A stretch of DNA of 64,000 nucleotides, taken from the NCBI GenBank assembly GCA_024280455.1, contig JAJRQC010000054.1:1-64000 (forward strand), read 5' to 3'. The notes below the pieces were generated by a model that saw only the letters and a list, made by a program, of their open reading frames with translations, searched no databases and was not told the DNA's origin. Of the stretch, positions 1-64,000 are shown piece by piece (the first letter of the stretch is position 1; the number at the start of each line of letters is the position of its first letter). The position numbers and the translations under genes are program-made. This stretch comes from Deltaproteobacteria bacterium (GTDB lineage Bacteria; Desulfobacterota; Desulfobulbia; Desulfobulbales; Desulfobulbaceae).

Positions 1-178
1 AAGTGATGTCGTATCAGGCTATTTTCATCCTTGGTTGTGGCTGTGACGTTAAAAAATCTTGGTCCAGCCATGCTGGTTTATCCGAAAATAACCCACGAAG
101 TGATGTCGTATCAGGCTATTTTCATCCTTGGTTGTGGCTGTAACGTTAAAAATCTTGGTCCAGCCATGCTGGTTTATG
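1..178 (+). repeat. Two tandem copies of a ~100-bp dispersed repeat
   Basis: Two head-to-tail copies, the first cut by the window edge (about 1-80) and the second about 79-177. Each full copy starts TATCCGAAAATAACCCACG and ends GGTCCAGCCATGCTGGTTTA. The ends can pair: GAAAATA near the start with TATTTTC in the middle, and CCAGC-CAT-GCTGG near the end. Related copies lie near 6.1, 28.8, 39.1-39.3 (two), 52.7 and 54.5 kb. No transposase is linked, so a non-autonomous MITE-like or REP-like element is the best description. From 178 to 299 I see only non-coding sequence. Confidence 0.9.
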
Positions 179-299
179 ATGTGATATATTGATCAGAGAG
201 CAAGTGGGCAGGGAGGGGGGCATGTCGTGGGGATTGGTATTGAGAATAAAGACACCCTGAGCCCATTGTCAATATTTTCAATACACAACACTAGCCGGT

Positions 300-797
300 T
301 CAGCCCGGTATTCTGTCCTTTTTAGGGAACAGGCGGAGCAGGAGGAGAATTGAGAGGGCGGTGATGCACAGGTACAGGGTGAGATCCGGCTGGGCCCGGT
401 TTTCCGGGCGCACAAAAGCCAGAACCCCCAGCACGATCATAAACTGATAGCCCTGGCGCTGGAAACGAATGATCTTGCTTAAGACGTAAAAATTAATCAT
501 CGGTACAATAAGGTTTATCAGGAGCAGCGGCGAGAACTGGCCTGAGCCCATGGCCGCCAGTTGCAGTCTGGCCATGACATAGAGTTTTCCCACCGTGAGC
601 ACCGTCAGCAGCAGGCAGAGCAGGCGGTTGACCCACAGGTATTGTCTGCGTTGTTGCTCCTCCGGCAGGTTGTTCAGGTAAAAGACGAGATCATCCCTGT
701 CGCCCTTCTTCGACAGTCTGGCCAGGATTTCCTGTTTTGTATGTCCCCGGTCGAGTTCCTTCCGCACCAATTGTTCAGTGGCATTCTGTTGTTTCAT
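300..797 (-). CDS. Hypothetical integral membrane protein
   Basis: A 165-residue protein of unknown function. The first ~50 residues are charged and helical, rich in K, R, D and E, and look cytoplasmic. About four hydrophobic segments follow (roughly residues 58-76, 84-106, 115-130 and 140-156), then a short basic tail. I recognise no catalytic motif or family. It is divergent from acs with ~350 bp between them, so it is probably its own transcription unit. No clear Shine-Dalgarno precedes the ATG. An overlapping plus-strand frame (561-905) has no protein-like features. A real small membrane protein is likely, but its role is unknown. Confidence 0.6.
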   Translation of the reverse strand: MKQQNATEQLVRKELDRGHTKQEILARLSKKGDRDDLVFYLNNLPEEQQRRQYLWVNRLLCLLLTVLTVGKLYVMARLQLAAMGSGQFSPLLLINLIVPMINFYVLSKIIRFQRQGYQFMIVLGVLAFVRPENRAQPDLTLYLCITALSILLLLRLFPKKDRIPG

Positions 798-852
798 AGT
801 TGTTTTTTTGTACTGTTCTGTGAATATGGAATTTTATTCTTATCGTATCCGA

Positions 853-880
853 TTGTGGTACGCAATGCAATCTACCACAA
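853..880. promoter_or_regulatory. Perfect inverted repeat upstream of acs
   Basis: TTGTGGTA at 853-860 is exactly mirrored by TACCACAA at 873-880, with a 12-nt spacer. It lies between the divergent membrane-protein gene and acs, a natural place for an operator. A second imperfect stem-loop follows at about 989-1016. The rest of 798-1151 shows no gene. A TTGACA at 916-921 has no convincing -10 partner. Function as an operator is inferred only from symmetry and position. Confidence 0.4.
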
Positions 881-1151
881 AGTAGTGTTTTATGTTGCTC
901 TGTAAGAGTTATGGCTTGACAAAAGCCTGAGATATGATTAGGCGATACCGGTAGGAATCGTGTTGAAAATAATAGTATCTGCGACAGCTTTTTCCGTCTT
1001 TATGGAGACAGAAAAGCTTACCAGGTCAGGGCCTCCCATGAAACATTTTTTTTAATTGAATGGAGGTATTGTTTTTTGAGGAAGAGGGTACTTGAAAAAA
1101 GTACTGCTATTCTATAATCAATTTCTTTACGCAAGCAATAAGGAGTGTGTC

Positions 1152-3137
<1,986 letters not shown>

Positions 3138-3169
3138 TGGCATGCAGGAGCATATCTGAGTAGTATGTG

Positions 3170-3206
3170 ACAGGCAGGGAATGAAAGTTCTCTGCCTGTT
3201 TTATTT
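3170..3206 (+). terminator. Rho-independent terminator after acs
   Basis: A 12-bp stem pairs 3170-3181 (ACAGGCAGGGAA) with 3188-3199 (TTCTCTGCCTGT), with one G-T pair, a 6-nt loop and a T-rich tail (TTTATTTT). Confidence 0.8.
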
Positions 3207-3277
3207 TGGGTTCCAGCTCTCGGGCTTTGTCTTTGAATCGTCCCGCTCTGACCCCTGATCCCTGACCCCTGATTGTT

Positions 3278-5203
3278 ATGTCTGCTGATCAACATTTTAT
3301 CGCTCCGGAAGTCGTTATTGAATTTTTGTCGGCAATGATGCCTTTTGATGAGCTTGACGATGCCACCCTGCATGAGGTGGCCCGTCATATACGGGTGGAT
3401 TTCTTCCCCAAGGGTACACGTCTGTTGACCGCGGGGGAAACAGAGCTTACCCATCTGTTTTTGATTCAAAAGGGCGGGGTGAAGTCTTTTATCACCGATG
3501 ATGAGGGTGAGATCACTCTGAAAGATTTCCGGGGTGAGGGCGCCTATGTCGGTGCTCTGCCGATTATCAGGGGCACCCGGGCCAATCTTGATGTTGAGAC
3601 GGTAGAGGATACCTTCTGTTTTCTGCTGCCTCGGGAGGGTTTTCTTGAGCTGATCCAGGAACAACCCGGTTTTGCCCAGTACTATCTGAAGAGTTTTTCC
3701 GAAAAGATCGTCAATACCGCCTATACCGAGCTCCGTCATCATAAAATGATCCGGCGAGGCGATGAGGAGCTGTACCTGTTTACCATCGAGGTCGGTGACA
3801 TCATCAAGCAGGAACTCAGAAAAATTGCATCCTCCGCCACTATTCAGGAGGCCGCCCGTGCCATGACGCGGTACAGGATCGGTTCTCTGTTTATTCATGA
3901 GGAAAATGATCCCGATGCTATCATCGGGATTATCACCGATCGTGACCTGCGTGCCCAGGTCGTTGCCGCTGGATTGGACTACAAGGAGCCTGTGAGCCGG
4001 ATCATGACCGGGCTGGTCGCTAAGATTCTGTCCCGGGCGACCTGTTTTGACGCCCTGCTGAAAATGATGACCACCGGTGTGCACCATCTGGCTGTTGAAC
4101 GTAAGGGCCATATTGTCGGGGTAGTGACCTCTCATGATATAATGCTGCTGCAGGGAACGTCTCCTTTCTCTCTGTTCAAGGAAATCGGCAAACAGAGCCG
4201 GATAGAGGGGTTGTACCCGCTTTCTCAGAAGATTCCTGATATTATTCGAAATTTGATTAAAGAAGGGGCCAAGGCCGGTAATATCGCTCGGATGATTTCC
4301 CTGCTCAATGACCAGATTCTAGAGCGGTTACTGACTCTGCTTGAAGAAGAACTCGGCCCGCCGCCGGTGGATTACTGCTGGTTGCTGCTCGGAAGTGAGG
4401 GCCGGCGTGAGCAGACATTCAAGACCGATCAGGATAACGCCATCATCTATGCCGATCCGGCGAATGAGCAGCAGGAACAGATTGCCAGGGAGTATTTTAC
4501 GATCTTTGCCCGCAAGGCTATAGATCATCTTGTCAACTGCGGCTATCCGCTCTGCCCCGGTGAGATCATGGCCACTAACCCTAAATGGTGTCAACCGGTC
4601 TCGGTCTGGAAAAAGTATTTTGCATCATGGATTGCGGCACCGGCACCACAGGAACTCCTGCATGCGACCATCTTTTTCGATTTTCGGGCTGAATTCGGTA
4701 AAGTTGCTTTGGCCGATGATCTGCGTAAATATCTTGGAGAGCTTTCCGGCCGTCAGGAGATTTACCTCTTGCATATGGCTCGAGAATGTATGGCCAGCCG
4801 GGCACCGCTGTCGTTTTTCAAAAATTTTATTGTTGCAAAAAACGGAGAGCACAGGAACAAGCTGGACATCAAGACCCAGGGTCTGACGCCTTTTGTCAAC
4901 TTTGCCCGGGTGCTGGCTCTGAAGTACGGCGTCAGAGAAACAAATACACTCTCCAGGCTGCAGGTTCTGTCCGAGGAGGGCCATATATCGGAGGAATTGT
5001 GGGCCAGCGCCCGTGAAGCCTACGAGATGCAGATGCAACTGCGACTCATTCACCAGCTGGCACAAATTGAAGAGGGGGTGCTGCCGGATAATCATATTGC
5101 CCCTGACCAGTTGTCCGATCTTGAAAAGCGGATGCTGAAAGAGTCCTTCGAGGTCATTGAGCGCTTGCAGGGTGTCTTGAAAATCCTCTTTCCGGTCGGG
5201 TGA
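3278..5203 (+). CDS. cNMP-binding/CBS/DUF294 nucleotidyltransferase-like signalling protein
   Basis: A 641-residue cytoplasmic protein with four parts in order: a cyclic-nucleotide-binding-type domain (about 20-145), a paired CBS domain (about 170-300), a DUF294 nucleotidyltransferase-like domain with GSEGRREQ at ~371 and DQDNA at ~385, and the DUF294 C-terminal helical region. The family often sits beside Acs, ActP-type symporters and a DEDD exonuclease, as here. It is presumed to regulate acetate metabolism, perhaps by nucleotidylation, but the target is unproven. No Shine-Dalgarno precedes ATG 3278; instead there is a CTGACCC-type repeat (3249-3274). A later start at 3335-3340 is possible. 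It overlaps the exonuclease gene by 4 bp. Confidence 0.85.
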   Translation: MSADQHFIAPEVVIEFLSAMMPFDELDDATLHEVARHIRVDFFPKGTRLLTAGETELTHLFLIQKGGVKSFITDDEGEITLKDFRGEGAYVGALPIIRGTRANLDVETVEDTFCFLLPREGFLELIQEQPGFAQYYLKSFSEKIVNTAYTELRHHKMIRRGDEELYLFTIEVGDIIKQELRKIASSATIQEAARAMTRYRIGSLFIHEENDPDAIIGIITDRDLRAQVVAAGLDYKEPVSRIMTGLVAKILSRATCFDALLKMMTTGVHHLAVERKGHIVGVVTSHDIMLLQGTSPFSLFKEIGKQSRIEGLYPLSQKIPDIIRNLIKEGAKAGNIARMISLLNDQILERLLTLLEEELGPPPVDYCWLLLGSEGRREQTFKTDQDNAIIYADPANEQQEQIAREYFTIFARKAIDHLVNCGYPLCPGEIMATNPKWCQPVSVWKKYFASWIAAPAPQELLHATIFFDFRAEFGKVALADDLRKYLGELSGRQEIYLLHMARECMASRAPLSFFKNFIVAKNGEHRNKLDIKTQGLTPFVNFARVLALKYGVRETNTLSRLQVLSEEGHISEELWASAREAYEMQMQLRLIHQLAQIEEGVLPDNHIAPDQLSDLEKRMLKESFEVIERLQGVLKILFPVG

Positions 5204-5925
5204 ATGTGATGCTGCTCGCCGGTCTTTGCCCTGGCCTGAGAACAAGGCATCCGGCTTTGCTCAAAAACAGGGTGCTGTTTAAGGACTTTAATCAGAGCAG
5301 ATTGCTCACCGACTATACTTTTGTTGTCTGTGATACGGAGTTGACCGGCCTGAACAGGCGAAGGGACGAGATTATCTCCATAGGTGCTGTGCGAATCGTC
5401 AATCTGCAGATTGAGCTGAGCCAGTCTTTTCATTGTTATATTAAACCAAAGAATATTGATCCAAACGCGGCCACGTTCGTCCATCGGATTACTCCGGAGC
5501 AACTGCTCGATGCCCCGCCTCTTGAGGAGGTGTTGCCCGCGTTCCTTGATTTTTGCGGTGACGCCCTGCTGGTCGGGCATTTTATCAGTATCGACATGTA
5601 TTTTCTCAATAAGGCCGCGCGCAGGGTTCTGGGCGGCATGATGTCGAATCCCAGCATCGATACCATGCGTCTGGCCAAGGGGTATAAGGAGGCACAGTGC
5701 ATAGACCATTTTGGTGGCTGCGACCAATCGGCATCGTACAACCTTGACCTGTTGAGCGAGGAGTTCAACCTGCCGCGGTTTAAACCTCATGATGCCCTGG
5801 AGGACGCGTTGCAGACGGCGTATCTTTTTCTCTTTTTAGTAAAGAAATTAAAGCATGGTGGGATCAAAACCTTGAAGGAACTCTATCTGGCCGGCCGGAT
5901 TTTTGGATTAATGGGGCGGGGATAA
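5200..5925 (+). CDS. DEDDh 3'-5' exonuclease (DnaQ-like)
   Basis: A 241-residue protein. The Exo I motif is DTELTG near residue 45, the Exo II Asp lies in GHFISIDM, and the Exo III motif HDALEDA near residue 196 gives the DEDDh signature. Such enzymes remove 3' nucleotides; this stand-alone type resembles DNA polymerase III epsilon. It begins at GTG 5200 inside the stop of the DUF294 gene (GTGA overlap), which implies translational coupling. An ATG at 5209 is an alternative. The constant pairing with DUF294/CBS proteins suggests a shared process, but the substrate is unknown. The domain call is strong and the role uncertain. Confidence 0.88.
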   Translation: MNVMLLAGLCPGLRTRHPALLKNRVLFKDFNQSRLLTDYTFVVCDTELTGLNRRRDEIISIGAVRIVNLQIELSQSFHCYIKPKNIDPNAATFVHRITPEQLLDAPPLEEVLPAFLDFCGDALLVGHFISIDMYFLNKAARRVLGGMMSNPSIDTMRLAKGYKEAQCIDHFGGCDQSASYNLDLLSEEFNLPRFKPHDALEDALQTAYLFLFLVKKLKHGGIKTLKELYLAGRIFGLMGRG

Positions 5926-6038
5926 ATGGCGACAGTTGCACTGTTGAATATCCGATATTCCGATTATTTATAACGGCGTAATGGGCTTGAAATCCCTTAT
6001 TCCCAAGCATTGCAGCGGAGTTGCACTGTTTGAATGTC

Positions 6039-6067
6039 TTGACAGAGGCCGAAAGGAAATGTTAAAA
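6039..6067 (+). promoter_or_regulatory. Candidate sigma70-type promoter for the symporter genes
   Basis: TTGACA at 6039-6044 is followed 17 bp later by TTAAAA (6062-6067). It sits ~245 bp upstream of the DUF4212 gene. The -35 is perfect but the -10 is weak. The rest of 5926-6308 holds a diverged copy of the dispersed repeat and no credible gene. Confidence 0.35.
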
Positions 6068-6114
6068 ATTTTATTTGATAGACCAATGTGGTAGGCGCAA
6101 TTTTTCAGAACACC

Positions 6115-6184
6115 GTAACCACGAAACTACGAAGTATGAAAAAAGCCCGAATCAGCGTACTTCGTGGGCGATTTTCGGATAAAC
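6115..6184 (-). repeat. Diverged partial copy of the ~100-bp dispersed repeat
   Basis: In reverse orientation relative to the copies at the window start. The best-preserved part is 6158-6184 (ACTTCGTGGGCGATTTTCGG and the following bases). The middle is diverged and the CCAGCATGG end is missing. Confidence 0.7.
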
Positions 6185-6308
6185 ATTTGCTGTTTACAGG
6201 GGACAGTGGAGGACCTGTATCCTGTCTGTTTCGAAATTCGGGGGATGGGCCCCTGATGTTCAGCGACGGAATATCCATTCCGTCGTCAATAAGAAAGAGG
6301 AGGCGTAA

Positions 6309-6563
6309 ATGAGTGATAATTCTGAGTACTGGAGGGCAAATATCCGACTTGTTATGGGATGTATTGTTGTCTGGTTCGTGGTCTCTTACGGTTGCGGCAT
6401 TTTATTTGCCCCGGCTTTAAACAGCATTCGTATTCTGGGGGGATATCCGCTCGGATTCTGGTTTGCACAGCAGGGTTCAATCTACACCTTTGTCGTGCTC
6501 ATCTTTTTCTACGCTTGGCGTATGAATCAACTTGATCGTAAATTCGGCGTCGAGGAAGACTAA
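6309..6563 (+). CDS. DUF4212 small subunit of sodium/solute symporter
   Basis: An 84-residue membrane protein with two hydrophobic helices (about 13-37 and 52-72) and a charged C-terminus. Size, the WRANIRL start and the ...FFYAWRMNQLDRKFGV end fit the DUF4212 family, which nearly always precedes an SSS-family transporter. A strong AAGAGGAGG lies just upstream of ATG 6309. The large subunit follows 8 bp after its stop, so the two are co-transcribed. It probably forms a two-component carrier for acetate or another short carboxylate; the substrate is inferred from the nearby acs. Confidence 0.9.
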   Translation: MSDNSEYWRANIRLVMGCIVVWFVVSYGCGILFAPALNSIRILGGYPLGFWFAQQGSIYTFVVLIFFYAWRMNQLDRKFGVEED

Positions 6564-6571
6564 GGGGGAAA

Positions 6572-8308
6572 ATGATGAGTTTACAGTTAATGACCTATCT
6601 TGTTGTCGGGGCAACCTTTGCCCTGTATATTTTTATTGCCATCAAGGCAAAAGCTGCCACAACCGGAGAATTTTATGTTGCCGGTAAGGGCATTCATCCG
6701 GTTTTGAACGGTATGGCAACCGGCGCTGACTGGATGTCGGCGGCCTCCTTTATCTCCATGGCCGGTCTCATTGCCTTCAAGGGCTATGATGCATCTGTGT
6801 TTCTGATGGGCTGGACCGGCGGATACTGTCTGCTGGCTATGTTGCTGGCGCCCTATCTGCGTAAATATGGAAAATATACGGTTCCCGAATTTATCGGTGA
6901 CCGTTATTACTCCAATGCTGCCAGGGTGGTTGCCGTTCTCTGCCTGATCACGGCTTCCCTGACCTATGTTATCGGTCAGATGAAGGGTATAGGCGTAGCC
7001 TTTTCCCGTTTTCTTGAACTGCCCTTTGAAACCGGCCTGTTTGTCGGTATGGCTATCGTATTTATCTACGCAGTTATGGGTGGTATGAAGGGAGTCACCT
7101 ATACCCAGATTGCCCAATACTGCGTGTTGATCTTTGCCTATACCGTACCTGCAGTCTTTATTTCTCTGCAGTTGACCGGTAATCCTATTCCGCAGTTAGG
7201 ACTTGGCGCTCACATGGGTGGCGATCCTAACAACATGTTCATGTTGGATAAGCTGGATAAAACATTGGTTGACCTTGGATTTCATGAGTATACCCTGCAG
7301 AAGGGGAGTACATTAAATATCTTTATGTATACCCTGTCGCTTATGATCGGTACCGCTGGTCTGCCTCATGTTATCACCCGTTTCTTTACCGTGCCCAAGG
7401 TAAAGGATGCCCGTTCCTCGGTGGGTTGGTCGCTGGTTTTCATCGCCATTTTGTATACGACCGCCCCTGCGGTTGGTGCCATGGCGCGTTTGAACCTGAT
7501 GGAAACCATTCGTCCAACCACCGGAGCTCATGCCGGTGAATGGCTGGAGTATGATCAGCGTCCGCAGTGGTTTAAAAACTGGGAAAAAACAGGTCTCCTG
7601 AAGTTTGAAGATAAAAACGGCGACGGTAAAATCCAGTATGTAGGTGATAAAGAAAAGAATGAAATGGTCAAGGTTGACCGTGATATCATGGTTCTCGCCA
7701 ACCCTGAAATCGCCGGCCTGCCCAACTGGGTTATTGCTCTGGTTGCCGCTGGTGGTATTGCTGCGGCTCTGTCCACAGCAGCCGGTCTGCTGCTGGCAAT
7801 CTCTTCCTCCATTTCCCATGATATCCTCAAGGGTATTATTGCCCCGGATATGACGGATAAACAGGAGCTTCTGGCCAGTCGTATAGCCATGGGCGGCGCC
7901 ATTGTCGTGGCCGGGTATTTTGGTCTTCATCCTCCGGGATTTGCCGCCCAGGTTGTGGCTCTGGCCTTTGGGCTGGCTGCGTCCTCTATTTTCCCGGCCC
8001 TGATGATGGGTATCTTTGTGAAGCGGATTAATAATATTGGTGCAGTCTGTGGTATGTTGTCTGGTCTGGGTATTACCCTGGTCTATATCTTCTGGTTCAA
8101 AGGTTGGTTCTTTGTTGCCAGTACGGCTATGGCTGCCAACACTCCTGACAATTGGTTTCTGGGTATTGCGCCCGAGGCCTTTGGTGCGGTTGGTGCGATG
8201 GTGAACTTTGCCGTTGCCTATGCTGTCTCCATGGTAACCCCGCCGCCGCCTGAGCATATTCAGCGTCTGGTTGAAGATATTCGGGTTCCGGGTGTCATTC
8301 GCCGGTAA
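6572..8308 (+). CDS. Sodium:solute symporter, ActP-like large subunit
   Basis: A 578-residue polytopic inner-membrane protein with about 12-13 transmembrane segments. The SSS signature region GADWMSAASFISMAG is near residues 50-64. A hydrophilic loop rich in Asp, Lys and Asn lies near residues 335-375, including DKNGDGKIQYVGD, which looks like a single EF-hand-type acidic loop. This loop is typical of the DUF4212-linked symporter subfamily rather than of E. coli ActP. It likely couples Na+ influx to carboxylate uptake. ATG 6572 is followed at once by ATG 6575; GGGGGAA upstream serves either. A strong terminator follows. Confidence 0.9.
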   Translation: MMSLQLMTYLVVGATFALYIFIAIKAKAATTGEFYVAGKGIHPVLNGMATGADWMSAASFISMAGLIAFKGYDASVFLMGWTGGYCLLAMLLAPYLRKYGKYTVPEFIGDRYYSNAARVVAVLCLITASLTYVIGQMKGIGVAFSRFLELPFETGLFVGMAIVFIYAVMGGMKGVTYTQIAQYCVLIFAYTVPAVFISLQLTGNPIPQLGLGAHMGGDPNNMFMLDKLDKTLVDLGFHEYTLQKGSTLNIFMYTLSLMIGTAGLPHVITRFFTVPKVKDARSSVGWSLVFIAILYTTAPAVGAMARLNLMETIRPTTGAHAGEWLEYDQRPQWFKNWEKTGLLKFEDKNGDGKIQYVGDKEKNEMVKVDRDIMVLANPEIAGLPNWVIALVAAGGIAAALSTAAGLLLAISSSISHDILKGIIAPDMTDKQELLASRIAMGGAIVVAGYFGLHPPGFAAQVVALAFGLAASSIFPALMMGIFVKRINNIGAVCGMLSGLGITLVYIFWFKGWFFVASTAMAANTPDNWFLGIAPEAFGAVGAMVNFAVAYAVSMVTPPPPEHIQRLVEDIRVPGVIRR

Positions 8309-8360
8309 TTAACTGGTTTTCCGGTTAGATTCCGGAGAGTTGTTCAACAGCGCATGGCCA

Positions 8361-8396
8361 ATGCCCCTGTCGTTTTACGACAGGGGCATTTTTTTG
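8361..8396. terminator. Bidirectional terminator between convergent genes
   Basis: A perfect 12-bp stem (ATGCCCCTGTCG with CGACAGGGGCAT, 8361-8389, 5-nt loop) is followed by a run of seven T. It lies between the plus-strand symporter and the minus-strand cytochrome gene ending at 8402. Confidence 0.9.
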
Positions 8397-8401
8397 TCCG
8401 A

Positions 8402-9562
8402 TTAATCTTTGGTGGTGTGACAGACGAAACACCCGGTAGCAGCCGCTGCTCCGGCATTACCGGCAATCATGGTGCTGTAATCCCAGCGCAGCATGGAGGG
8501 GTAGTCGCTGGCATGGGCAACATGGCAGGAAAGGCACATTACGACATCGCTTCCAGGCGTCACGCTGCTTCCGGCAGCGGCGGGAACCGTGATCCTCGCT
8601 ATTGGTGCCTGCAGGCTGTATACGGTGTAGGCTGCATATTCCCCGCTTGAAGGTAAGGCCAGATCGGTCGGATGTCGGATAAACGGTGAGCTGGCTACAG
8701 CGCCCACTCCGTCGGAGGTTGCGGACTGAAGAGTATGGAAGTTACCGTGACAGGTAGCACAGAACTGACTCATTGTGCCGTCGGGTGGCTGCACGCCGCC
8801 GGTGCCGTGACAACTCAGCTCTGCTGCACCACCACAGCCCAACTGCACCGGGGCCAGGAGTCCGAAGTATTCGTTGTGGCTTGCAGCACTGGGGTTTTCC
8901 TGCCAGTCACTGCTTTCAAATCCTTTAACTCCCATGAGAAAACGATAACTCTCGGCAGGAGTGTTGGCCTGATCAAGTTGACCATCGACGTTGTTGTGAT
9001 GGGCTCCGGTTACCCCGTCGGGGTAACCGGAGCCGGGTAACCTGTAGCCGTGACAACCGTTGGTGCCGGCACAGGTAAGGTTGTCTGTGTTTACATTGCC
9101 GCCGGTGTCATGACCGAACTGCCGGATTCCACCGGGCGGGCCATAGAGTACGCCGTCTGTGCCGGTCAGGTCTCCTATGTTGTGACCCTTGTTGTCTGCG
9201 GCACCACTTCCTTTCAAGCCGGTAATGTAGCCAAAGTTTCCTCCTGCCAGGTCGGTTGCCCCGCTGTGCATGACCTGGGGCATGATGTCGGTACCCAGGT
9301 TGACGGTCGGGCTTGTTCCTCCCTGGGCATGGCAGCCGTAACAGTTCCCTCTGGTCAGGTTATTGTTCGGCGCGGCCGAGCCGTCAAAGGTCATGGCCGC
9401 ATTATCCTGACTGTTGTGCATGGTATGACAATCGTAACAGACCCCCTGTATGGCACCAAGAGCTGTGCCGGAGCAGAGGATGGATATCAGGCATGTTATG
9501 TATGCCGCAGCCGGGTACAACTGACCGGATTTCCAATGTTGTGTGCTTGGCAACTGTGCCAT
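8402..9562 (-). CDS. OmcS/OmcE-type multihaem cytochrome, paralogue 1
   Basis: A 386-residue exported c-type cytochrome. An N-terminal signal peptide ends near ALGA (about residue 36). Five CXXCH motifs are CYDCH, CYGCH, CATCH, CLSCH and CFVCH. A CX5CH motif (CAGTNGCH) occurs at the third position, and there is a further loose C...SCH pair. CHTMHNSQ near the N-terminus, GHNI, SYRFL, FIRHPTD, CLSCHVAHASDYPSMLRWD and a terminal CH-TKD match the layout of the Geobacter nanowire cytochrome OmcS as I recall it. The CHTMH histidine is the one that in OmcS ligates a haem of the next subunit. A good AAAGGATGGGAG precedes the start. Probably a filament-forming extracellular cytochrome. Confidence 0.85.
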   Translation of the reverse strand: MAQLPSTQHWKSGQLYPAAAYITCLISILCSGTALGAIQGVCYDCHTMHNSQDNAAMTFDGSAAPNNNLTRGNCYGCHAQGGTSPTVNLGTDIMPQVMHSGATDLAGGNFGYITGLKGSGAADNKGHNIGDLTGTDGVLYGPPGGIRQFGHDTGGNVNTDNLTCAGTNGCHGYRLPGSGYPDGVTGAHHNNVDGQLDQANTPAESYRFLMGVKGFESSDWQENPSAASHNEYFGLLAPVQLGCGGAAELSCHGTGGVQPPDGTMSQFCATCHGNFHTLQSATSDGVGAVASSPFIRHPTDLALPSSGEYAAYTVYSLQAPIARITVPAAAGSSVTPGSDVVMCLSCHVAHASDYPSMLRWDYSTMIAGNAGAAAATGCFVCHTTKD

Positions 9563-10236
9563 CTCCCATCCTTTTATGTGCTTGTTACCGAGGACTATCG
9601 CTCACGGACTCATCATGCTCAAGTGTCACCTGCAGTACAAACAGGGGGATAATTTTGTGTCCATTCTAATTGAAGTATAGCCTTATCAGTAGTGTTCTTC
9701 AATTGATTTCCCTTGGTCAACTGTACGGGTCGAAAAGGCCGCTGATAAAATCGGTTGGTTCTCTCCTCTTGATTTGTGGAAAGCTGAGCTTTGTACGTAA
9801 TCAGGTATTGTACAGAGACTGGGTATCCGTTTACCTCCAGTAACCACAATCCGTTGTATGCGCTCTGGTTAAGCGGATATCCGGTTTAAAGAGTTTTCGT
9901 GGCAGGCCCCTGGTGTTACGGATTATAAATTGGTAACATTATTTTATTGACCGGGCAAGCTGTTTGTGATAGTTCTAACCATGATGGTACAATGGGGGCA
10001 GGTGAAGTCATATGGGTGGACGAGTGACATTCACCGAACATATTGGCTTGCAGGCCAAGGGAAAACACTGATTGTCGCTTTCTCGAGACACCGGAATTCC
10101 TTGAATTTTTCAGGATACTATGCTAACGGTAAATAGGTAAATGGTTATTTTTTCGACTTTCTGACCGGGGAGCGATTGCGTGGCATTTATATCAGAAGAT
10201 GCAAGGGGATGTTACTGTAAAAAAAGGGGCAAAATT
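9563..10236. other. Divergent intergenic region between two nanowire-type cytochromes
   Basis: 674 bp without a convincing gene. A 76-codon minus-strand frame (9619-9849) lacks a ribosome site and any recognisable motif. TTGACC lies near 9947 with TAGTTC 17 bp downstream, a weak promoter candidate pointing to the plus-strand cytochrome. A short hairpin TTGGC-TTGCAG-GCCAA lies near 10043. The region must hold promoters for both divergent cytochrome genes. Confidence 0.5.
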
Positions 10237-11346
10237 ATGGAAAATCGTATCGGTTTGACAGCTATTCTTTTTGCAGTTGTACTGGGCATTGCTCTTGTTT
10301 CGGTACCTGTTTCAGTTCCAGCCAAGGTGACCGGACAATGTGCCCAGTGCCACACCATGCATAACAGCCAGGGTGGAACACCTATGGCGCTTGATATCGC
10401 CGGTGCTGCGCAGACCGCCCCGAACGAGACCCTGCTCATCTATGGCTGTGTCGCCTGCCATACCGGGACAAACGACGGCACCAACAATATTCCCTATGTC
10501 AACAAAACCACCGCGCCGATTTATGGTACTGACGGAACTACGGGTGAGACCTTGGCCGGCGGTAATTTGTACTGGGTAGCTAAAGTGGGGAATCCGACTG
10601 GGCTTGCCGACGCAACAGGGCATAACGTTGCCAGTGATGGCCTGGCCACCCAGGATGGGACCCTGGGCAACACCCCGCCCGGCGGCACCGCATTGACCAG
10701 TCAGTTGACCTGTGCCGGCACCACCGGCTGTCACGGTGACCGAACCCAGGACAGCGATTTCGGTGCCATGTCCGGCACCCACCACGCTGATGACAGCGTT
10801 ATCGACGGGACGACCGTTGTCAAGAGTTACCGTTTCCTGGACGGGGTGCTTGGCCTGGAGGATTCGGACTGGGAGTACCTGCCGACAGCCGCCGCCCATA
10901 ACCAGTATCAGGGCTATGATCGGACGGCGGACACCGAAATGGCCGTCGGCTCAATCAGTAACCTCTGCGCTCAGTGCCACAATGATTTTCATAACGGCAG
11001 CGGTAACGTGGGTGGAACTGCACCGACTGCGGCCCCTTTTGCCAGTCCCTGGGTCAGGCATCCCACTGATTTTGATATGGGGAATACCGGGGCCACGTCG
11101 GAGTACCGTGACTATGGCGGCGCCGGGGTGAACGCCTACGTTGTTGCCGCCCCGGTCGCCAGTGCTGCCGTCACCACTGTCCTGCAAACGGTTACCTTCA
11201 GTGATGATACCATAGTTACCTGCATCTCCTGTCACCGGGCCCACGGCACGCCCTACGATGATCTGCTGCGCTGGGACTACTCTACTGTCTCAGCCGGCGG
11301 CGGCGGAACCGGCGGTTGTTTTGAATGCCATACCACGAAGAATTGA
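10237..11346 (+). CDS. OmcS/OmcE-type multihaem cytochrome, paralogue 2
   Basis: A 369-residue exported cytochrome, co-linear with paralogues 1 and 3. The signal peptide (hydrophobic residues 5-24) ends near VPAKV. Haem motifs are CAQCH (in CAQCHTMHNSQ), CVACH, CAQCH, CISCH and CFECH, with CX5CH (CAGTTGCHG) between the second and third canonical sites. GGNLYW, GHNV, SYRFL, WVRHPTDFDM and CISCHRAHGTPYDDLLRWDY are shared family blocks. I chose ATG 10237 over GTG 10180 because it gives a standard signal peptide and has a purine-rich site upstream. Likely an extracellular filament subunit; filament formation is inferred from the OmcS resemblance. Confidence 0.87.
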   Translation: MENRIGLTAILFAVVLGIALVSVPVSVPAKVTGQCAQCHTMHNSQGGTPMALDIAGAAQTAPNETLLIYGCVACHTGTNDGTNNIPYVNKTTAPIYGTDGTTGETLAGGNLYWVAKVGNPTGLADATGHNVASDGLATQDGTLGNTPPGGTALTSQLTCAGTTGCHGDRTQDSDFGAMSGTHHADDSVIDGTTVVKSYRFLDGVLGLEDSDWEYLPTAAAHNQYQGYDRTADTEMAVGSISNLCAQCHNDFHNGSGNVGGTAPTAAPFASPWVRHPTDFDMGNTGATSEYRDYGGAGVNAYVVAAPVASAAVTTVLQTVTFSDDTIVTCISCHRAHGTPYDDLLRWDYSTVSAGGGGTGGCFECHTTKN

Positions 11347-11491
11347 CGGTTTGTCCGGGCTGGACCAGCGACGGGGAGCAAGAGCGCAGGCCACTTTTTC
11401 CAATGGTGCAAACCGGGATGAAGTGGCTTTTGTTTGTACCATTTATCAAGCAGCCTAACTGTGTATTCAGGTTTCCCCCTCTTCTACTCTC

Positions 11492-13591
11492 GTGATCAGT
11501 AAAAGACATCGTAACCACCTGCTTTTTTGGTCATGTGTCGCGCTCATGTATTGGATCATCTTCCCTTGTCCTTCGGGCCGGGCTGAAGTCGTTGGCCTGG
11601 ATGCATCATGGCAGACCACGCAAACAGGGAGAGACAGTGAAGACGAGAATCTCAGTTCCTTTAATCAGCGATACCATCTGCAGTGGAATCCCCAGGTAAC
11701 CCGAACCATATTTCTGGATACCAATATGGATTATTCCCGCAACTGGACTACCGGGGCTGGAACCCGGGAGATCATTTCACCTACCCTTGATCTTCAAGTT
11801 CGAAATGATCTCTTTGTTGCCGGGTTCAACGGAATTATTACTGAAACCAACAACACCGAAAGCCGGGATCAGAGCAGCAACAGCTGGGAGATGTCTCTTG
11901 GTTCAAACTGGGAATATCCCTACTGGCCGAATGTACGTGGTATTATCGGCAGCAACCGTATCAACGACAGCGAAGATATAACCGATAATGAACGGTCATG
12001 GTCCGAACTGGTGGTTGACTGGGAGGTCGATGATCTGCAGGCCTATTACAGTTATTACGTGCAGGACAGAACCGATTATGCTGAACGGTCCAGTCGAGAG
12101 GAGCGAACCCATTTTGGTCGTATCGACTATACCAGGAGCTTTTTAGACTATCGCGGTCAGCTGACCTTTTCCCAGCAGGCGACCAGCTCGCGCACGGATT
12201 ATCATGCCTCCGTCGGGGCCGACGGCAGTGTCAATGTCGGAATCAACCTTTCCCGGGCACTGTCGGGAGTGGATAATACTCCGGATCGAGGGACCCTGCC
12301 GTCCAACCCGGGCCTTATCGACGGCAACCGTGATCGAGTCGCCTACACCATTCAACTTCATGAGGTCGCCAACCTCGGGATCAAGACCGATTTTCAGATC
12401 GTCGACATCCTCTACCTGTATACCGGCCAGCTGGACCCGATTCTTCTTGATGAAACCTCTGCGCTCAGCTGGGATCTCTATGCAAGCAGCGACGGTATTG
12501 AGTGGACCCTGGAAAGAGTTCAACCGGCAACGGTCTATAACCGCGATGAGAATCGTTATGAAGTAGTTGTCGGCGGATTGAAAAATATTTACCTCAAACT
12601 GGTGGTCACCGGCTGGCCTCCCGTGCTCAAGGTCCCGATAACCGAAATTGCCGCCTTTCGTACCCAGAGTGGTTCAGGCGGACGGGTTATCGAGGACCAG
12701 CGCTACTCTAAATACGTTACCGACCTGAACCTGCGCTACGATCCGACCCTGAACACCCGCTTCATCTATTCTCTGGTCTGGGACGACAGTGCATATGATC
12801 TGGGAAACAATCGTCAGCGCCTGTTCCAGACCGGAAGTTTCAGATGGTTGTACAATAAATATTTTATCCCGACGGTGACCATTAACGATACCGCGACCAC
12901 CAATTCCGACCTGATGGATACCCTCCAGCGTTCCTATGCCCTCTCCATCCAGTCGACCCCGATTCCGACCCTGCAATCCATTTTCAGCATGACCAGGAAT
13001 GAAAATTACGAGGATGATGACCTCATCAACACCAATCACACCATTAACCTGCTGAATTCGGCCACCCTGTATCCCAACCTGGATACGACTCTTGATTTGA
13101 ATGTTGTCTTCAACAACAACAGACAGCTCGATACCTCCAATGAGGCCATGGGCGTACGATGGGCCCTGACCGGGCGTCTGCGCTCAACCCTGATCGTGGA
13201 TTTTATCACGGAATACGGGACCAATACCCTGGATTTTACCGAACTGATAACCGACGAGGATGCCGGAGGGCGGACGACGCTTAATATAAACTGGCGTCCC
13301 TCCGACCTGGTTTCCATCCTGGTCAATGGTTCACAGGGTTATGGAGAGAAGTGGGTCAACTACCAATCCTTAGTTTTTGATGCACGTTTTTCCGTTGTCC
13401 GCACCGACAAGACGCAGGTTATTCTCGGCTATCGGGCCAATGCCACCCATGATGAGACCATCCAGAGCCTCAGTTACAACTGGAGCTGGAATATAAGCAG
13501 GTACTTGACTTTACAATCGATTGCCAGTTACATGTTGACGGAAGACGATAATATCTGGGCAGCCAATGCCCAGCTGACGGCCAGGTTCTAG
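11492..13591 (+). CDS. Outer-membrane beta-barrel protein with embedded discoidin-like domain
   Basis: A 699-residue exported protein. The signal peptide ends near GRAEV (about 31). Most of the chain alternates polar and hydrophobic residues in amphipathic strands, and it ends in ...QLTARF with terminal Phe, an outer-membrane insertion signal. Residues about 290-390 differ: WDLYASSDGIEWT and the following strands resemble an F5/8 type C (discoidin-like) domain inserted into the barrel. Between cytochrome genes, it is the best candidate for the outer-membrane pore of this locus, like MtrB/PioB in role but without the N-terminal CXXC that I would expect of MtrB. It starts at GTG 11492 with a poor ribosome site. 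Confidence 0.75.
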   Translation: MISKRHRNHLLFWSCVALMYWIIFPCPSGRAEVVGLDASWQTTQTGRDSEDENLSSFNQRYHLQWNPQVTRTIFLDTNMDYSRNWTTGAGTREIISPTLDLQVRNDLFVAGFNGIITETNNTESRDQSSNSWEMSLGSNWEYPYWPNVRGIIGSNRINDSEDITDNERSWSELVVDWEVDDLQAYYSYYVQDRTDYAERSSREERTHFGRIDYTRSFLDYRGQLTFSQQATSSRTDYHASVGADGSVNVGINLSRALSGVDNTPDRGTLPSNPGLIDGNRDRVAYTIQLHEVANLGIKTDFQIVDILYLYTGQLDPILLDETSALSWDLYASSDGIEWTLERVQPATVYNRDENRYEVVVGGLKNIYLKLVVTGWPPVLKVPITEIAAFRTQSGSGGRVIEDQRYSKYVTDLNLRYDPTLNTRFIYSLVWDDSAYDLGNNRQRLFQTGSFRWLYNKYFIPTVTINDTATTNSDLMDTLQRSYALSIQSTPIPTLQSIFSMTRNENYEDDDLINTNHTINLLNSATLYPNLDTTLDLNVVFNNNRQLDTSNEAMGVRWALTGRLRSTLIVDFITEYGTNTLDFTELITDEDAGGRTTLNINWRPSDLVSILVNGSQGYGEKWVNYQSLVFDARFSVVRTDKTQVILGYRANATHDETIQSLSYNWSWNISRYLTLQSIASYMLTEDDNIWAANAQLTARF

Positions 13592-13662
13592 TGTCACGTC
13601 AACGCTGCTCTGACGCCTCTTGCTTGTTCTTTTCCGCGCCTGCATCGTTGACGCGACACTAG
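13588..13662. repeat. Long inverted repeat overlapping the barrel gene's stop codon
   Basis: Left arm 13588-13604 (CTAGTGTCACGTCAACG) and right arm 13646-13662 (CGTTGACGCGACACTAG) match at 16 of 17 positions with a 41-nt loop. The TAG stop of the barrel gene lies in the left arm. No T-run follows, so it may be an mRNA-stabilising structure or a small palindromic element rather than a classic terminator. Confidence 0.7.
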
Positions 13663-13748
13663 GCCGACGGCGCAACGGACAATAAAAAATAAAAACCAGG
13701 AACCGACCAGCCGGAGCCGTATTCTTTCGGTGGAGTTGAAAAAAACCT

Positions 13749-14330
13749 ATGAACAGACCTTTTTTCCACCTTGCTCTTATTTTTTTCTTCCCGTTTTTGT
13801 TGCTCGGTTGCGCCGGTACCGATTCGGCCCGGCAGACCTTTGTCAGGGAAAATGTTGACCTTGGCTACATTACCCGGGTCGCCGTCCTCCCCTTTGCAAA
13901 CAATACCCAGGATGATTTTGCCGCTCAGCGGATCAGGGATATAACCTCGACCCGCATCCTGGCCATGGGAATTTTTGATGTGGTCGACAGGGGAGTCGTT
14001 GACAGCGGGCTGAGGGAGATGGCCATTGACAAGGATACTCCTCTTGACGTGCCCGTGGTTAAACGGCTCGGGCAGAGACTTGGGGTCCAGGCCTTTGTCT
14101 ATGGAACGGTCAACAGTATCGGCGAGAACCGCCAGGGCTCCTTTACCTATCCGCAGGTTGCCCTGACGCTCGAACTCATCGACAGCGAGTCGGCTCAGGT
14201 TCTGTGGCGTAACAGTGATACCAACAGCGGCTATTCTCTTGCCGATAGACTGTTTGGACTTGCGCCTCTGGATGCCTTTCAGATTATCGTTAACCTGCTG
14301 AATTCCATGCTGGCAACAATTCCGAAGTAA
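13749..14330 (+). CDS. CsgG/TolB-N-like lipoprotein
   Basis: A 193-residue lipoprotein. A hydrophobic signal ends in the lipobox LLGC (Cys near residue 21). RVAVLPFANNTQDDFAAQRIRD and VQAFVYGTVNSIGENRQG are typical of the CsgG/TolB-N-like alpha/beta fold found in outer-membrane secretion and assembly lipoproteins. It is the first of three such proteins in a row (with the next two genes), all before the PPIase. A role in assembling or exporting surface cytochromes is plausible but inferred. It follows the barrel gene by ~155 bp holding an inverted repeat, so it may have its own promoter. Confidence 0.65.
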   Translation: MNRPFFHLALIFFFPFLLLGCAGTDSARQTFVRENVDLGYITRVAVLPFANNTQDDFAAQRIRDITSTRILAMGIFDVVDRGVVDSGLREMAIDKDTPLDVPVVKRLGQRLGVQAFVYGTVNSIGENRQGSFTYPQVALTLELIDSESAQVLWRNSDTNSGYSLADRLFGLAPLDAFQIIVNLLNSMLATIPK

Positions 14331-14425
14331 GCGGCATGGTCATCGCAGGATGGTAAACACTTACCAGTCGGATTTACCATAAATCAATATTTGTGGTGAA
14401 CGGCTACGCAGGATGCATCGAGGGA

Positions 14426-15910
14426 ATGATGAACAAATTGCAGCCTCTATGTATTGCACTCTTTCTCCTTCTGGTGCTGGGGCGGCCGGGATTTGCCGGT
14501 ACCATTGCCGTTTTTCCGCTGCTGGATGTAACGGTGAGCAGTAACGGCGTCAGTTACGTTCTGACGGATTATGTACGCAGGGAAACCGCAGACATTGGCT
14601 TTGAGCTCGTTTCCGACCGGGATATAATGCAGTTTCTGATCCGTCATCGCATTCGTGCACTCGGCAGCCTGAGCAGCCATGAGATCATGGCGGCAGGTCG
14701 GGAGCTGCAGGCTGATCTGGTCCTGCAGGGAACGGTCTGTCAGTTGCAGCAGAGTCCGGATCCAGCCGTCAGTCTAAGCGTGGAGCTTATTCGGACCAGC
14801 GATGCATCCGTTGTCTGGGCCAATACCGAGGCCCTGTACTCATCGGATCTCACCAGCCTGCTAGGTCTGCAGGATCCTGAGAATTTGAATGATCTCTATG
14901 CCGTTTTTTTTTCCAGGCTGCTGGCAACCATGCCTGGTGGAGTGAATCCGTCCCCAGGCAGTGATGAAATCCTGGATATAGATTCGGTCGTGCTGCTGCC
15001 CAAGTATTTGCGGCCCGGTGAAAAGGTGCGCTGCAAGATCAGGATGCAGACCATGGACCTGGGAAACGCTCTGCGGCCCAGGTTAACGGCCAGCGTCGCC
15101 GGTCGGGACTATCCGTTTGCTTTAGATAGTGAGGGGTACTACTTTATTGCCGATTGGCCGGCCCAGAACATGGCGGGACACTACCAGGTTAGCTTAACCG
15201 CCGTCTGGCCGTCGGGTCGAAAGAAAACGGCTGTGCTAGGATCCTACACCGTGGATGACCGGGCCCCGGAGGGTGCACTGTATCTTCGTGGCCGGCAAGT
15301 GGACGGGAAGACGTTTTTCAGTGACAAGTTGTATATTGTCCCGACCCTGACCGATCCTGAACCGGTGAGTCGCTGGGAGGTCATGGTTGTTGATCAGGAA
15401 AATCAGGTTATTGTCCGGCAGGGCGCATCCGACCGGCTCCCCTATCGTCTGACCTGGCGGGGGCGGACAACCCTCGGTGCCCTGGCTCCCGATGGTGAGT
15501 ATACCGTGGTATTCAAGGTCTGGGACCGGACCATGCTCAGCGCATCCGTTGAACAGGAGGTATCTTTTAGAAGAAGTCCGCCGGAGATTAACATTGATTT
15601 GAACAGTGAAGAGGAGCGGATAACGGTGACTCTGGACAAAGAGGCAGGAATGCCCCTGTCCTACTGGTGGCTGAAAGTATATGAACAGAGCGGCAGGCTG
15701 GTCAAGCTGGCGCAGGGTGAGCATCTGCCGGCGACCATTGAGTTTGAGTATACGGATGGGGAAGATGATGAACGGCTGGAAGGTGTTGTGGTTGCCCGGG
15801 ATATCCTGGGCAATCTGACCAGGAAAAAGATTAAGAATCTCTTTCGGTTGGATAGTGAAGATGAGAGCGGGGAAGTGGAGATGGAAAAGGAATGGCTGGA
15901 GGAGTTTTAA
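14426..15910 (+). CDS. Exported CsgG/TolB-N-like protein with Ig/FlgD-like C-terminal half
   Basis: About 494 residues. The signal peptide ends near GFAGT. Residues about 25-165 repeat the theme of the preceding lipoprotein (IAVFPLLDVTVSS..., ADLVLQGTVCQL), a CsgG/TolB-N-like domain. The C-terminal half is beta-rich (VVLLPKYLRPGEKVRCKI, YTVDDRAPEG, LAPDGEYTVVFKVWDR) and resembles FlgD-like or Ig-like modules. The end is very acidic. ATG 14426 (or 14429) is preferred to the GTG at 14393 because it gives a clean signal peptide. No enzyme motif is seen. Probably a periplasmic or outer-membrane assembly factor. Confidence 0.6.
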   Translation: MMNKLQPLCIALFLLLVLGRPGFAGTIAVFPLLDVTVSSNGVSYVLTDYVRRETADIGFELVSDRDIMQFLIRHRIRALGSLSSHEIMAAGRELQADLVLQGTVCQLQQSPDPAVSLSVELIRTSDASVVWANTEALYSSDLTSLLGLQDPENLNDLYAVFFSRLLATMPGGVNPSPGSDEILDIDSVVLLPKYLRPGEKVRCKIRMQTMDLGNALRPRLTASVAGRDYPFALDSEGYYFIADWPAQNMAGHYQVSLTAVWPSGRKKTAVLGSYTVDDRAPEGALYLRGRQVDGKTFFSDKLYIVPTLTDPEPVSRWEVMVVDQENQVIVRQGASDRLPYRLTWRGRTTLGALAPDGEYTVVFKVWDRTMLSASVEQEVSFRRSPPEINIDLNSEEERITVTLDKEAGMPLSYWWLKVYEQSGRLVKLAQGEHLPATIEFEYTDGEDDERLEGVVVARDILGNLTRKKIKNLFRLDSEDESGEVEMEKEWLEEF

Positions 15911-15913
15911 AGC

Positions 15914-16507
15914 GTGAGTCGTCCGTTGAGCTGTTGTATAGTCATCCTATGGCTTCTTCTTGCCGGTTGTGCCCGGGAGGTGCCAAAGCTGTACGACTTT
16001 GCCGGCCTGCCGGAAAAAGGCGCATGCCGTATAGCCGTTCTGCCTTTTATCGATAAGGGGACTTATCCCAGAGGCGCAGTAATACTGTATAAGGTTTTTG
16101 TGTCGGAACTTGTCGCGTCCGGTAATTTTAAAGTGGTGCTGGAGGGTGATATCCGGGATCTGTACAAGCAGTTGATGATCTATCCGAACGCTCAACCAAA
16201 CCAGGAACAGCTCGAAGTCATTGGCGGCCGCCTGGGTGCGGTTCTTTTTATCGGCGGCGATATCTTGAAGATGCAGCAACGAAAAAGCCGCAATACCATG
16301 GAGACGGACTTGACCTTTATTCTACGAATATATGACGGTGTCAGCGGAAGGGTACTGTGGGAAACCTACCATCGAAGGCAGGGTGACTATTACCAGAAGG
16401 TTCTGCATTTCGGCCGGATTAATACCATTACCGGACTTGCCCGGCAGATGTCGCGGGAAGTTATAGACCTCTGGCTTGAAAAGGGGATGACGCCATGTCC
16501 CAGGTAA
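15914..16507 (+). CDS. Small CsgG/TolB-N-like lipoprotein
   Basis: A 197-residue lipoprotein starting at GTG 15914, 3 bp after the previous stop. The lipobox is LLAGC (Cys near residue 19). CRIAVLPFIDKGTYPRGAVILYKVF and GAVLFIGGDILKM fit the same fold as the two preceding proteins. YDGVSGRVLWETYHRRQGDYY near the C-terminus resembles the outer-membrane-lipoprotein subtype. Its end overlaps the PPIase start by 13 bp, so the set is tightly coupled to the foldase and 26-haem cytochrome genes. The function is unknown. Confidence 0.65.
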   Translation: MSRPLSCCIVILWLLLAGCAREVPKLYDFAGLPEKGACRIAVLPFIDKGTYPRGAVILYKVFVSELVASGNFKVVLEGDIRDLYKQLMIYPNAQPNQEQLEVIGGRLGAVLFIGGDILKMQQRKSRNTMETDLTFILRIYDGVSGRVLWETYHRRQGDYYQKVLHFGRINTITGLARQMSREVIDLWLEKGMTPCPR

Positions 16508-18132
16508 AAAGCGGTACCCTTTCTTTTTTTCTCATCCTTTTGCTCTCGGTGTCTTTTGTCCATGCCGGCTGGCTGCCCTGGGGAAATTCCGCCCTGGTGA
16601 CCATTGATGGCCGGGAATACTCCGGTGATGATTTCCGTGTCTGGTGGGAGAACCTGCGGGAAAAAGACATGGTCCTGCCCGAGACCCCGGATCCGTTTGT
16701 CGACTGGGTTCTGATGTTTCGGGAAGCGGAACGGATGCAGTTGTATCAGGATCCGGATTATCGAAAGAAGGTGTTGACCTTTTTAAAGGCACGAACCCTC
16801 ATGCTGCTGAAGGCCGAGGAGGTTGATTCCAGGATTTCCATCAGTGATCAGGACCTGCGGGCAAGATACCAGCGGGACTTTACCCCTGTTTTTCAGGTTA
16901 ACCTGCTCTTTTTTTCAAACAGGGAGGCGGCGGAGAACCTGCGGCAGCAGTTCGGTGGTCGCCCTGTTGATGAAGAACAGTTCAAGGGCGTTGCTTCGGG
17001 CCGGGACGGACTTTTGTCGATTCGAACCCAGGCGTACCGGCCTGGTTTCATTGATCCGGGCTGGCGGGAGATTCTTGAGGGCCTGGAAACGGGCGGGATG
17101 AGTCAGCCCATGGCCTGGAAAAAGGGTTTTGTTGTCCTGCGTCTCCAGGAGAAAACAGACGGCAGTGCGGATGATCTTGAGCTCGTCGGCCGACAGATCA
17201 GGCAATCGCTGTGGAAGGAACGGCAAACCGATCTGACGATCCGGCTGCTTCAGGATCTGCGGAAACAATACGAGGTCAAGGTCAATCAGGATCGTCTGCA
17301 GCAGCTGGATATTACCCGTTCGGATGATTCATTCACCAATGAGCCGATCGTGACCACTACTCATGGTCTGGTTACCGAAAAGGAGTTTATGCTCCAGGTC
17401 CGTCGCATGCAGCGGTTCAGGCGGCAAAATGGGTTCAGTGAAGATAACAGCGAAGCGTTCAAACAGCGGATTGTCAATGGGATTATTGATCAAACCCTGA
17501 CCTCCTGGGAGGCCCGGGCCCGTCAGTATGAAACAAAACAGCCCTTTAAGGATACCTATACCTACTATTGCCGGCATAGAATGATCAAGGCCCTTGAAAA
17601 AAAGGTCTTCCTGCCGCAGGTGGAGGTAGGAAGACAGAATATTAAAGATTATTACCAGCAGCATCCAGAGGAATTCACCATTCCTGAAACCATTCGGATG
17701 GTGATTGCCGAAGGCAGTGAGCAGGAGATGAATGGGCTGTGGACGGAGGTTGCCATGGGCGGAGATTTCCAGCTGCTTGCACGCAAGCGGTTCGGCCGGG
17801 ACCTGCCTGTTCGTGAAATTCCGGCCGATCACCTGCACAAGCAGGTCAACGCGGTTGTGAACAGGTTGAGCAAGGGAGAGTTGAGTCCCGTTTTTACCGT
17901 TGATGGTCATGTAACCCTGGTTCAGCTGGTGGAACGAAAACCTGCCCGAATCCAACCCCTTGACATGGTCGGCGGCCGGATTGGCGAAAAACTGCAGAAG
18001 CAGCGTCTGGCTACGGTCAGGGAGGATTTTTTGAAACGGTTACGGGCACAGTCTTCGATTCAGGTCGACAGTGACATGTGGCAGCAACTGAAAAAAGAGA
18101 TGGAACAATCGGATGAAGAAAAAACTTTATAG
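16495..18132 (+). CDS. Periplasmic parvulin-type peptidyl-prolyl isomerase (PpiC/SurA-like)
   Basis: 545 residues. The signal peptide ends near VHAGW. A SurA-like N-terminal region precedes two parvulin-like segments (about 120-220 and about 375-485), the second with RMVIAEGSEQEM..., FGRDLPVREIP and LSKGELSPVFTVDGHVTLVQLVERKPA. From memory, PPIases are recurrent neighbours of OmcS/OmcE-type nanowire genes, and in G. sulfurreducens a PPIase is thought to help OmcS assembly. Here it directly precedes, with a 20-bp overlap, the 26-haem cytochrome. It likely folds exported cytochromes. A generic envelope foldase role is the alternative. Confidence 0.8.
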   Translation: MSQVKSGTLSFFLILLLSVSFVHAGWLPWGNSALVTIDGREYSGDDFRVWWENLREKDMVLPETPDPFVDWVLMFREAERMQLYQDPDYRKKVLTFLKARTLMLLKAEEVDSRISISDQDLRARYQRDFTPVFQVNLLFFSNREAAENLRQQFGGRPVDEEQFKGVASGRDGLLSIRTQAYRPGFIDPGWREILEGLETGGMSQPMAWKKGFVVLRLQEKTDGSADDLELVGRQIRQSLWKERQTDLTIRLLQDLRKQYEVKVNQDRLQQLDITRSDDSFTNEPIVTTTHGLVTEKEFMLQVRRMQRFRRQNGFSEDNSEAFKQRIVNGIIDQTLTSWEARARQYETKQPFKDTYTYYCRHRMIKALEKKVFLPQVEVGRQNIKDYYQQHPEEFTIPETIRMVIAEGSEQEMNGLWTEVAMGGDFQLLARKRFGRDLPVREIPADHLHKQVNAVVNRLSKGELSPVFTVDGHVTLVQLVERKPARIQPLDMVGGRIGEKLQKQRLATVREDFLKRLRAQSSIQVDSDMWQQLKKEMEQSDEEKTL

Positions 18133-20134
18133 TATTGTACGGATTCTTTTTTTCGGCCTGTTGCCGGTTCTGCTGGCTGTTTCCTGTGTGCAGACCGGCA
18201 AGCGGACGGAGAGGGCTCCGGCCCGAAGCTGTCTGGACTGCCATCCTGAAATGGGGAATGCCTTCAAGGACGGTAATGTCCATGCACCGGTGAAAGAGAA
18301 CCGCTGTGCCCCCTGTCATCAGCCCCATGGGCTCATAGGCGGTCTCTTCCTTCGTGAACCGGAACCGGAACTCTGTTATTCCTGCCATGAAGAGCTGAAA
18401 CCCTCTTCAACCCAAAAATCTATTCATCAGCCCGTGGCTGCCGGGAGATGCAACAGTTGTCATGAACCGCACAACAGTCCTTTTGCTTTCCTGTTGAAGG
18501 CCCCGGCTGCAGAAACCTGTTTTAGCTGTCATGATCGCAGCCTCTTTCAGAAGAAATATATCCATGCCCCGCTGGAAGACGGATGCAGATCCTGCCATGA
18601 CCCGCATTCCTCAGACAATGTCTCCCTGCTGACCAGTGGGCCTGATACCCTGTGTCGATCCTGCCATCAGGTTGACAATACATCTTTTATCAAGGCGCAT
18701 AATGAGTACCCGGTCCAAAGTGGATGCCTGCAGTGTCATACCCCCCATGCCGGTGATCGGCCGAAGCTGCTCAAGAAAAATGTCCATGATCCGGTGGACA
18801 AGGGACAGTGCGATGCCTGTCACCGGGTGGAGAAGGACAAGGTGCTGACCAAGGATACGGCCGACGCTCTTTGCCTGCTCTGCCATGATACACCGCAAAA
18901 CAATCAGGAAAGCACACACCAGCCCTGGCTGCAGGAGCAATGTACTGCCTGTCATGCAGTCCATGCAAGTGATTACAAGGCATTACTCAGCAAGCCTCCG
19001 GAGTTACTCTGCCTGGACTGTCACGACCAGGGGACACGGCGCGAGGTAGTAATTCAGCAGGAGAGCGATCCGGGAATAGACGGCAGGCAACCTGCCGACC
19101 CCGTCGTTGAGCCGATACAAAGTGTTCATCAACCGGTTGCCGAAGGCAACTGTCTCGGATGCCATAACGGCCATGATTCCGGGCAGAAGTTTTTACTTAA
19201 GCAGGACGAAAAAACCCTCTGTCTCGGTTGCCACAAAGGTGCGGTTTTTGCCTCCAAAACACGATCCCATCCTCCGGCAAAGGGACAGGGGTGCGACACC
19301 TGCCATCAGCCGCATGACTCGGCCAATATTTCTTTACTCATTGCCCCGCAGGCGACCCTCTGTTTCGGCTGTCATAAACGGGCGGCGGATGAACGGGGGC
19401 GGCTCAGCCTGCACCGGCCTTTTGCCGATGGTAACTGTGTCGGCTGTCACAAGCTGCACGATCCGAAATCCGGCAGCTTTCTGAAGCAATCGGACCGCAA
19501 CGGCGCTCTCTGCCTGTCCTGCCATGAGAATGTTCGCAAGACGGGTGAAAATATTCAGACCCATCAGCCGGTTGTCCGGGGACGTTGCCAGCGGTGTCAC
19601 GCACCTCATTCGGCGGATTTTCCTTCGGTTCTCCGGCAGGATCCGGGCGAGCTCTGTATTTCGTGCCACCAAGATATCGACCGGGGAATACAGCGTTCCT
19701 CGGTACCGCATGAACCGGCCCGCCAGGGAGAATGCCTCAGTTGTCATGTTGCCCACGGCTCACCCCATGAGGCCATGCTCAATAAGGGACAACCGCTTTT
19801 ATGTTTAAGCTGTCATACCGAGGTGGCGCAATTCTGGCGCAAGGGCGTGGCCCATAAACCGGCGATACGGGATTGCATGCAATGCCACAGTGCTCATGGT
19901 TCCAATGTTCAGGGCATGCTCAATACAGGCCGGGGGGAGCTGTGCGGCCGCTGTCATCAGCTTACAGGTAAAGAATTCCTGATCAAGCACGGAAATATTC
20001 AGCCGGGTTCCGACTCCTGTGTCAGTTGTCATGATGCGCACGGCGGACCGGATAAGGGGCTCCTGTATCCTGTCGGCCACGCCCCTTTCCTGGAAGGTAC
20101 CTGTACACCCTGTCACAGCGGGGGGGCGAAGTGA
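18113..20134 (+). CDS. 26-haem c-type cytochrome, doubled-CXXCH repeat family
   Basis: 673 residues with 26 CXXCH motifs, counted directly, spread evenly from CLDCH near residue 40 to CTPCH near the C-terminus. They alternate CXXCH-xPH with CXXCH in ~40-45-residue units, as in doubled-CXXCH (NrfB/c3-like) chains. Free HQP, HEP and HxPV histidines between motifs are likely distal ligands. The N-terminus is a signal with AVSC, a weak lipobox, so it may be lipid-anchored. Such a wire-like molecule could span much of the periplasm. It overlaps the PPIase upstream and, by TGATG, the 16-haem gene downstream. Substrate and exact location are inferred. Confidence 0.92.
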   Translation: MKKKLYSIVRILFFGLLPVLLAVSCVQTGKRTERAPARSCLDCHPEMGNAFKDGNVHAPVKENRCAPCHQPHGLIGGLFLREPEPELCYSCHEELKPSSTQKSIHQPVAAGRCNSCHEPHNSPFAFLLKAPAAETCFSCHDRSLFQKKYIHAPLEDGCRSCHDPHSSDNVSLLTSGPDTLCRSCHQVDNTSFIKAHNEYPVQSGCLQCHTPHAGDRPKLLKKNVHDPVDKGQCDACHRVEKDKVLTKDTADALCLLCHDTPQNNQESTHQPWLQEQCTACHAVHASDYKALLSKPPELLCLDCHDQGTRREVVIQQESDPGIDGRQPADPVVEPIQSVHQPVAEGNCLGCHNGHDSGQKFLLKQDEKTLCLGCHKGAVFASKTRSHPPAKGQGCDTCHQPHDSANISLLIAPQATLCFGCHKRAADERGRLSLHRPFADGNCVGCHKLHDPKSGSFLKQSDRNGALCLSCHENVRKTGENIQTHQPVVRGRCQRCHAPHSADFPSVLRQDPGELCISCHQDIDRGIQRSSVPHEPARQGECLSCHVAHGSPHEAMLNKGQPLLCLSCHTEVAQFWRKGVAHKPAIRDCMQCHSAHGSNVQGMLNTGRGELCGRCHQLTGKEFLIKHGNIQPGSDSCVSCHDAHGGPDKGLLYPVGHAPFLEGTCTPCHSGGAK

Positions 20135-21306
20135 TGCGAAATTCCGTTCTCGTCATGTTTCTTTTGATTGTTGTTGCGCTGCTGTCTGTGGATAGGTCGC
20201 AGGCCGCCGATGTCTCCTGTTTCAAATGTCACGATCCCGCACGGTTTACCGGCAAGGTTGTGCATAAACCGGTTGCCGATGCCAGGTGTGATGTCTGTCA
20301 TAATCCCCATGTGGCCCGCTATAAGGGGCTGCTGCGCCAGCGGCAGGATGTACTCTGTTATTCCTGTCACCGGCAGCAGGAGAAGGCGTTTGCCCGGGGA
20401 GTTGTCCATGATCCTGTTGCCCGCGGTAACTGCAGCGCCTGTCATGCTCCGCATGCGGGGAGCAGAAAGGGCCTTATTCGTGATGATCCGGCCGCAGACT
20501 GTTTTGCCTGTCATAAAGAGTTACCTGAAAAGTATCAGGTGACCCATAGGCCGTATGCAGAAGGACGGTGTATGAGCTGTCATCGCCCCCATCAGGCGGA
20601 TAATCTCCAGCTGCTTGCAGGTGACAGTGACCATCTTTGTCTTTCCTGTCATGAGCTTGCCGAGCTGGAAAAAGGACATGAAGATTTTCCCAGCAAGCTC
20701 AAGAATTGTCTTTCCTGTCATAATCCCCACGGCAGTGAGCGGGCCGGGCTTATCCGAAACGTTCTGCATCAGCCCTTCAAGGATGGGTGCGGTTCCTGTC
20801 ATGACGGTTCCGCCGGGCTGGGAATGGCAAACTGTTTGAAGTGTCATCCGGATGTGCAGGAGCAGATGCTTGCTCCGCACAGTCATTTGAGCCAAACCAA
20901 CGGCAACAGTTGCCTGAACTGCCACTCTCCCCATGCCGGCGATGACGACAACCTGTTGAAGGGCCCGGAACGACTGCTCTGTGCTTCATGCCACGGGCAG
21001 ACCATGGCCGGTTACCGGCAGAGTCGATATCGACATTCGGATATCCAGGACTGCAGTGGCTGTCACGAAGTGCACGGCAGCCGCAATCTGGCCATGCTCA
21101 AAGGGGATGGCAACGGCGTATGTGTTCAGTGCCACGAGACCCAGGGCAAGTTTACCCATCCGGTCGGGCCCGGCGTACTTGATCGTTTTACCGGACAGAT
21201 GGTCACCTGTGTCTCCTGTCATAATCCCATGGGAACGGAGTTTGAATATCATCTGGTCCGGGAAGGGAAAAAAGCCCTGTGTATTGTCTGTCACCGGGCC
21301 TATTGA
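20134..21306 (+). CDS. 16-haem c-type cytochrome, doubled-CXXCH repeat family
   Basis: 390 residues with a cleavable signal ending near SQAAD and 16 CXXCH motifs (CFKCH to CIVCH). The repeat style is the same as in the upstream 26-haem protein (GRCMSCHRPH, NCLSCHNPHG), so the two probably arose by duplication of one unit. Combined they supply 42 haems. ATG 20134 shares a base with the upstream TGA, so translation is coupled; GTG 20131 is an alternative. No lipobox is seen, which suggests a soluble periplasmic or complex-bound protein. An inverted repeat lies downstream. Confidence 0.92.
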   Translation: MRNSVLVMFLLIVVALLSVDRSQAADVSCFKCHDPARFTGKVVHKPVADARCDVCHNPHVARYKGLLRQRQDVLCYSCHRQQEKAFARGVVHDPVARGNCSACHAPHAGSRKGLIRDDPAADCFACHKELPEKYQVTHRPYAEGRCMSCHRPHQADNLQLLAGDSDHLCLSCHELAELEKGHEDFPSKLKNCLSCHNPHGSERAGLIRNVLHQPFKDGCGSCHDGSAGLGMANCLKCHPDVQEQMLAPHSHLSQTNGNSCLNCHSPHAGDDDNLLKGPERLLCASCHGQTMAGYRQSRYRHSDIQDCSGCHEVHGSRNLAMLKGDGNGVCVQCHETQGKFTHPVGPGVLDRFTGQMVTCVSCHNPMGTEFEYHLVREGKKALCIVCHRAY

Positions 21307-21313
21307 TGGGCCC

Positions 21314-21442
21314 GTTGATTAGTGGTATATTCGCCCAATCTCCGCGTTATACGAAAATTTTTATCCTCGGAATATCAACTATATGCCTGTGGTAAAAATT
21401 TTCGTATGCCTTGACCTTGAACGAAAATCCTCATTAATCAAC
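21314..21442. repeat. Nested inverted repeats after the 16-haem cytochrome gene
   Basis: The outer arms are GTTGATTA (21314-21321) and TAATCAAC (21435-21442). The inner arms are ATACGAAAATTTTTA (21349-21363) and its exact complement at 21393-21407. A further ACGAAAAT copy lies at 21421. The ~130-bp unit could be a palindromic mobile remnant or an mRNA processing structure between two parts of the operon. Confidence 0.65.
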
Positions 21443-21527
21443 AGACTCATTGATGTGCTTTTAGATTGCCCGGGAGTTGGTTTTCTGTTCATGCATGCCT
21501 GATCTTGAAAACATGGAGAAAAAATAT

Positions 21528-22421
21528 ATGGTTAAGCTGTTAAATCGGGGTGCTTTCATCGTCTCTTTAATCATAGCAATGCTGTCGACAGGGTGCCTGG
21601 CAGAGGGAAAAACCGTTTCCGGGTGGGCCTGGCAGCGGGTGTTGAAACAGGACCGGTTTCAGGATGCCATGCAGATGCCCACCGCCATGTTTGTCGATGC
21701 GGAAAAAGGACATTATTATGTTGTTGATTCGGGCAGAAACCGGCTGCTTTCTTTTAACCGTCAGGGGGAACTGCTCAACATTTTTAATGCCGGCAGGGCG
21801 CTGCAGACACCTTTTGACATGGTCAAGACCGGTGTCGGTGGAATCTGGGTGGTGGAGAAGGGAAAAAACAGCCTGAGCTATATTGATCTCAAGGCCAGAA
21901 CAGTTACCCCGGCCACCCTGTATTTTAAAGGGACGCTTGTCTATCCCGACCGGATCGAATCTGCAGGCTCCATGCTCTACGTTCTGGATAAGGCAACCGG
22001 TTCGATCATTTCCTATGACTCTGATCTTGTAGCAAAAACACGATTTTCCTGTTCTGACTGCGGTACGGGATTTGTTGACTTCAAGATTCACGGCAAGAGG
22101 ATCTGGGCTCTGGACCAACAGGGGAAGGCGGTATATCGTTTTCGCCTGGATGGAACCAGGGAGGCAGTAATACAACTGGGCGATACTGTTAATTTTCCCG
22201 TTTCACTGGATATTGGTCCCTCCGGCTATATCTATGTTCTGGATCGGCATGCACGGGACGTGGCGGTTTATGATAAGGGCGGCGTCTTTAAATATCGATT
22301 TCTCGGCAAAGGTATCTCCAGGGGACAGTTGTACTACCCGGTGGAAATTCGTTTCGACCCGTGGGGTGGACTGTGTGTTGTTGATGAAGGCAATGCCAGG
22401 GTGGAGATATTTACGCGGTAA
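21528..22421 (+). CDS. NHL-type beta-propeller protein, exported
   Basis: 297 residues. A hydrophobic N-terminus ends in LSTGC, a possible lipobox. Repeated blades follow the NHL pattern: PTAMFVDAEKGHYYVVDSGRNRLLSFNRQGE, YVLDKATGSIISYD, YIYVLDRHARDVAVYDKGG and FDPWGGLCVVDEGNARVEIF. About six blades are likely. ATG 21528 has GGAG 9 nt upstream and is preferred over 21477 and 21513. It lies directly before OmcS-like paralogue 3. Propellers recur beside nanowire cytochromes; a scaffold or capping role is inferred. Confidence 0.8.
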   Translation: MVKLLNRGAFIVSLIIAMLSTGCLAEGKTVSGWAWQRVLKQDRFQDAMQMPTAMFVDAEKGHYYVVDSGRNRLLSFNRQGELLNIFNAGRALQTPFDMVKTGVGGIWVVEKGKNSLSYIDLKARTVTPATLYFKGTLVYPDRIESAGSMLYVLDKATGSIISYDSDLVAKTRFSCSDCGTGFVDFKIHGKRIWALDQQGKAVYRFRLDGTREAVIQLGDTVNFPVSLDIGPSGYIYVLDRHARDVAVYDKGGVFKYRFLGKGISRGQLYYPVEIRFDPWGGLCVVDEGNARVEIFTR

Positions 22422-22435
22422 CGAGGTTGGCGATC

Positions 22436-23506
22436 ATGGGAAAAAAAACCGGGCTCACCGGGGTATTGACGGTGACCGCACTGCTGAGTGTCCTGGCTGT
22501 TCCCTGTCCGGCAAGGGTGACGGGGGTCTGTGTCAACTGTCATACCATGCATAACTCACAGAACAATCTGACCGTTACCGACAGCGGCAGTCCGAATCAG
22601 GCCCTGCTGATCTCCGATTGCATAGGATGTCACACCGGACAGAACACGGGTGGCAGCAATGTGGAACCCTATGTCCATGATACCAGCCCGCCCCTGTACA
22701 GTACGACCGGCACCGAAGCAGACTCCAATACCCTGGCCGGCGGGAACTTCTACTGGGTTTCCAGCGGGCTGGATCGGATGGGGCATAACGTCGAGGGACT
22801 TGCCACTTCCGATGCAACTCTGTCCCTTCCCCCAGGTGGTGACGGCAGTTTTTCCGGACAACTGCGCTGTGCCGGCAGCATGGGATGCCATGGCAACCCG
22901 CTGGAGGCCGAACAGATCCCGGCCTTGAAGGGAGGGCACCATTATAAGGATCATTCCATCTGGCAGGATGGGAGTACCCTTGCAAAGAGCTACCGGTTCC
23001 TTGATACAATTCAGGGCTTCGGCGATTCCTCGTATGAATACCGTCCGACCGATCTGCGCCACAACAAATACTATGGACTTGATCGGAGTGCGGAAACCGA
23101 TCAGGCCCCGGGAACTATCAGTTCGCTTTGTGCCCGCTGTCATAAATATTTTCATAACGGCACCGACAGCGTTGCGCCAGGCAGCACCTTCGGCACCGGG
23201 GTGTGGATACGTCACCCGACGGATTTCGATATGTCGAATGCGACCTCTTCCGGTGAGTACCAGCTGTACAATGGTGGTACCGGTACCGGCAACCCCTATT
23301 CAGTGATTTCTCCGGTGGCCACGGCCGACGTTTCTACGACCCTGAACACGACGATTTATGCCTCTTCAGGTGATGCCGTGGTTATGTGTCTTTCCTGTCA
23401 CCGAGCCCATGGATCTCCCTATACAAGTTCCCTGCGCTGGGATTATAAGGCCTGGCCGGCCGGGGGCTACAATGGGTGTGCAGTCTGTCATACAAGCAAA
23501 AATTGA
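22436..23506 (+). CDS. OmcS/OmcE-type multihaem cytochrome, paralogue 3
   Basis: 356 residues. The signal peptide ends near CPARV. Haem motifs are CVNCH (in CVNCHTMHNSQ), CIGCH, CARCH, CLSCH and CAVCH, plus the CX5CH variant CAGSMGCHG in the same position as in paralogues 1 and 2. It shares GGNFYW, GHNV, SYRFLD, VWIRHPTDFDMSN and CLSCHRAHGSPYTSSLRWDY with them. ATG 22436 with GAGG upstream is preferred to TTG 22427. It starts 14 bp after the propeller gene, so both are co-transcribed. This is the paralogue set deepest in the operon and the best candidate for the main filament subunit. Confidence 0.88.
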   Translation: MGKKTGLTGVLTVTALLSVLAVPCPARVTGVCVNCHTMHNSQNNLTVTDSGSPNQALLISDCIGCHTGQNTGGSNVEPYVHDTSPPLYSTTGTEADSNTLAGGNFYWVSSGLDRMGHNVEGLATSDATLSLPPGGDGSFSGQLRCAGSMGCHGNPLEAEQIPALKGGHHYKDHSIWQDGSTLAKSYRFLDTIQGFGDSSYEYRPTDLRHNKYYGLDRSAETDQAPGTISSLCARCHKYFHNGTDSVAPGSTFGTGVWIRHPTDFDMSNATSSGEYQLYNGGTGTGNPYSVISPVATADVSTTLNTTIYASSGDAVVMCLSCHRAHGSPYTSSLRWDYKAWPAGGYNGCAVCHTSKN

Positions 23507-23527
23507 CCAATCGGAATATATGCTGAT

Positions 23528-24811
23528 ATGAAAAATTTTGTGTTCTTTGTTGTATTATTTCTGTTGTGCTCACTGTAGGGAGGATGGGTCCGGGCGGGCA
23601 CGTATCTTGACTCCGCCCACGGTTCAGCCGCCGACGGGGTCTTTCGCCCGATAATCGGTAATACTCCTCCAGCCGGTTTCGGCTATTCACGGGGAAACTG
23701 TGCCCACTGCCATGAACAGCATTCTTCCTTTGCCGGTTCGGAACCTGCACCGGTGACCGGTGCCGTCCATTTTGCCCTCTTTGCAGCCAACTTTAATACC
23801 GCTATAAACCAGGGCCCCTATGCGGAGGCGCACAACGTCTGTTTTTACTGCCATAACGATGCTGGTACCGTGCAGCCGGTGACCAACAACGATTACAGTG
23901 CAGTTTTTGGCTGCGCCCCTGTGGATACAACTTCCATCATGTCGACCATGAACCAGTTATCCTACCATAATCTGTATGATATCTGGAATTTTTCCACCGG
24001 CCGATTTTCCTGGTTTAAAAATGATTCCAACCCCTGTGACTCCTGCCATAACCCGCATCTTGCCAAACGAAACTGGACCAATCCCAAGGACCCGACCTTG
24101 TCGGTTATGTCAAAACCGACGGATCACTTCAAGCTCTGGGGAACCACCGAGACCATGGGCAGCGTCTATAATACCAGGTATGAACCACCGTATTGTTCGC
24201 CAAGCTTGACCGATCGGGAACCGGGCGCCAGCCCTGATGCGGTGAGCGGCAGAGATGCGACCCCGGATTATGTCGGTTTCTGTACTGATTGCCACAATAC
24301 GACCGACACAATTTACAGCACCAGCCTGGGACGGAATCTTTTGCCCATTGACTGGAGCAACAGCGGCGATAAACACGGCCTGCTGCCCATGGACGGCGGC
24401 CTGGACATCAAGCCGCCTTTTGCCGCAACCGGGGATTATGTCCTCTCCTGCCTCAACTGCCATGAGCCGCATGGTGCTTCCAATGTTATGCTGATCAGGC
24501 GCTGGGTCAACGGCGGTGCCCTGTCCGGCACTATTCCTGTCTACCAGGGTAATGAATGGGGATATCTCTGCAGGAGATGTCACCTGGATGACCTGGAATC
24601 CGGATATAGCTCAACTGCCAATGCCTGGTATTATGTCCATCATTCCAGCGCTGACAGGCCATACCCGGGCCCACTGCCCAATTGCAGTACATGCCATGGC
24701 CCTGGTCCACCAAGTACGAATCCCATAGATTGTGACCAGTGTCATTACCATGGGGCAGTGGTCGATATTATATACGGCGGTAACGCCGGCACATCAAGGA
24801 GATCTTTTTAA
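23528..24811 (+). CDS. Octahaem c-type cytochrome with in-frame TAG at codon 17 (possible pseudogene)
   Basis: From ATG 23528 the frame reads a hydrophobic signal-like start, hits TAG at 23576-23578 and then continues open to 24811. After the TAG come GGWVRAGTYLDSAHG and GNCAHCHEQH, and then CFYCH, CDSCH, CTDCH, CLNCH, CRRCH, CSTCH and CDQCH, giving eight CXXCH in all. No ATG, GTG or TTG occurs in frame between the TAG and GTG 23753. A start there would lose both the export signal and the first haem. The rest shows no decay. Options are a recent nonsense mutation, amber read-through or a sequence error. It ends one base before the next gene. Confidence 0.75.
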
Positions 24812-26251
24812 ATGTATGTGCGCAGCCTGACAAACGGTGTTGTTGTTGCCCTCCTGTTGGTTGCTTTGTTGCAGCTTTCAGGCTGCACGTCCCCAGGCAG
24901 TTCATCCTCCGGTACGTCTTTGCCGGTGCTGTCCGGAAATGGCAGGGTTTCCCTTTTTCTCAGTCTGAAGGAGGACCGGGGGGCTGATCTGGAGATGCGG
25001 ATACGCTCCATTGAGCTGCTGTCCGAGGGCGGCAGTTGGCAACCCCTTGGCGCCGAGGTGGTTACGGTTCGATCCGGCACAATCGGGAACCGTCAGGTCT
25101 TTATCGGCAGATCCTTGTTGGTGCCGGGATATTATTCACGCCTGCGGCTGAACCTGATTGATGCCGCTCTCTATCAGCGTATGGATGAACGGATTCCCCT
25201 TACCCTGGAGACAGAGGTTGTCGAGATCAAGATTCCTGATCCTCTGTATATCGATAAGGGAGATTCGCGCTCCCTTTTTCTGTCCTGGGATGTTCAGGCC
25301 TCGCTTGCTGAAGGAGCCCGCTTCAGGCCTGTTTTAAGGCTTGCTCCCAGCTTGAAAAACCTCATTGCCGACGTGGCCTATGTCGCCTGCCCCGATATCA
25401 ATACGGTGTATATGATCCGTACGGATAAAAATCAGGTTCTTGATTCGCTGGGCGTAGCCGGGGCACCGACCTACCTGTTGCGGGCACCTTTTATACCCGC
25501 CGAAAACCTGTATGCTTTGACTCCGGAAGATCTGGGGGTTAAGCGTATTGCTGCGGCGGCAAACAGGGTGGTGGAAACCTATCGCTTATCTATGAGCGGA
25601 AAGCCGACCCATATGGCTCTGGGACCGGCCGGAAGGCGGGCCTATCTCATTGACCGGAAACGGGGGAACATTCTGCGGATGGATCTGCAGTCCGGCACTG
25701 TTGACCTGCGGGCACGCCTGGGGCACGGGCCGGTATATATCATTTACCTGAAAAAAAGAAATCTGCTGGCGGTCTCTTTTTCCCTGTCCCAGACCGTGGT
25801 TCTGGTTGATCCGGAACATCTGAGTCCGGTGCAGACCATTTCAACCTCGGGTCGGCCGGAGGGACTTGCGGTCTGGAAGGACAGGCTGCTCTATATTGCG
25901 GAGTCGGGTTCCAACACGGTTTTGCAGTATGACCTGGAGCAGAGCCGGACGGTGAGGCGAATACCGGTCGGGTTCAGCCCCCGGCGCATCCTGGCGCTTG
26001 ACAATATGATCTATGTTGCCGACTACGGGTCGAAATCCATTTCCATGCTGCGGCCGGGTCAGCTGGGGGTGACGAGGGCCATCCCTCTGTCCGGGCGTCC
26101 GCTTGAGCTGGCCGATGTTGCGAGCCGGAAATTTATTTATGTCGGCAATGAAGAGGAAAAGGCCATAACCATTATCGATTCCGTCACCATGAAGGTGGTG
26201 GGCGCAATTGAACTCGGTGCCCGGCCCGCAGGAATTGTCGTTATGGATTGA
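24812..26251 (+). CDS. Beta-propeller lipoprotein (YncE/40-residue repeat type)
   Basis: 479 residues with a clear lipobox LSGC (Cys near residue 25). Residues about 40-180 form a beta-rich region resembling DUF4382-like domains (RVSLFLSLKEDRGADLEMRIRSIELLSEGG...). From ~190 a seven-bladed type propeller follows, with repeats such as VYMIRTDKNQVLDSLGV, TVVLVDPEHLSPVQTISTSGRPEGLAV, NMIYVADYGSKSISMLRPGQ and KAITIIDSVTMKVVGAIELGARPAGIVV. No enzyme motif is present. It sits between cytochrome genes and is probably a surface- or outer-membrane-anchored scaffold of the electron-transfer complex. The family is clear but the function is not. Confidence 0.72.
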   Translation: MYVRSLTNGVVVALLLVALLQLSGCTSPGSSSSGTSLPVLSGNGRVSLFLSLKEDRGADLEMRIRSIELLSEGGSWQPLGAEVVTVRSGTIGNRQVFIGRSLLVPGYYSRLRLNLIDAALYQRMDERIPLTLETEVVEIKIPDPLYIDKGDSRSLFLSWDVQASLAEGARFRPVLRLAPSLKNLIADVAYVACPDINTVYMIRTDKNQVLDSLGVAGAPTYLLRAPFIPAENLYALTPEDLGVKRIAAAANRVVETYRLSMSGKPTHMALGPAGRRAYLIDRKRGNILRMDLQSGTVDLRARLGHGPVYIIYLKKRNLLAVSFSLSQTVVLVDPEHLSPVQTISTSGRPEGLAVWKDRLLYIAESGSNTVLQYDLEQSRTVRRIPVGFSPRRILALDNMIYVADYGSKSISMLRPGQLGVTRAIPLSGRPLELADVASRKFIYVGNEEEKAITIIDSVTMKVVGAIELGARPAGIVVMD

Positions 26252-26276
26252 CTTGAGGTAACGTGGTGAAATTATT

Positions 26277-27464
26277 ATGTTGAATTCTATATTCAGGCAA
26301 CAGCTCTTCGTTATTTTTTTCCTGGCTGCGACCCTGTTCTGGTCGTGCCTGCTGTCCGTTGATCGGGCCAGTGCCTATACCGTGCTGACCCCTGCGCCCG
26401 GTACTGTGGTGATAATCCAGGCCCGGCGGCCCGTTACCCGTTTGATTGTACAGGTGACGGATCAGGATGAATTGTCCCGGATGCAGGTCCGGGAAATGAC
26501 GGGAAAAAATAGCGCGGGAAAAAATATCAAGCCGGTCGGAGTCTGGAAGGAACAGCAGATCTCGTATGTCAATTACCGGTTGGAACTGCAACCCGGGCTC
26601 AACACCTTTGTTATCGAGCCCGGGGAAACAAAGGTGACCATACGGTATCGGCCGGTGCGTACCCTGTCCAGTGTGGACTTTGAGGATCCTGAAGCCTTTC
26701 TCTTTCATCGCAGGGCCGTGGTCCCGACGTCCTGCACTCCCTGTCACAACAAAAGCCTGCCGAAGGATACCGGGCTGGATGAGAAGCGGATGGCAAAGGA
26801 GGGAAACTTTTCTCCTCTCTGTTTTTCCTGTCATCGTCGCCTGATTACAGGCGAAAAATGGCTGCACGGCCCTTCGGCCAATGTCGACTGCATGTCCTGC
26901 CATGACCTGGGCGGAAAAAAAACCAAGGTAACCATTCCCTTCCGCAGGCGGGCGGAACTCTGTTTTGACTGTCATGTGAACAAGACGAAGCTGATGAAGG
27001 AGAAATATCTGCATGGGCCTTTTAAATTCGGTGACTGTACGGTTTGTCACGATCCTCATGGCAATGCATATAAGTTCCAGCTCTGGGCCGATGGCCGGGC
27101 CGAACTGTGCGTGGACTGCCACTCCGATAAAAAGAAATCCCTGAAAAAATCACTGGACTTTGTTTCCCATGGCATCATTGAGGGGAGCGGTTGTATTGCC
27201 TGTCATGATCCCCATGCCAGTGGTAATCCGTTTCAACTCTATAAGCCTGTCAATGAACTCTGTGTGAGTTGTCATATCAAACTGCAGGGGATCAAACGAG
27301 GCCATCCGGTGGGCAATCATCCATTGAGCGGGGTGGAGAATCCCCTTCGCAAGGGAAGAGAATTCGCTTGCTCAAGCTGCCATAATCCACATGGTTCCAA
27401 ATATCGTTATCTCCTGATCGGAGATCCGCTTGGCGGTCGTGTCTGTGGAAAATGTCATCACTGA
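26277..27464 (+). CDS. Decahaem c-type cytochrome with N-terminal beta domain
   Basis: 395 residues. The signal peptide ends near ASAYT. Residues about 35-145 have no haem site and look beta-rich (YTVLTPAPGTVVIIQARRPV...LNTFVIEPGETKVTIRY), perhaps a binding module. Ten CXXCH motifs follow (CTPCH, CFSCH, CMSCH, CFDCH, CTVCH, CVDCH, CIACH, CVSCH, CSSCH, CGKCH), the last at the C-terminus. The doubled-CXXCH pattern (CTVCHDPHG, CIACHDPHA, CSSCHNPHG) matches the 26- and 16-haem proteins. The beta domain suggests docking on a partner such as the following propeller, whose gene overlaps it by up to 35 bp. Confidence 0.9.
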   Translation: MLNSIFRQQLFVIFFLAATLFWSCLLSVDRASAYTVLTPAPGTVVIIQARRPVTRLIVQVTDQDELSRMQVREMTGKNSAGKNIKPVGVWKEQQISYVNYRLELQPGLNTFVIEPGETKVTIRYRPVRTLSSVDFEDPEAFLFHRRAVVPTSCTPCHNKSLPKDTGLDEKRMAKEGNFSPLCFSCHRRLITGEKWLHGPSANVDCMSCHDLGGKKTKVTIPFRRRAELCFDCHVNKTKLMKEKYLHGPFKFGDCTVCHDPHGNAYKFQLWADGRAELCVDCHSDKKKSLKKSLDFVSHGIIEGSGCIACHDPHASGNPFQLYKPVNELCVSCHIKLQGIKRGHPVGNHPLSGVENPLRKGREFACSSCHNPHGSKYRYLLIGDPLGGRVCGKCHH

Positions 27465-28737
27465 GCCGATACGAAAGTTCCTGCTGGTGACCATTGTCGC
27501 AGCCTGGTCTCTTTCGATGTTTGTTCACCCGCTCTACGGGGAAGAAGACCCGGGGGAGCGGAAAGTCGCCGTCCGGGTCGTTGCTGTCCTGTCTACGGAT
27601 GACCTGGGCGTGGAACTTCGCTATCCGTCGTCGGTCTACTGTGATCTTGCTATGGATGAAACCTATGTAGTCGGCGGCGGAGAGGGTAAGGTTGTTGTGT
27701 ATGGCCCCAATTTCTTCCCGGTTGCCTCTCTTGCCGGGGGCAGAGGGGCGGATGCGCCAAGGGGGATCTACATCGACGGGAAGAATAACCTCTATGTCTG
27801 CCAGGGAAAATCAGCCTCCAGGCCGGGACGTGTGACAATCTACAACCCCGCCTTCTTCCCTGAACAAGAGATCACCTTTGCCGATATGCCGGAAGGTGAG
27901 AATTTTGCGCCGGGCAACCTGGTCATCGGAATCACCGGGAATATGTATATTACCGGTCTGAACACCAGAGGCGTTATGGTCCTTGACGGCAACGGCGGCT
28001 TTTTACACTGGCTGAAACCCCGGGACCGCATCTTTGACCGCAAGGCGCTTGAAGCCCTCGCAGGCTCGGAGGCTGTCGATCCGGAGATCCTGCCGACCGA
28101 TTCAATGCAGTCGGAACAAAGCAAGGCGGCAGAGGAAGAGGATGAGTTGAAAAAGTTGCTGCCCCCGGCTCTGCAGCCCCAGGGGCGGAGGGTTGACGAC
28201 TCGGAAGAACCTTCCGTTGTCGGACCGGTTAAAATCGTTGATGTGAAACGGGACTCGACCGGACATCTGTACCTGCTGAGCGAGGAGACCAGCAAGGTGT
28301 ACGTGTACAACTCAGCCGAGGAATTTTTGTTCTCTTTTGGCCGCAAAGGCGGTTCAACCGGCAAGATGAGCCGTCCCAAAAGTCTGGTCATTGATGAGAA
28401 AAGGAAAGCCGTTTTTATTGTCGACTACATGCGTCATACGATCCTGATCTATGATCTGGGTGGAAGGTTTATGTATGAGTTTGGTGGGCTGGGAAGGGCA
28501 CCCGGATGGTTTCAGTATCCGAGCGGACTTGCCATGAACCGGGAGGGGCAGCTGCTGGTGGCCGATCTCTTCAATCATCGGGTCCAGGTGCTTGATGTCC
28601 AGTTTGACTATACCTTTCCGATGTTCACGGTCCCGGATGAACAGGAGCAGCCGTACGACGGACCCCAACCTGATGAGGACCAGGATGAGGAGCTGATCCC
28701 CGAAGAGGGGGAGATTTTGCAACCGCAGCCTTTGTGA
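27430..28737 (+). CDS. NHL-repeat beta-propeller protein, exported
   Basis: Up to 435 residues. A hydrophobic signal ends near PLYGEE. Propeller blades include PRGIYIDGKNNLYVCQG, NLVIGITGNMYITGLNTRGVMVLDGNG, DVKRDSTGHLYLLSEETSKVYVYN, RPKSLVIDEKRKAVFIVDYMRHTILIYD and PSGLAMNREGQLLVADLFNHRVQVLD. A low-complexity acidic insert (about 210-270) and a Pro/Glu/Asp-rich tail are notable. The start is uncertain: TTG 27430, GTG 27439 or GTG 27445, all inside the cytochrome gene, so translation is coupled. It is the third propeller in the locus and the last gene before a terminator. Confidence 0.75.
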   Translation: MAVVSVENVITEPIRKFLLVTIVAAWSLSMFVHPLYGEEDPGERKVAVRVVAVLSTDDLGVELRYPSSVYCDLAMDETYVVGGGEGKVVVYGPNFFPVASLAGGRGADAPRGIYIDGKNNLYVCQGKSASRPGRVTIYNPAFFPEQEITFADMPEGENFAPGNLVIGITGNMYITGLNTRGVMVLDGNGGFLHWLKPRDRIFDRKALEALAGSEAVDPEILPTDSMQSEQSKAAEEEDELKKLLPPALQPQGRRVDDSEEPSVVGPVKIVDVKRDSTGHLYLLSEETSKVYVYNSAEEFLFSFGRKGGSTGKMSRPKSLVIDEKRKAVFIVDYMRHTILIYDLGGRFMYEFGGLGRAPGWFQYPSGLAMNREGQLLVADLFNHRVQVLDVQFDYTFPMFTVPDEQEQPYDGPQPDEDQDEELIPEEGEILQPQPL

Positions 28738-28790
28738 TTCAGGTTCGGGTATATTCTTAAATTTTATAGGGTTTTTTTTATAAGATTGAC

Positions 28791-28826
28791 AAACGTCTCT
28801 GTCGTACTGGCTGGGACGTTTTTTTG
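28791..28826 (+). terminator. Terminator ending the electron-transfer locus
   Basis: A 9-bp stem (28791-28799 with 28813-28821, one G-T pair) is followed by a run of seven T. It lies 54 bp after the last propeller gene and marks the end of that operon. Confidence 0.75.
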
Positions 28827-28833
28827 TTCGCCT

Positions 28834-28892
28834 GTAACCAGCATGGCTGGACCAAATTCTCAGGCCACAGCCACAACGAACAATGAAAGAGG
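28834..28892 (-). repeat. Truncated copy of the dispersed repeat
   Basis: Reverse orientation. It keeps AACCAGCATGGCTGGACCA and ACAGCCACAAC, then loses similarity. It follows the terminator directly. The rest of the interval to 29020 shows only the ribosome site of the next gene. Confidence 0.75.
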
Positions 28893-29020
28893 CTCAAGAG
28901 TCAAGGCCTTGGAAGGCCACTTTCATATAAAAGGAGGGATGAATTTTATTGCAAATTCCGTGGAGGACCACTAAAAAGTCGATACGTGTTGTTTCCCCGT
29001 GGCTTTTGTAAGGAGAATAA

Positions 29021-29572
29021 ATGAGGTTTCTGGTTCCCGAACAGTGTTGTCTGTATGTGGTTGATCCGCAGGAGCGTCTCATGGCCCATATCCATGAGGC
29101 CGGGAGGGTGGTGAAAAATATTGCACTGATGATCCGGCTGGCCGGGACATTTTCGCTGCCGGTTCTGGCCAATACCCAGTATAAAAAAGGTATTGGTCCT
29201 ATTGTGCCTGAACTTGCCGATCTGTTGACCGGCGTGCCCTGTCCGGATAAGGTGGAGTTCAACGGTCTGGCCAATACAGAGGTCAGGCTGGAGCTGGACC
29301 GGCTGTCACCGTCGGTTGATACTCTGCTGCTCTGTGGCGTCGAAACCCATATCTGTATTTACCAGACCGCCATGGGCGCCCTGGATGCCGGCTACAAGGT
29401 ACGGGTTGTTGCCGATGCTGTTTCCTCAAGAACATCGGAGAATGACCGCTTTGGTCAGTCACGGCTACGTGAACTGGGGGTGATTCTGCAACCCTCGGAA
29501 ATGATAATTTATGAATTACTCCAGCAGGCCGGAACGCATGAGTTCAAGGCCATGCTGCCCTATTTGAAGTAG
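29021..29572 (+). CDS. Isochorismatase-family cysteine hydrolase
   Basis: 183 residues. The likely catalytic triad is Asp15 (VVDPQERL), Lys77 (PDKVEFNG) and Cys112 (CGVETHICIYQT), in the order of the nicotinamidase/isochorismatase superfamily. The E-THICI block with the conserved Thr-His is typical of the ycaC-like branch. It probably hydrolyses an amide or ester in the cytoplasm; the substrate cannot be told. A clear AAGGAGAAT precedes ATG 29021. A CTGACAC tandem repeat separates it from alaS. Confidence 0.85.
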   Translation: MRFLVPEQCCLYVVDPQERLMAHIHEAGRVVKNIALMIRLAGTFSLPVLANTQYKKGIGPIVPELADLLTGVPCPDKVEFNGLANTEVRLELDRLSPSVDTLLLCGVETHICIYQTAMGALDAGYKVRVVADAVSSRTSENDRFGQSRLRELGVILQPSEMIIYELLQQAGTHEFKAMLPYLK

Positions 29573-29582
29573 GTGCCGGAAT

Positions 29583-29629
29583 CTGACACCTGACACCTGA
29601 CACCTGACACCTGAAATCTGACACCTGAA
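29583..29629 (+). repeat. CTGACAC heptad tandem repeat upstream of alaS
   Basis: Six to seven 7-bp units, mostly CTGACAC with variants CTGAAAT and CTGAATC, ending 5 bp before the alaS ATG where a Shine-Dalgarno would be expected. Similar short arrays lie at 3249-3274 and 58658-58682, also just upstream of start codons and in the same sense orientation. Confidence 0.9.
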
Positions 29630-29633
29630 TCTA

Positions 29634-32288
29634 ATGAAAGGCAACGAAATACGAGCACGGTTTTTAAACTATTTTGCCGACCGCGGACACGCGGTTGTCG
29701 AGTCTTCTTCCCTGGTGCCTCACGATGACCCCACCCTGCTCTTTACCAATGCCGGTATGGTGCAGTTTAAAAAGATTTTTATCGGCGAGGAACAGCGAAA
29801 CTATACCCGTGCCGTCACTTCCCAGCGATGTGTCCGGGCAGGCGGCAAACATAATGATCTGGAAAATGTCGGCCATACCGCCCGCCACCACACCTTTTTC
29901 GAGATGCTCGGCAACTTTTCCTTTGGCGAGTATTTTAAGAAAGATGCGATTTCGTATGCCTGGAATTTTCTCACCAGAGAGCTTGGTTTAAATCCAGAGC
30001 AGCTCTGGGTTTCAGTATACCAGGATGATGACGATGCCTTTGCGCTCTGGGAACAGATTGAGGACCTGCCCAAAGGTCGTATAGTCCGACTGGGCGAGGC
30101 GGATAACTTCTGGGCCATGGGTGATACCGGCCCCTGTGGTCCCTGTTCCGAAATTCATATCGATCAGGGGCCGGAACACGGGTGCGACCGGCCCGACTGC
30201 GCCGTTGGTTGTGAATGCGACCGGTTTCTTGAGCTGTGGAATCTTGTGTTTATGCAGTTTAACCGGGATCAGTCCGGAACCATGACCCCGCTGCCTAAAC
30301 CCTCCATTGATACCGGCATGGGACTTGAGCGGGTGGCGGCGGTTCTGCAGGGCAAATTCAACAACTTTGACTGTGATCTGTTTACTCCGCTCATCGACCA
30401 TATCGCCCAATTTTCCGTTAAGTCCTATAAAAAAAATAAAGCCGATGATGTGGCCATGCGGGTTATTGCCGACCATGCCCGGGCGACCACCTTCCTGGTT
30501 GCGGACGGGGTGCTGCCCTCCAATGAGGGCCGGGGCTATGTCCTGCGCCGGATCATGCGTCGGGCGATACGATTTGGTCGCAGTCTGGGGTTAACATCAT
30601 TTTTTCCAGGGGTCTGCGCCCTCGTTATCGAGATGATGGAAGAGGCATATCCCCATCTCACAGGTGCCCGTGAGCTGCTGGCCAAGGTGGTCACCAACGA
30701 AGAGGCCCGTTTTGGCGAAACCCTGGATAATGGCCTCGCCATGCTGTCCAGGGAAATCCGGCGTCTGCAGAAAGAACAGGGTGACGCGGCCTGTATTGAC
30801 GGAAATTTTATTTTCAAATTGTATGACACCTATGGCTTTCCGGTGGATATTGTCCGTGATGTGGCCCTTGAGCACAAGATTGCCTTTGATGAGGCCGGGT
30901 TTAAGCAGGCCATGGAGCAGCAGCGACGGCAGTCCCGTAAATCCTGGAAAGGGACGGATGTTGATCATCTTGATACAGGGATTCTTGCCCTGCTTGAACA
31001 GGGAAAACAAGCCGAGTTTACCGGCTATACCACCAGGAATGAGCGCTCGGTGGTGGAAGGTATTCTCAACCAGGACGGTGCGTTGGTCCAGGAAGCAGGG
31101 GCAGGGGAGCAGGTCCGACTGTTCTGTCCCCGGACACCGTTTTATGCCGAGTCCGGCGGTCAGGTCGGTGATCAGGGTGTGATCAGCTGGGACGGCGGCC
31201 GCTTTCAGGTGGAACTAACCGTTGCCCCTGCCGATGGCCTTATCCTCCATGAGGGACGGGTTATAGAGGGAACCCTCAAGCAAGATCAACAGGTAAAGCT
31301 GGAAGTGGCGGACGATGGGCGTACGGCAACTGAGCTCAATCATACCGCTACCCACCTTCTGCATGCAGCCATGAAACAGATTCTTGGCGATCATGTCAAA
31401 CAGGCAGGTTCTCTGGTGGGTGCTGACCGGCTTCGCTTTGACTTCACGCATTTTTCGCAGGTTACTCCTGTTGAAATACAAGCCATTGAAGAAAAGGTTA
31501 ATCGCGAAATTCGCAGAAATATTCCTCTTGATACCAGCGTGTTGTCCAAGGATCATGCCGTTGCCGAAGGGGCCACAGCCCTGTTTGGTGAGAAATACGG
31601 TGACGAGGTGCGGGTGGTCTCTATTGGTGATTTTTCCAAAGAACTCTGCGGCGGTACCCATACCGGTTCCACCGGTTCCATTGGCCTGTTTAAAATTATA
31701 TCCGAGTCCGGTAGTGCCGCCGGAGTGCGCCGAATCGAAGTGGTGACCGGACCTGCGGCTGTTGCCTGGGTCCAGGATCTTGCCCACAGGGCGGATGAGG
31801 TTGCCGGGCTTCTCTCCGGACCCTTTACTGAAGCGCCGGAACAAATTGTCTCCCTGCTTAAAAAACAAAAAGAGCTGGAAAAGGAGCTCGCCGCCCTGGC
31901 CGCCTCCCAGGCACTCTCAGGACTGGATCAACTTATTGAGGGTGCGGCTGAGATTGCCGGAGTCAAAGTGATCCGCGGGCAGATCCAGCTGGACTCGCCC
32001 AAGACCCTGCGCGAGGTAGGGGATAAGGTGCGAGACAAAATGGGCAGTGGTATTGCTGTTCTTGGCGGAGAGATTAACGGCAAGGTGGCGTTGCTGGCCC
32101 TGGTCAGCAAGGATTTGACCGGACGGGTCAAGGCCGGTCAGCTGGTGGGCCGGGTTGCGGAAATTGTCGGCGGCAAGGGGGGCGGACGGCCCGACATGGC
32201 CCAGGCCGGTGGCTCCATGCCGGATAAACTACCCGAGGCGATCAAGGCTGTGCCTGAAATCGTTTCTGAGCTTCTGGGAGCTGACTGA
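29634..32288 (+). CDS. alaS: Alanyl-tRNA synthetase
   Basis: 884 residues, normal for AlaRS. It attaches alanine to tRNA-Ala and edits mischarged tRNA. The N-terminal class II core is clear (FTNAGMVQFK, GDTGPCGPCSEIHID). The editing domain has HTATHLLHAA and the distal CGGTHTGSTGSIG. The C-terminal DHHA1 region ends in GGKGGGRPDMAQAGG. No Shine-Dalgarno precedes ATG 29634; a heptad repeat takes its place. The TGA stop overlaps the next ATG by one base, so the ketosynthase gene is translationally coupled to alaS. Confidence 0.98.
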   Translation: MKGNEIRARFLNYFADRGHAVVESSSLVPHDDPTLLFTNAGMVQFKKIFIGEEQRNYTRAVTSQRCVRAGGKHNDLENVGHTARHHTFFEMLGNFSFGEYFKKDAISYAWNFLTRELGLNPEQLWVSVYQDDDDAFALWEQIEDLPKGRIVRLGEADNFWAMGDTGPCGPCSEIHIDQGPEHGCDRPDCAVGCECDRFLELWNLVFMQFNRDQSGTMTPLPKPSIDTGMGLERVAAVLQGKFNNFDCDLFTPLIDHIAQFSVKSYKKNKADDVAMRVIADHARATTFLVADGVLPSNEGRGYVLRRIMRRAIRFGRSLGLTSFFPGVCALVIEMMEEAYPHLTGARELLAKVVTNEEARFGETLDNGLAMLSREIRRLQKEQGDAACIDGNFIFKLYDTYGFPVDIVRDVALEHKIAFDEAGFKQAMEQQRRQSRKSWKGTDVDHLDTGILALLEQGKQAEFTGYTTRNERSVVEGILNQDGALVQEAGAGEQVRLFCPRTPFYAESGGQVGDQGVISWDGGRFQVELTVAPADGLILHEGRVIEGTLKQDQQVKLEVADDGRTATELNHTATHLLHAAMKQILGDHVKQAGSLVGADRLRFDFTHFSQVTPVEIQAIEEKVNREIRRNIPLDTSVLSKDHAVAEGATALFGEKYGDEVRVVSIGDFSKELCGGTHTGSTGSIGLFKIISESGSAAGVRRIEVVTGPAAVAWVQDLAHRADEVAGLLSGPFTEAPEQIVSLLKKQKELEKELAALAASQALSGLDQLIEGAAEIAGVKVIRGQIQLDSPKTLREVGDKVRDKMGSGIAVLGGEINGKVALLALVSKDLTGRVKAGQLVGRVAEIVGGKGGGRPDMAQAGGSMPDKLPEAIKAVPEIVSELLGAD

Positions 32289-33541
32289 TGAGTGATCTTT
32301 CTGCACGTGAACGTTTCGTTATTACCGGAGTTGGGTTGACCGCTCCCGGCGGGGCTAATGATTTACCCGAGTTCAGGCGCCGTCTGCTGGGCGGTGTGAG
32401 CGGGATATCGACTATCGATTTGCGCTATATGGGCAAGGCTCCGGCAGGAATTTGCGCCTTTGAAGAAACCCGGTACCGCAAGAAAAAGGAAAATAAACGC
32501 GGAACCAGGGCCGGTTGTATCGGGGTCTACTGTGCCGGTGAGGCCCTGGCCGATGCCGGGATTGATTTTTCCGGATACGCGCGGGCCAAGACCGGAGTCT
32601 ATATCGGGCTCACTGAACATGGAACGGTTGAGACGGAAAATGAAGTCTATAATATCAGCCAGTTCGACTATAACGTGGACTATTGGACCCATCATCATAA
32701 TCCCCGTACTGTTCTTAATAATCCGGCCGGTGAAATCACCATGAATCTCGGTATTACCGGGCCTCATTATACCGTGGGTGCCGCCTGTGCCGCCGGCAAT
32801 GCCGCTCTCATTCAGGGCGTGCAGATGCTTAAACTGGGCGAAGTCGACCTCGCCCTCTGCGGTGGAATTTCCGAGTGCGTGGGTTCGTTTGGAATCTTTG
32901 CCAGTTTCAAGGCCCAGGGGGCTCTGGCCGAACATCCCGACCCGACCAAGGCCAGCAGGCCTTTGGACAGAGAGCGTAACGGAATCGTTATCTCCGAGGG
33001 CGGTTGTGTTTTTACCCTTGAACGTCTTGATCGGGCGCTTGCCCGCGGGGCAAAAATATACGCGGAGATTGCCGGATATGCGATGAATTCAGATGCTCGG
33101 GATTTTGTCCTGCCCTATGGGCCCCGTCAGAGTGAATGCATGCGCCTTGCCCTGGAAAGGGCGGGTATGGAGCCGGGTGACATTACCATCATCAATACTC
33201 ATGCCACTGGAACCCTGCAGGGCGATATAGAGGAATGCAAGGCCGTGCGGGAGGTTTTTGGAGAGTGTCCGGGCACCTGGACAAACAATACAAAATCATC
33301 CATCGGTCATGCCATGGGCGCGGCCGGTGTCCTTGAGCTGGCCGGTAACCTGTCCTCGTTTACTGATAATATGATTCATCCGACCATCAATCTGGATAAC
33401 CTTGACCCGGACTGCGCCTTGCCCGGACTAGTGGCGGGAACAGCGAGGAAAGTGGACCGGGTGAATGCCGTTCTCAACAATTCATTCGGCATGGTCGGGA
33501 TAAATTCCGTGATTATAGTCAAGAGATTTGTGGCAAACTGA
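32288..33541 (+). CDS. Beta-ketoacyl-ACP synthase (KAS I/II type)
   Basis: 417 residues. The Cys-His-His triad of elongating ketosynthases is visible: the nucleophile in AACAAGNAAL, then NTHATGT and KSSIGHAMGAAG. The C-terminal NNSFGMVGINSVIIVKRF fits FabF. It would condense acyl-ACP or acyl-enzyme with malonyl-ACP. AACAAGN in place of the usual TACATS and the HHHNPRTVLNNPAG region show it is a divergent member, unlike housekeeping FabF. It opens the lipid cluster shared with ACP, CrtI-like enzymes, FabG, FabZ, FabI-like and OleA-D. It starts at ATG 32288 inside the alaS stop. Confidence 0.9.
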   Translation: MSDLSARERFVITGVGLTAPGGANDLPEFRRRLLGGVSGISTIDLRYMGKAPAGICAFEETRYRKKKENKRGTRAGCIGVYCAGEALADAGIDFSGYARAKTGVYIGLTEHGTVETENEVYNISQFDYNVDYWTHHHNPRTVLNNPAGEITMNLGITGPHYTVGAACAAGNAALIQGVQMLKLGEVDLALCGGISECVGSFGIFASFKAQGALAEHPDPTKASRPLDRERNGIVISEGGCVFTLERLDRALARGAKIYAEIAGYAMNSDARDFVLPYGPRQSECMRLALERAGMEPGDITIINTHATGTLQGDIEECKAVREVFGECPGTWTNNTKSSIGHAMGAAGVLELAGNLSSFTDNMIHPTINLDNLDPDCALPGLVAGTARKVDRVNAVLNNSFGMVGINSVIIVKRFVAN

Positions 33542-33604
33542 AATTAGTTATGGTATATCTGTCTACTTCCGTCAAGAATGATGGCCTCGTAGAAGGTTGA
33601 ATAC

Positions 33605-33690
33605 ACCTGTTACGCAGTGCGTAAAATCAACAGGTTAGGACATCTCCACCGTCGGTGGCAAGGCTTTTCGAAGTCTCGCATACTCGCCAT
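33605..33690. repeat. Hairpin-rich element between ketosynthase and ACP genes
   Basis: It contains TACGCA-G-TGCGTA (33611-33623), flanking CCTGTT/AACAGG arms and CCACCG-T-CGGTGG (33646-33658), followed by GGCAAGGCTTTTCG and CGACACCGACA. A related block lies at 62903-62940 (CCGCCG-T-CGGTGG, GGCGAGGTTTTTACGACACC). It is probably a small dispersed palindromic repeat. Confidence 0.6.
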
Positions 33691-33762
33691 CTACGACACC
33701 GACATAAATACCAGTACGTATTGCGTAGACTATTTTCTTTTTTTATATAACAGAGGACAGGT

Positions 33763-34014
33763 ATGACCCGGGACGAAATCAAGGATCTTATCCTTGAAAT
33801 CATAGAGGATATTGATGAGGATGCTGAGTTTGACGGTCTGGATGCCGATGCGCCGCTCCGTGACCAATTGGATCTCGACTCCATGGATTTCCTTGATATT
33901 GTGATGGAGTTGCGTAAACGCTATAAACTGCAGATTCCTGAAGAAGAGTACCCGGAACTGGCCACCCTGACCAGTTGTGTGAATTACCTTGAGCCAAAAC
34001 TTAAAGACGCCTGA
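33763..34014 (+). CDS. Acyl carrier protein
   Basis: 83 residues, acidic. The phosphopantetheine serine lies in DLDSMDFLDIV near residue 43, and the DSM motif matches the DSL/DSM of carrier proteins. It carries growing acyl chains as thioesters. AGAGGACAGGT precedes ATG 33763. It is a dedicated ACP placed between the ketosynthase and the first CrtI-like enzyme, which implies a separate pathway from bulk fatty-acid synthesis. Confidence 0.93.
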   Translation: MTRDEIKDLILEIIEDIDEDAEFDGLDADAPLRDQLDLDSMDFLDIVMELRKRYKLQIPEEEYPELATLTSCVNYLEPKLKDA

Positions 34015-34019
34015 TCCGT

Positions 34020-35396
34020 TTGGCTGATTATCAGCTTATCATCATAGGCGGATGCCTGTCCGGGCTTGCCGCCGGTATTCGTGCAGCCCGTTTCGGGCAG
34101 AACATTCTTATCCTTGAACAGCATTCCCTGCCCGGTGGCCTGAACTCCTGGTATTTTCGCCACGGTCACCTGCTGGAGACCGGTCTCCATGCCATGACCA
34201 ATTTCGCCCCGGTCGGTGATAAACGCGCCCCCCTGAACCGCCTTTTCCGGCAGCTTAAACTCTCCCGTAAACGGTTTGTCACCCGTGAGCAGTTCGGTTC
34301 GGAAATCATTTTTCCCGATCACAGGCTGCGGTTTTCAAACGATCTTTCTCTGCTGGTCCAGGAGATTGCCCGGGAATTTCCGGCCAGCGGGCAGGGCTTT
34401 CTCCGCCTGGTCAAAGAGATGGAAACCTACGATCCCTTTGCCCCTGCCCCCTGGCGCTCCGCCCGGGAATATCTGTCGGAGCGGCTGGCAGATCCCCTGC
34501 TTGAAAATATGTTGCTGTTGCCGCTCATGGTTTATGGCAATGCTGAAGAACAGGATATGGATCTGGGTCAGTTTGCGATCATGTTCCGGGCTCTTTTTCT
34601 GGAGGGATTCTTTCGGCCCGAGGAGACCATCCGTGAATTTTTAGGGCTCCTGATTGACCAGTTCAGAGAGTTTGGCGGGGAAATTCGTTTTAAGACCGAG
34701 GTCGCAGAGATTGTTCACGACCAGAGTCGGGTGCAGGGTCTCAGATTGCAGGGCGGGGAATTTTTAACCGCCGATAGGGTTCTCTCCACCGTCGGCCTGC
34801 CCGGCACGGCAGCGCTGACCGACTGGCCCCTTGAACAAAAACGCTACACCGGCAGGATGAGTTTTGTCGAAACTATTTCCCTGTTGCCTGAGTCACGCCG
34901 TCATGATCTCAGCCGCGATCGAACCATTCTTTTCTATTCACACAGCAATAGCTGGCAATACCAGCGGCCGGAAGAGTTGATTGATCCATCCTGGGGGGTT
35001 ATCTGCTTCCCTGAAAATTTTCAGGGAATCAAGGCAAAAAAAACCTTTCAACTCCGGGTCACCAATGCAGCCAATTATGATCAGTGGCGGCAGCTTGATT
35101 CAGGGGCCTACAAAAAAGAAAAAGAGCGCTGCTTCAAAGAGTCGACGGAGATGGTCGCTAAAATTGTTGGGAATTACGCGCAGGACGTTGTATATCAGGA
35201 CAGTTTCACTCCTCTGACCATTGAGCGGTTTACCGGTAAAGGGGCAGGGGCTGTGTATGGCAGTCCGATCAAGATCAAGGACGGGCGAACCCCCTGGGAA
35301 AATCTTTTTATCGCCGGTACCGATCAGGGCTATCTTGGTATTGTCGGAGCCATGCTCAGCGGGGTGACAATCGTTAATCAGCATCTTCTGGGCTAA
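34020..35396 (+). CDS. CrtI/phytoene-desaturase-like FAD oxidoreductase 1
   Basis: 458 residues. The N-terminal dinucleotide fold is YQLIIIGGCLSGLAAG with the acidic LILEQHSLPGGLNSW end, typical of the phytoene desaturase/retinol saturase superfamily. The C-terminus IAGTDQGYLGIVGAMLSG is the FAD-binding end motif. The first Gly-x-Gly is GGC, slightly unusual. It starts at TTG 34020, only 5 bp after the ACP stop; no ATG keeps the Rossmann fold. Linked to ACP and KAS, it may desaturate, isomerise or cyclise an ACP-bound acyl chain. The exact reaction is unknown. Confidence 0.8.
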   Translation: MADYQLIIIGGCLSGLAAGIRAARFGQNILILEQHSLPGGLNSWYFRHGHLLETGLHAMTNFAPVGDKRAPLNRLFRQLKLSRKRFVTREQFGSEIIFPDHRLRFSNDLSLLVQEIAREFPASGQGFLRLVKEMETYDPFAPAPWRSAREYLSERLADPLLENMLLLPLMVYGNAEEQDMDLGQFAIMFRALFLEGFFRPEETIREFLGLLIDQFREFGGEIRFKTEVAEIVHDQSRVQGLRLQGGEFLTADRVLSTVGLPGTAALTDWPLEQKRYTGRMSFVETISLLPESRRHDLSRDRTILFYSHSNSWQYQRPEELIDPSWGVICFPENFQGIKAKKTFQLRVTNAANYDQWRQLDSGAYKKEKERCFKESTEMVAKIVGNYAQDVVYQDSFTPLTIERFTGKGAGAVYGSPIKIKDGRTPWENLFIAGTDQGYLGIVGAMLSGVTIVNQHLLG

Positions 35397-35481
35397 CCCG
35401 CATATTTCACAAGCGATCTGCTGCAGATAGCGCAGACTTTTCGCTTTGATATTTATGAACTATGCGGGCCAAAGACCTTGA

Positions 35482-35521
35482 TCCTTTATGCATGAAGTGG
35501 TAAAGGTTTATGCATAAAGGA
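35482..35521. promoter_or_regulatory. Palindromic operator upstream of vapBC
   Basis: Perfect 12-bp arms TCCTTTATGCAT (35482-35493) and ATGCATAAAGGA (35510-35521) with a 16-nt spacer. The right arm merges with the AAAGGAGG ribosome site of vapB. VapB antitoxins typically bind such palindromes, so autoregulation is likely. Confidence 0.75.
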
Positions 35522-35529
35522 GGCCGATT

Positions 35530-35733
35530 ATGAGAACAACATTGGATTTGCCGGAAGAGTTAGTTCTGGAAGCCATGAGGGCTACCCGGATTCAAACGAA
35601 AACCAGGGTTATCATTATGGCCCTTGAAGAGTTGGTCAGAAAATCAAAAATTTCCGAGTTAAAAAACTTTAAGGGAACGGTTGATCTGGATATTGATCTT
35701 GACCGTCTCCGGGGTCGTTCATGTCGATTTTAG
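35530..35733 (+). CDS. vapB: VapB-family antitoxin
   Basis: 67 residues. The N-terminal MRTTLDLPEELVLEAMRATRIQTKTRVIIMALEEL is the ribbon-helix-helix-like DNA-binding pattern of DUF2191/VapB antitoxins. The basic C-terminus (RLRGRSCRF) probably masks the toxin. Strong AAGGAGG upstream. It overlaps vapC by 13 bp. It is inserted between two CrtI-like genes of the lipid operon, pointing to recent acquisition. Confidence 0.88.
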   Translation: MRTTLDLPEELVLEAMRATRIQTKTRVIIMALEELVRKSKISELKNFKGTVDLDIDLDRLRGRSCRF

Positions 35734-36116
35734 TCGACACCTCTGTTTGGGTCGAATATTTCCAAAATGGAAAGCGTTGTGGAAAGCTTGATTTTTTCAT
35801 AGACGAAAATGTCGTCATAACAAACGACCTGATACTTGCAGAGTTGATCCCTTTTCTGAAAATACGAAAGCAGAAAAAAATTATAGAATTACTTGGTGCT
35901 GTCCAGAAGCTGGAATTGTTTGTTGATTGGGAACAACTTGTTGAACATCAGTATACATGTCTCAAAGAAGGTATCAACGGTATTGGCATACCTGATTTGA
36001 TCATTGCCCAGAATGCGCAACAGAACCATTGTGAAATTTATTCTCTCGATAACCATTTTCAATTGATGAAAGATGTCCTTGGCATCAAGCTCATTTCTCC
36101 GGCCCCTAATTTTTAA
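35721..36116 (+). CDS. vapC: VapC-family PIN-domain toxin
   Basis: 131 residues. PIN-domain acidic residues are Asp6 (LVDTSVW), Glu41 (LILAELI), Asp93 (GIPDLIIA) and Asp111 (YSLDNHF), the full Mg2+-binding set of VapC ribonucleases. It probably cleaves RNA when released from VapB. Its start lies in the end of vapB. The second CrtI-like gene begins 18 bp later, so read-through from vapBC could drive the lipid genes. Confidence 0.9.
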   Translation: MSILVDTSVWVEYFQNGKRCGKLDFFIDENVVITNDLILAELIPFLKIRKQKKIIELLGAVQKLELFVDWEQLVEHQYTCLKEGINGIGIPDLIIAQNAQQNHCEIYSLDNHFQLMKDVLGIKLISPAPNF

Positions 36117-36134
36117 TCTCTAGCTTCTATCATC

Positions 36135-37541
36135 ATGTCCTTTACACCCCTTGAGAAGGTTCAAAACAAATACGATGTCGTTGTCATCGGCTCCGGCCTC
36201 GGCGGCCTGACCTGTGCCAACCGGCTGGCCCGGGCCGAGCATTCGGTGTTGCTGCTTGAACATCACATCCAGTTGGGCGGCCTGGCCACCTGGTTCAAAC
36301 GGGGCGGGCATATCTTTGATGTCTCCCTGCACGGCTTCCCCTACGGTATGGTCAAGACTTGCAGAAAGTACTGGTCAAAGGAGATTCGTGACTCCATTGT
36401 CCCGCTTACAAATATCGTCTTTGACAATCCGCAGTTTTCTTTGACCACCACCTTTTCTAAAGAAGATTTCATCCTCCTGCTCCAGGAAAAATTCGGGATT
36501 GAATCATCGGTGGTTACGGAATTTTTTCGCACTGTTGATGGGATGAATTTTTACGATGACCAGTCCATGACCACCCGTGAACTGTTTGATCGTTTTTTCC
36601 CGGGCCGCAGCGACGTCCATCGGCTGCTGATGGAGCCGATCACCTATGCCAACGGTTCAACCCTGGATGAACCGGCCATTACCTACGGAATTGTCTTTTC
36701 CAATTTCATGAACAAGGGGGTCTATACCTTTGAGGGCGGCACTGATAAACTGATCGGGATGATGGCTGATGAACTGCAGAAAAACGGCGTTACTCTCTGC
36801 ACCGGGGCCAAAGTAGAGCGGATTGTGGTCGACGGCGGCAAGGTGCGGGGCGTGCAGGTTGGCGAGCGGATGATTGAGGCGACCTCGGTGGTGTCCAACT
36901 CAGGTATCACCAACACCATTGATAACCTGGCCGGGCGTGAGGCTTTTTCCGATGATTTTCTCTCCCGTTTCAACAAGGTCCAGGTGAACAACTCCAGCTG
37001 TCAGGTCTATTTCGGCATTCGCAAGGGGGAGTCCTTTGACGATGTCGGTGACCTGCTGTTTACCTCGACAGCTGCCGAGTTTTCCTCCGAGGAGATGCGG
37101 CGGATGGATACCCGAAGCCGGACCTTTTCCGTTTATTACCCCAAGACCAGGCCGGATAAACCGGACTATACTGTGGTTGCCTCCATGAACGGCAACTACG
37201 AGGACTGGGCTCATCTGGATGAAGAAACGTATAAACTGGAAAAAGAGGCCATGGTGGAACGTTGTTTTGAGGATCTGGAACGCTACATTCCGGGAATCCG
37301 CGACAAGGTGGACACCATTGAGTCTGCCACCCCCAGGACCTTTAACCGCTATACCCTCCATACCCGCGGGACATCCTTCGGAACCAAGTTCGAAGGGCTT
37401 GATATCTCCCGTTCCATCTTTAAGGAGGTACCTGGTCTCTTCCATGTCGGTTCGGTGGGGATTATCATGAGCGGCTGGCTTGGAGCTATTAATTATGGCG
37501 TCATTGTGGCCAATGATGTGGATGCCTACGTACGAAGCTGA
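36135..37541 (+). CDS. CrtI/retinol-saturase-like FAD oxidoreductase 2
   Basis: 468 residues. The FAD motif is YDVVVIGSGLGGLTCANRLA with LLLEHHIQLGGLATWF, and the C-terminal VGSVGIIMSGWLGAINYG is the family end block. It resembles all-trans-retinol 13,14-reductase and phytoene desaturase relatives. It is clearly divergent from the first CrtI-like enzyme (about 2.1 kb upstream), so the two may act in sequence. With ACP, KAS, FabG and FabZ it suggests redox chemistry on polyenic acyl chains. No strong ribosome site; it may depend on coupling with vapC. Confidence 0.82.
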   Translation: MSFTPLEKVQNKYDVVVIGSGLGGLTCANRLARAEHSVLLLEHHIQLGGLATWFKRGGHIFDVSLHGFPYGMVKTCRKYWSKEIRDSIVPLTNIVFDNPQFSLTTTFSKEDFILLLQEKFGIESSVVTEFFRTVDGMNFYDDQSMTTRELFDRFFPGRSDVHRLLMEPITYANGSTLDEPAITYGIVFSNFMNKGVYTFEGGTDKLIGMMADELQKNGVTLCTGAKVERIVVDGGKVRGVQVGERMIEATSVVSNSGITNTIDNLAGREAFSDDFLSRFNKVQVNNSSCQVYFGIRKGESFDDVGDLLFTSTAAEFSSEEMRRMDTRSRTFSVYYPKTRPDKPDYTVVASMNGNYEDWAHLDEETYKLEKEAMVERCFEDLERYIPGIRDKVDTIESATPRTFNRYTLHTRGTSFGTKFEGLDISRSIFKEVPGLFHVGSVGIIMSGWLGAINYGVIVANDVDAYVRS

Positions 37542-37615
37542 TTGTTGCTGGGCGATCTGGACCGTTTGGCTGCTGGATCGATACAGTGGATAAATGCAGT
37601 GAAAGGAGATCGATT

Positions 37616-37891
37616 ATGGGACGAGAGACTGTTCTTTTCAAGACGGAAGAGAAGATGGGACGCAGGGAGGCAGCTGTGTTGCTGCGCCAGATTGCAGAGA
37701 AAATTGACAACGGCAGGGTGGTATTGCAGCAGGGTAACAAACGGGTGAAACTGAAAATTCCAGGCCGGGTAGAGGTGGAAATCAAGGCGGAAAAAGAGGT
37801 CGGCAAGCGGAAAACCAAGAAGAAAATTGAGGTCGAGATCGAGTGGCTGGTTGGTGGAGCTGCTGACAAGGGAACGTTCAGTCTGGGGTGA
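37616..37891 (+). CDS. Amphi-Trp domain protein
   Basis: 91 residues, very rich in Lys and Glu. The pattern FKTEEKMGRREAAVLLRQIAEKI...VKLKIPGRVEVEIKAE...KIEVEIEWL matches the short amphi-Trp domain. The family has no known activity. Strong AAAGGAGAT precedes ATG 37616. It overlaps the fabG-like gene by 4 bp, so it belongs to the lipid operon. A binding or regulatory role is only a guess. Confidence 0.75.
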   Translation: MGRETVLFKTEEKMGRREAAVLLRQIAEKIDNGRVVLQQGNKRVKLKIPGRVEVEIKAEKEVGKRKTKKKIEVEIEWLVGGAADKGTFSLG

Positions 37892-38634
37892 TTTTGGAAG
37901 ATTTTACAGGACAAAAGGCGATTGTAACCGGCGCGACCCGTGGTATAGGCAGGGCCGTTTCCCAGGCTCTGCTGAACAGTGGAGCTACGGTCATAGGTAT
38001 CTATGGCGGCAATGATGCCGCTGCCGGGGAATTTAAAAAATCCTGCGGTGACGCTGCCGCCCGCCTGCATCTGCATAAACTTGATGTTAGTGCATATCAG
38101 GCGGTGCAGAACTTCTATAGCCGAGTGGAAGAAGAGTTTGACACCATTGATATCCTGGTCAACAGTGCCGGTATTCGTCGTGATAGCGCGCTGGCGATGA
38201 TGAAGGAGGATGACTGGCGGCGGGTGATTGACGTCAACCTCACCGGAGGGTATATCATGTCCAAATTTGCGGTCCAGCTGATGATGAAACAGAAATATGG
38301 ACGGATTGTCTTTATTACCTCGCCCATGGGGCATCTTGGTTTTGCCGGCCAGGCCAACTATGCCGCCTCCAAGGCCGGTCAGGTTGGTATGATGAAATCA
38401 CTGTCCAAGGAAGTTGCCAAGAGAAAGATTACGGTCAACTGCGTGTCGCCGGGGTTTATTGACACCGATTTTCTCGACGGACTGACCGAGGCCCATATTA
38501 AGGAATATAAAAAAATGGTCCCGGCCCGCCGTTTTGGCCGACCCGATGAGGTCGCCGATGCGGTGCTTTTTCTGGCTGGAAAAAACGCGGCCTATATTAC
38601 CGGTTCCGTGCTGGAAATTACCGGAGGATTATGA
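37888..38634 (+). CDS. fabG: 3-oxoacyl-ACP reductase (FabG-like SDR)
   Basis: 248 residues. The NADPH motif is TGATRGIGRAV, then NSAG, and the catalytic Ser, Tyr and Lys are in ITSPMGHLGFAGQANYAASKAG. The C-terminal YITGSVLEITGGL fits FabG. It reduces 3-ketoacyl-ACP to 3-hydroxyacyl-ACP. It starts at GTG 37888 within the previous stop, and its TGA overlaps the dehydratase ATG. It is probably dedicated to the cluster's ACP rather than the housekeeping FabG. Confidence 0.92.
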   Translation: MILEDFTGQKAIVTGATRGIGRAVSQALLNSGATVIGIYGGNDAAAGEFKKSCGDAAARLHLHKLDVSAYQAVQNFYSRVEEEFDTIDILVNSAGIRRDSALAMMKEDDWRRVIDVNLTGGYIMSKFAVQLMMKQKYGRIVFITSPMGHLGFAGQANYAASKAGQVGMMKSLSKEVAKRKITVNCVSPGFIDTDFLDGLTEAHIKEYKKMVPARRFGRPDEVADAVLFLAGKNAAYITGSVLEITGGL

Positions 38635-39071
38635 TGTCGGGCCAGGGGCTGGATTTTATAACCGACCGAATCCCCCATCGGCCGCCGTTTCTCTGGCTGG
38701 ACCGGGTCTGTGAATTAACTGAAACCTCTATCCGGGCCGAGAAAACTATAGAACCCGATCTCGATATTTTTACCGGCCATTACCCGGACTACCCGCTCAT
38801 GCCCGGGGTATTGCTCTGCGAGGCGGTCTTTCAGGCCGGGGCTTTGCTGATCGGTGAACTCTCCGGCAGAGATGAAACGATTTCCGGGGTGCCGGTTCTG
38901 GCCAGGATTCAGGGTGCAAAGTTTAAACGTGAGGTGCGTCCGGGTGAAACTATCTCCATTGAGGCAAGGCTCAAGGAAAAGGTCGGGCCGGCCTGGTTTT
39001 TCAAGGGCACTGTCCGGGTACAGGGAAAGGTTGCGGTTCAGGTCGAGTTCTCCTGCGCCCTGAAGGGGTAA
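38631..39071 (+). CDS. 3-hydroxyacyl-ACP dehydratase (FabZ/FabA-like hotdog)
   Basis: 146 residues. IPHRPPFLWLDRV carries the conserved first block, GHYPDYPLMPGVLLCEAVFQAGALL the catalytic His and the downstream helix (normally with Glu or Asp), and the last strand AVQVEFSCAL the hotdog end. It would dehydrate 3-hydroxyacyl-ACP to the enoyl form, and with no efficient enoyl reduction would give polyenes. ATGATG start at 38631 overlaps the fabG stop. Followed by dispersed repeats rather than the next gene. Confidence 0.88.
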   Translation: MMSGQGLDFITDRIPHRPPFLWLDRVCELTETSIRAEKTIEPDLDIFTGHYPDYPLMPGVLLCEAVFQAGALLIGELSGRDETISGVPVLARIQGAKFKREVRPGETISIEARLKEKVGPAWFFKGTVRVQGKVAVQVEFSCALKG

Positions 39072-39122
39072 TTTTTTTCAGTAACGATGCAGTCTATCGC
39101 TCTTTTCTTTATCTTTGCGCCT

Positions 39123-39346
39123 TTATCCGAAAATAACCCACGAAGTGATGTCGTATCAGGCTATTTTCATCCTTGGTTGTGGCTGTAACGTTAAAAATCT
39201 TGGTCCAGCCATGCTGGTTTATCCGAAAATCGCCCACGAAGTGATGCCGATCCAGGGCTATTTTCATCCTTCGTTGTGGCTGTGACCTGTATAATCCCGG
39301 AGTCTACACTTTGTTCCGCTTACCTGGTCCAGCCATGCTGGTTTAT
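39123..39346 (+). repeat. Two tandem copies of the dispersed repeat inside the lipid cluster
   Basis: Copy A (about 39123-39221) is nearly identical to the copies at the window start. Copy B (about 39220-39346) has a ~28-bp extra segment including GAGTCTACACTTTGTTCCGC, which it shares with the copy at 52.7 kb. They fill the gap between the dehydratase and FabI-like genes. Confidence 0.9.
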
Positions 39347-39358
39347 GTCTTGGTGTGA

Positions 39359-40179
39359 ATGCTTACTATGGTATCCATGGACTTTCTGAAGCTTGACCGC
39401 AAAAAAATAGTTATCTTCGGCCTTGCCAATAAAAAATCCGTGGCCTGTGGGATCGGCCGGGTATTAGTTGAGGCCGGAGCGGAGGTCATTCATGTGGTTC
39501 GTTCACCGGAACGGGCACAGACCGCAAAAAAGCTCTTCCCCGAGAGTCGGGCCTTTGTCTGTGATGTGGAGGAGGAAGACAATATCATCCGGGTACGGGA
39601 TGAGATTGCCGCCCGGATCGACGGGCCCATTGCCGGTCTTGTTCACTCCATTGCCTTTGCCAACTATTCTGAAGGATTAAAACCCTTTCATGAGACCATA
39701 AAAAAGATTTTCTGCAGGCCGTGGATATCTCCTGTTTTTCCCTGATTGCAATCAGTAACCATTTCAAGGAACTGCTGGCGACGGACGGCTCAGTGGTGAC
39801 CATCTCCATTTCGACCACGAAGATGGCGGCCGAAAATTATGGCTACATGGCCCCGATTAAGGCCGCTCTTGAGTCTTCCCTCTGCTTTCTGGCCAAGAGT
39901 TTTTCTTCTTTTTCCCAGGTTCGCTTTAATGCCGTTTGCCCAAGTCTGCTCAAGACTTCAGCCTCGGCAGGTATCCCGGGATATGTCGATTCCTATCTGT
40001 ATGCGGAAAAGGCTATTCTTCGGAAAAAGGCGCTGAAGACTTCTGAGGCTGCTGACACCGCAGCGTTCCTGCTCTCTCCCCGTTCATCGGGTATTACCGG
40101 CCAGTGTCTGGTGGTGGATGCCGGGATGGGCATGAATTATTTTGATAAGGAAATTGTCACCGGAGTTGTTGAAGGATGA
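39359..40179 (+). pseudogene. FabI-like enoyl-ACP reductase, frameshifted or -1 frameshift-expressed
   Basis: The first frame (39359-39745) encodes the FabI N-terminus (KKIVIFGLANKKSVACGIG, LVHSIAFANYSEG). The second (to 40179) encodes the rest ([27 protein letters not shown] with the YxxxxxK-type pair, [19 protein letters not shown]). They join exactly at A-AAA-AAG (39700-39706): slipping back one base gives Ile-Lys-Lys-Asp-Phe-Leu-Gln-Ala-Val and restores the family sequence. This heptamer is the classic dnaX slippery site. Alternatives are a real one-base loss or an A-run sequencing error. ATG 39359, 39368 or 39377 could start it. It overlaps the OleA gene by 4 bp. Confidence 0.8.
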
Positions 40180-41210
40180 AATATTCCCGTGTCTGCCTGC
40201 AGAGTTTTGGTTATGAATTGCCGCCGATTGAACGGACGTCGGCTGAGCTTGAAGAGCGTCTAGCCCCGGTCTATTCCCGTTTGAAACTTCCCGAAGGCCG
40301 ACTGGAGTTGATGACTGGTATAAAGAGTCGCAGATTTTGGAATCCAGGGACCAGGCCCAGTCAGGGGGCTGTGCTGGCCGGTGAAAAAGCCCTGGAATCT
40401 TCCGGGATTGCCCGGGAGAATATCGGCTGTCTGCTCTTCACCTCGGTCAGTCGCGACATGATGGAACCGGCAACTGCCGCCTTTGTTCATCGTAGTCTCG
40501 GCCTGGCGCCGGAATGCCAGATTTTTGATATCTCCAATGCCTGTCTTGGTTTTCTCAACGGGATGATTGCTCTGGCCAACATGATTGAGCTGGGCCAGGT
40601 GAAGAGCGGATTGGTGGTTGCCGGAGAAACTGCCGAGGGCTTGCTGGAATCCACCCTTGTCCATATGCTGACCGACCTGAGTCTGACCAGAAAAAGCATC
40701 AAACCGCTCTTTGCCTCTCTGACCATTGGTTCCGGTGCTGTTGCCCTGGTCATGACGGATAAAGACGACCATGATTCAGGCCATTATCTGGTCGGCGGCA
40801 GTTACCGTGCCCATACCGATCATAATGACCTCTGCCAGGGAGGGCAGAATGCGGAGCAGGGGACCCTGATGTCCACGGACTCCGAGCTGTTGCTGGAGAA
40901 GGGGGTTGAAACCGCCGCTTTGTGCTGGCAGGTGTTCCGGCAGGAGTTGGCTTGGGATCCTGAAACTATTGATCGTTTTTTCTGTCACCAGGTAGGCCGG
41001 GCCCATGCCCAGCTTCTATTTGAACGCCTGCAGCTTGATGAGCGAAAGAATTTTGAGACCCTGCCTCTTCTTGGTAATGTGGGCTCGGTATCTGCGCCCA
41101 TTACCATGGCAATGGGCATTGAGCAGGGTGCCTTGCAGCCCGGTCAGCGAGGTGCTGTTCTCGGTATCGGTTCAGGGATCAACTCGCTCATGCTGGGGAT
41201 AGACTGGTGA
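40176..41210 (+). CDS. oleA: OleA-type thiolase (head-to-head acyl condensation)
   Basis: 344 residues. Family blocks are [34 protein letters not shown], the catalytic Cys in [12 protein letters not shown], His in CHQVGRAH and Asn in [12 protein letters not shown]. OleA condenses two acyl-CoA (or acyl-ACP) chains non-decarboxylatively into a beta-keto acid. The conserved E in RDMMEPAT corresponds to the OleA catalytic glutamate. Its end overlaps oleB by GTGA, and oleC and oleD follow, so the OleABCD set is complete. It differs from FabH by this Glu and by the following Ole genes. Confidence 0.92.
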
Positions 41211-42078
41211 AACCGCTCTATCAGTACCCGTTTACCCCGAAGCATTTTTCCGTTGGTTCCCACCGGCTGTCATACGTTGATGAGGGAAACGGGCCGACTG
41301 TGGTCATGGTCCATGGCAACCCTTCCTGGTCCTATCTCTATCGCAATCTGATTGCCCGGTTACAAAAAAATATCGCTGCATAGCCCCGGATCATCTGGGC
41401 TGCGGGTTCTCCGATAAACCCCAGGACTATCCCTATCGGTTGCAGAACCATATCGATAATCTGGAGCAGTTGCTGGACCACCTGCAGGTGAAGCGCTGCG
41501 TGCTGGTCGTGCATGACTGGGGCGGTGCGATCGGCATGGGCTGGGCCGGCAGGCATCCAAAGCGAATTGCCGGTCTTGTAGTCCTCAACACTGCGGCCTT
41601 TTTCTTACCGCGAATTCCCTTTCGGATTTCCCTCTGCCGCTGGCCCCTTCTCGGCGCTCTGCTGGTTCGCGGACTGAACGGTTTTGCCCGGCCTGCCGTC
41701 TCCATGGCGGTCAAAAAGAAGATGGACGATCGGGTGGCGGCCGGATTTATTGCCCCCTATGACAGTTGGGCCAACCGGGTGGCCATCCACCGGTTTGTCC
41801 AGGATATTCCCATGCACCGGGATTATCCCTCCCGGCAGACCCTGTCCGGGGTGGAATCATCGCTGAAGGGGCTTGTTGATAAGCCGATGCTGATCTGCTG
41901 GGGGGGCAGGGATTTTTGTTTTAACCGGCAGTTTTATGACCAGTGGCGACAACGTTTTCCCCATGCCCGGGCTCGTTATTTTCCGGATGCCGGCCATTAC
42001 GTGCTGGAAGATGCATTTCCGGAAATTATACACGAAATAGATCCTTTTCTCCGTTGTTGTCATGATCATGACGAATAA
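41207..42078 (+). pseudogene. oleB: OleB-like alpha/beta hydrolase, frameshifted or -1 frameshift-expressed
   Basis: From GTG 41207 the frame encodes the N-terminus with VVMVHGNPSWSYLYRNLIARL and stops at TAG 41381. The -1 frame continues with YRCIAPDHLGCGFSDKP, the nucleophile region VVHDWGGAIGMGW (Asp nucleophile, as in haloalkane dehalogenase-like OleB), MLICWGGRDFCFN and a terminal AGHYVLED. The junction is A-AAA-AAT (41365-41371) in a seven-A run; slipping back one base gives Lys-Lys-Tyr-Arg and restores the protein. OleB decarboxylates the beta-lactone to the olefin. Without frameshifting only 58 residues are made. It overlaps oleC by 17 bp. Confidence 0.82.
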
Positions 42079-43711
42079 GAAAAACTTCAATATTGCTGAA
42101 AAGTTGCATGCGGTTGCCGGTCGCCGGGGGAAAGAAACCGCATTGATTGACCCACAGGACCGGAGAAAACAGAGGTATAGTTTTCAGGACCTGAGCGTGA
42201 ACAGCAGGGATTTTGCCGCCCGTTTATCGGCTGCCGGGATCAGTCCGGGGGACCGGGTCATGCTTATGGTGCGGCCCTCCATGGAGTTTGTCTGTCTCAG
42301 CTTTGCCCTTTTTGAGCTCGGTGCGGTTGTTATTCTCATTGATCCGGGCATGGGATATCGAAATCTGCTCCACTGCATCGCATCGGTGCGACCGGATGTC
42401 CTCATCGGGGTCCCTAAGGGAGTCCTGTTTTCCAGAATTTTTCCTGCTCCTTTTCGAACCCTGCGCCGGAGGATTTGTGTCGGGCCATCTTTTCTCGGGC
42501 TGCTGGGCCGATCGCTGTCCGGTCTTGTCGCGGCCAATGCTTCTTCACCACCCTTTGTCGCAGAAAAAGGTGATCTGGCCGCGATCATTTTTACAACCGG
42601 CTCGACCGGCCCGCCCAAGGGCGTGCAGTATACCCACGGCATTTTTCTCGCTCAACTTAAAATCATCCGTGACTATTACGGGATTGGTCCGGGCGAGGTC
42701 GATCAGCCCGCCTTCCCGCTTTTTGCCCTGTTTTCAACCGCTCTTGGCGCCCGGGCCGTGATCCCGGATATGGATCCGAGCAGACCTGCCCGGGTTGATC
42801 CGCAGAAGTTCATACGGACGTTGCTGGATGAACAGGTAAGCTATTCATTTGGCTCGCCTGCTATCTGGAATGTAGTCAGCCGCTATTGCCTGGAACAAAA
42901 GATTGTTCTGCCGGTCAGGAAAATCCTCATGGCCGGGGCGCCGGTTTCCGGTGAATTGATTGAGCGGGTCCGGCAAATCATACCGGAAGACGGTGAAATT
43001 CATACCCCTTACGGGGCTACCGAAAGTCTGCCCATTGCCTCCATCAGCGGTAGAGAAATCCTGCAGGAGTGCCGGCCTTTGACCGGTGAAGGCAAGGGCG
43101 TCTGTGTGGGCCGGTCGCTGCCGGAGATCAGCATTGCGGTAATCTCTCCGGTTGATGGTCCCGTAGCCCGGTGGCAGGATGTGGAATTGCTGCCCGAGGG
43201 AGAGATTGGTGAGATTGTGGTCAAGGGGCCGGTCGTGACCCGGGCCTATGATCATAATCAAGAGGAGACCCGGCTGGCAAAGATCAAAGATGGTGACTCG
43301 TTCCGGCACCGGATGGGTGATATGGGGTATTTCGACGGCAAGGGACGTCTTTGGTTCTGCGGCCGCAAGGCCCATGTGGTGCAGACCACGGAGGGGCCGA
43401 TGTATACCATCTGTTGTGAGGGGATTTTCAATACCCATCCAGGAGTGCTCAGATCCGCTCTGGTCGGGATTGGTAAACCCGGGGCACAAAAGCCGGTGCT
43501 GCTGGTGGAGAAACTGGTTGGAGTCAAAACGCAGACCCTGCTGTCCGAGTTGCAGGAACTTGCAGGCAGGCACAGGATGACCCGGGGGATCACACTATTT
43601 CTTGTCCATCCGGATTTCCCGGTGGATATTCGCCATAACGCAAAAATATTTCGGGAAAAACTTGCTCAGTGGGCGGCCAGGGAAATCGGCGGCTGTTCCC
43701 AGGGCCTCTGA
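42062..43711 (+). CDS. oleC: OleC-type beta-lactone synthetase (AMP-dependent ligase family)
   Basis: 549 residues. The adenylate P-loop is AAIIFTTGSTGPPKGVQYTHG near residue 180, then IHTPYGATESLP and GDMGYFDGKGRLWFCGRKAH; the C-terminal DIRHNAKIFREKLAQW holds the conserved Lys. OleC turns the beta-hydroxy acid from OleA/OleD into a cis-beta-lactone using ATP. GRKAHVVQTTEGPMYTICCEGIFNTHPGV is typical of OleC rather than fatty acyl-CoA ligases. ATG 42062 or 42068 could start it. It is separate from OleB here, whereas some bacteria fuse them. Confidence 0.9.
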   Translation: MIMTNKKNFNIAEKLHAVAGRRGKETALIDPQDRRKQRYSFQDLSVNSRDFAARLSAAGISPGDRVMLMVRPSMEFVCLSFALFELGAVVILIDPGMGYRNLLHCIASVRPDVLIGVPKGVLFSRIFPAPFRTLRRRICVGPSFLGLLGRSLSGLVAANASSPPFVAEKGDLAAIIFTTGSTGPPKGVQYTHGIFLAQLKIIRDYYGIGPGEVDQPAFPLFALFSTALGARAVIPDMDPSRPARVDPQKFIRTLLDEQVSYSFGSPAIWNVVSRYCLEQKIVLPVRKILMAGAPVSGELIERVRQIIPEDGEIHTPYGATESLPIASISGREILQECRPLTGEGKGVCVGRSLPEISIAVISPVDGPVARWQDVELLPEGEIGEIVVKGPVVTRAYDHNQEETRLAKIKDGDSFRHRMGDMGYFDGKGRLWFCGRKAHVVQTTEGPMYTICCEGIFNTHPGVLRSALVGIGKPGAQKPVLLVEKLVGVKTQTLLSELQELAGRHRMTRGITLFLVHPDFPVDIRHNAKIFREKLAQWAAREIGGCSQGL

Positions 43712-43738
43712 AAATAATAAAAAATTCGTGGAGGTTCC

Positions 43739-44728
43739 ATGAACAGAGCGGTTGTAACCGGTGGCGGAGGATTTATAGGTTCGGCCATTGTTCGAAAACT
43801 ACTCGCCCGTCGCGTTCAGGTCACTGTGGTCGGCAGATCGCCGTACCCGGAACTTACCGCCCTGGGCGTCACCTGCCTCCAGGGTGATATTTCCGACCAG
43901 GAGTTCATGAACCGTACTCTTGTCGGGGCTGATCTGGTGTTCCATGTTGCAGCCAGAGCCGGTATATGGGGACCATGGCGGGAATATGTCCGGACCAATA
44001 TCCAGGGGACGGCAACGGTTATCAAAAGTTGTCTGCATAATCATGTTTCATCCCTGGTGTACACCTCAACCCCTTCGGTGGTTTTCGACCGATATGATCT
44101 CGAAGGGGTCAATGAACAGATACCCTATGCCCGGAAGACGCTCTGTCATTATGCGGCCAGTAAAATTATCGCCGAAAAACTGGTTCTGCGGGCAAATGGT
44201 CCGGAGCTGTCCACCACAGCGATTCGGCCGCATCTGGTCTGGGGTCCGGGCGATCCGCATCTGATACCGCGACTGCTTGACCGTGGTCGCAGAAAAATGC
44301 TCAAGATCATTGGCCATGGACGTAACCTGGTGGATATTGCGTATATAGATAATGTGGTCCATGCCCACCTGCTGGCTGCAGATAATCTACTCGGGCCGGG
44401 GAATGCGGCCGGCCGGGCTTTTTTTATCGGAGAGCGGCAACCGGTTGTGCTCTGGGACTGGATCAATACCCTCTTTTCCGAACTCGATATTGAACCGGTC
44501 AGGCAAAAGGTTCCTTTTCCTGTGGCCTATTTTGTCGGCGGATTGCTTGAGACTGTGCATGGCTGTCTGAATCTGGCCGGGGAACCGAAGATGACCAGAT
44601 TTATTGCCCTGCAATTGGCAAGGTCTCATTGGTTCAGTCACGCCGCTGCCGAAGATATCCTCGGCTATCACCCGATCGTTTCCACTAATGAGGGAATGAA
44701 GCTGTTTCTTTGCTCGCACCCTGATTGA
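43739..44728 (+). CDS. oleD: OleD-type NAD(P)-dependent beta-keto acid reductase
   Basis: 329 residues, extended SDR/3-beta-HSD family. The nucleotide motif is VTGGGGFIGSAIV, and the catalytic YAASK (near residue 138) and HLVWGPGDPHLIPRLL are OleD-like. It reduces the 2-alkyl-3-keto acid made by OleA to the 3-hydroxy acid. GTGGAGG upstream of ATG 43739. Last gene of the lipid cluster. From 44729 to 44981 I see no gene except the atp promoter region. Confidence 0.9.
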   Translation: MNRAVVTGGGGFIGSAIVRKLLARRVQVTVVGRSPYPELTALGVTCLQGDISDQEFMNRTLVGADLVFHVAARAGIWGPWREYVRTNIQGTATVIKSCLHNHVSSLVYTSTPSVVFDRYDLEGVNEQIPYARKTLCHYAASKIIAEKLVLRANGPELSTTAIRPHLVWGPGDPHLIPRLLDRGRRKMLKIIGHGRNLVDIAYIDNVVHAHLLAADNLLGPGNAAGRAFFIGERQPVVLWDWINTLFSELDIEPVRQKVPFPVAYFVGGLLETVHGCLNLAGEPKMTRFIALQLARSHWFSHAAAEDILGYHPIVSTNEGMKLFLCSHPD

Positions 44729-44874
44729 GTTCCGGCCGAATATCCTGTTTCATTTTTTTTTGGTTGAGCATCAGTTTTTTTGAACATATGCCGAAATCAG
44801 GGCGGTTGACGGGTATGGCGGTCGGGATATGTGAAAATATGGTGTCAATGGGCTTCATTTTCCTGAAAAAAGAT

Positions 44875-44906
44875 TTGACAGTCTGGTGTTTTTTCAGTAG
44901 TTATCC
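44875..44906 (+). promoter_or_regulatory. Candidate promoter for the atp operon
   Basis: TTGACA at 44875-44880 followed by 17-18 bp and a weak AGTTAT-type -10. It lies ~75 bp before the first atp gene. Confidence 0.35.
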
Positions 44907-44981
44907 CCTTCATGAGCTGAACCACCATTCACTTTCCGTCTTGGAGAAAGGAACTTTTTCTAGTCATCAGGAGTAGTTGTT

Positions 44982-45413
44982 ATGATTACAGTCGACATTA
45001 CGATGGTAATTCACATCATCAATATGATTATTTTGATGGTCGTTCTTAATGCAACCCTCTATAAACCGGTGCTGGGCATTTTACAGAAACGGACCGAGAA
45101 GATTGATTCTTTGAACAATGACGTTGAACAGTTTGAGGAAAATGCCCGTCATCGTCAGGCTGAGGTCGACAAGAAGATGCATGAGGCAAGCATGAAAGCA
45201 AAAAAAGCTCTTGATGGTGCTCGGAGTGAGGCACAAGCTGCTGGAGCGGAGAAGCTGGCCGCTATTCGCGAGGAAGCGGATGGGGCAAAGGAAAAGCAGT
45301 TGAGTGATCTTCGCTCCCAGATTGAGACCGCCAGGAAAGAGCTTCAGGATAATGCAGCTGGGTTTGCCCGTGATATGGCTGGAAAGATACTTGGAAGGAG
45401 TCTGGAAGCATGA
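44982..45413 (+). CDS. atpF': F-type ATP synthase subunit b'
   Basis: 143 residues. One N-terminal transmembrane helix (about 6-25), then ALYKPVLGILQKR-like stalk start and a long charged coiled coil. Two b-type subunits in a row (this and the next gene) give a b/b' heterodimer stator as in many Desulfobacterota. Overlaps the next gene by 4 bp. Confidence 0.92.
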   Translation: MITVDITMVIHIINMIILMVVLNATLYKPVLGILQKRTEKIDSLNNDVEQFEENARHRQAEVDKKMHEASMKAKKALDGARSEAQAAGAEKLAAIREEADGAKEKQLSDLRSQIETARKELQDNAAGFARDMAGKILGRSLEA

Positions 45414-46186
45414 GAGCTCAAATTGTAAAAATTATACTGCCGGTCCTGTTGGCGCTTGCACTCGGTGCGGCACCGTTTGTGTTTGCCTCGGGCCAGGGAG
45501 CAGCAGCGGTTACGGTTGGTGATGATCAGGCCCTGCATGGCGTAGAAGCAGTGCATGAGACCAATAAGGCTGCCGAGGACAGGAAACACGGCAATATTGC
45601 AGGGGCTGAGCATGAAAAACAGCTGGCTGCCGAGCATAACGCCGAGGGGGAAGGTGCTGAAGGTGCAGTCCACGGTGGTGAACATCGGGCCCCGATGATT
45701 ACGGCCGAAAAGCTTAAAGACCTGTTCTGGCGGACGGTCAACTTTATAGCCCTGGTGGTCATACTGGTTAAATTTCTGGCCAAGCCCATCAGCTCCGGTC
45801 TGTCAGGGCGCCGTAAGCAGATCAAGGAAGAGCTGGAAGAGCTGCAGGATAAGAGAGATGAGGCCGAGCGTTCGTATAAGGAATTCGTGTCCAGGTTGGC
45901 CGGTATGGAACAGGAGATGGACACTATTGTTGAGAGGGCTATTGCCCAGGCCGTAACGGAAAAAGCTCGAATTCTTGAGGAGGCCGAGCGGGCGGCAGAA
46001 GATATTAAGCGTCAGGCGGAAGCTGCTGTTGCTGCGGAACTGGTTGATGCAAAGCGCACATTGCGCAATGAGGTTGCCGAGCAGGCAGCCGCCATGGCTG
46101 AAGAGTTGATCGTTAAAAATCTGACCGCTGAGGATCAGGTAGCGATTACTGAACAGTATCTTGAAAGAGTAGGTGCGGTACAGTGA
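45410..46186 (+). CDS. atpF: F-type ATP synthase subunit b with long N-terminal extension
   Basis: 258 residues, about 100 longer than the usual ~156. Residues 1-27 look like a signal peptide or an extra helix (ALGAAPFVFASGQG). Residues 28-98 are rich in His, Glu and Ala with no membrane segment. The usual transmembrane helix follows (FWRTVNFIALVVILVKFLAKPISSGL, ~105-130), then the coiled-coil stalk. The extension is probably periplasmic and its role unknown. It overlaps atpH by 4 bp. Confidence 0.9.
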   Translation: MRAQIVKIILPVLLALALGAAPFVFASGQGAAAVTVGDDQALHGVEAVHETNKAAEDRKHGNIAGAEHEKQLAAEHNAEGEGAEGAVHGGEHRAPMITAEKLKDLFWRTVNFIALVVILVKFLAKPISSGLSGRRKQIKEELEELQDKRDEAERSYKEFVSRLAGMEQEMDTIVERAIAQAVTEKARILEEAERAAEDIKRQAEAAVAAELVDAKRTLRNEVAEQAAAMAEELIVKNLTAEDQVAITEQYLERVGAVQ

Positions 46187-46725
46187 GACAAACTATCTTA
46201 GCACGACGGTATGCCAAGGCTCTTTTTTCCCTCGGCAAAGAACAGGGAAAAAACGAAAACTACAGTGAGGCGCTGGGCGCAATTGCAGAACTCTACAAGG
46301 ATGAATCGGTAGAGAATGCGTTGATCAATCCACTCTATCCGCTTGATGCCAGGCAGAAGGTGATGGCAAAAATTGCCGAACTGGCAAAAGCGGATACAAT
46401 CCTGACCAATTTTCTCAATCTTCTTCTTGAGAAGAAGCGGGCCGACATCCTGCCGGATATCGCCCACGAGATGCAGGTTATGGTTGATCAGGAACAGAAC
46501 ATCAGTCATGGTTCCGTGGTTTCAGCCATTGAGCTTGACGATGCCCTGAAAGAAAAGATCCAGCAGACCCTGGAGAAAATTACAGGGAACAAGGTGATCC
46601 TTGAGGCCAGTGTTGATCCTTCCATTATCGGCGGGGTTGTTGCCAAGGTTGGTGACCTGGTGCTTGATGGAAGTATAAAAACACAACTTAATGGATTAAA
46701 AGAATCTATCAAGGGGAGAGAATAG
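46183..46725 (+). CDS. atpH: ATP synthase subunit delta
   Basis: 180 residues, normal for OSCP/delta, which fixes the stator to the top of F1. [16 protein letters not shown] is the N-terminal signature and [24 protein letters not shown] the C-terminal one. GTG start at 46183 inside the atpF stop. Confidence 0.95.
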
Positions 46726-46729
46726 TCAA

Positions 46730-48253
46730 ATGCAGATCAAAGCAGAAGAAATTAGTCAGATCATTAAAGATCAAATAGCTGGCTACGAAAGTGATGTAGA
46801 CCTGAAGGAAACAGGAACGGTTCTCTCCGTTGGTGACGGTATTGCCCGCGTCTATGGTGTAGAGAATTGTCAGGCCATGGAGCTGCTTGAGTTCCCCGGT
46901 GGTATCATGGGTCTTGCCCTCAACCTTGAGGAAGATAATGTTGGTGTCGCCGTCATGGGCGATGTTCGTTATATTAAAGAAGGTGATGTGGTCAAGAGAA
47001 CCGGACGCATTGCTGAGGTTCCGGTTGGTCCCCCTATGGAAGGCCGGGTTGTAGACGGAATCGGCCAGCCCATTGACGGTAAAGGCCCGATTGAAGGGGC
47101 TGAGATCCGGAAGATGGAAGTTATTGCCCCGGGTGTTATCGCCCGAAAGGGTGTGCATGAGCCCTGCTATACCGGATATAAGGCCGTTGACGGTATGACC
47201 CCGGTCGGTCGCGGACAGCGTGAGCTGATTATCGGCGATCGCCAGATCGGTAAAACCGCTCTCTGTGTTGATGCCATCATCGCCCAGAAAGAGACCGATG
47301 TACATTGTATCTATGTTGCAACCGGCCAGAAAAAATCCACCGTGGCCCTGGTTGTTGAAAACCTGCGTAAACACGGTGCCATGGAATATACCACGGTTGT
47401 TGCTGCATGTGCCTCCGATCCGGCTCCAATGCAGTATGTTTCCGCCATGGTTGGTTGTGCCATGGGTGAGTACTTTCGTGATAACGGTCAGCACGCACTG
47501 ATCATATACGATGATCTCTCCAAACAGGCTGTTTCCTATCGTGAGCTCTCCCTGTTGCTGAGACGACCTCCTGGACGTGAGGCCTACCCCGGTGATATTT
47601 TCTTCAACCATTCACGCCTGCTTGAACGTTCCGCCAAGGTCAGCGATGAGCTTGGAGCTGGTTCGTTGACTGCCCTGCCGATTATTGAGACCCAGGCTGG
47701 TGATGTATCCGCTTTTATTCCGACCAATGTTATCTCCATTACCGATGGGCAGGTATTCCTGGAACCAAGCCTGTTCTTTGCCGGTGTTCGTCCTGCAATC
47801 AACGTTGGTATTTCGGTATCCCGTGTTGGTGGTGCCGCCCAGGTTAAGGCCATGAAACAGGTTGCAGGTACCCTTCGTCTTGATCTGGCCCAGTATCGTG
47901 AGCTTGCCGCTTTTGCCGGTTTCGGTTCCGATCTTGATGCCGCCACCCAGGCCCAGTTGACCCGTGGTGAACGTCTGGTTGAGATTCTCAAGCAGCCGCA
48001 GTATATGCCATTGTCGATGGAGAAACAGGTCACTATCCTCTTTGCCGGAACCAAAGGCTTTCTTGATGAGTTTCCTGTCAACACTCTTGGCGACTACGAG
48101 CAGGAACTGTACACATACATTGAAAGTAATGAACCTTCCATCTTCTCTGATCTCAAGGAACAGGAAGAGATTACCTCTTCGATTGAAGAGAAGATGCGGA
48201 AGACGATTACCGCATTTGGTGAAACTTTCAAGGCAACCAAGGGCCTGAACTAA
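46730..48253 (+). CDS. atpA: ATP synthase subunit alpha
   Basis: 507 residues, typical length. The P-loop GDRQIGKT is near residue 169. The [17 protein letters not shown] signature is present. Non-catalytic nucleotide-binding subunit of F1. AGGGGAGAG precedes ATG 46730. Confidence 0.98.
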
Positions 48254-48271
48254 GTATAGAGGACCAATCCC

Positions 48272-49153
48272 ATGCCAGGATTAAAGGATGTCAAAGATAA
48301 AATAGAAGGCGTCTCCAAAACTTCGCAGATTACCAAGGCCATGAACATGGTTGCCTCGGCTAAACTGCGAGGTGCCCAGGAGAAGATGGAGTCCTTCAGG
48401 CCCTACTCGGAAAAGTTTGCCGAGGCCATGAAAGATCTTTCCGGAGGGATGAAGGACAGTAATCTTCCCCTGATGGAAGTCCGCGAGGTCAAAAGTGTCG
48501 AGATTGTAGTTGTCACCTCTGATCGTGGACTCTGCGGTAGCTTTAATGCACATATTATTACAACCGTAACCAAGCTCATGTGGCAGTATGAGAGCGAAGG
48601 GAAAAAGGTCTCCTTTGTAACCGTCGGCAATAAAGCGAAACAGGGTTTAAAGAAAACCGGGAAGATTCGGGCCTCATACGGCGACATCATGGGTACCTTC
48701 CAGATGTTTAATGCCCGTGAGATTTCTCAGGGCGTTATTGCAAACTTTGTCAGTGGTAAGAGCGACCAGGTTGATCTGGTTTACGGAAAATTTCATTCAG
48801 TTGCTGTTCAAAAACCGGAAGTGGAAGAACTGCTGCCTATTAAACCTGTTGAGAAGGAAGGCGGTGCGGAACAGTCCAAAGCCGGTGTCAGTGGAGCATA
48901 CTTATATGAGCCGGAACCTGATGAAATTATGGAAGTTCTGCTGCCGCTCTATGTTAACGTTGAGGTGTATCACGCCATGATTGAAGTTGGTGCCAGTGAA
49001 CATGCCGCCAGAATGACGGCCATGGATAACGCGACCAACGCATGTAAAGATATTATTGCTGATCTTACTCAGCTCTATAATAAAGCTCGTCAGTCAGCCA
49101 TTACCGGCGAGTTAATGGATATTGTCGGTGGTGCTGAGGCGCTGAAAGGCTAA
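48272..49153 (+). CDS. atpG: ATP synthase subunit gamma
   Basis: 293 residues. Central shaft of F1. The N-terminal KDKIEGVSKTSQITKAMNMVA and C-terminal ARMTAMDNATNACKDII...YNKARQSAITGEL blocks are diagnostic. It follows atpA by 18 bp. Confidence 0.97.
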   Translation: MPGLKDVKDKIEGVSKTSQITKAMNMVASAKLRGAQEKMESFRPYSEKFAEAMKDLSGGMKDSNLPLMEVREVKSVEIVVVTSDRGLCGSFNAHIITTVTKLMWQYESEGKKVSFVTVGNKAKQGLKKTGKIRASYGDIMGTFQMFNAREISQGVIANFVSGKSDQVDLVYGKFHSVAVQKPEVEELLPIKPVEKEGGAEQSKAGVSGAYLYEPEPDEIMEVLLPLYVNVEVYHAMIEVGASEHAARMTAMDNATNACKDIIADLTQLYNKARQSAITGELMDIVGGAEALKG

Positions 49154-49183
49154 CTAAACTACCTAGGGTATTTAATTTGATAG

Positions 49184-50620
<1,437 letters not shown>

Positions 50621-50653
50621 GCAGTTCGTGTAAGCTGAACCGAGGTATAACCG

Positions 50654-51070
50654 ATGGCACAGATTCATCTTGAAGTCGTAACTCCTACCGGACCTGTCAT
50701 CAGTGATGATGTTGATATCGTCACTGCTCCTGGTGTCGGAGGCGAGTTTGGCGTCCTGGCAAATCACGCTCCGTTTTTGAGCACGATTAAAACAGGTACC
50801 TTAAGCTTTAAGCAAGACAAGCAGACAAAGTACCTGATGGTCAGCGGCGGATTCTCCGAAGTCTCTAATAATCAAATTACCTTTCTTGTCGAAAGTGCTG
50901 AATATGGAAACGATATTGATGTCGATCGTGCCATGCTTGCTAAAGAGCGGGCTGAAAAACGCCTTGCTCAGGCTCAGTCACAGAGTGAGAAGTTGAACCG
51001 TGTTCGGGCAGAGGCCGCATTGCAGCGTGCTTTAGCCAGAATACGAGCAGCAGAACTTGCTCGACAATAG
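50654..51070 (+). CDS. atpC: ATP synthase subunit epsilon
   Basis: 138 residues, normal length. The N-terminal beta sandwich ([39 protein letters not shown]) and the C-terminal helical pair are present. Last gene of the operon; a and c subunits (atpB, atpE) are not in this window, as is usual for split atp operons. Confidence 0.95.
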
Positions 51071-51091
51071 GTATAAATTACAGTAGTTTTT

Positions 51092-51122
51092 AAGCCGCCC
51101 TTTAAGGGCGGCTTTTTTTTTA
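51092..51122 (+). terminator. Terminator of the atp operon
   Basis: A GC-rich stem AAGCCGCCC...GGGCGGCTT (51092-51113) with a very short loop and a tail of nine or ten T. Confidence 0.93.
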
Positions 51123-51208
51123 TATTAATATGAACCGGCTGGAATTAAACATCCTGATTTCAGTGCATTGGTGCAAACTCCAATCCGCCAATATTGTATG
51201 GAGGCCCT

Positions 51209-52627
51209 ATGAAACCCAAAGAACGAATGGCGATACCACGCCAATATCCAAAGGAACTCAGCCCTGAAGAGCGGGTAACAAATTTTAAAGAGGTCACCTT
51301 TGGCTTTGACGAAGAGACGGCCATTCTTGAAGCCAATCGATGTCTGCAGTGTAAAAAACCGACCTGCATCCAGGGATGTCCCATTCGCAACGATATTCCA
51401 GGATTTATTTTACTGCTGCGCGACAAGAACTTTGAGGAGGCCTACTGGAAAGTACGTGAAACCAGCACCCTGCCTTCGGTCTGCTCCAGGGTTTGTCCCC
51501 ATGAATTCCAGTGCGAAGGTTCCTGTGTCCGCGGGAAAAAAGGTGAAGCCGTTGCCATAGGAATGCTTGAGCGATATCTGACAGACTGGATGGTAGCCAA
51601 CGGGAAAGATTTATCCAGAGAGTGTGCGCTCCCTAATGGAAAGAAAGTTGCTATTGTTGGATCCGGTCCGGCAGGTATGACAGCAGCCTATATCCTGGCC
51701 CATCTTGGCTACGGCTGTACGATTTTTGAGGCCTTGCCGATCTTTGGCGGCATGCTGTCAGTCGGTATCCCCCATTACCGTCTCCCCCGTGACATTATCG
51801 GTGCCGAGCTCTATTCTCTGAAGCATTGTGGAGTTGAGATTGTTTACGGAACGACTATTGGTCAAGATAAGTCTCTGGCCGATTTGAAAAAGGAAGGTTT
51901 TGAGGCGGTTTTTCTTGGTGTTGGTGCCCATAAAAGCCGTAAACTCGGTATTGAAGGTGAGGATGGGACTGAAGGTGTTCTGCACGGAGTTGATTATCTG
52001 CGCCGGGTACTCACTGGTGAAGATCTTAATATCGGAGACAAGGTCGTCGTTGTCGGCGGCGGCAATGTTGCCATTGATGTCGCCCGGGTTGCGCTGCGCC
52101 GCGGTTCAAAAGACGTCTTTATTCTCTATCGTCGGAGCAAAGAAGAAATGCCTGCCTCCAGTGCTGAGATTCATCATCTTGAGGAAGAGGGGGTGCGCAT
52201 TGAAATGCTGGCCGCACCGGTCAAGATTCAGCAGGAAAACGGTCGGATGACCGGAGTGGAATGTGTTCGGATGGAGCTCGGCGAGCCTGATGATTCAGGT
52301 CGGCGGCGACCGGTTGTCAAGGAAGGGTCAAACTTTATTATAGAAGCCGACTCCATAATTCCAGCCATCAGTCAGGATGTGGATCATACGGCGGATAATG
52401 GTCTTGATATCAAGGTCGAATCCTGGGGAACCTATACCGTAGATTCTAAAACTCTGCAGACCAGTGAGGAGTGGGTTTTTGCGGGTGGAGATGATGTCCT
52501 TGGCCCGCAGACCGTGGCCAAAGCGGTTTATCAGGGAAAAGTTGCGGCGGAATCCATGCATCGATACATCCAGGGCGAAGATTTGCTTGAGGGCCGGGAC
52601 CTCAACTGTTACATGGTCGACTGGTAA
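51209..52627 (+). CDS. GltD/NfnB-like NADPH-dependent Fe-S flavoprotein oxidoreductase
   Basis: 472 residues. The N-terminal Fe-S region has CLQCKKPTCIQGCP and CSRVCPHEFQCEGSC. FAD motif VGSGPAGMTAAY and NADPH motif VVGGGNVAIDVARVAL follow. This is the glutamate synthase small-subunit fold, also used by NfnB/SudA electron-bifurcating transhydrogenases. No gltB or nfnA neighbour is present, so the partner is unknown. ATG 51209 with TGGAGG is preferred to the GTG/ATG upstream. A repeat copy follows. Confidence 0.88.
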   Translation: MKPKERMAIPRQYPKELSPEERVTNFKEVTFGFDEETAILEANRCLQCKKPTCIQGCPIRNDIPGFILLLRDKNFEEAYWKVRETSTLPSVCSRVCPHEFQCEGSCVRGKKGEAVAIGMLERYLTDWMVANGKDLSRECALPNGKKVAIVGSGPAGMTAAYILAHLGYGCTIFEALPIFGGMLSVGIPHYRLPRDIIGAELYSLKHCGVEIVYGTTIGQDKSLADLKKEGFEAVFLGVGAHKSRKLGIEGEDGTEGVLHGVDYLRRVLTGEDLNIGDKVVVVGGGNVAIDVARVALRRGSKDVFILYRRSKEEMPASSAEIHHLEEEGVRIEMLAAPVKIQQENGRMTGVECVRMELGEPDDSGRRRPVVKEGSNFIIEADSIIPAISQDVDHTADNGLDIKVESWGTYTVDSKTLQTSEEWVFAGGDDVLGPQTVAKAVYQGKVAAESMHRYIQGEDLLEGRDLNCYMVDW

Positions 52628-52668
52628 ATTTTTTGTAACTATTCAGGAGTACCTCACGGAGTCTACGC

Positions 52669-52750
52669 TTATCTGGTTGTGGTTGTGCGCTGTGAAACCT
52701 GGAGTCTGCACTTTGCTCCGCTTACCTGGTCCTGCCATGCTGGTTTATCC
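52669..52750 (+). repeat. Diverged long-form copy of the dispersed repeat
   Basis: It shares GAGTCTGCACTTTGCTCCGC and the TGGTCCTGCCATGCTGGTTTA end with copy B at 39.3 kb; its start is degenerate. It sits between the convergent oxidoreductase and amidase genes. Confidence 0.75.
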
Positions 52751-52798
52751 ATTTGAAGTTCTGCGTTGCAATGCGCCGGCAGCGCAGAACAGCTTTTG

Positions 52799-54754
52799 TC
52801 AAAGCTGAACCGCTGCAGTGGTGTGGTTTTCGACATACGCGGCCACACCTGCAGCAATCTGGTGAGCAATATCTTCAAGATATGCATCCGTCTTGAGAAG
52901 TTTTACCTCATCGGGGTTGGTGATAAACGAGATCTCCGCCAGGATTGCCGGCATCTCAGCACCAATCAGCACATAAAACGGGGCCTGCTTGACCCCGAGA
53001 TCTTTCACGGAATATTTTTCCCGTGCCAGGCCCGAGATCATGTTGGCCTGAACAAATTCCGCCAGCCTGGAAGATTCTAAAATCTTAGAGTTCTGCATCA
53101 GGTCGGTGAGAATGTTCTGCATGTCGCTGATGTTGTGGGTTGATGTCGCATTCTCCCTGGCTGCAACCCGCATGGCTTCGGCGTTGGTTGCCAGATTCAG
53201 GTAAAAGGTTTCTACGCCGCGTGCGGATTTGTTGGGATGGGCATTGACGTGGATGGAAACAAAAAGATCGGCCCCGGATGTATTGGCAATGGCGGTACGT
53301 TCTTCCAGCGGCAGAAAGGTGTCCGTATTCCTGGTGAGCTGAACTTCGTATTTATATTCCTGCTGCAGAATATCCGCTAACTTTTTGGCTACCTTTAAAA
53401 CAATATCTTTTTCTTTGGTGCCAAAGGCCATCGCCCCGGGGTCTTTGCCGCCATGACCGGGATCAAGAACAATTTTCCGAATACCCAGGCCAAGTTGCTG
53501 GGCCAGGGAGAGCTGCACGTTCTTGGTCGACGCCACGGTCGGTTGCCTGTGAGCCGGCTTTCTTTTTTTGCTGTCTTTAAGCGTTATAAAAGGATGCGGC
53601 GTCGGCTGCCGGGTCTCACCTATCGCCGGTGTTTTTTTAGATTGTTCGACAACAGGCGTTGTGGCGGCAGGCGGGCCGGGTTTGACTTTTTTTATGCCAC
53701 GGACATCGACCACTACCCGGGAAGGGTCGTTGAGGCTGAAGACCTTATAGTCGGAAATTGATTCAATATCCAGCACAACCCGCACCGTGCTGTCATTGAA
53801 CTGGCCGGTGCGTACCTGTTGGAGCAGGCCGTCTTCAATGGGGATCGGAGAGCGAAGTTCGGGCGGAATGTAGCTTTGGGAAAAATCAATGTACAGCCGC
53901 CGGGGCTGATCACCATCTTTTTCCAACAGGCTGGTAGAGTAGTGGACCGGGGCGGTTGTACGGACAACTATCCTGGTGTAATCAGCTGAAGACCAGTAGT
54001 TAACCGGCAGAACATTTACCAGATTATGGAGGGTGTTGGAGCGGGTTAACTGGTCCGGCAGGGGAATATCCCTGGTTTTGGCCAATTCCTTCAGCCGGTT
54101 GATGGCCTGGGCGTATTTATCACCCGCCGGGAATCTTTTGACTATTTTTATGTACATCTTGGCCGCCTGGGCCGGGTCGTTTTTTTCGTTTTGATAGATA
54201 TCGGCAGTAACAAACAGGGCGTCGTCGGCAAGATTATTTTTTGGAAAAACAGCGGCCAGCTTCTGGAAATAATTGATCGACTCATCAAGGTCTATGGGAA
54301 GCTTGAATCGCTGATACATCCGCCGGTACATGCGACCCATCATGTACAAACATGAAGGGGCCAATTTTTCTTTGGGACCCGCCAGGTAAATACGACGAAA
54401 ATTACGCACGCCTGATAACCAGTTGCTGCGTTCCTCTCCCAATTCGGTATCCCGTTCCAGCCTGTAATAATAGTCTTTGGCTGCCTTGTAGAGTTGAACT
54501 GTATCCGAAAATTGCCCGCGAAGTGATGCTGATCCAGGGCTGTTTTCATGGTTGGTTGTGGCTGTGACGTTAATAATCTGGTCCAGCCATGCTGGTTTAT
54601 CCGTGTTGAGAGTGAGTTCCGGCGGGGTAAGTTCCGCAGCACCGGCGAGGTGAGGGAGCAATGACGGAAACAGGATGAGGCCAAGGACAAAAAGAAGCGC
54701 AGGCGGAAAGAGGTCGGCGTTGATTTTCGAACGGGTGACGGGACTTGACATCAT
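52799..54754 (-). CDS. N-acetylmuramoyl-L-alanine amidase (AmiC-like) with repeat-derived insert
   Basis: About 651 residues, exported. The signal peptide ends near HLAGAAE. A TPR-like region (about 75-240) and an AMIN domain follow, then a Thr/Pro/Lys linker and a C-terminal Amidase_3 domain with zinc ligands in DPGHGG, PLEERT and SIHVNAH and the catalytic Glu in PAILAEISF. It cleaves peptide stems from peptidoglycan during cell division. Residues about 45-78 (KPAWLDQIINVTATT... to LRGQFSD) are encoded by a copy of the dispersed repeat. ATG 54754 is preferred to 54832 because it leaves a usual signal peptide. Confidence 0.9.
   Translation of the reverse strand: MMSSPVTRSKINADLFPPALLFVLGLILFPSLLPHLAGAAELTPPELTLNTDKPAWLDQIINVTATTNHENSPGSASLRGQFSDTVQLYKAAKDYYYRLERDTELGEERSNWLSGVRNFRRIYLAGPKEKLAPSCLYMMGRMYRRMYQRFKLPIDLDESINYFQKLAAVFPKNNLADDALFVTADIYQNEKNDPAQAAKMYIKIVKRFPAGDKYAQAINRLKELAKTRDIPLPDQLTRSNTLHNLVNVLPVNYWSSADYTRIVVRTTAPVHYSTSLLEKDGDQPRRLYIDFSQSYIPPELRSPIPIEDGLLQQVRTGQFNDSTVRVVLDIESISDYKVFSLNDPSRVVVDVRGIKKVKPGPPAATTPVVEQSKKTPAIGETRQPTPHPFITLKDSKKRKPAHRQPTVASTKNVQLSLAQQLGLGIRKIVLDPGHGGKDPGAMAFGTKEKDIVLKVAKKLADILQQEYKYEVQLTRNTDTFLPLEERTAIANTSGADLFVSIHVNAHPNKSARGVETFYLNLATNAEAMRVAARENATSTHNISDMQNILTDLMQNSKILESSRLAEFVQANMISGLAREKYSVKDLGVKQAPFYVLIGAEMPAILAEISFITNPDEVKLLKTDAYLEDIAHQIAAGVAAYVENHTTAAVQL
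54502..54603 (+). repeat. Dispersed repeat copy inside the amidase coding region
   Basis: About 102 bp running from TATCCGAAAATTGCCCGCG to CCATGCTGGTTTATCCG, a multiple of three. Its reverse complement is read in frame as ~34 residues just after the amidase signal peptide. Other copies contain stop codons in that frame, for instance TAA after KPAWLDQDF; this copy has small deletions that keep it open. Confidence 0.9.
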
Positions 54755-54982
54755 TATTTTCCGGGCAATGGCACTATGTTGAAGCAGAGTTGTCAGGGGT
54801 TCTTCCGGCCGTACCCGGCAGGAAGAATTCAACCGGATATGTTAGTACAATAAAGTATACCGTATTGGCTGGGATAGGTAAAATAAATTGTCTTTGAGTC
54901 TATTACAAAGTTCGTGGCATTTTAAGGGGTACTTCTCTTCCCGGGAACGACTGGGGCGGCACCCTCTCTCCGGATCTGTCCG

Positions 54983-57637
54983 CTACCTGCCGAGAAGTTG
55001 TTTGGCCTCATAGAGAATCTGCAGGGCGTCAAGCGGGGTGGTCTTGTCGAGGTCAACCTTTGCCAGCAGTCTTTTGAGTGGTTGATCATTTGTCTGGAAA
55101 AGCGGCAGCTGGCATGGCTGTTGCTGTTTTTTTTCTCCGGCTGGAACAGGCAGACCCTGCCGGTTAAACTCTCCCTCTTCTATATTTTTTAATATCTCGT
55201 GGGCCCGCCTGACCACATGGTCAGGAACCCCGGCCAGACCCGCCACCTGGATACCATAACTTCTGTTGGTTGCCCCTTTGACCAGTTTATGGAGGAAAAT
55301 TATAGAGTCCTTCCATTCCCTGACCGCGATCGAATAGTTTTGAATTCGTTTATGGGTGGCGGCAAGATCGGTCAGTTCATGGTAATGGGTGGCAAAGAGG
55401 GTCTTGATGCCCAGCTTATTTTTATCGGCCAGTTCTTCAGCCACGGCCCATGCAATGGAGAGGCCGTCATAGGTGGAGGTGCCACGGCCGATCTCATCAA
55501 GAATGACCAGACTGTGCTCGGTGGCATTGTTGAGAATGTTGGCGGTCTCATTCATTTCAACCATGAAGGTGGACTGGCCGCGTCGGAGGTCGTCCATGGC
55601 CCCGACCCGGGTAAAGATGCGATCAACCAGACAGATGTCGGCCTTGTCGGCCGGGACAAAACTGCCGATATGGGCCATGAGGACGATGAGGGCGGTCTGG
55701 CGCAGGACCGTTGATTTTCCGGCCATGTTGGGGCCGGTGATGATCAGCAGTTCATGATCATTCTGGTCCAGATGAACATCGTTGGGGACAAAGCGTCCCG
55801 GTTCGAGCGAGCGCTCAATAACCGGGTGGCGGCCTTCCGAAATCGTGATGTGCTGGTCGGTATTAATTGAAGGTCTTGTATACTGGTATTTCGCAGCTAC
55901 CCCGGCCAGAGCCCTCAGAAAATCAATCCGGGCGATTCCGGCTGCAGTCTGCAGGAGCCGTTCGGACTGGGCGCCGATGTGCTGACGGATTTCAAGGAAG
56001 AGCTCATATTCAAGGGCAAGACGTTTTTCCTGGGCCGAGGCGATTTTGTTTTCAAGTTCTTTGAGTTCCGGGCTGATGAAACGCTCGGCATTGACCAGGG
56101 TCTGTTTGCGGATATAATCCTCGGGAATGGTGGCGGCCTGGGCCCGGCTGACTTCAAAATAATAACCGAATATCTTGTTATAGCCGACTTTGAGCTTGGG
56201 GTTGCCGCTTCGCTCTCGTTCCCTGGCCTCAAGCTCTGCTATCAGCTGTTTGCCGTCCCGGAGCAGGACAATCAGCTCATCAAGCTCCCCGTGATACCCC
56301 TCTTTGATCAGATTTCCTTCACGCAGGGTAACCGGTGCATCGTTGCGGATGGCCCGGTTTATCAGTTCGTACAGGTCGGCAAGGGGGTCGAGTTTTTGAC
56401 CAAGGAGTTGCAAAAGGCCGGGGCGGCCATCAGCCAGCAGTCGTTTCAGCTCCGGCAGCCGGGCCAGGGAAATGCCCAGGCTGGACATGTCACGGGCATT
56501 GCCCTGGCCGAGAACAAGACGGCTGCAGAGTCGTTCAATGTCGTAAATTTCAGTCAGAATCAGACGGATATCTTCCTGTAGCCGGGGATCAGCGAGCAGG
56601 GATTCAACGCTGCCGAGCCGGTTGATGATCTTCTCTCTGTCCTGGAGTGGAAAGAGCAGCTGTTGTCGGAGAAAACGGGCACCCATGGGGGTGGAGGTCA
56701 AGTCGAGGACAAAGAGCAGGGATCCTTCGCGCCTGCCGCCGATAATGGTTTCGGTCAGCTCAAGATTGCGGCGTGAGGATTCATCAATGATCAGGTAGCC
56801 GCTCTTGTTCAACGGGCTGATTTTTTTGATATAGGAAAGATCCGTCTTTTGTGTTTCCTGAATGTAGCCCAGCAGTGCCCCCCCTGCCCTGATACCTGCC
56901 CGCAGGTGATCGCAGCCGAAACCGGCCAGCCCGGTGGTGCCGAAATGCTCGGTCAGGGTGGTGGCGGCGGTTTCCCGGTCAAAGTGCAGATCGCTGCGCA
57001 GGGTGAGGCAGATGCCGTCAAGCAAGGTGGTCAGAGTGTCAAGCAACGGTTGCAGAGTCTCCTGGTCACATTCGGCGATCAGGAGCTCCGCCGGCTGCAT
57101 TCGGGTGAGATCATCTAAGATTGCGTCAAAATTATCAGGGCTGCAGGGCGACTCGTTGATCAGGAAGTTGCCGGTGGAGACGTCGAGGAAACCCAGCCCG
57201 GCCAGTATGTTTTTTTTCTTGCGGCCGTCAAGGCAGAGCGCGCAGACAAAGGTGTTGCTCTTCTCGTCCAGGATCTGATCATCGGTGGTCACGCCGGGGG
57301 TCACAACCCGGACAACCTCCCGTCGGACAATGCCCTTGGCCTCTTTCGGGTCTTCTACCTGTTCACAGATGGCGACCCTGAATCCGGCCTTGATCATCTT
57401 GCCGAGATAGCCGGACACGGCATGGAAGGGGATCCCGCACATGGGAACTTTATTGGCCTCGTCTTTGGCCGAGCGTGAGGTGAGGGTGATGCCGAGGATC
57501 TTGGATGCCGTGACCGCATCGTCAAAAAACATCTCGTAAAAGTCACCCATGCGATAAAAGAGGATCGTGTCTCTATGCTGCTCCTTGATCTCCAGATACT
57601 GACGAAGCATGGGCGTCATCTTTACCGGTTTACTCAT
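54983..57637 (-). CDS. mutS: DNA mismatch repair protein MutS
   Basis: 884 residues, normal for MutS. The mismatch-binding Phe-x-Glu lies in FYRMGDFYEMFFDDA. Walker A GPNMAGKST is near residue 630, and DEIGRGTSTYDGLSIAWA and the HYHELTDL switch follow. It overlaps the HIT gene by 4 bp and heads towards the amidase. Confidence 0.97.
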   Translation of the reverse strand: MSKPVKMTPMLRQYLEIKEQHRDTILFYRMGDFYEMFFDDAVTASKILGITLTSRSAKDEANKVPMCGIPFHAVSGYLGKMIKAGFRVAICEQVEDPKEAKGIVRREVVRVVTPGVTTDDQILDEKSNTFVCALCLDGRKKKNILAGLGFLDVSTGNFLINESPCSPDNFDAILDDLTRMQPAELLIAECDQETLQPLLDTLTTLLDGICLTLRSDLHFDRETAATTLTEHFGTTGLAGFGCDHLRAGIRAGGALLGYIQETQKTDLSYIKKISPLNKSGYLIIDESSRRNLELTETIIGGRREGSLLFVLDLTSTPMGARFLRQQLLFPLQDREKIINRLGSVESLLADPRLQEDIRLILTEIYDIERLCSRLVLGQGNARDMSSLGISLARLPELKRLLADGRPGLLQLLGQKLDPLADLYELINRAIRNDAPVTLREGNLIKEGYHGELDELIVLLRDGKQLIAELEARERERSGNPKLKVGYNKIFGYYFEVSRAQAATIPEDYIRKQTLVNAERFISPELKELENKIASAQEKRLALEYELFLEIRQHIGAQSERLLQTAAGIARIDFLRALAGVAAKYQYTRPSINTDQHITISEGRHPVIERSLEPGRFVPNDVHLDQNDHELLIITGPNMAGKSTVLRQTALIVLMAHIGSFVPADKADICLVDRIFTRVGAMDDLRRGQSTFMVEMNETANILNNATEHSLVILDEIGRGTSTYDGLSIAWAVAEELADKNKLGIKTLFATHYHELTDLAATHKRIQNYSIAVREWKDSIIFLHKLVKGATNRSYGIQVAGLAGVPDHVVRRAHEILKNIEEGEFNRQGLPVPAGEKKQQQPCQLPLFQTNDQPLKRLLAKVDLDKTTPLDALQILYEAKQLLGR

Positions 57638-58143
57638 CGGTTTTGTTCCTTGTCCAGCAATTGTTTAAAGTCCTGGCTCAGCAGATCAAAGGTTGTTTCG
57701 ATATGCTGGGGAATGGTTCGGATTTCCGCACAGGCGGTCATGAAGTTGTGGTCGTCCTGCCAGCGTGGGACGATATGAAAATGAAGGTGATCGGCAATAC
57801 CCGCTCCGGCAACTTTGCCCAGGTTCAGGCCGATGTTGAGTCCGTCGGGATGCAGCCGTCTGCGCAGGATAGCGGAGCAGTCGGAGAGCATGGCCATCAA
57901 CTCCCTGTTTTCACTGCTGTTGAGTTCGGTTATATCCGCCAGGTGCCGTCGTGGTGCAACCAGCAGGTGGCCGTTGGCATAGGGGAACCGGTTGAGCAGT
58001 ACCACAAGCAGGCGGTTGCGATAGAGCAGCAGGTGTTGTTTGTCCTGCGCGTGGGTGCCGGGAGGCTCAAACAGGCAGCCCTCGGGCTTGTCCACAAGGC
58101 CGAGCACATGCTCCATGCGCCAGGGAGTCCAGAGCGTTTTCAC
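57634..58143 (-). CDS. HIT-family nucleotide hydrolase/transferase
   Basis: 169 residues. The histidine triad HLHFHIVPRW is near residues 118-127. The N-terminal LWTPWRMEHVLG and the GCLFE segment match the bacterial AP4A phosphorylase-like HIT branch; the zinc-binding Cys pair is only partly visible. It probably hydrolyses or phosphorolyses dinucleoside polyphosphates. Between mutS and a phosphodiesterase in one minus-strand operon. Confidence 0.88.
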   Translation of the reverse strand: MKTLWTPWRMEHVLGLVDKPEGCLFEPPGTHAQDKQHLLLYRNRLLVVLLNRFPYANGHLLVAPRRHLADITELNSSENRELMAMLSDCSAILRRRLHPDGLNIGLNLGKVAGAGIADHLHFHIVPRWQDDHNFMTACAEIRTIPQHIETTFDLLSQDFKQLLDKEQNR

Positions 58144-58634
58144 AGTTGCGGTACCTGATGTATTTTTGCCTGCAGGGTTTTCCCGGCTTCAAGGATGGCA
58201 TAGGTGCCGGGAGCACCCCAGCGGCCGGTGGCCTGGAAACTGCCGGGATTGATCATCAACGTTTGTCCCACCCGGTGACAGGCGGGCCGGTGGGTGTGGC
58301 CGTAGATCATGCAGTCGACTTCCGGGAACTGGTCCCAGAGCCCGGATTCGATATCATAGCCAAGTTCGGCCCCATGGGTCAGGCCGATGGTGAATCCTCC
58401 CAGCTGGAAAATTGCACTGCTGTTTAATGATGTCCGGGCCGGCCCGCGGCACATGTTGCCATGGACGGCATGGACGGTTTTGCCGACAAAAGGGTCCAGT
58501 ATGCTGAGGTCGGTCAGGTCACCGGCGTGGATTATAACCTCGCAGTCTGAAAAACAGCGGTCCACCAGCTGCCTGAACAGCGGATCGGGGCTGTTTAAGT
58601 GAGTGTCGGAAAGGATGCCTGCTTTGATTATCAT
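58140..58634 (-). CDS. YfcE/MJ0936-family metallophosphoesterase
   Basis: 164 residues. Metal-binding motifs are SDTH, HAGDLTD, GNMCR and GHTHRP, the Calcineurin-like set. Small enzymes of this family hydrolyse phosphodiesters with Mn2+. It is the first gene of a three-gene operon with the HIT protein and mutS. A CTGACAC repeat lies 24 bp upstream of its ATG. Confidence 0.88.
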   Translation of the reverse strand: MIIKAGILSDTHLNSPDPLFRQLVDRCFSDCEVIIHAGDLTDLSILDPFVGKTVHAVHGNMCRGPARTSLNSSAIFQLGGFTIGLTHGAELGYDIESGLWDQFPEVDCMIYGHTHRPACHRVGQTLMINPGSFQATGRWGAPGTYAILEAGKTLQAKIHQVPQL

Positions 58635-58657
58635 GGTTTTATGGGCAGGTACATTTC

Positions 58658-58682
58658 AGGTGTCAGGTGTCAGGTGTCAGGT
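58658..58682 (-). repeat. CTGACAC heptad repeat upstream of the phosphoesterase gene
   Basis: Three and a half units of the 7-bp repeat, read on the minus strand as CTGACAC, in the same sense orientation to the gene as the array before alaS. The rest of 58635-58897 is non-coding and AT-rich towards efp. Confidence 0.9.
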
Positions 58683-58897
58683 AACGGGTTTGAACTTCGT
58701 ATTCTAAAAGAGTTGGCCGGGGAAAACAAGTAAAGAGCCGGGCTGAGGTAAAATTTAGGCGGTACCGGGGAAGAAGCTGTTGCAAAATGAAAACAGATTG
58801 CGTAATATTTCAAGATTTAATAAAAAATAAATGAACAGGTGGTGCCCGGATGGACACGCACTCTACAATTACCGGTCAGGCCGGATAAGGTGGGCAT

Positions 58898-59461
58898 ATG
58901 TATTCAGCATCAGATCTTCGCAAGGGGCTTAAGGTTCAACTTGACGGCGAGCCGTATATCATTACCGATTTTGATTTTTCCAAACCCGGTAAGGGGCAGG
59001 CTCTGTATCGGACGAAAATGCGCAACATGATCACGGGCAACCAGTTTACCCAGACCTATCGCTCCAACGATAAGTTTGAAAAACCTGATCTTGAAGAGCG
59101 GACCATGCAGTTTCTCTATTCACAAGGGGATGAGTTTCATTTCATGGACACCACATCCTACGAGCAGACCTTTATTACCCGCGAGCAGATCGGCGATAAT
59201 ATCAATTTCCTTGTCGATAATATGGAAGTACAGGTCCTCTTTTTCGGCGAGAAGGCCATCGACATCAGCCTGCCCATCTTTGTCAACCTGACGGTGACCC
59301 GGGCCGATCCCTGGGTGAAAGGGGATACTTCGGGCACCGACACCAAGCCGGTGACTGTTGAAACAGGATACCAGTTGCAGGTGCCGCCTTTTGTCGAAGA
59401 GGGGGTAAAGATTCAGATCGATACCCGAACCGGTGAGTACATGACCCGGGTAAAGGAATAA
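58898..59461 (+). CDS. efp: Elongation factor P
   Basis: 187 residues. It rescues ribosomes stalled at proline runs. The loop DFSKPGKGQALYR carries Lys32, the residue that EpmA modifies with beta-lysine in other bacteria. AAGGTGG precedes ATG 58898. epmA follows directly, supporting that type of modification. Confidence 0.97.
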   Translation: MYSASDLRKGLKVQLDGEPYIITDFDFSKPGKGQALYRTKMRNMITGNQFTQTYRSNDKFEKPDLEERTMQFLYSQGDEFHFMDTTSYEQTFITREQIGDNINFLVDNMEVQVLFFGEKAIDISLPIFVNLTVTRADPWVKGDTSGTDTKPVTVETGYQLQVPPFVEEGVKIQIDTRTGEYMTRVKE

Positions 59462-59520
59462 GAGCAAAAGTCTCTATACGCAGTTGTTCCGACCAACAGT
59501 CGTCTCTGCCGATTTGAACA

Positions 59521-60432
59521 ATGCTTTCGACTCCGGGACTCAAGCGACGCAGTGATTTCATCCAGGCGGTTCGCGCCTTTTTTCTGGACAATGGATATGT
59601 TGAGGTCGATACACCTATCCGCCTTCCGGTTCTGCTGCCCGAGTCCGAAATTATTCCCTTTTCTTGTGAAAACCAATTCCTGCACACCTCTCCGGAACTC
59701 TGCATGAAGCGTCTGCTGAGCCGGGGGGCACAACAGATTTTTCAGATATGTCACTGCTTTCGTCAACATGAGATGGGGCAATATCACCAAACGGAATTCA
59801 CCCTGCTTGAGTGGTATCATGTCGGCCGGGACTATCAGGATCTCATGGGGGAGTGTGAACAACTTGTCCGGTATCTGGCTGCTGGTCATACTTCTTTTCC
59901 CGCTCTTGGCGGTAAAGATACCCTGCAGCGCGATGCCCGCACAGTTTCCCTGGCAACACCCTGGCAGCGCATGAGTGTGGAAGAGGCCTTTAATACATAT
60001 GCCGGCATGGGCGCTCTCGAGGCTTTGAAAAAAGATTGTTTTGAGGAGGTTCTGGTTACAGAAGTTGAGCCGAATCTTGGTTGGCAGGGGCCGGTGTTTT
60101 TATATGATTATCCGGTGGAACTTGGTTCGCTGGCACGAGCAAAAGCAGACGCGCCGCATCTGGCCGAGCGTTTTGAACTCTATATCTGCGGGATCGAGCT
60201 GGCCAATGGTTTTTCCGAGTTGGTGGATCCGGAAGAGCAGCGGTTACGCTTTACGGCAGAGCTTGCTAAAATGGATGGACACTCGGCCGCTATGCCGGAG
60301 AAATTCCTGCGGGACCTGGAACGGATGGAAGAGACAGCGGGTATTGCCCTGGGGATTGACCGGTTGTTGATGCTGTTTATGGGTGCCCCATGCATTACAG
60401 ATGTCCTTCCCCTTACCCGGGACGATCTGTAA
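59521..60432 (+). CDS. epmA: EF-P-(R)-beta-lysine ligase EpmA (GenX/PoxA)
   Basis: 303 residues, a lysyl-tRNA-synthetase-like class II core without anticodon domain. Motif 2 is CFRQHEMGQYHQTEFTLLEWY and motif 3 is GIALGIDRLLML. It attaches (R)-beta-lysine to EF-P Lys32. EpmB, which makes beta-lysine, is not in the window. It follows efp by 59 bp. Confidence 0.92.
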   Translation: MLSTPGLKRRSDFIQAVRAFFLDNGYVEVDTPIRLPVLLPESEIIPFSCENQFLHTSPELCMKRLLSRGAQQIFQICHCFRQHEMGQYHQTEFTLLEWYHVGRDYQDLMGECEQLVRYLAAGHTSFPALGGKDTLQRDARTVSLATPWQRMSVEEAFNTYAGMGALEALKKDCFEEVLVTEVEPNLGWQGPVFLYDYPVELGSLARAKADAPHLAERFELYICGIELANGFSELVDPEEQRLRFTAELAKMDGHSAAMPEKFLRDLERMEETAGIALGIDRLLMLFMGAPCITDVLPLTRDDL

Positions 60433-60473
60433 ATCATTATTTGTATTTTATCTCTTGATGTTATACCTTGTTT

Positions 60474-61142
60474 CTATAGGGTTGCGGGAAAGGGATGTAC
60501 CTGCTCACCGGTGACCTGGATAAATTCCATATCGGGCAGCAGCAGGGCGGTCAGTTGACCACCGTAAACGGCACCGGTGTCGATACCGATTTTATTATGT
60601 TCCACCAGTGGCTCTCGAAAGACCGTATGTCCGAAAATAACGGGTTTGCCGAAATTGTACGAAGAACGAATAAACCTGTCCCGAACCCACAGGCACCAGT
60701 CAGGTGTCTGCCTGCTGAGATGTCTGCCCGGCTGCAGCCCGCCGTGGACGTAGATCCCATATTGATCTTCATAAAGCAGGGTAAGGCTCTCAAAAAAGGC
60801 GACATGGGACGGGGGCAGCATTGCAAGCATGTTCCCGTGGGCGGCTAGAGGAATGCCATAGCTGTCCAGGGTTTGCCGGCCGCCGATACGCAGGAACATT
60901 GAAGTCTCCGTTCCCGTGAGATAGTTTTCGAGCATCAGCTCGTGGTTGCCTTTAAGGAGGATAACCTGGGGATGAGTGTTATGCAGGTGGATGAGTGTTT
61001 CCACCACCTGCCTGGAGTCAGGACCGCGGTCGACATAGTCGCCGAGAAAGATCAGGGTGTCGGCCCGGTCAATGACCTTTTCCAGCAGGGATTGTAGAGA
61101 GGCATAGCAACCGTGAATATCACCAATAACGCAGGTCTTCAA
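60474..61142 (-). CDS. PPP-family serine/threonine-type metallophosphatase
   Basis: 222 residues. GDIHGCYASL, GDYVDRGPDSR and GNHE are the PPP signatures, followed by VHGGLQPG and FGHTVF. It resembles bacterial PrpE/ApaH-type phosphatases. The substrate could be phosphoprotein or Ap4A. It is convergent with epmA and divergent from the chain-length gene. Confidence 0.88.
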   Translation of the reverse strand: MKTCVIGDIHGCYASLQSLLEKVIDRADTLIFLGDYVDRGPDSRQVVETLIHLHNTHPQVILLKGNHELMLENYLTGTETSMFLRIGGRQTLDSYGIPLAAHGNMLAMLPPSHVAFFESLTLLYEDQYGIYVHGGLQPGRHLSRQTPDWCLWVRDRFIRSSYNFGKPVIFGHTVFREPLVEHNKIGIDTGAVYGGQLTALLLPDMEFIQVTGEQVHPFPATL

Positions 61143-61229
61143 CGATTCCCCCGGGGTGTTTGTACTCCATTGGAAGACAATAGAATATAAAGTCGTTTTT
61201 TCTCATATAGAAAGTATAGAAAGTAAATC

Positions 61230-62819
61230 ATGGAAAATCAACAGCGTCAACAGGTAAAGAAATACCTTGATCTCCTCTTGCAACGGTGGAAGTTGATCGT
61301 CGCCTGTTTGCTGGTGGCGGTTACTGTCGGACTGGCACTGTATCTCAGAATTCCCAAGCTGTACAGGAGCTCTGCTCTGCTTAGTTATGAGCAGCAGCAG
61401 ATAAATCCGGGCCGTATGGCTCCGGAACGTGAAGGGCAGCGGCTCAGGGATACCGTAAGTACGCTCAGCGAACTAGTCATGAGCAGAAACAACCTTGAGA
61501 AACTTATTTTACAGTTTGATCTCTATCCAGAGGCTCGACAAAAACTGCCCATTGAAGATGTCATCGAGGCGATGCGAAAAGATATTACGATTTCGCCATC
61601 TTCCCGTGGAGATACCTTTACGGTTGACTTTCAGGGAACGCAGCAGGATAAGGTTATGAAGGTAACCAATGCTCTGGGGTCAAAGTTTATTGAGGAGAAT
61701 TTGAAGTATCGGGAAGAGCGCGCCACTGAGACCTCGAAATATACCGAGGATGAGTTGAATCTGGCCAAGGTCGTTCTTGATAAGAAAGAACAGGCCATGC
61801 GCGATTATAAGCTGCAGTATTACAATGAAATGCCTGAGCAACGGGAGAGCAATATCGCCCGGCTCAGTTCTTTGCACGAACAGTACCAGGGGATGCAGAA
61901 CTCCGTTCAGGATCTGGAGCGTACCCGGGTTATGGCCCAGGAGCAGATAGCTCTCCGCAAACGGCTGGGGTCTGCTCTAGCCGGAGGGGCGCAGGGAGCG
62001 GCGGGCCAGGATTCGTCATCAGCGCAACCCATGGGTAAATATGAACGCCTGCAACAGTTACGGCAGTATCTTGACGGGTTGTTGAACAAGTATACGGAAA
62101 AACATCCGGAGGTTCGAAGAACCCGGCAGTTGATTGCAAAGATTGAGGTTGATCTGGAGTCGGAACCCCCGTCTGAAAAATCAACGGCCGGTTCTGAGAA
62201 CGACCGGGTATACCGGTCGCCTCAAGATCCGGAGATACAGCAGCTGCAGTTGCAGGTCAAAGAAATTGACTTGAACATTAAAAATCTGAAAAAAGATCAG
62301 GAAAAAATTAAGGGTGAAATCAATCGCTATGAGAAATGGATAGAGGCGGCTCCCGTTCGTGAGGCGGAGTGGAACGCGCTGACCCGTGATTATAGCGAAC
62401 TGCGCCGCCATTATGATTACCTGGTGGCTCAGAATCTCCAGGCCGGATCTGTTGAGCATCTTGAGCGGAAACAGAAGGGGAGTAAATTTAAAATCATTGA
62501 CCCTGCCCGTTTCCCGGACAAGCCTTTTAAGCCGGATTTTAAAAAAATGCTGCTGCTGGCCTTGGGGATAGGCGGTGGTCTTGGGGTCGGACTGACTCTG
62601 GGTCTCGATTTTCTCGACACCTCTTTTAAAGATGTACATGATATTGAATCTGTACTCGGAGTAGAGGTTGTCAGTTCTATTCCCTACATTGAGACCAGTT
62701 CGGAAATGCGAAAACAACGCATTTATCTGATATTTTCTGTGAGTTTTTTCTTCCTGTATACTGTAGCCCTGGGGGCTGCTTTGATTTATTTTTATCTGCA
62801 GGGGCGAATTGTTCTGTAG
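61230..62819 (+). CDS. XrtA-type exopolysaccharide chain-length determinant (Wzz-like)
   Basis: 529 residues. A Wzz-type first helix (about 20-42), a long periplasmic coiled coil, PxxP-like SKFKIIDPARFPDKPFKPDFKK before a second hydrophobic segment (~435-457), and a third hydrophobic segment near the C-terminus. The GNVR-like region lies just before it. It controls polysaccharide chain length at the inner membrane. The next gene is the matching ATPase, so this is the start of a PEP-CTERM/EPS locus. Confidence 0.85.
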   Translation: MENQQRQQVKKYLDLLLQRWKLIVACLLVAVTVGLALYLRIPKLYRSSALLSYEQQQINPGRMAPEREGQRLRDTVSTLSELVMSRNNLEKLILQFDLYPEARQKLPIEDVIEAMRKDITISPSSRGDTFTVDFQGTQQDKVMKVTNALGSKFIEENLKYREERATETSKYTEDELNLAKVVLDKKEQAMRDYKLQYYNEMPEQRESNIARLSSLHEQYQGMQNSVQDLERTRVMAQEQIALRKRLGSALAGGAQGAAGQDSSSAQPMGKYERLQQLRQYLDGLLNKYTEKHPEVRRTRQLIAKIEVDLESEPPSEKSTAGSENDRVYRSPQDPEIQQLQLQVKEIDLNIKNLKKDQEKIKGEINRYEKWIEAAPVREAEWNALTRDYSELRRHYDYLVAQNLQAGSVEHLERKQKGSKFKIIDPARFPDKPFKPDFKKMLLLALGIGGGLGVGLTLGLDFLDTSFKDVHDIESVLGVEVVSSIPYIETSSEMRKQRIYLIFSVSFFFLYTVALGAALIYFYLQGRIVL

Positions 62820-62902
62820 ATGAGAATGTCAATAAAGATGGACTCGTGAAAAGGCAAAAACGCCATTTGCACTGTACGGAAATACAAGAAGTTATAACCT
62901 TT

Positions 62903-62973
62903 CCGCCGTCGGTGGCGAGGTTTTTACGACACCGACAATAAAGAAAGTAGAGTCGACCGCCTGACAGGCGGTG
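62903..62973. repeat. Hairpin repeat block upstream of the ATPase gene
   Basis: CCGCCG-T-CGGTGG (62903-62915) with GGCGAGGTTTTTACGACACC, related to the element at 33.65 kb, followed by a second perfect hairpin ACCGCCTG-A-CAGGCGGT (62957-62973). The rest of 62820-63072 is non-coding. Confidence 0.65.
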
Positions 62974-63072
62974 TATATTCATCAATCATGCTGGAAGAAG
63001 ATCCTGGCTTTCTGTTGACCGATGCCTGGTTTTTGATAAGGTATTTTTAATACAACGAGTAGCATTCCCTGT

Positions 63073-64000
63073 ATGTATAAGCGATTTTATGGTTTTACCC
63101 GTCAGCCTTTTGATCTGAATCCGGATCCGGAAAGGGTTTTCATGAGTGAAACCCACAGAGAGGGGTTGGCCATCCTGAAGTATGGGGTTGTTGCAAAAAA
63201 AGGCTTTCTTGTTTTGACCGGACCGGTCGGAACCGGGAAGACGACCCTTTTGCAGGCCCTGACCCATTCTCTGGAGGGCAATATCCATTGCTGTCTGCTG
63301 ACGAATCCTACCCTGTCCCGGGATGAATTTTTTGCTTTTCTCGCCCATCAGTATGGACTCCCATGGCAGGAAAACAAGGCATTATTCCTGATAGAGTTTT
63401 CCAGATTTTTAAAAGAGTGTAGCGATAAAAAGGAACAGGTTCTGCTCATTGTTGATGAGGCCCATGTCATTCCAGTGGATCTTCTTGAGGAAATCAGGTT
63501 GTTGTCGAACCAGGATACCTCCGGTGGGGACGTGTTTTCTATTTTCCTTGTCGGCCAGCCTGAGCTCAACACCCATTTAAGTAATGAACGCCTTCTACCC
63601 TTGCGGCAACGAATCGGTATCCGGTTTCATCTTGATCTCTTTACCCGGGATGTTACTGTTCAGTATGTTGTCTATCGGCTGCGGACCGCCGGGGCCAAGC
63701 ATTTAGATATCTTTACCGAAGAGGCCTTGACCCTTGTCCACAAGGTGAGCAAGGGGACGCCCCGGCTTATTAACATTGTCTGTGACCATGCCCTGTTAAC
63801 CGGATTTGCCGACAATAAAGCAACGATAGATGCCGATATGATCCGGGAGTGTGTCGATGAGCTGCACTTTCCGGGCGAGGCCAATCCTTTGCCGGTGGCG
63901 ATAGAACAGAAAAAACATGCCTGGTTTTTTTGGCTGTTCCTGTTCATGCTGGTCGGTGGTTTACTGGTACTCGGCTTGATTTTGCTGGAAGTGCTGCCCT
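63073..64000 (+). CDS. XrtA-associated AAA ATPase (GspA/ExeA-like), truncated by window end
   Basis: 309 codons are visible with no stop before the window ends. The first 20 residues MYKRFYGFTRQPFDLNPDPE fit ExeA/XrtA-linked ATPases. Walker A GPVGTGKTTLL is near residue 51 and Walker B LLIVDEAH near 129. A hydrophobic helix (WFFWLFLFMLVGGLLVLGLILL) begins near residue 288, as in GspA-like membrane ATPases. No Shine-Dalgarno is clear before ATG 63073. It probably energises EPS export or assembly. Confidence 0.88.
   Translation, partial: MYKRFYGFTRQPFDLNPDPERVFMSETHREGLAILKYGVVAKKGFLVLTGPVGTGKTTLLQALTHSLEGNIHCCLLTNPTLSRDEFFAFLAHQYGLPWQENKALFLIEFSRFLKECSDKKEQVLLIVDEAHVIPVDLLEEIRLLSNQDTSGGDVFSIFLVGQPELNTHLSNERLLPLRQRIGIRFHLDLFTRDVTVQYVVYRLRTAGAKHLDIFTEEALTLVHKVSKGTPRLINIVCDHALLTGFADNKATIDADMIRECVDELHFPGEANPLPVAIEQKKHAWFFWLFLFMLVGGLLVLGLILLEVLP

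Follow-up and report, generated by a model that had tools for sequence, protein, structure and literature searches.

Positions 8402 to 28737 of the DNA analysed here probably hold a Desulfobulbia-type osc (omcS-companion) cluster that would fold, export and electrically feed OmcS-type nanowires; we put the probability of this reading at about 75%. The stretch as a whole, called the window below, comprises the first 64,000 nucleotides of contig JAJRQC010000054.1, from a member of the Desulfobulbaceae (assembly GCA_024280455.1). Support for the nanowire reading, in outline, comes from homology to OmcS, a near-fixed gene order, an osc block recovered with profile HMMs, the conserved His of a CHTMH motif, a PelC-like OscF and the series of spacings at heme site 3. 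The least expected part of the locus, and one more important than the locus itself, is a putative stretched heme site. We consider it somewhat better than an even chance that, outside Geobacter, most nanowire cytochromes of the OmcS type have at heme 3 an undescribed heme c site, CX5CH (CAGxxGCHG), with spacing ranging from two to five across the family, so that in most lineages counts of CXXCH would fall short by one heme for each subunit. The genes and motif sites are as follows.

8402-9562, minus strand: OmcS-like cytochrome 3; five CXXCH and one CX5CH; transcribed divergently
9050-9073, minus strand: CX5CH heme-site-3 codons of OmcS-like 3 (CAGTNGCH), residues 164-171
10180-11346, plus strand: OmcS-like cytochrome 1; five CXXCH and one CX5CH; match to 6ef8, E=6e-13; AlphaFold2 pLDDT 84
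10711-10734, plus strand: CX5CH heme-site-3 codons of OmcS-like 1 (CAGTTGCH), residues 178-185
11492-13591, plus strand: large predicted outer-membrane beta-barrel, OscE-like; strands from AlphaFold2; family profile matches the Geobacter-type barrel, E=6e-28
13749-14330, plus strand: CsgG/LpoB/PelC-like lipoprotein, OscF-like; PF13036; match to 5t0z, E=2.8e-5; Geobacter-type counterpart, E=3e-41
14393-15910, plus strand: CsgG-like protein with an Ig-like (FlgD_ig) domain, OscG-related; Pfam match for FlgD_ig, CsgG-like by profile similarity only
15914-16507, plus strand: CsgG/LpoB-like lipoprotein, OscG-related; LpoB/CsgG-type Pfam match and profile
16495-18132, plus strand: PpiC-type prolyl isomerase, OscH-like; PF13145; Geobacter-type counterpart, E=5e-37
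18113-20134, plus strand: 26-heme cytochrome, predicted lipoprotein, OscI-like; 26 CXXCH; lipobox in 50 of 66 orthologues; match to 6r2q_A, E=5e-19
20131-21306, plus strand: 16-heme cytochrome, OscJ-like; 16 CXXCH
21477-22421, plus strand: NHL propeller, OscK-like; PF01436; Geobacter-type counterpart, E=1e-34
22427-23506, plus strand: OmcS-like cytochrome 2; five CXXCH and one CX5CH
22868-22891, plus strand: CX5CH heme-site-3 codons of OmcS-like 2 (CAGSMGCH), residues 148-155
23528-24811, plus strand: octaheme cytochrome frame with an in-frame TAG at 23576-23578; seven CXXCH in the open part, 23753-24811
24812-26251, plus strand: YNCE-like propeller, predicted lipoprotein, OscD-like; Geobacter-type counterpart, E=1e-62
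26277-27464, plus strand: decaheme cytochrome, accessory; ten CXXCH, and ten in 14 of 14 orthologues
27430-28737, plus strand: second NHL propeller, accessory; PF01436

ORFs, Pfam matches, profiles and AlphaFold2 models bear out the gene set given in a preliminary description of this DNA: three OmcS-like and four other multiheme cytochromes, a PPIase, a barrel, three CsgG-like proteins and three propellers (two NHL and one YNCE-like by domain search). LpoB/CsgG-type Pfam matches support two of the three CsgG-like assignments. Translation of the seven intact cytochrome ORFs gives 5, 5, 26, 16, 5, 7 and 10 CXXCH motifs, and a motif count finds all three of the CX5CH motifs claimed, one in each OmcS-like protein. 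The claimed total of 75 CXXCH holds for the 74 within intact ORFs; the 75th, CAHCH, lies outside them, in frame between the TAG at 23576-23578 and the interrupted octaheme ORF. The TAG falls in the signal peptide of the octaheme frame. Relatives have an intact eight-heme gene at this place, so that either the gene is broken in the window or the assembly is in error. The region had been called a complete nanowire assembly and export machine. With OmcS homology, gene order and HMMs behind it, this is still the best reading, as a member of the osc cluster type, but the word complete is weakened because the octaheme gene has a nonsense codon, which we count against the nanowire reading.

According to a 2026 mBio paper (PMC12977616), Shen et al. 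2025 tied an eight-gene Geobacter block, GSU2500-2493, beside the omcS-like gene GSU2501, to the maturation and secretion of OmcS. A 2026 Frontiers paper (PMC13194489) assigns folding to OscH, secretion to OscEFG and morphology to OscD, and names oscC, oscI and oscJ in a table. The letters used here (E for the barrel, F and G for CsgG-like proteins, K for the NHL propeller) are assigned from gene order. When a Geobacter-type genome is searched with profile HMMs made from related loci, all eight block members are found; they run OscD, barrel, two CsgG-like proteins, PPIase, 26-heme protein, 16-heme protein and NHL propeller. Since all eight types are recovered in this way, the window carries an osc cluster; the OscD to OscK protein types are all found in it, along with three OmcS-like genes. 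Judged by sequence, the window is a Desulfobulbia-type variant of that cluster.

The preliminary description suggested that the locus might be of an undescribed kind, and this was not borne out. Such a locus has already been described, because its core matches the Geobacter osc block gene for gene, as the citing papers describe that block, and includes the operon of PPIase, 26-heme cytochrome, 16-heme cytochrome and six-bladed propeller published for SEEP-SRB1, Desulfuromonadales, Thermodesulfobacterales and Desulfurivibrio (Skennerton et al. 2017, PMC5539420). The third CsgG-like gene, the moved OscD-like gene and the extra octaheme and decaheme genes do differ from the Geobacter block and could be taken as signs of an undescribed complete nanowire machine. 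With Geobacter counterparts for all eight block genes and the four-gene core in print since 2017, only variant-level differences remain, and we regard that proposal as highly improbable. An undescribed export system is ruled out on the same osc-block counterparts and published core.

A scan of one genome collection gave 76 related loci, mostly from Desulfobulbaceae, Thermodesulfobacteria, Desulfuromonadales and related metagenome bins; the few labelled Nitrospirae, Chloroflexi or Heimdallarchaeota may be misbinned. The nearest relatives are two vent bins labelled Desulfobulbus (L004 and L029), which are mostly 75-90% identical. Cultured relatives with the cluster include Thermodesulfatator autotrophicus (L017) and Thermodesulfobacterium hydrogeniphilum (L059). 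All eight core genes occur in 27 loci; the others are truncated where a contig or the fetched region ends. Among loci holding both members of a neighbouring core-gene pair, the order is kept in 46 of 47, 48 of 49, 47 of 48, 51 of 51, 53 of 56, 54 of 54 and 46 of 46 for the seven pairs; the same gene order, which the preliminary description had proposed to look for in other genomes, is thus found in 46-54 loci per pair. The succession of barrel, CsgG-like protein, PPIase, 26-heme protein, 16-heme protein and NHL propeller is the same in the window and in L109/L113, while the place of OscD differs. The block of barrel, CsgG-like, PPIase, 26-heme, 16-heme and propeller genes is therefore conserved in order over many lineages. 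The three-paralogue model was matched by 64 of 395 genomes drawn from the window's phylum. The window's genome contains dsrA, so the organism probably reduces sulfate or has some other dissimilatory sulfur metabolism, and the locus adds a dsrA-carrying Desulfobulbia genome to a known nanowire-assembly machine.

The single sequence of OmcS-like 1 matches OmcS (PDB 6ef8) with E=6e-13, and an OmcS-family profile of 88 relatives does so with E=2e-26. The other two paralogues are 39-52% identical to OmcS-like 1, and identity to Geobacter-type OmcS-like proteins is 26-28%. We class the window proteins as OmcS-like, not OmcS, because they have five CXXCH and one CX5CH rather than six CXXCH. A genome search found only these three OmcS-like genes in the window's own genome. 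Recent duplication of the three is ruled out by the tree, on which each clusters with orthologues from other genomes. As previously noted, CHTMH is kept by all three paralogues, and alignment places the interface His in 131 of 136 OmcS-like homologues (109 of the 112 with CX5CH). The second His of this motif aligns with residue 16 in 6ef8 numbering, which we take to be the residue that ligates a heme of the neighbouring subunit. In OmcS one heme is ligated by a His from the adjoining subunit (PMC6584659; PMC12954529).

Two further observations count against the nanowire reading. Among the Geobacter paralogues, only OmcS is known to form a wire; OmcT and GSU2501, which belong to its operon, have no known function (PMC12977616). 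A Foldseek search with the AlphaFold2 model of OmcS-like 1 (pLDDT 84) gave no significant match to OmcS/6ef8, heme-free models of such proteins being hard to match. Both would fit OmcS-like proteins that do not polymerise and act as surface or periplasmic cytochromes, with the cluster serving short-range electron transfer. The near-universal inter-subunit His motif and the ordered retention of companion assembly genes argue otherwise, and we consider such a role unlikely. That the window paralogues are three filament subunits, as first proposed, is unproven.

Heme site 3 varies in spacing among the 136 homologues: 112 have CX5CH, 16 CX2CH, six CX3CH and two CX4CH. Every type keeps the two Cys and the His, at the same alignment column. 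The CX5CH type reads CAGxxGCHG; the site is invariant in 112 of 112 rows, and its last four positions are fixed as G, C, H, G. Chance occurrence of CX5CH is ruled out by its place in one aligned column across 112 homologues. Ten of the 16 CX2CH rows form a deep branch of the tree that includes the Geobacter-type sequences and L114; one, from L111, is a close OmcS orthologue, scoring 621 bits to 6ef8, with the site CSSCHDPHG. The remaining CX2CH rows, with the CX3CH and CX4CH rows, are tree neighbours, often with an extra CXXCH just downstream. In a quick tree that leaves out the site-3 columns, CX5CH is separated from all other types by one change; since the branch support is just 57, a single origin of CX5CH is only possible.

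A series of spacings of 2, 3, 4 and 5 in one column, with Cys, Cys and His kept, suggests that CX5CH is a genuine heme site whose spacing is stretched. Heme 3 of each OmcS-like subunit would then be held by CX5CH in place of CXXCH, so that the subunit would remain hexaheme. H201 and H202, invariant in 112 of 112 CX5CH rows, could supply the distal ligand of the sixth heme, and conservation would thereby bring the axial histidines to twelve, the number reported for OmcS (PMC6584659). The two Cys might instead form a disulfide in a hairpin, leaving the proteins pentaheme; AlphaFold2 draws two short strands flanking CX5CH, and the literature searched yielded no c-type heme on such a motif. The shorter spacings at the same column, the constant Cys, Cys and His, and the candidate distal ligands H201 and H202 make this quite unlikely. 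No solved structure with a c-type heme on CX5CH is known to us. The literature searched contained no report of it as a heme motif, a weak sign of novelty since much cytochrome literature lies outside that search, and in the two papers that list unusual heme motifs the matches were to CX3CH and CX4CH alone. Four PF01578 (heme-lyase-type) matches occur in the window's genome, with none indicated as dedicated to CX5CH. If CX5CH binds heme, CXXCH counting mislabels most non-Geobacter OmcS-type proteins as pentaheme and hides them from searches for hexaheme proteins; the motif would also be a test case for how the heme-attachment machinery copes with a stretched site.

The barrel has no Pfam match. 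Its AlphaFold2 model (pLDDT 85) shows approximately 29 long strands, with a domain of approximately 130 residues inserted, and it is the one barrel of this kind in the window's genome. Among the Foldseek matches listed, MtrB has the top TM-score, 0.42, a value below a convincing fold match. Among solved structures the OscF-like lipoprotein is closest to 5t0z, with weaker matches to 5t11, 5t10 and 9h80_C; 9h80_C is PelC by its database name, and the other three we take to be PelC structures. PelC acts as a ring together with the PelB barrel. The best solved relative of the 26-heme protein is 6r2q_A of the Mtr complex, matched over approximately 150 residues. Most orthologues of the 16-heme protein have no lipobox, and one lipoprotein (26-heme) and one predicted periplasmic (16-heme) multiheme cytochrome adjoin the barrel, the arrangement expected of an OetABI conduit. 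The two cytochromes had been described as periplasmic wires, which is doubtful for the 26-heme protein because it is a predicted lipoprotein.

OetABI conduits with OmcS-like proteins alongside have been proposed in syntrophic sulfate reducers (Murali et al. 2023, PMC10553843). The barrel and the 16- and 26-heme cytochromes here may likewise be mainly a porin-cytochrome conduit of this type, with the OmcS-like proteins as extracellular partners and secretion located elsewhere. The matches of the 26-heme predicted lipoprotein and the barrel to Mtr components agree with this, but the similarity to MtrB is low, a conduit does not need the PPIase and CsgG/PelC-like proteins of the cluster, and the Geobacter block is tied to secretion (PMC13194489; PMC12977616). 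We hold a mainly conductive role to be a plausible but lesser candidate; it overlaps with nanowire export, and both may be true. The barrel itself may export subunits, conduct electrons, or both. The CsgG/PelC-like proteins and Geobacter genetics speak for export, and conduction is favoured by the likeness that the barrel and the 26-heme predicted lipoprotein bear to Mtr components.

A mechanism for nanowire export can be proposed by transfer from G. sulfurreducens. The OmcS-like subunits would enter the periplasm and receive hemes, with the PpiC chaperone (OscH-like) holding them competent. The barrel and the PelC/CsgG-like proteins (OscE, OscF, OscG) would then carry them through the outer membrane, where the CHTMH His of one polymerising subunit would ligate a heme in its neighbour. 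Electrons would pass between the periplasm and the foot of the wire by way of the 16-heme protein (OscJ) and the 26-heme lipoprotein (OscI), and the propellers (OscD, OscK) may tune assembly or morphology.

Several known systems resemble parts of this locus. OmcS (6ef8/6nef) shares homology across most of the chain and the CHTMH motif with the window proteins, and differs at site 3, which is CXXCH in OmcS and CX5CH in the window. PelC of the Pel exporter (5t0z, 9h80) is the top solved relative of the OscF-like lipoprotein; this similarity is weak, however, and both cargo and barrel differ. MtrAB (6r2q) is resembled by the 26-heme protein and, among the barrel matches listed, by the top score of MtrB, but that TM-score is only 0.42, the window has far more hemes and its barrel has an inserted domain. 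OetABI likewise combines a barrel and cytochromes with OmcS-like genes beside them; its assigned role is electron conduction (PMC10553843), with the window barrel at most a putative OetI. The PPIase, 26-heme, 16-heme and six-bladed propeller core of the Skennerton operon also occurs in the window, but that paper gives no nanowire-secretion role and calls the four core proteins membrane-unattached, whereas the window 26-heme protein is a predicted lipoprotein (PMC5539420). As described in PMC13194489 and PMC12977616, the osc cluster of G. sulfurreducens (GSU2493-2501 with omcS/omcT; Shen et al. 2025) has the same eight protein types beside several OmcS-like genes. The window departs from it in having three CsgG-like genes rather than two, an OscD-like gene placed downstream, extra octaheme, decaheme and second NHL genes, and OmcS-like proteins with CX5CH at site 3.

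The signal peptide of the octaheme cytochrome frame is interrupted by an in-frame TAG, and uninterrupted orthologues are found in many relatives; either the gene is broken in this genome or the TAG is an assembly error. This frame and the other features of the window dealt with here are:

11492-13591 (+), large OscE-like outer-membrane beta-barrel
18113-20134 (+), 26-heme OscI-like cytochrome, predicted lipoprotein
23528-24811 (+), octaheme cytochrome frame
45410-50620, ATP synthase genes, ordinary

Among the related loci from the genome-collection scan, OmcS-like paralogues of L021, L038, L061, L062, L097 and L103 carry an extra CXXCH adjoining heme site 3, for a total of seven heme motifs, and often have a CX5CH-type paralogue as immediate neighbour. 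Some related loci (e.g. L008, L009, L018 and L033) encode a further large multiheme cytochrome with about 30% identity to the 26-heme protein; its gene has the OmcS-like gene on one side and the barrel gene on the other. Eight of the proteins in the 26-heme group carry 14 motifs.

In the AlphaFold2 model of the window barrel, residues about 219-347 form an inserted domain, for which profile searches give weak matches, at E values of 0.0036-0.1, to F5/8 type C-like domains from galactose oxidase and CBM32.
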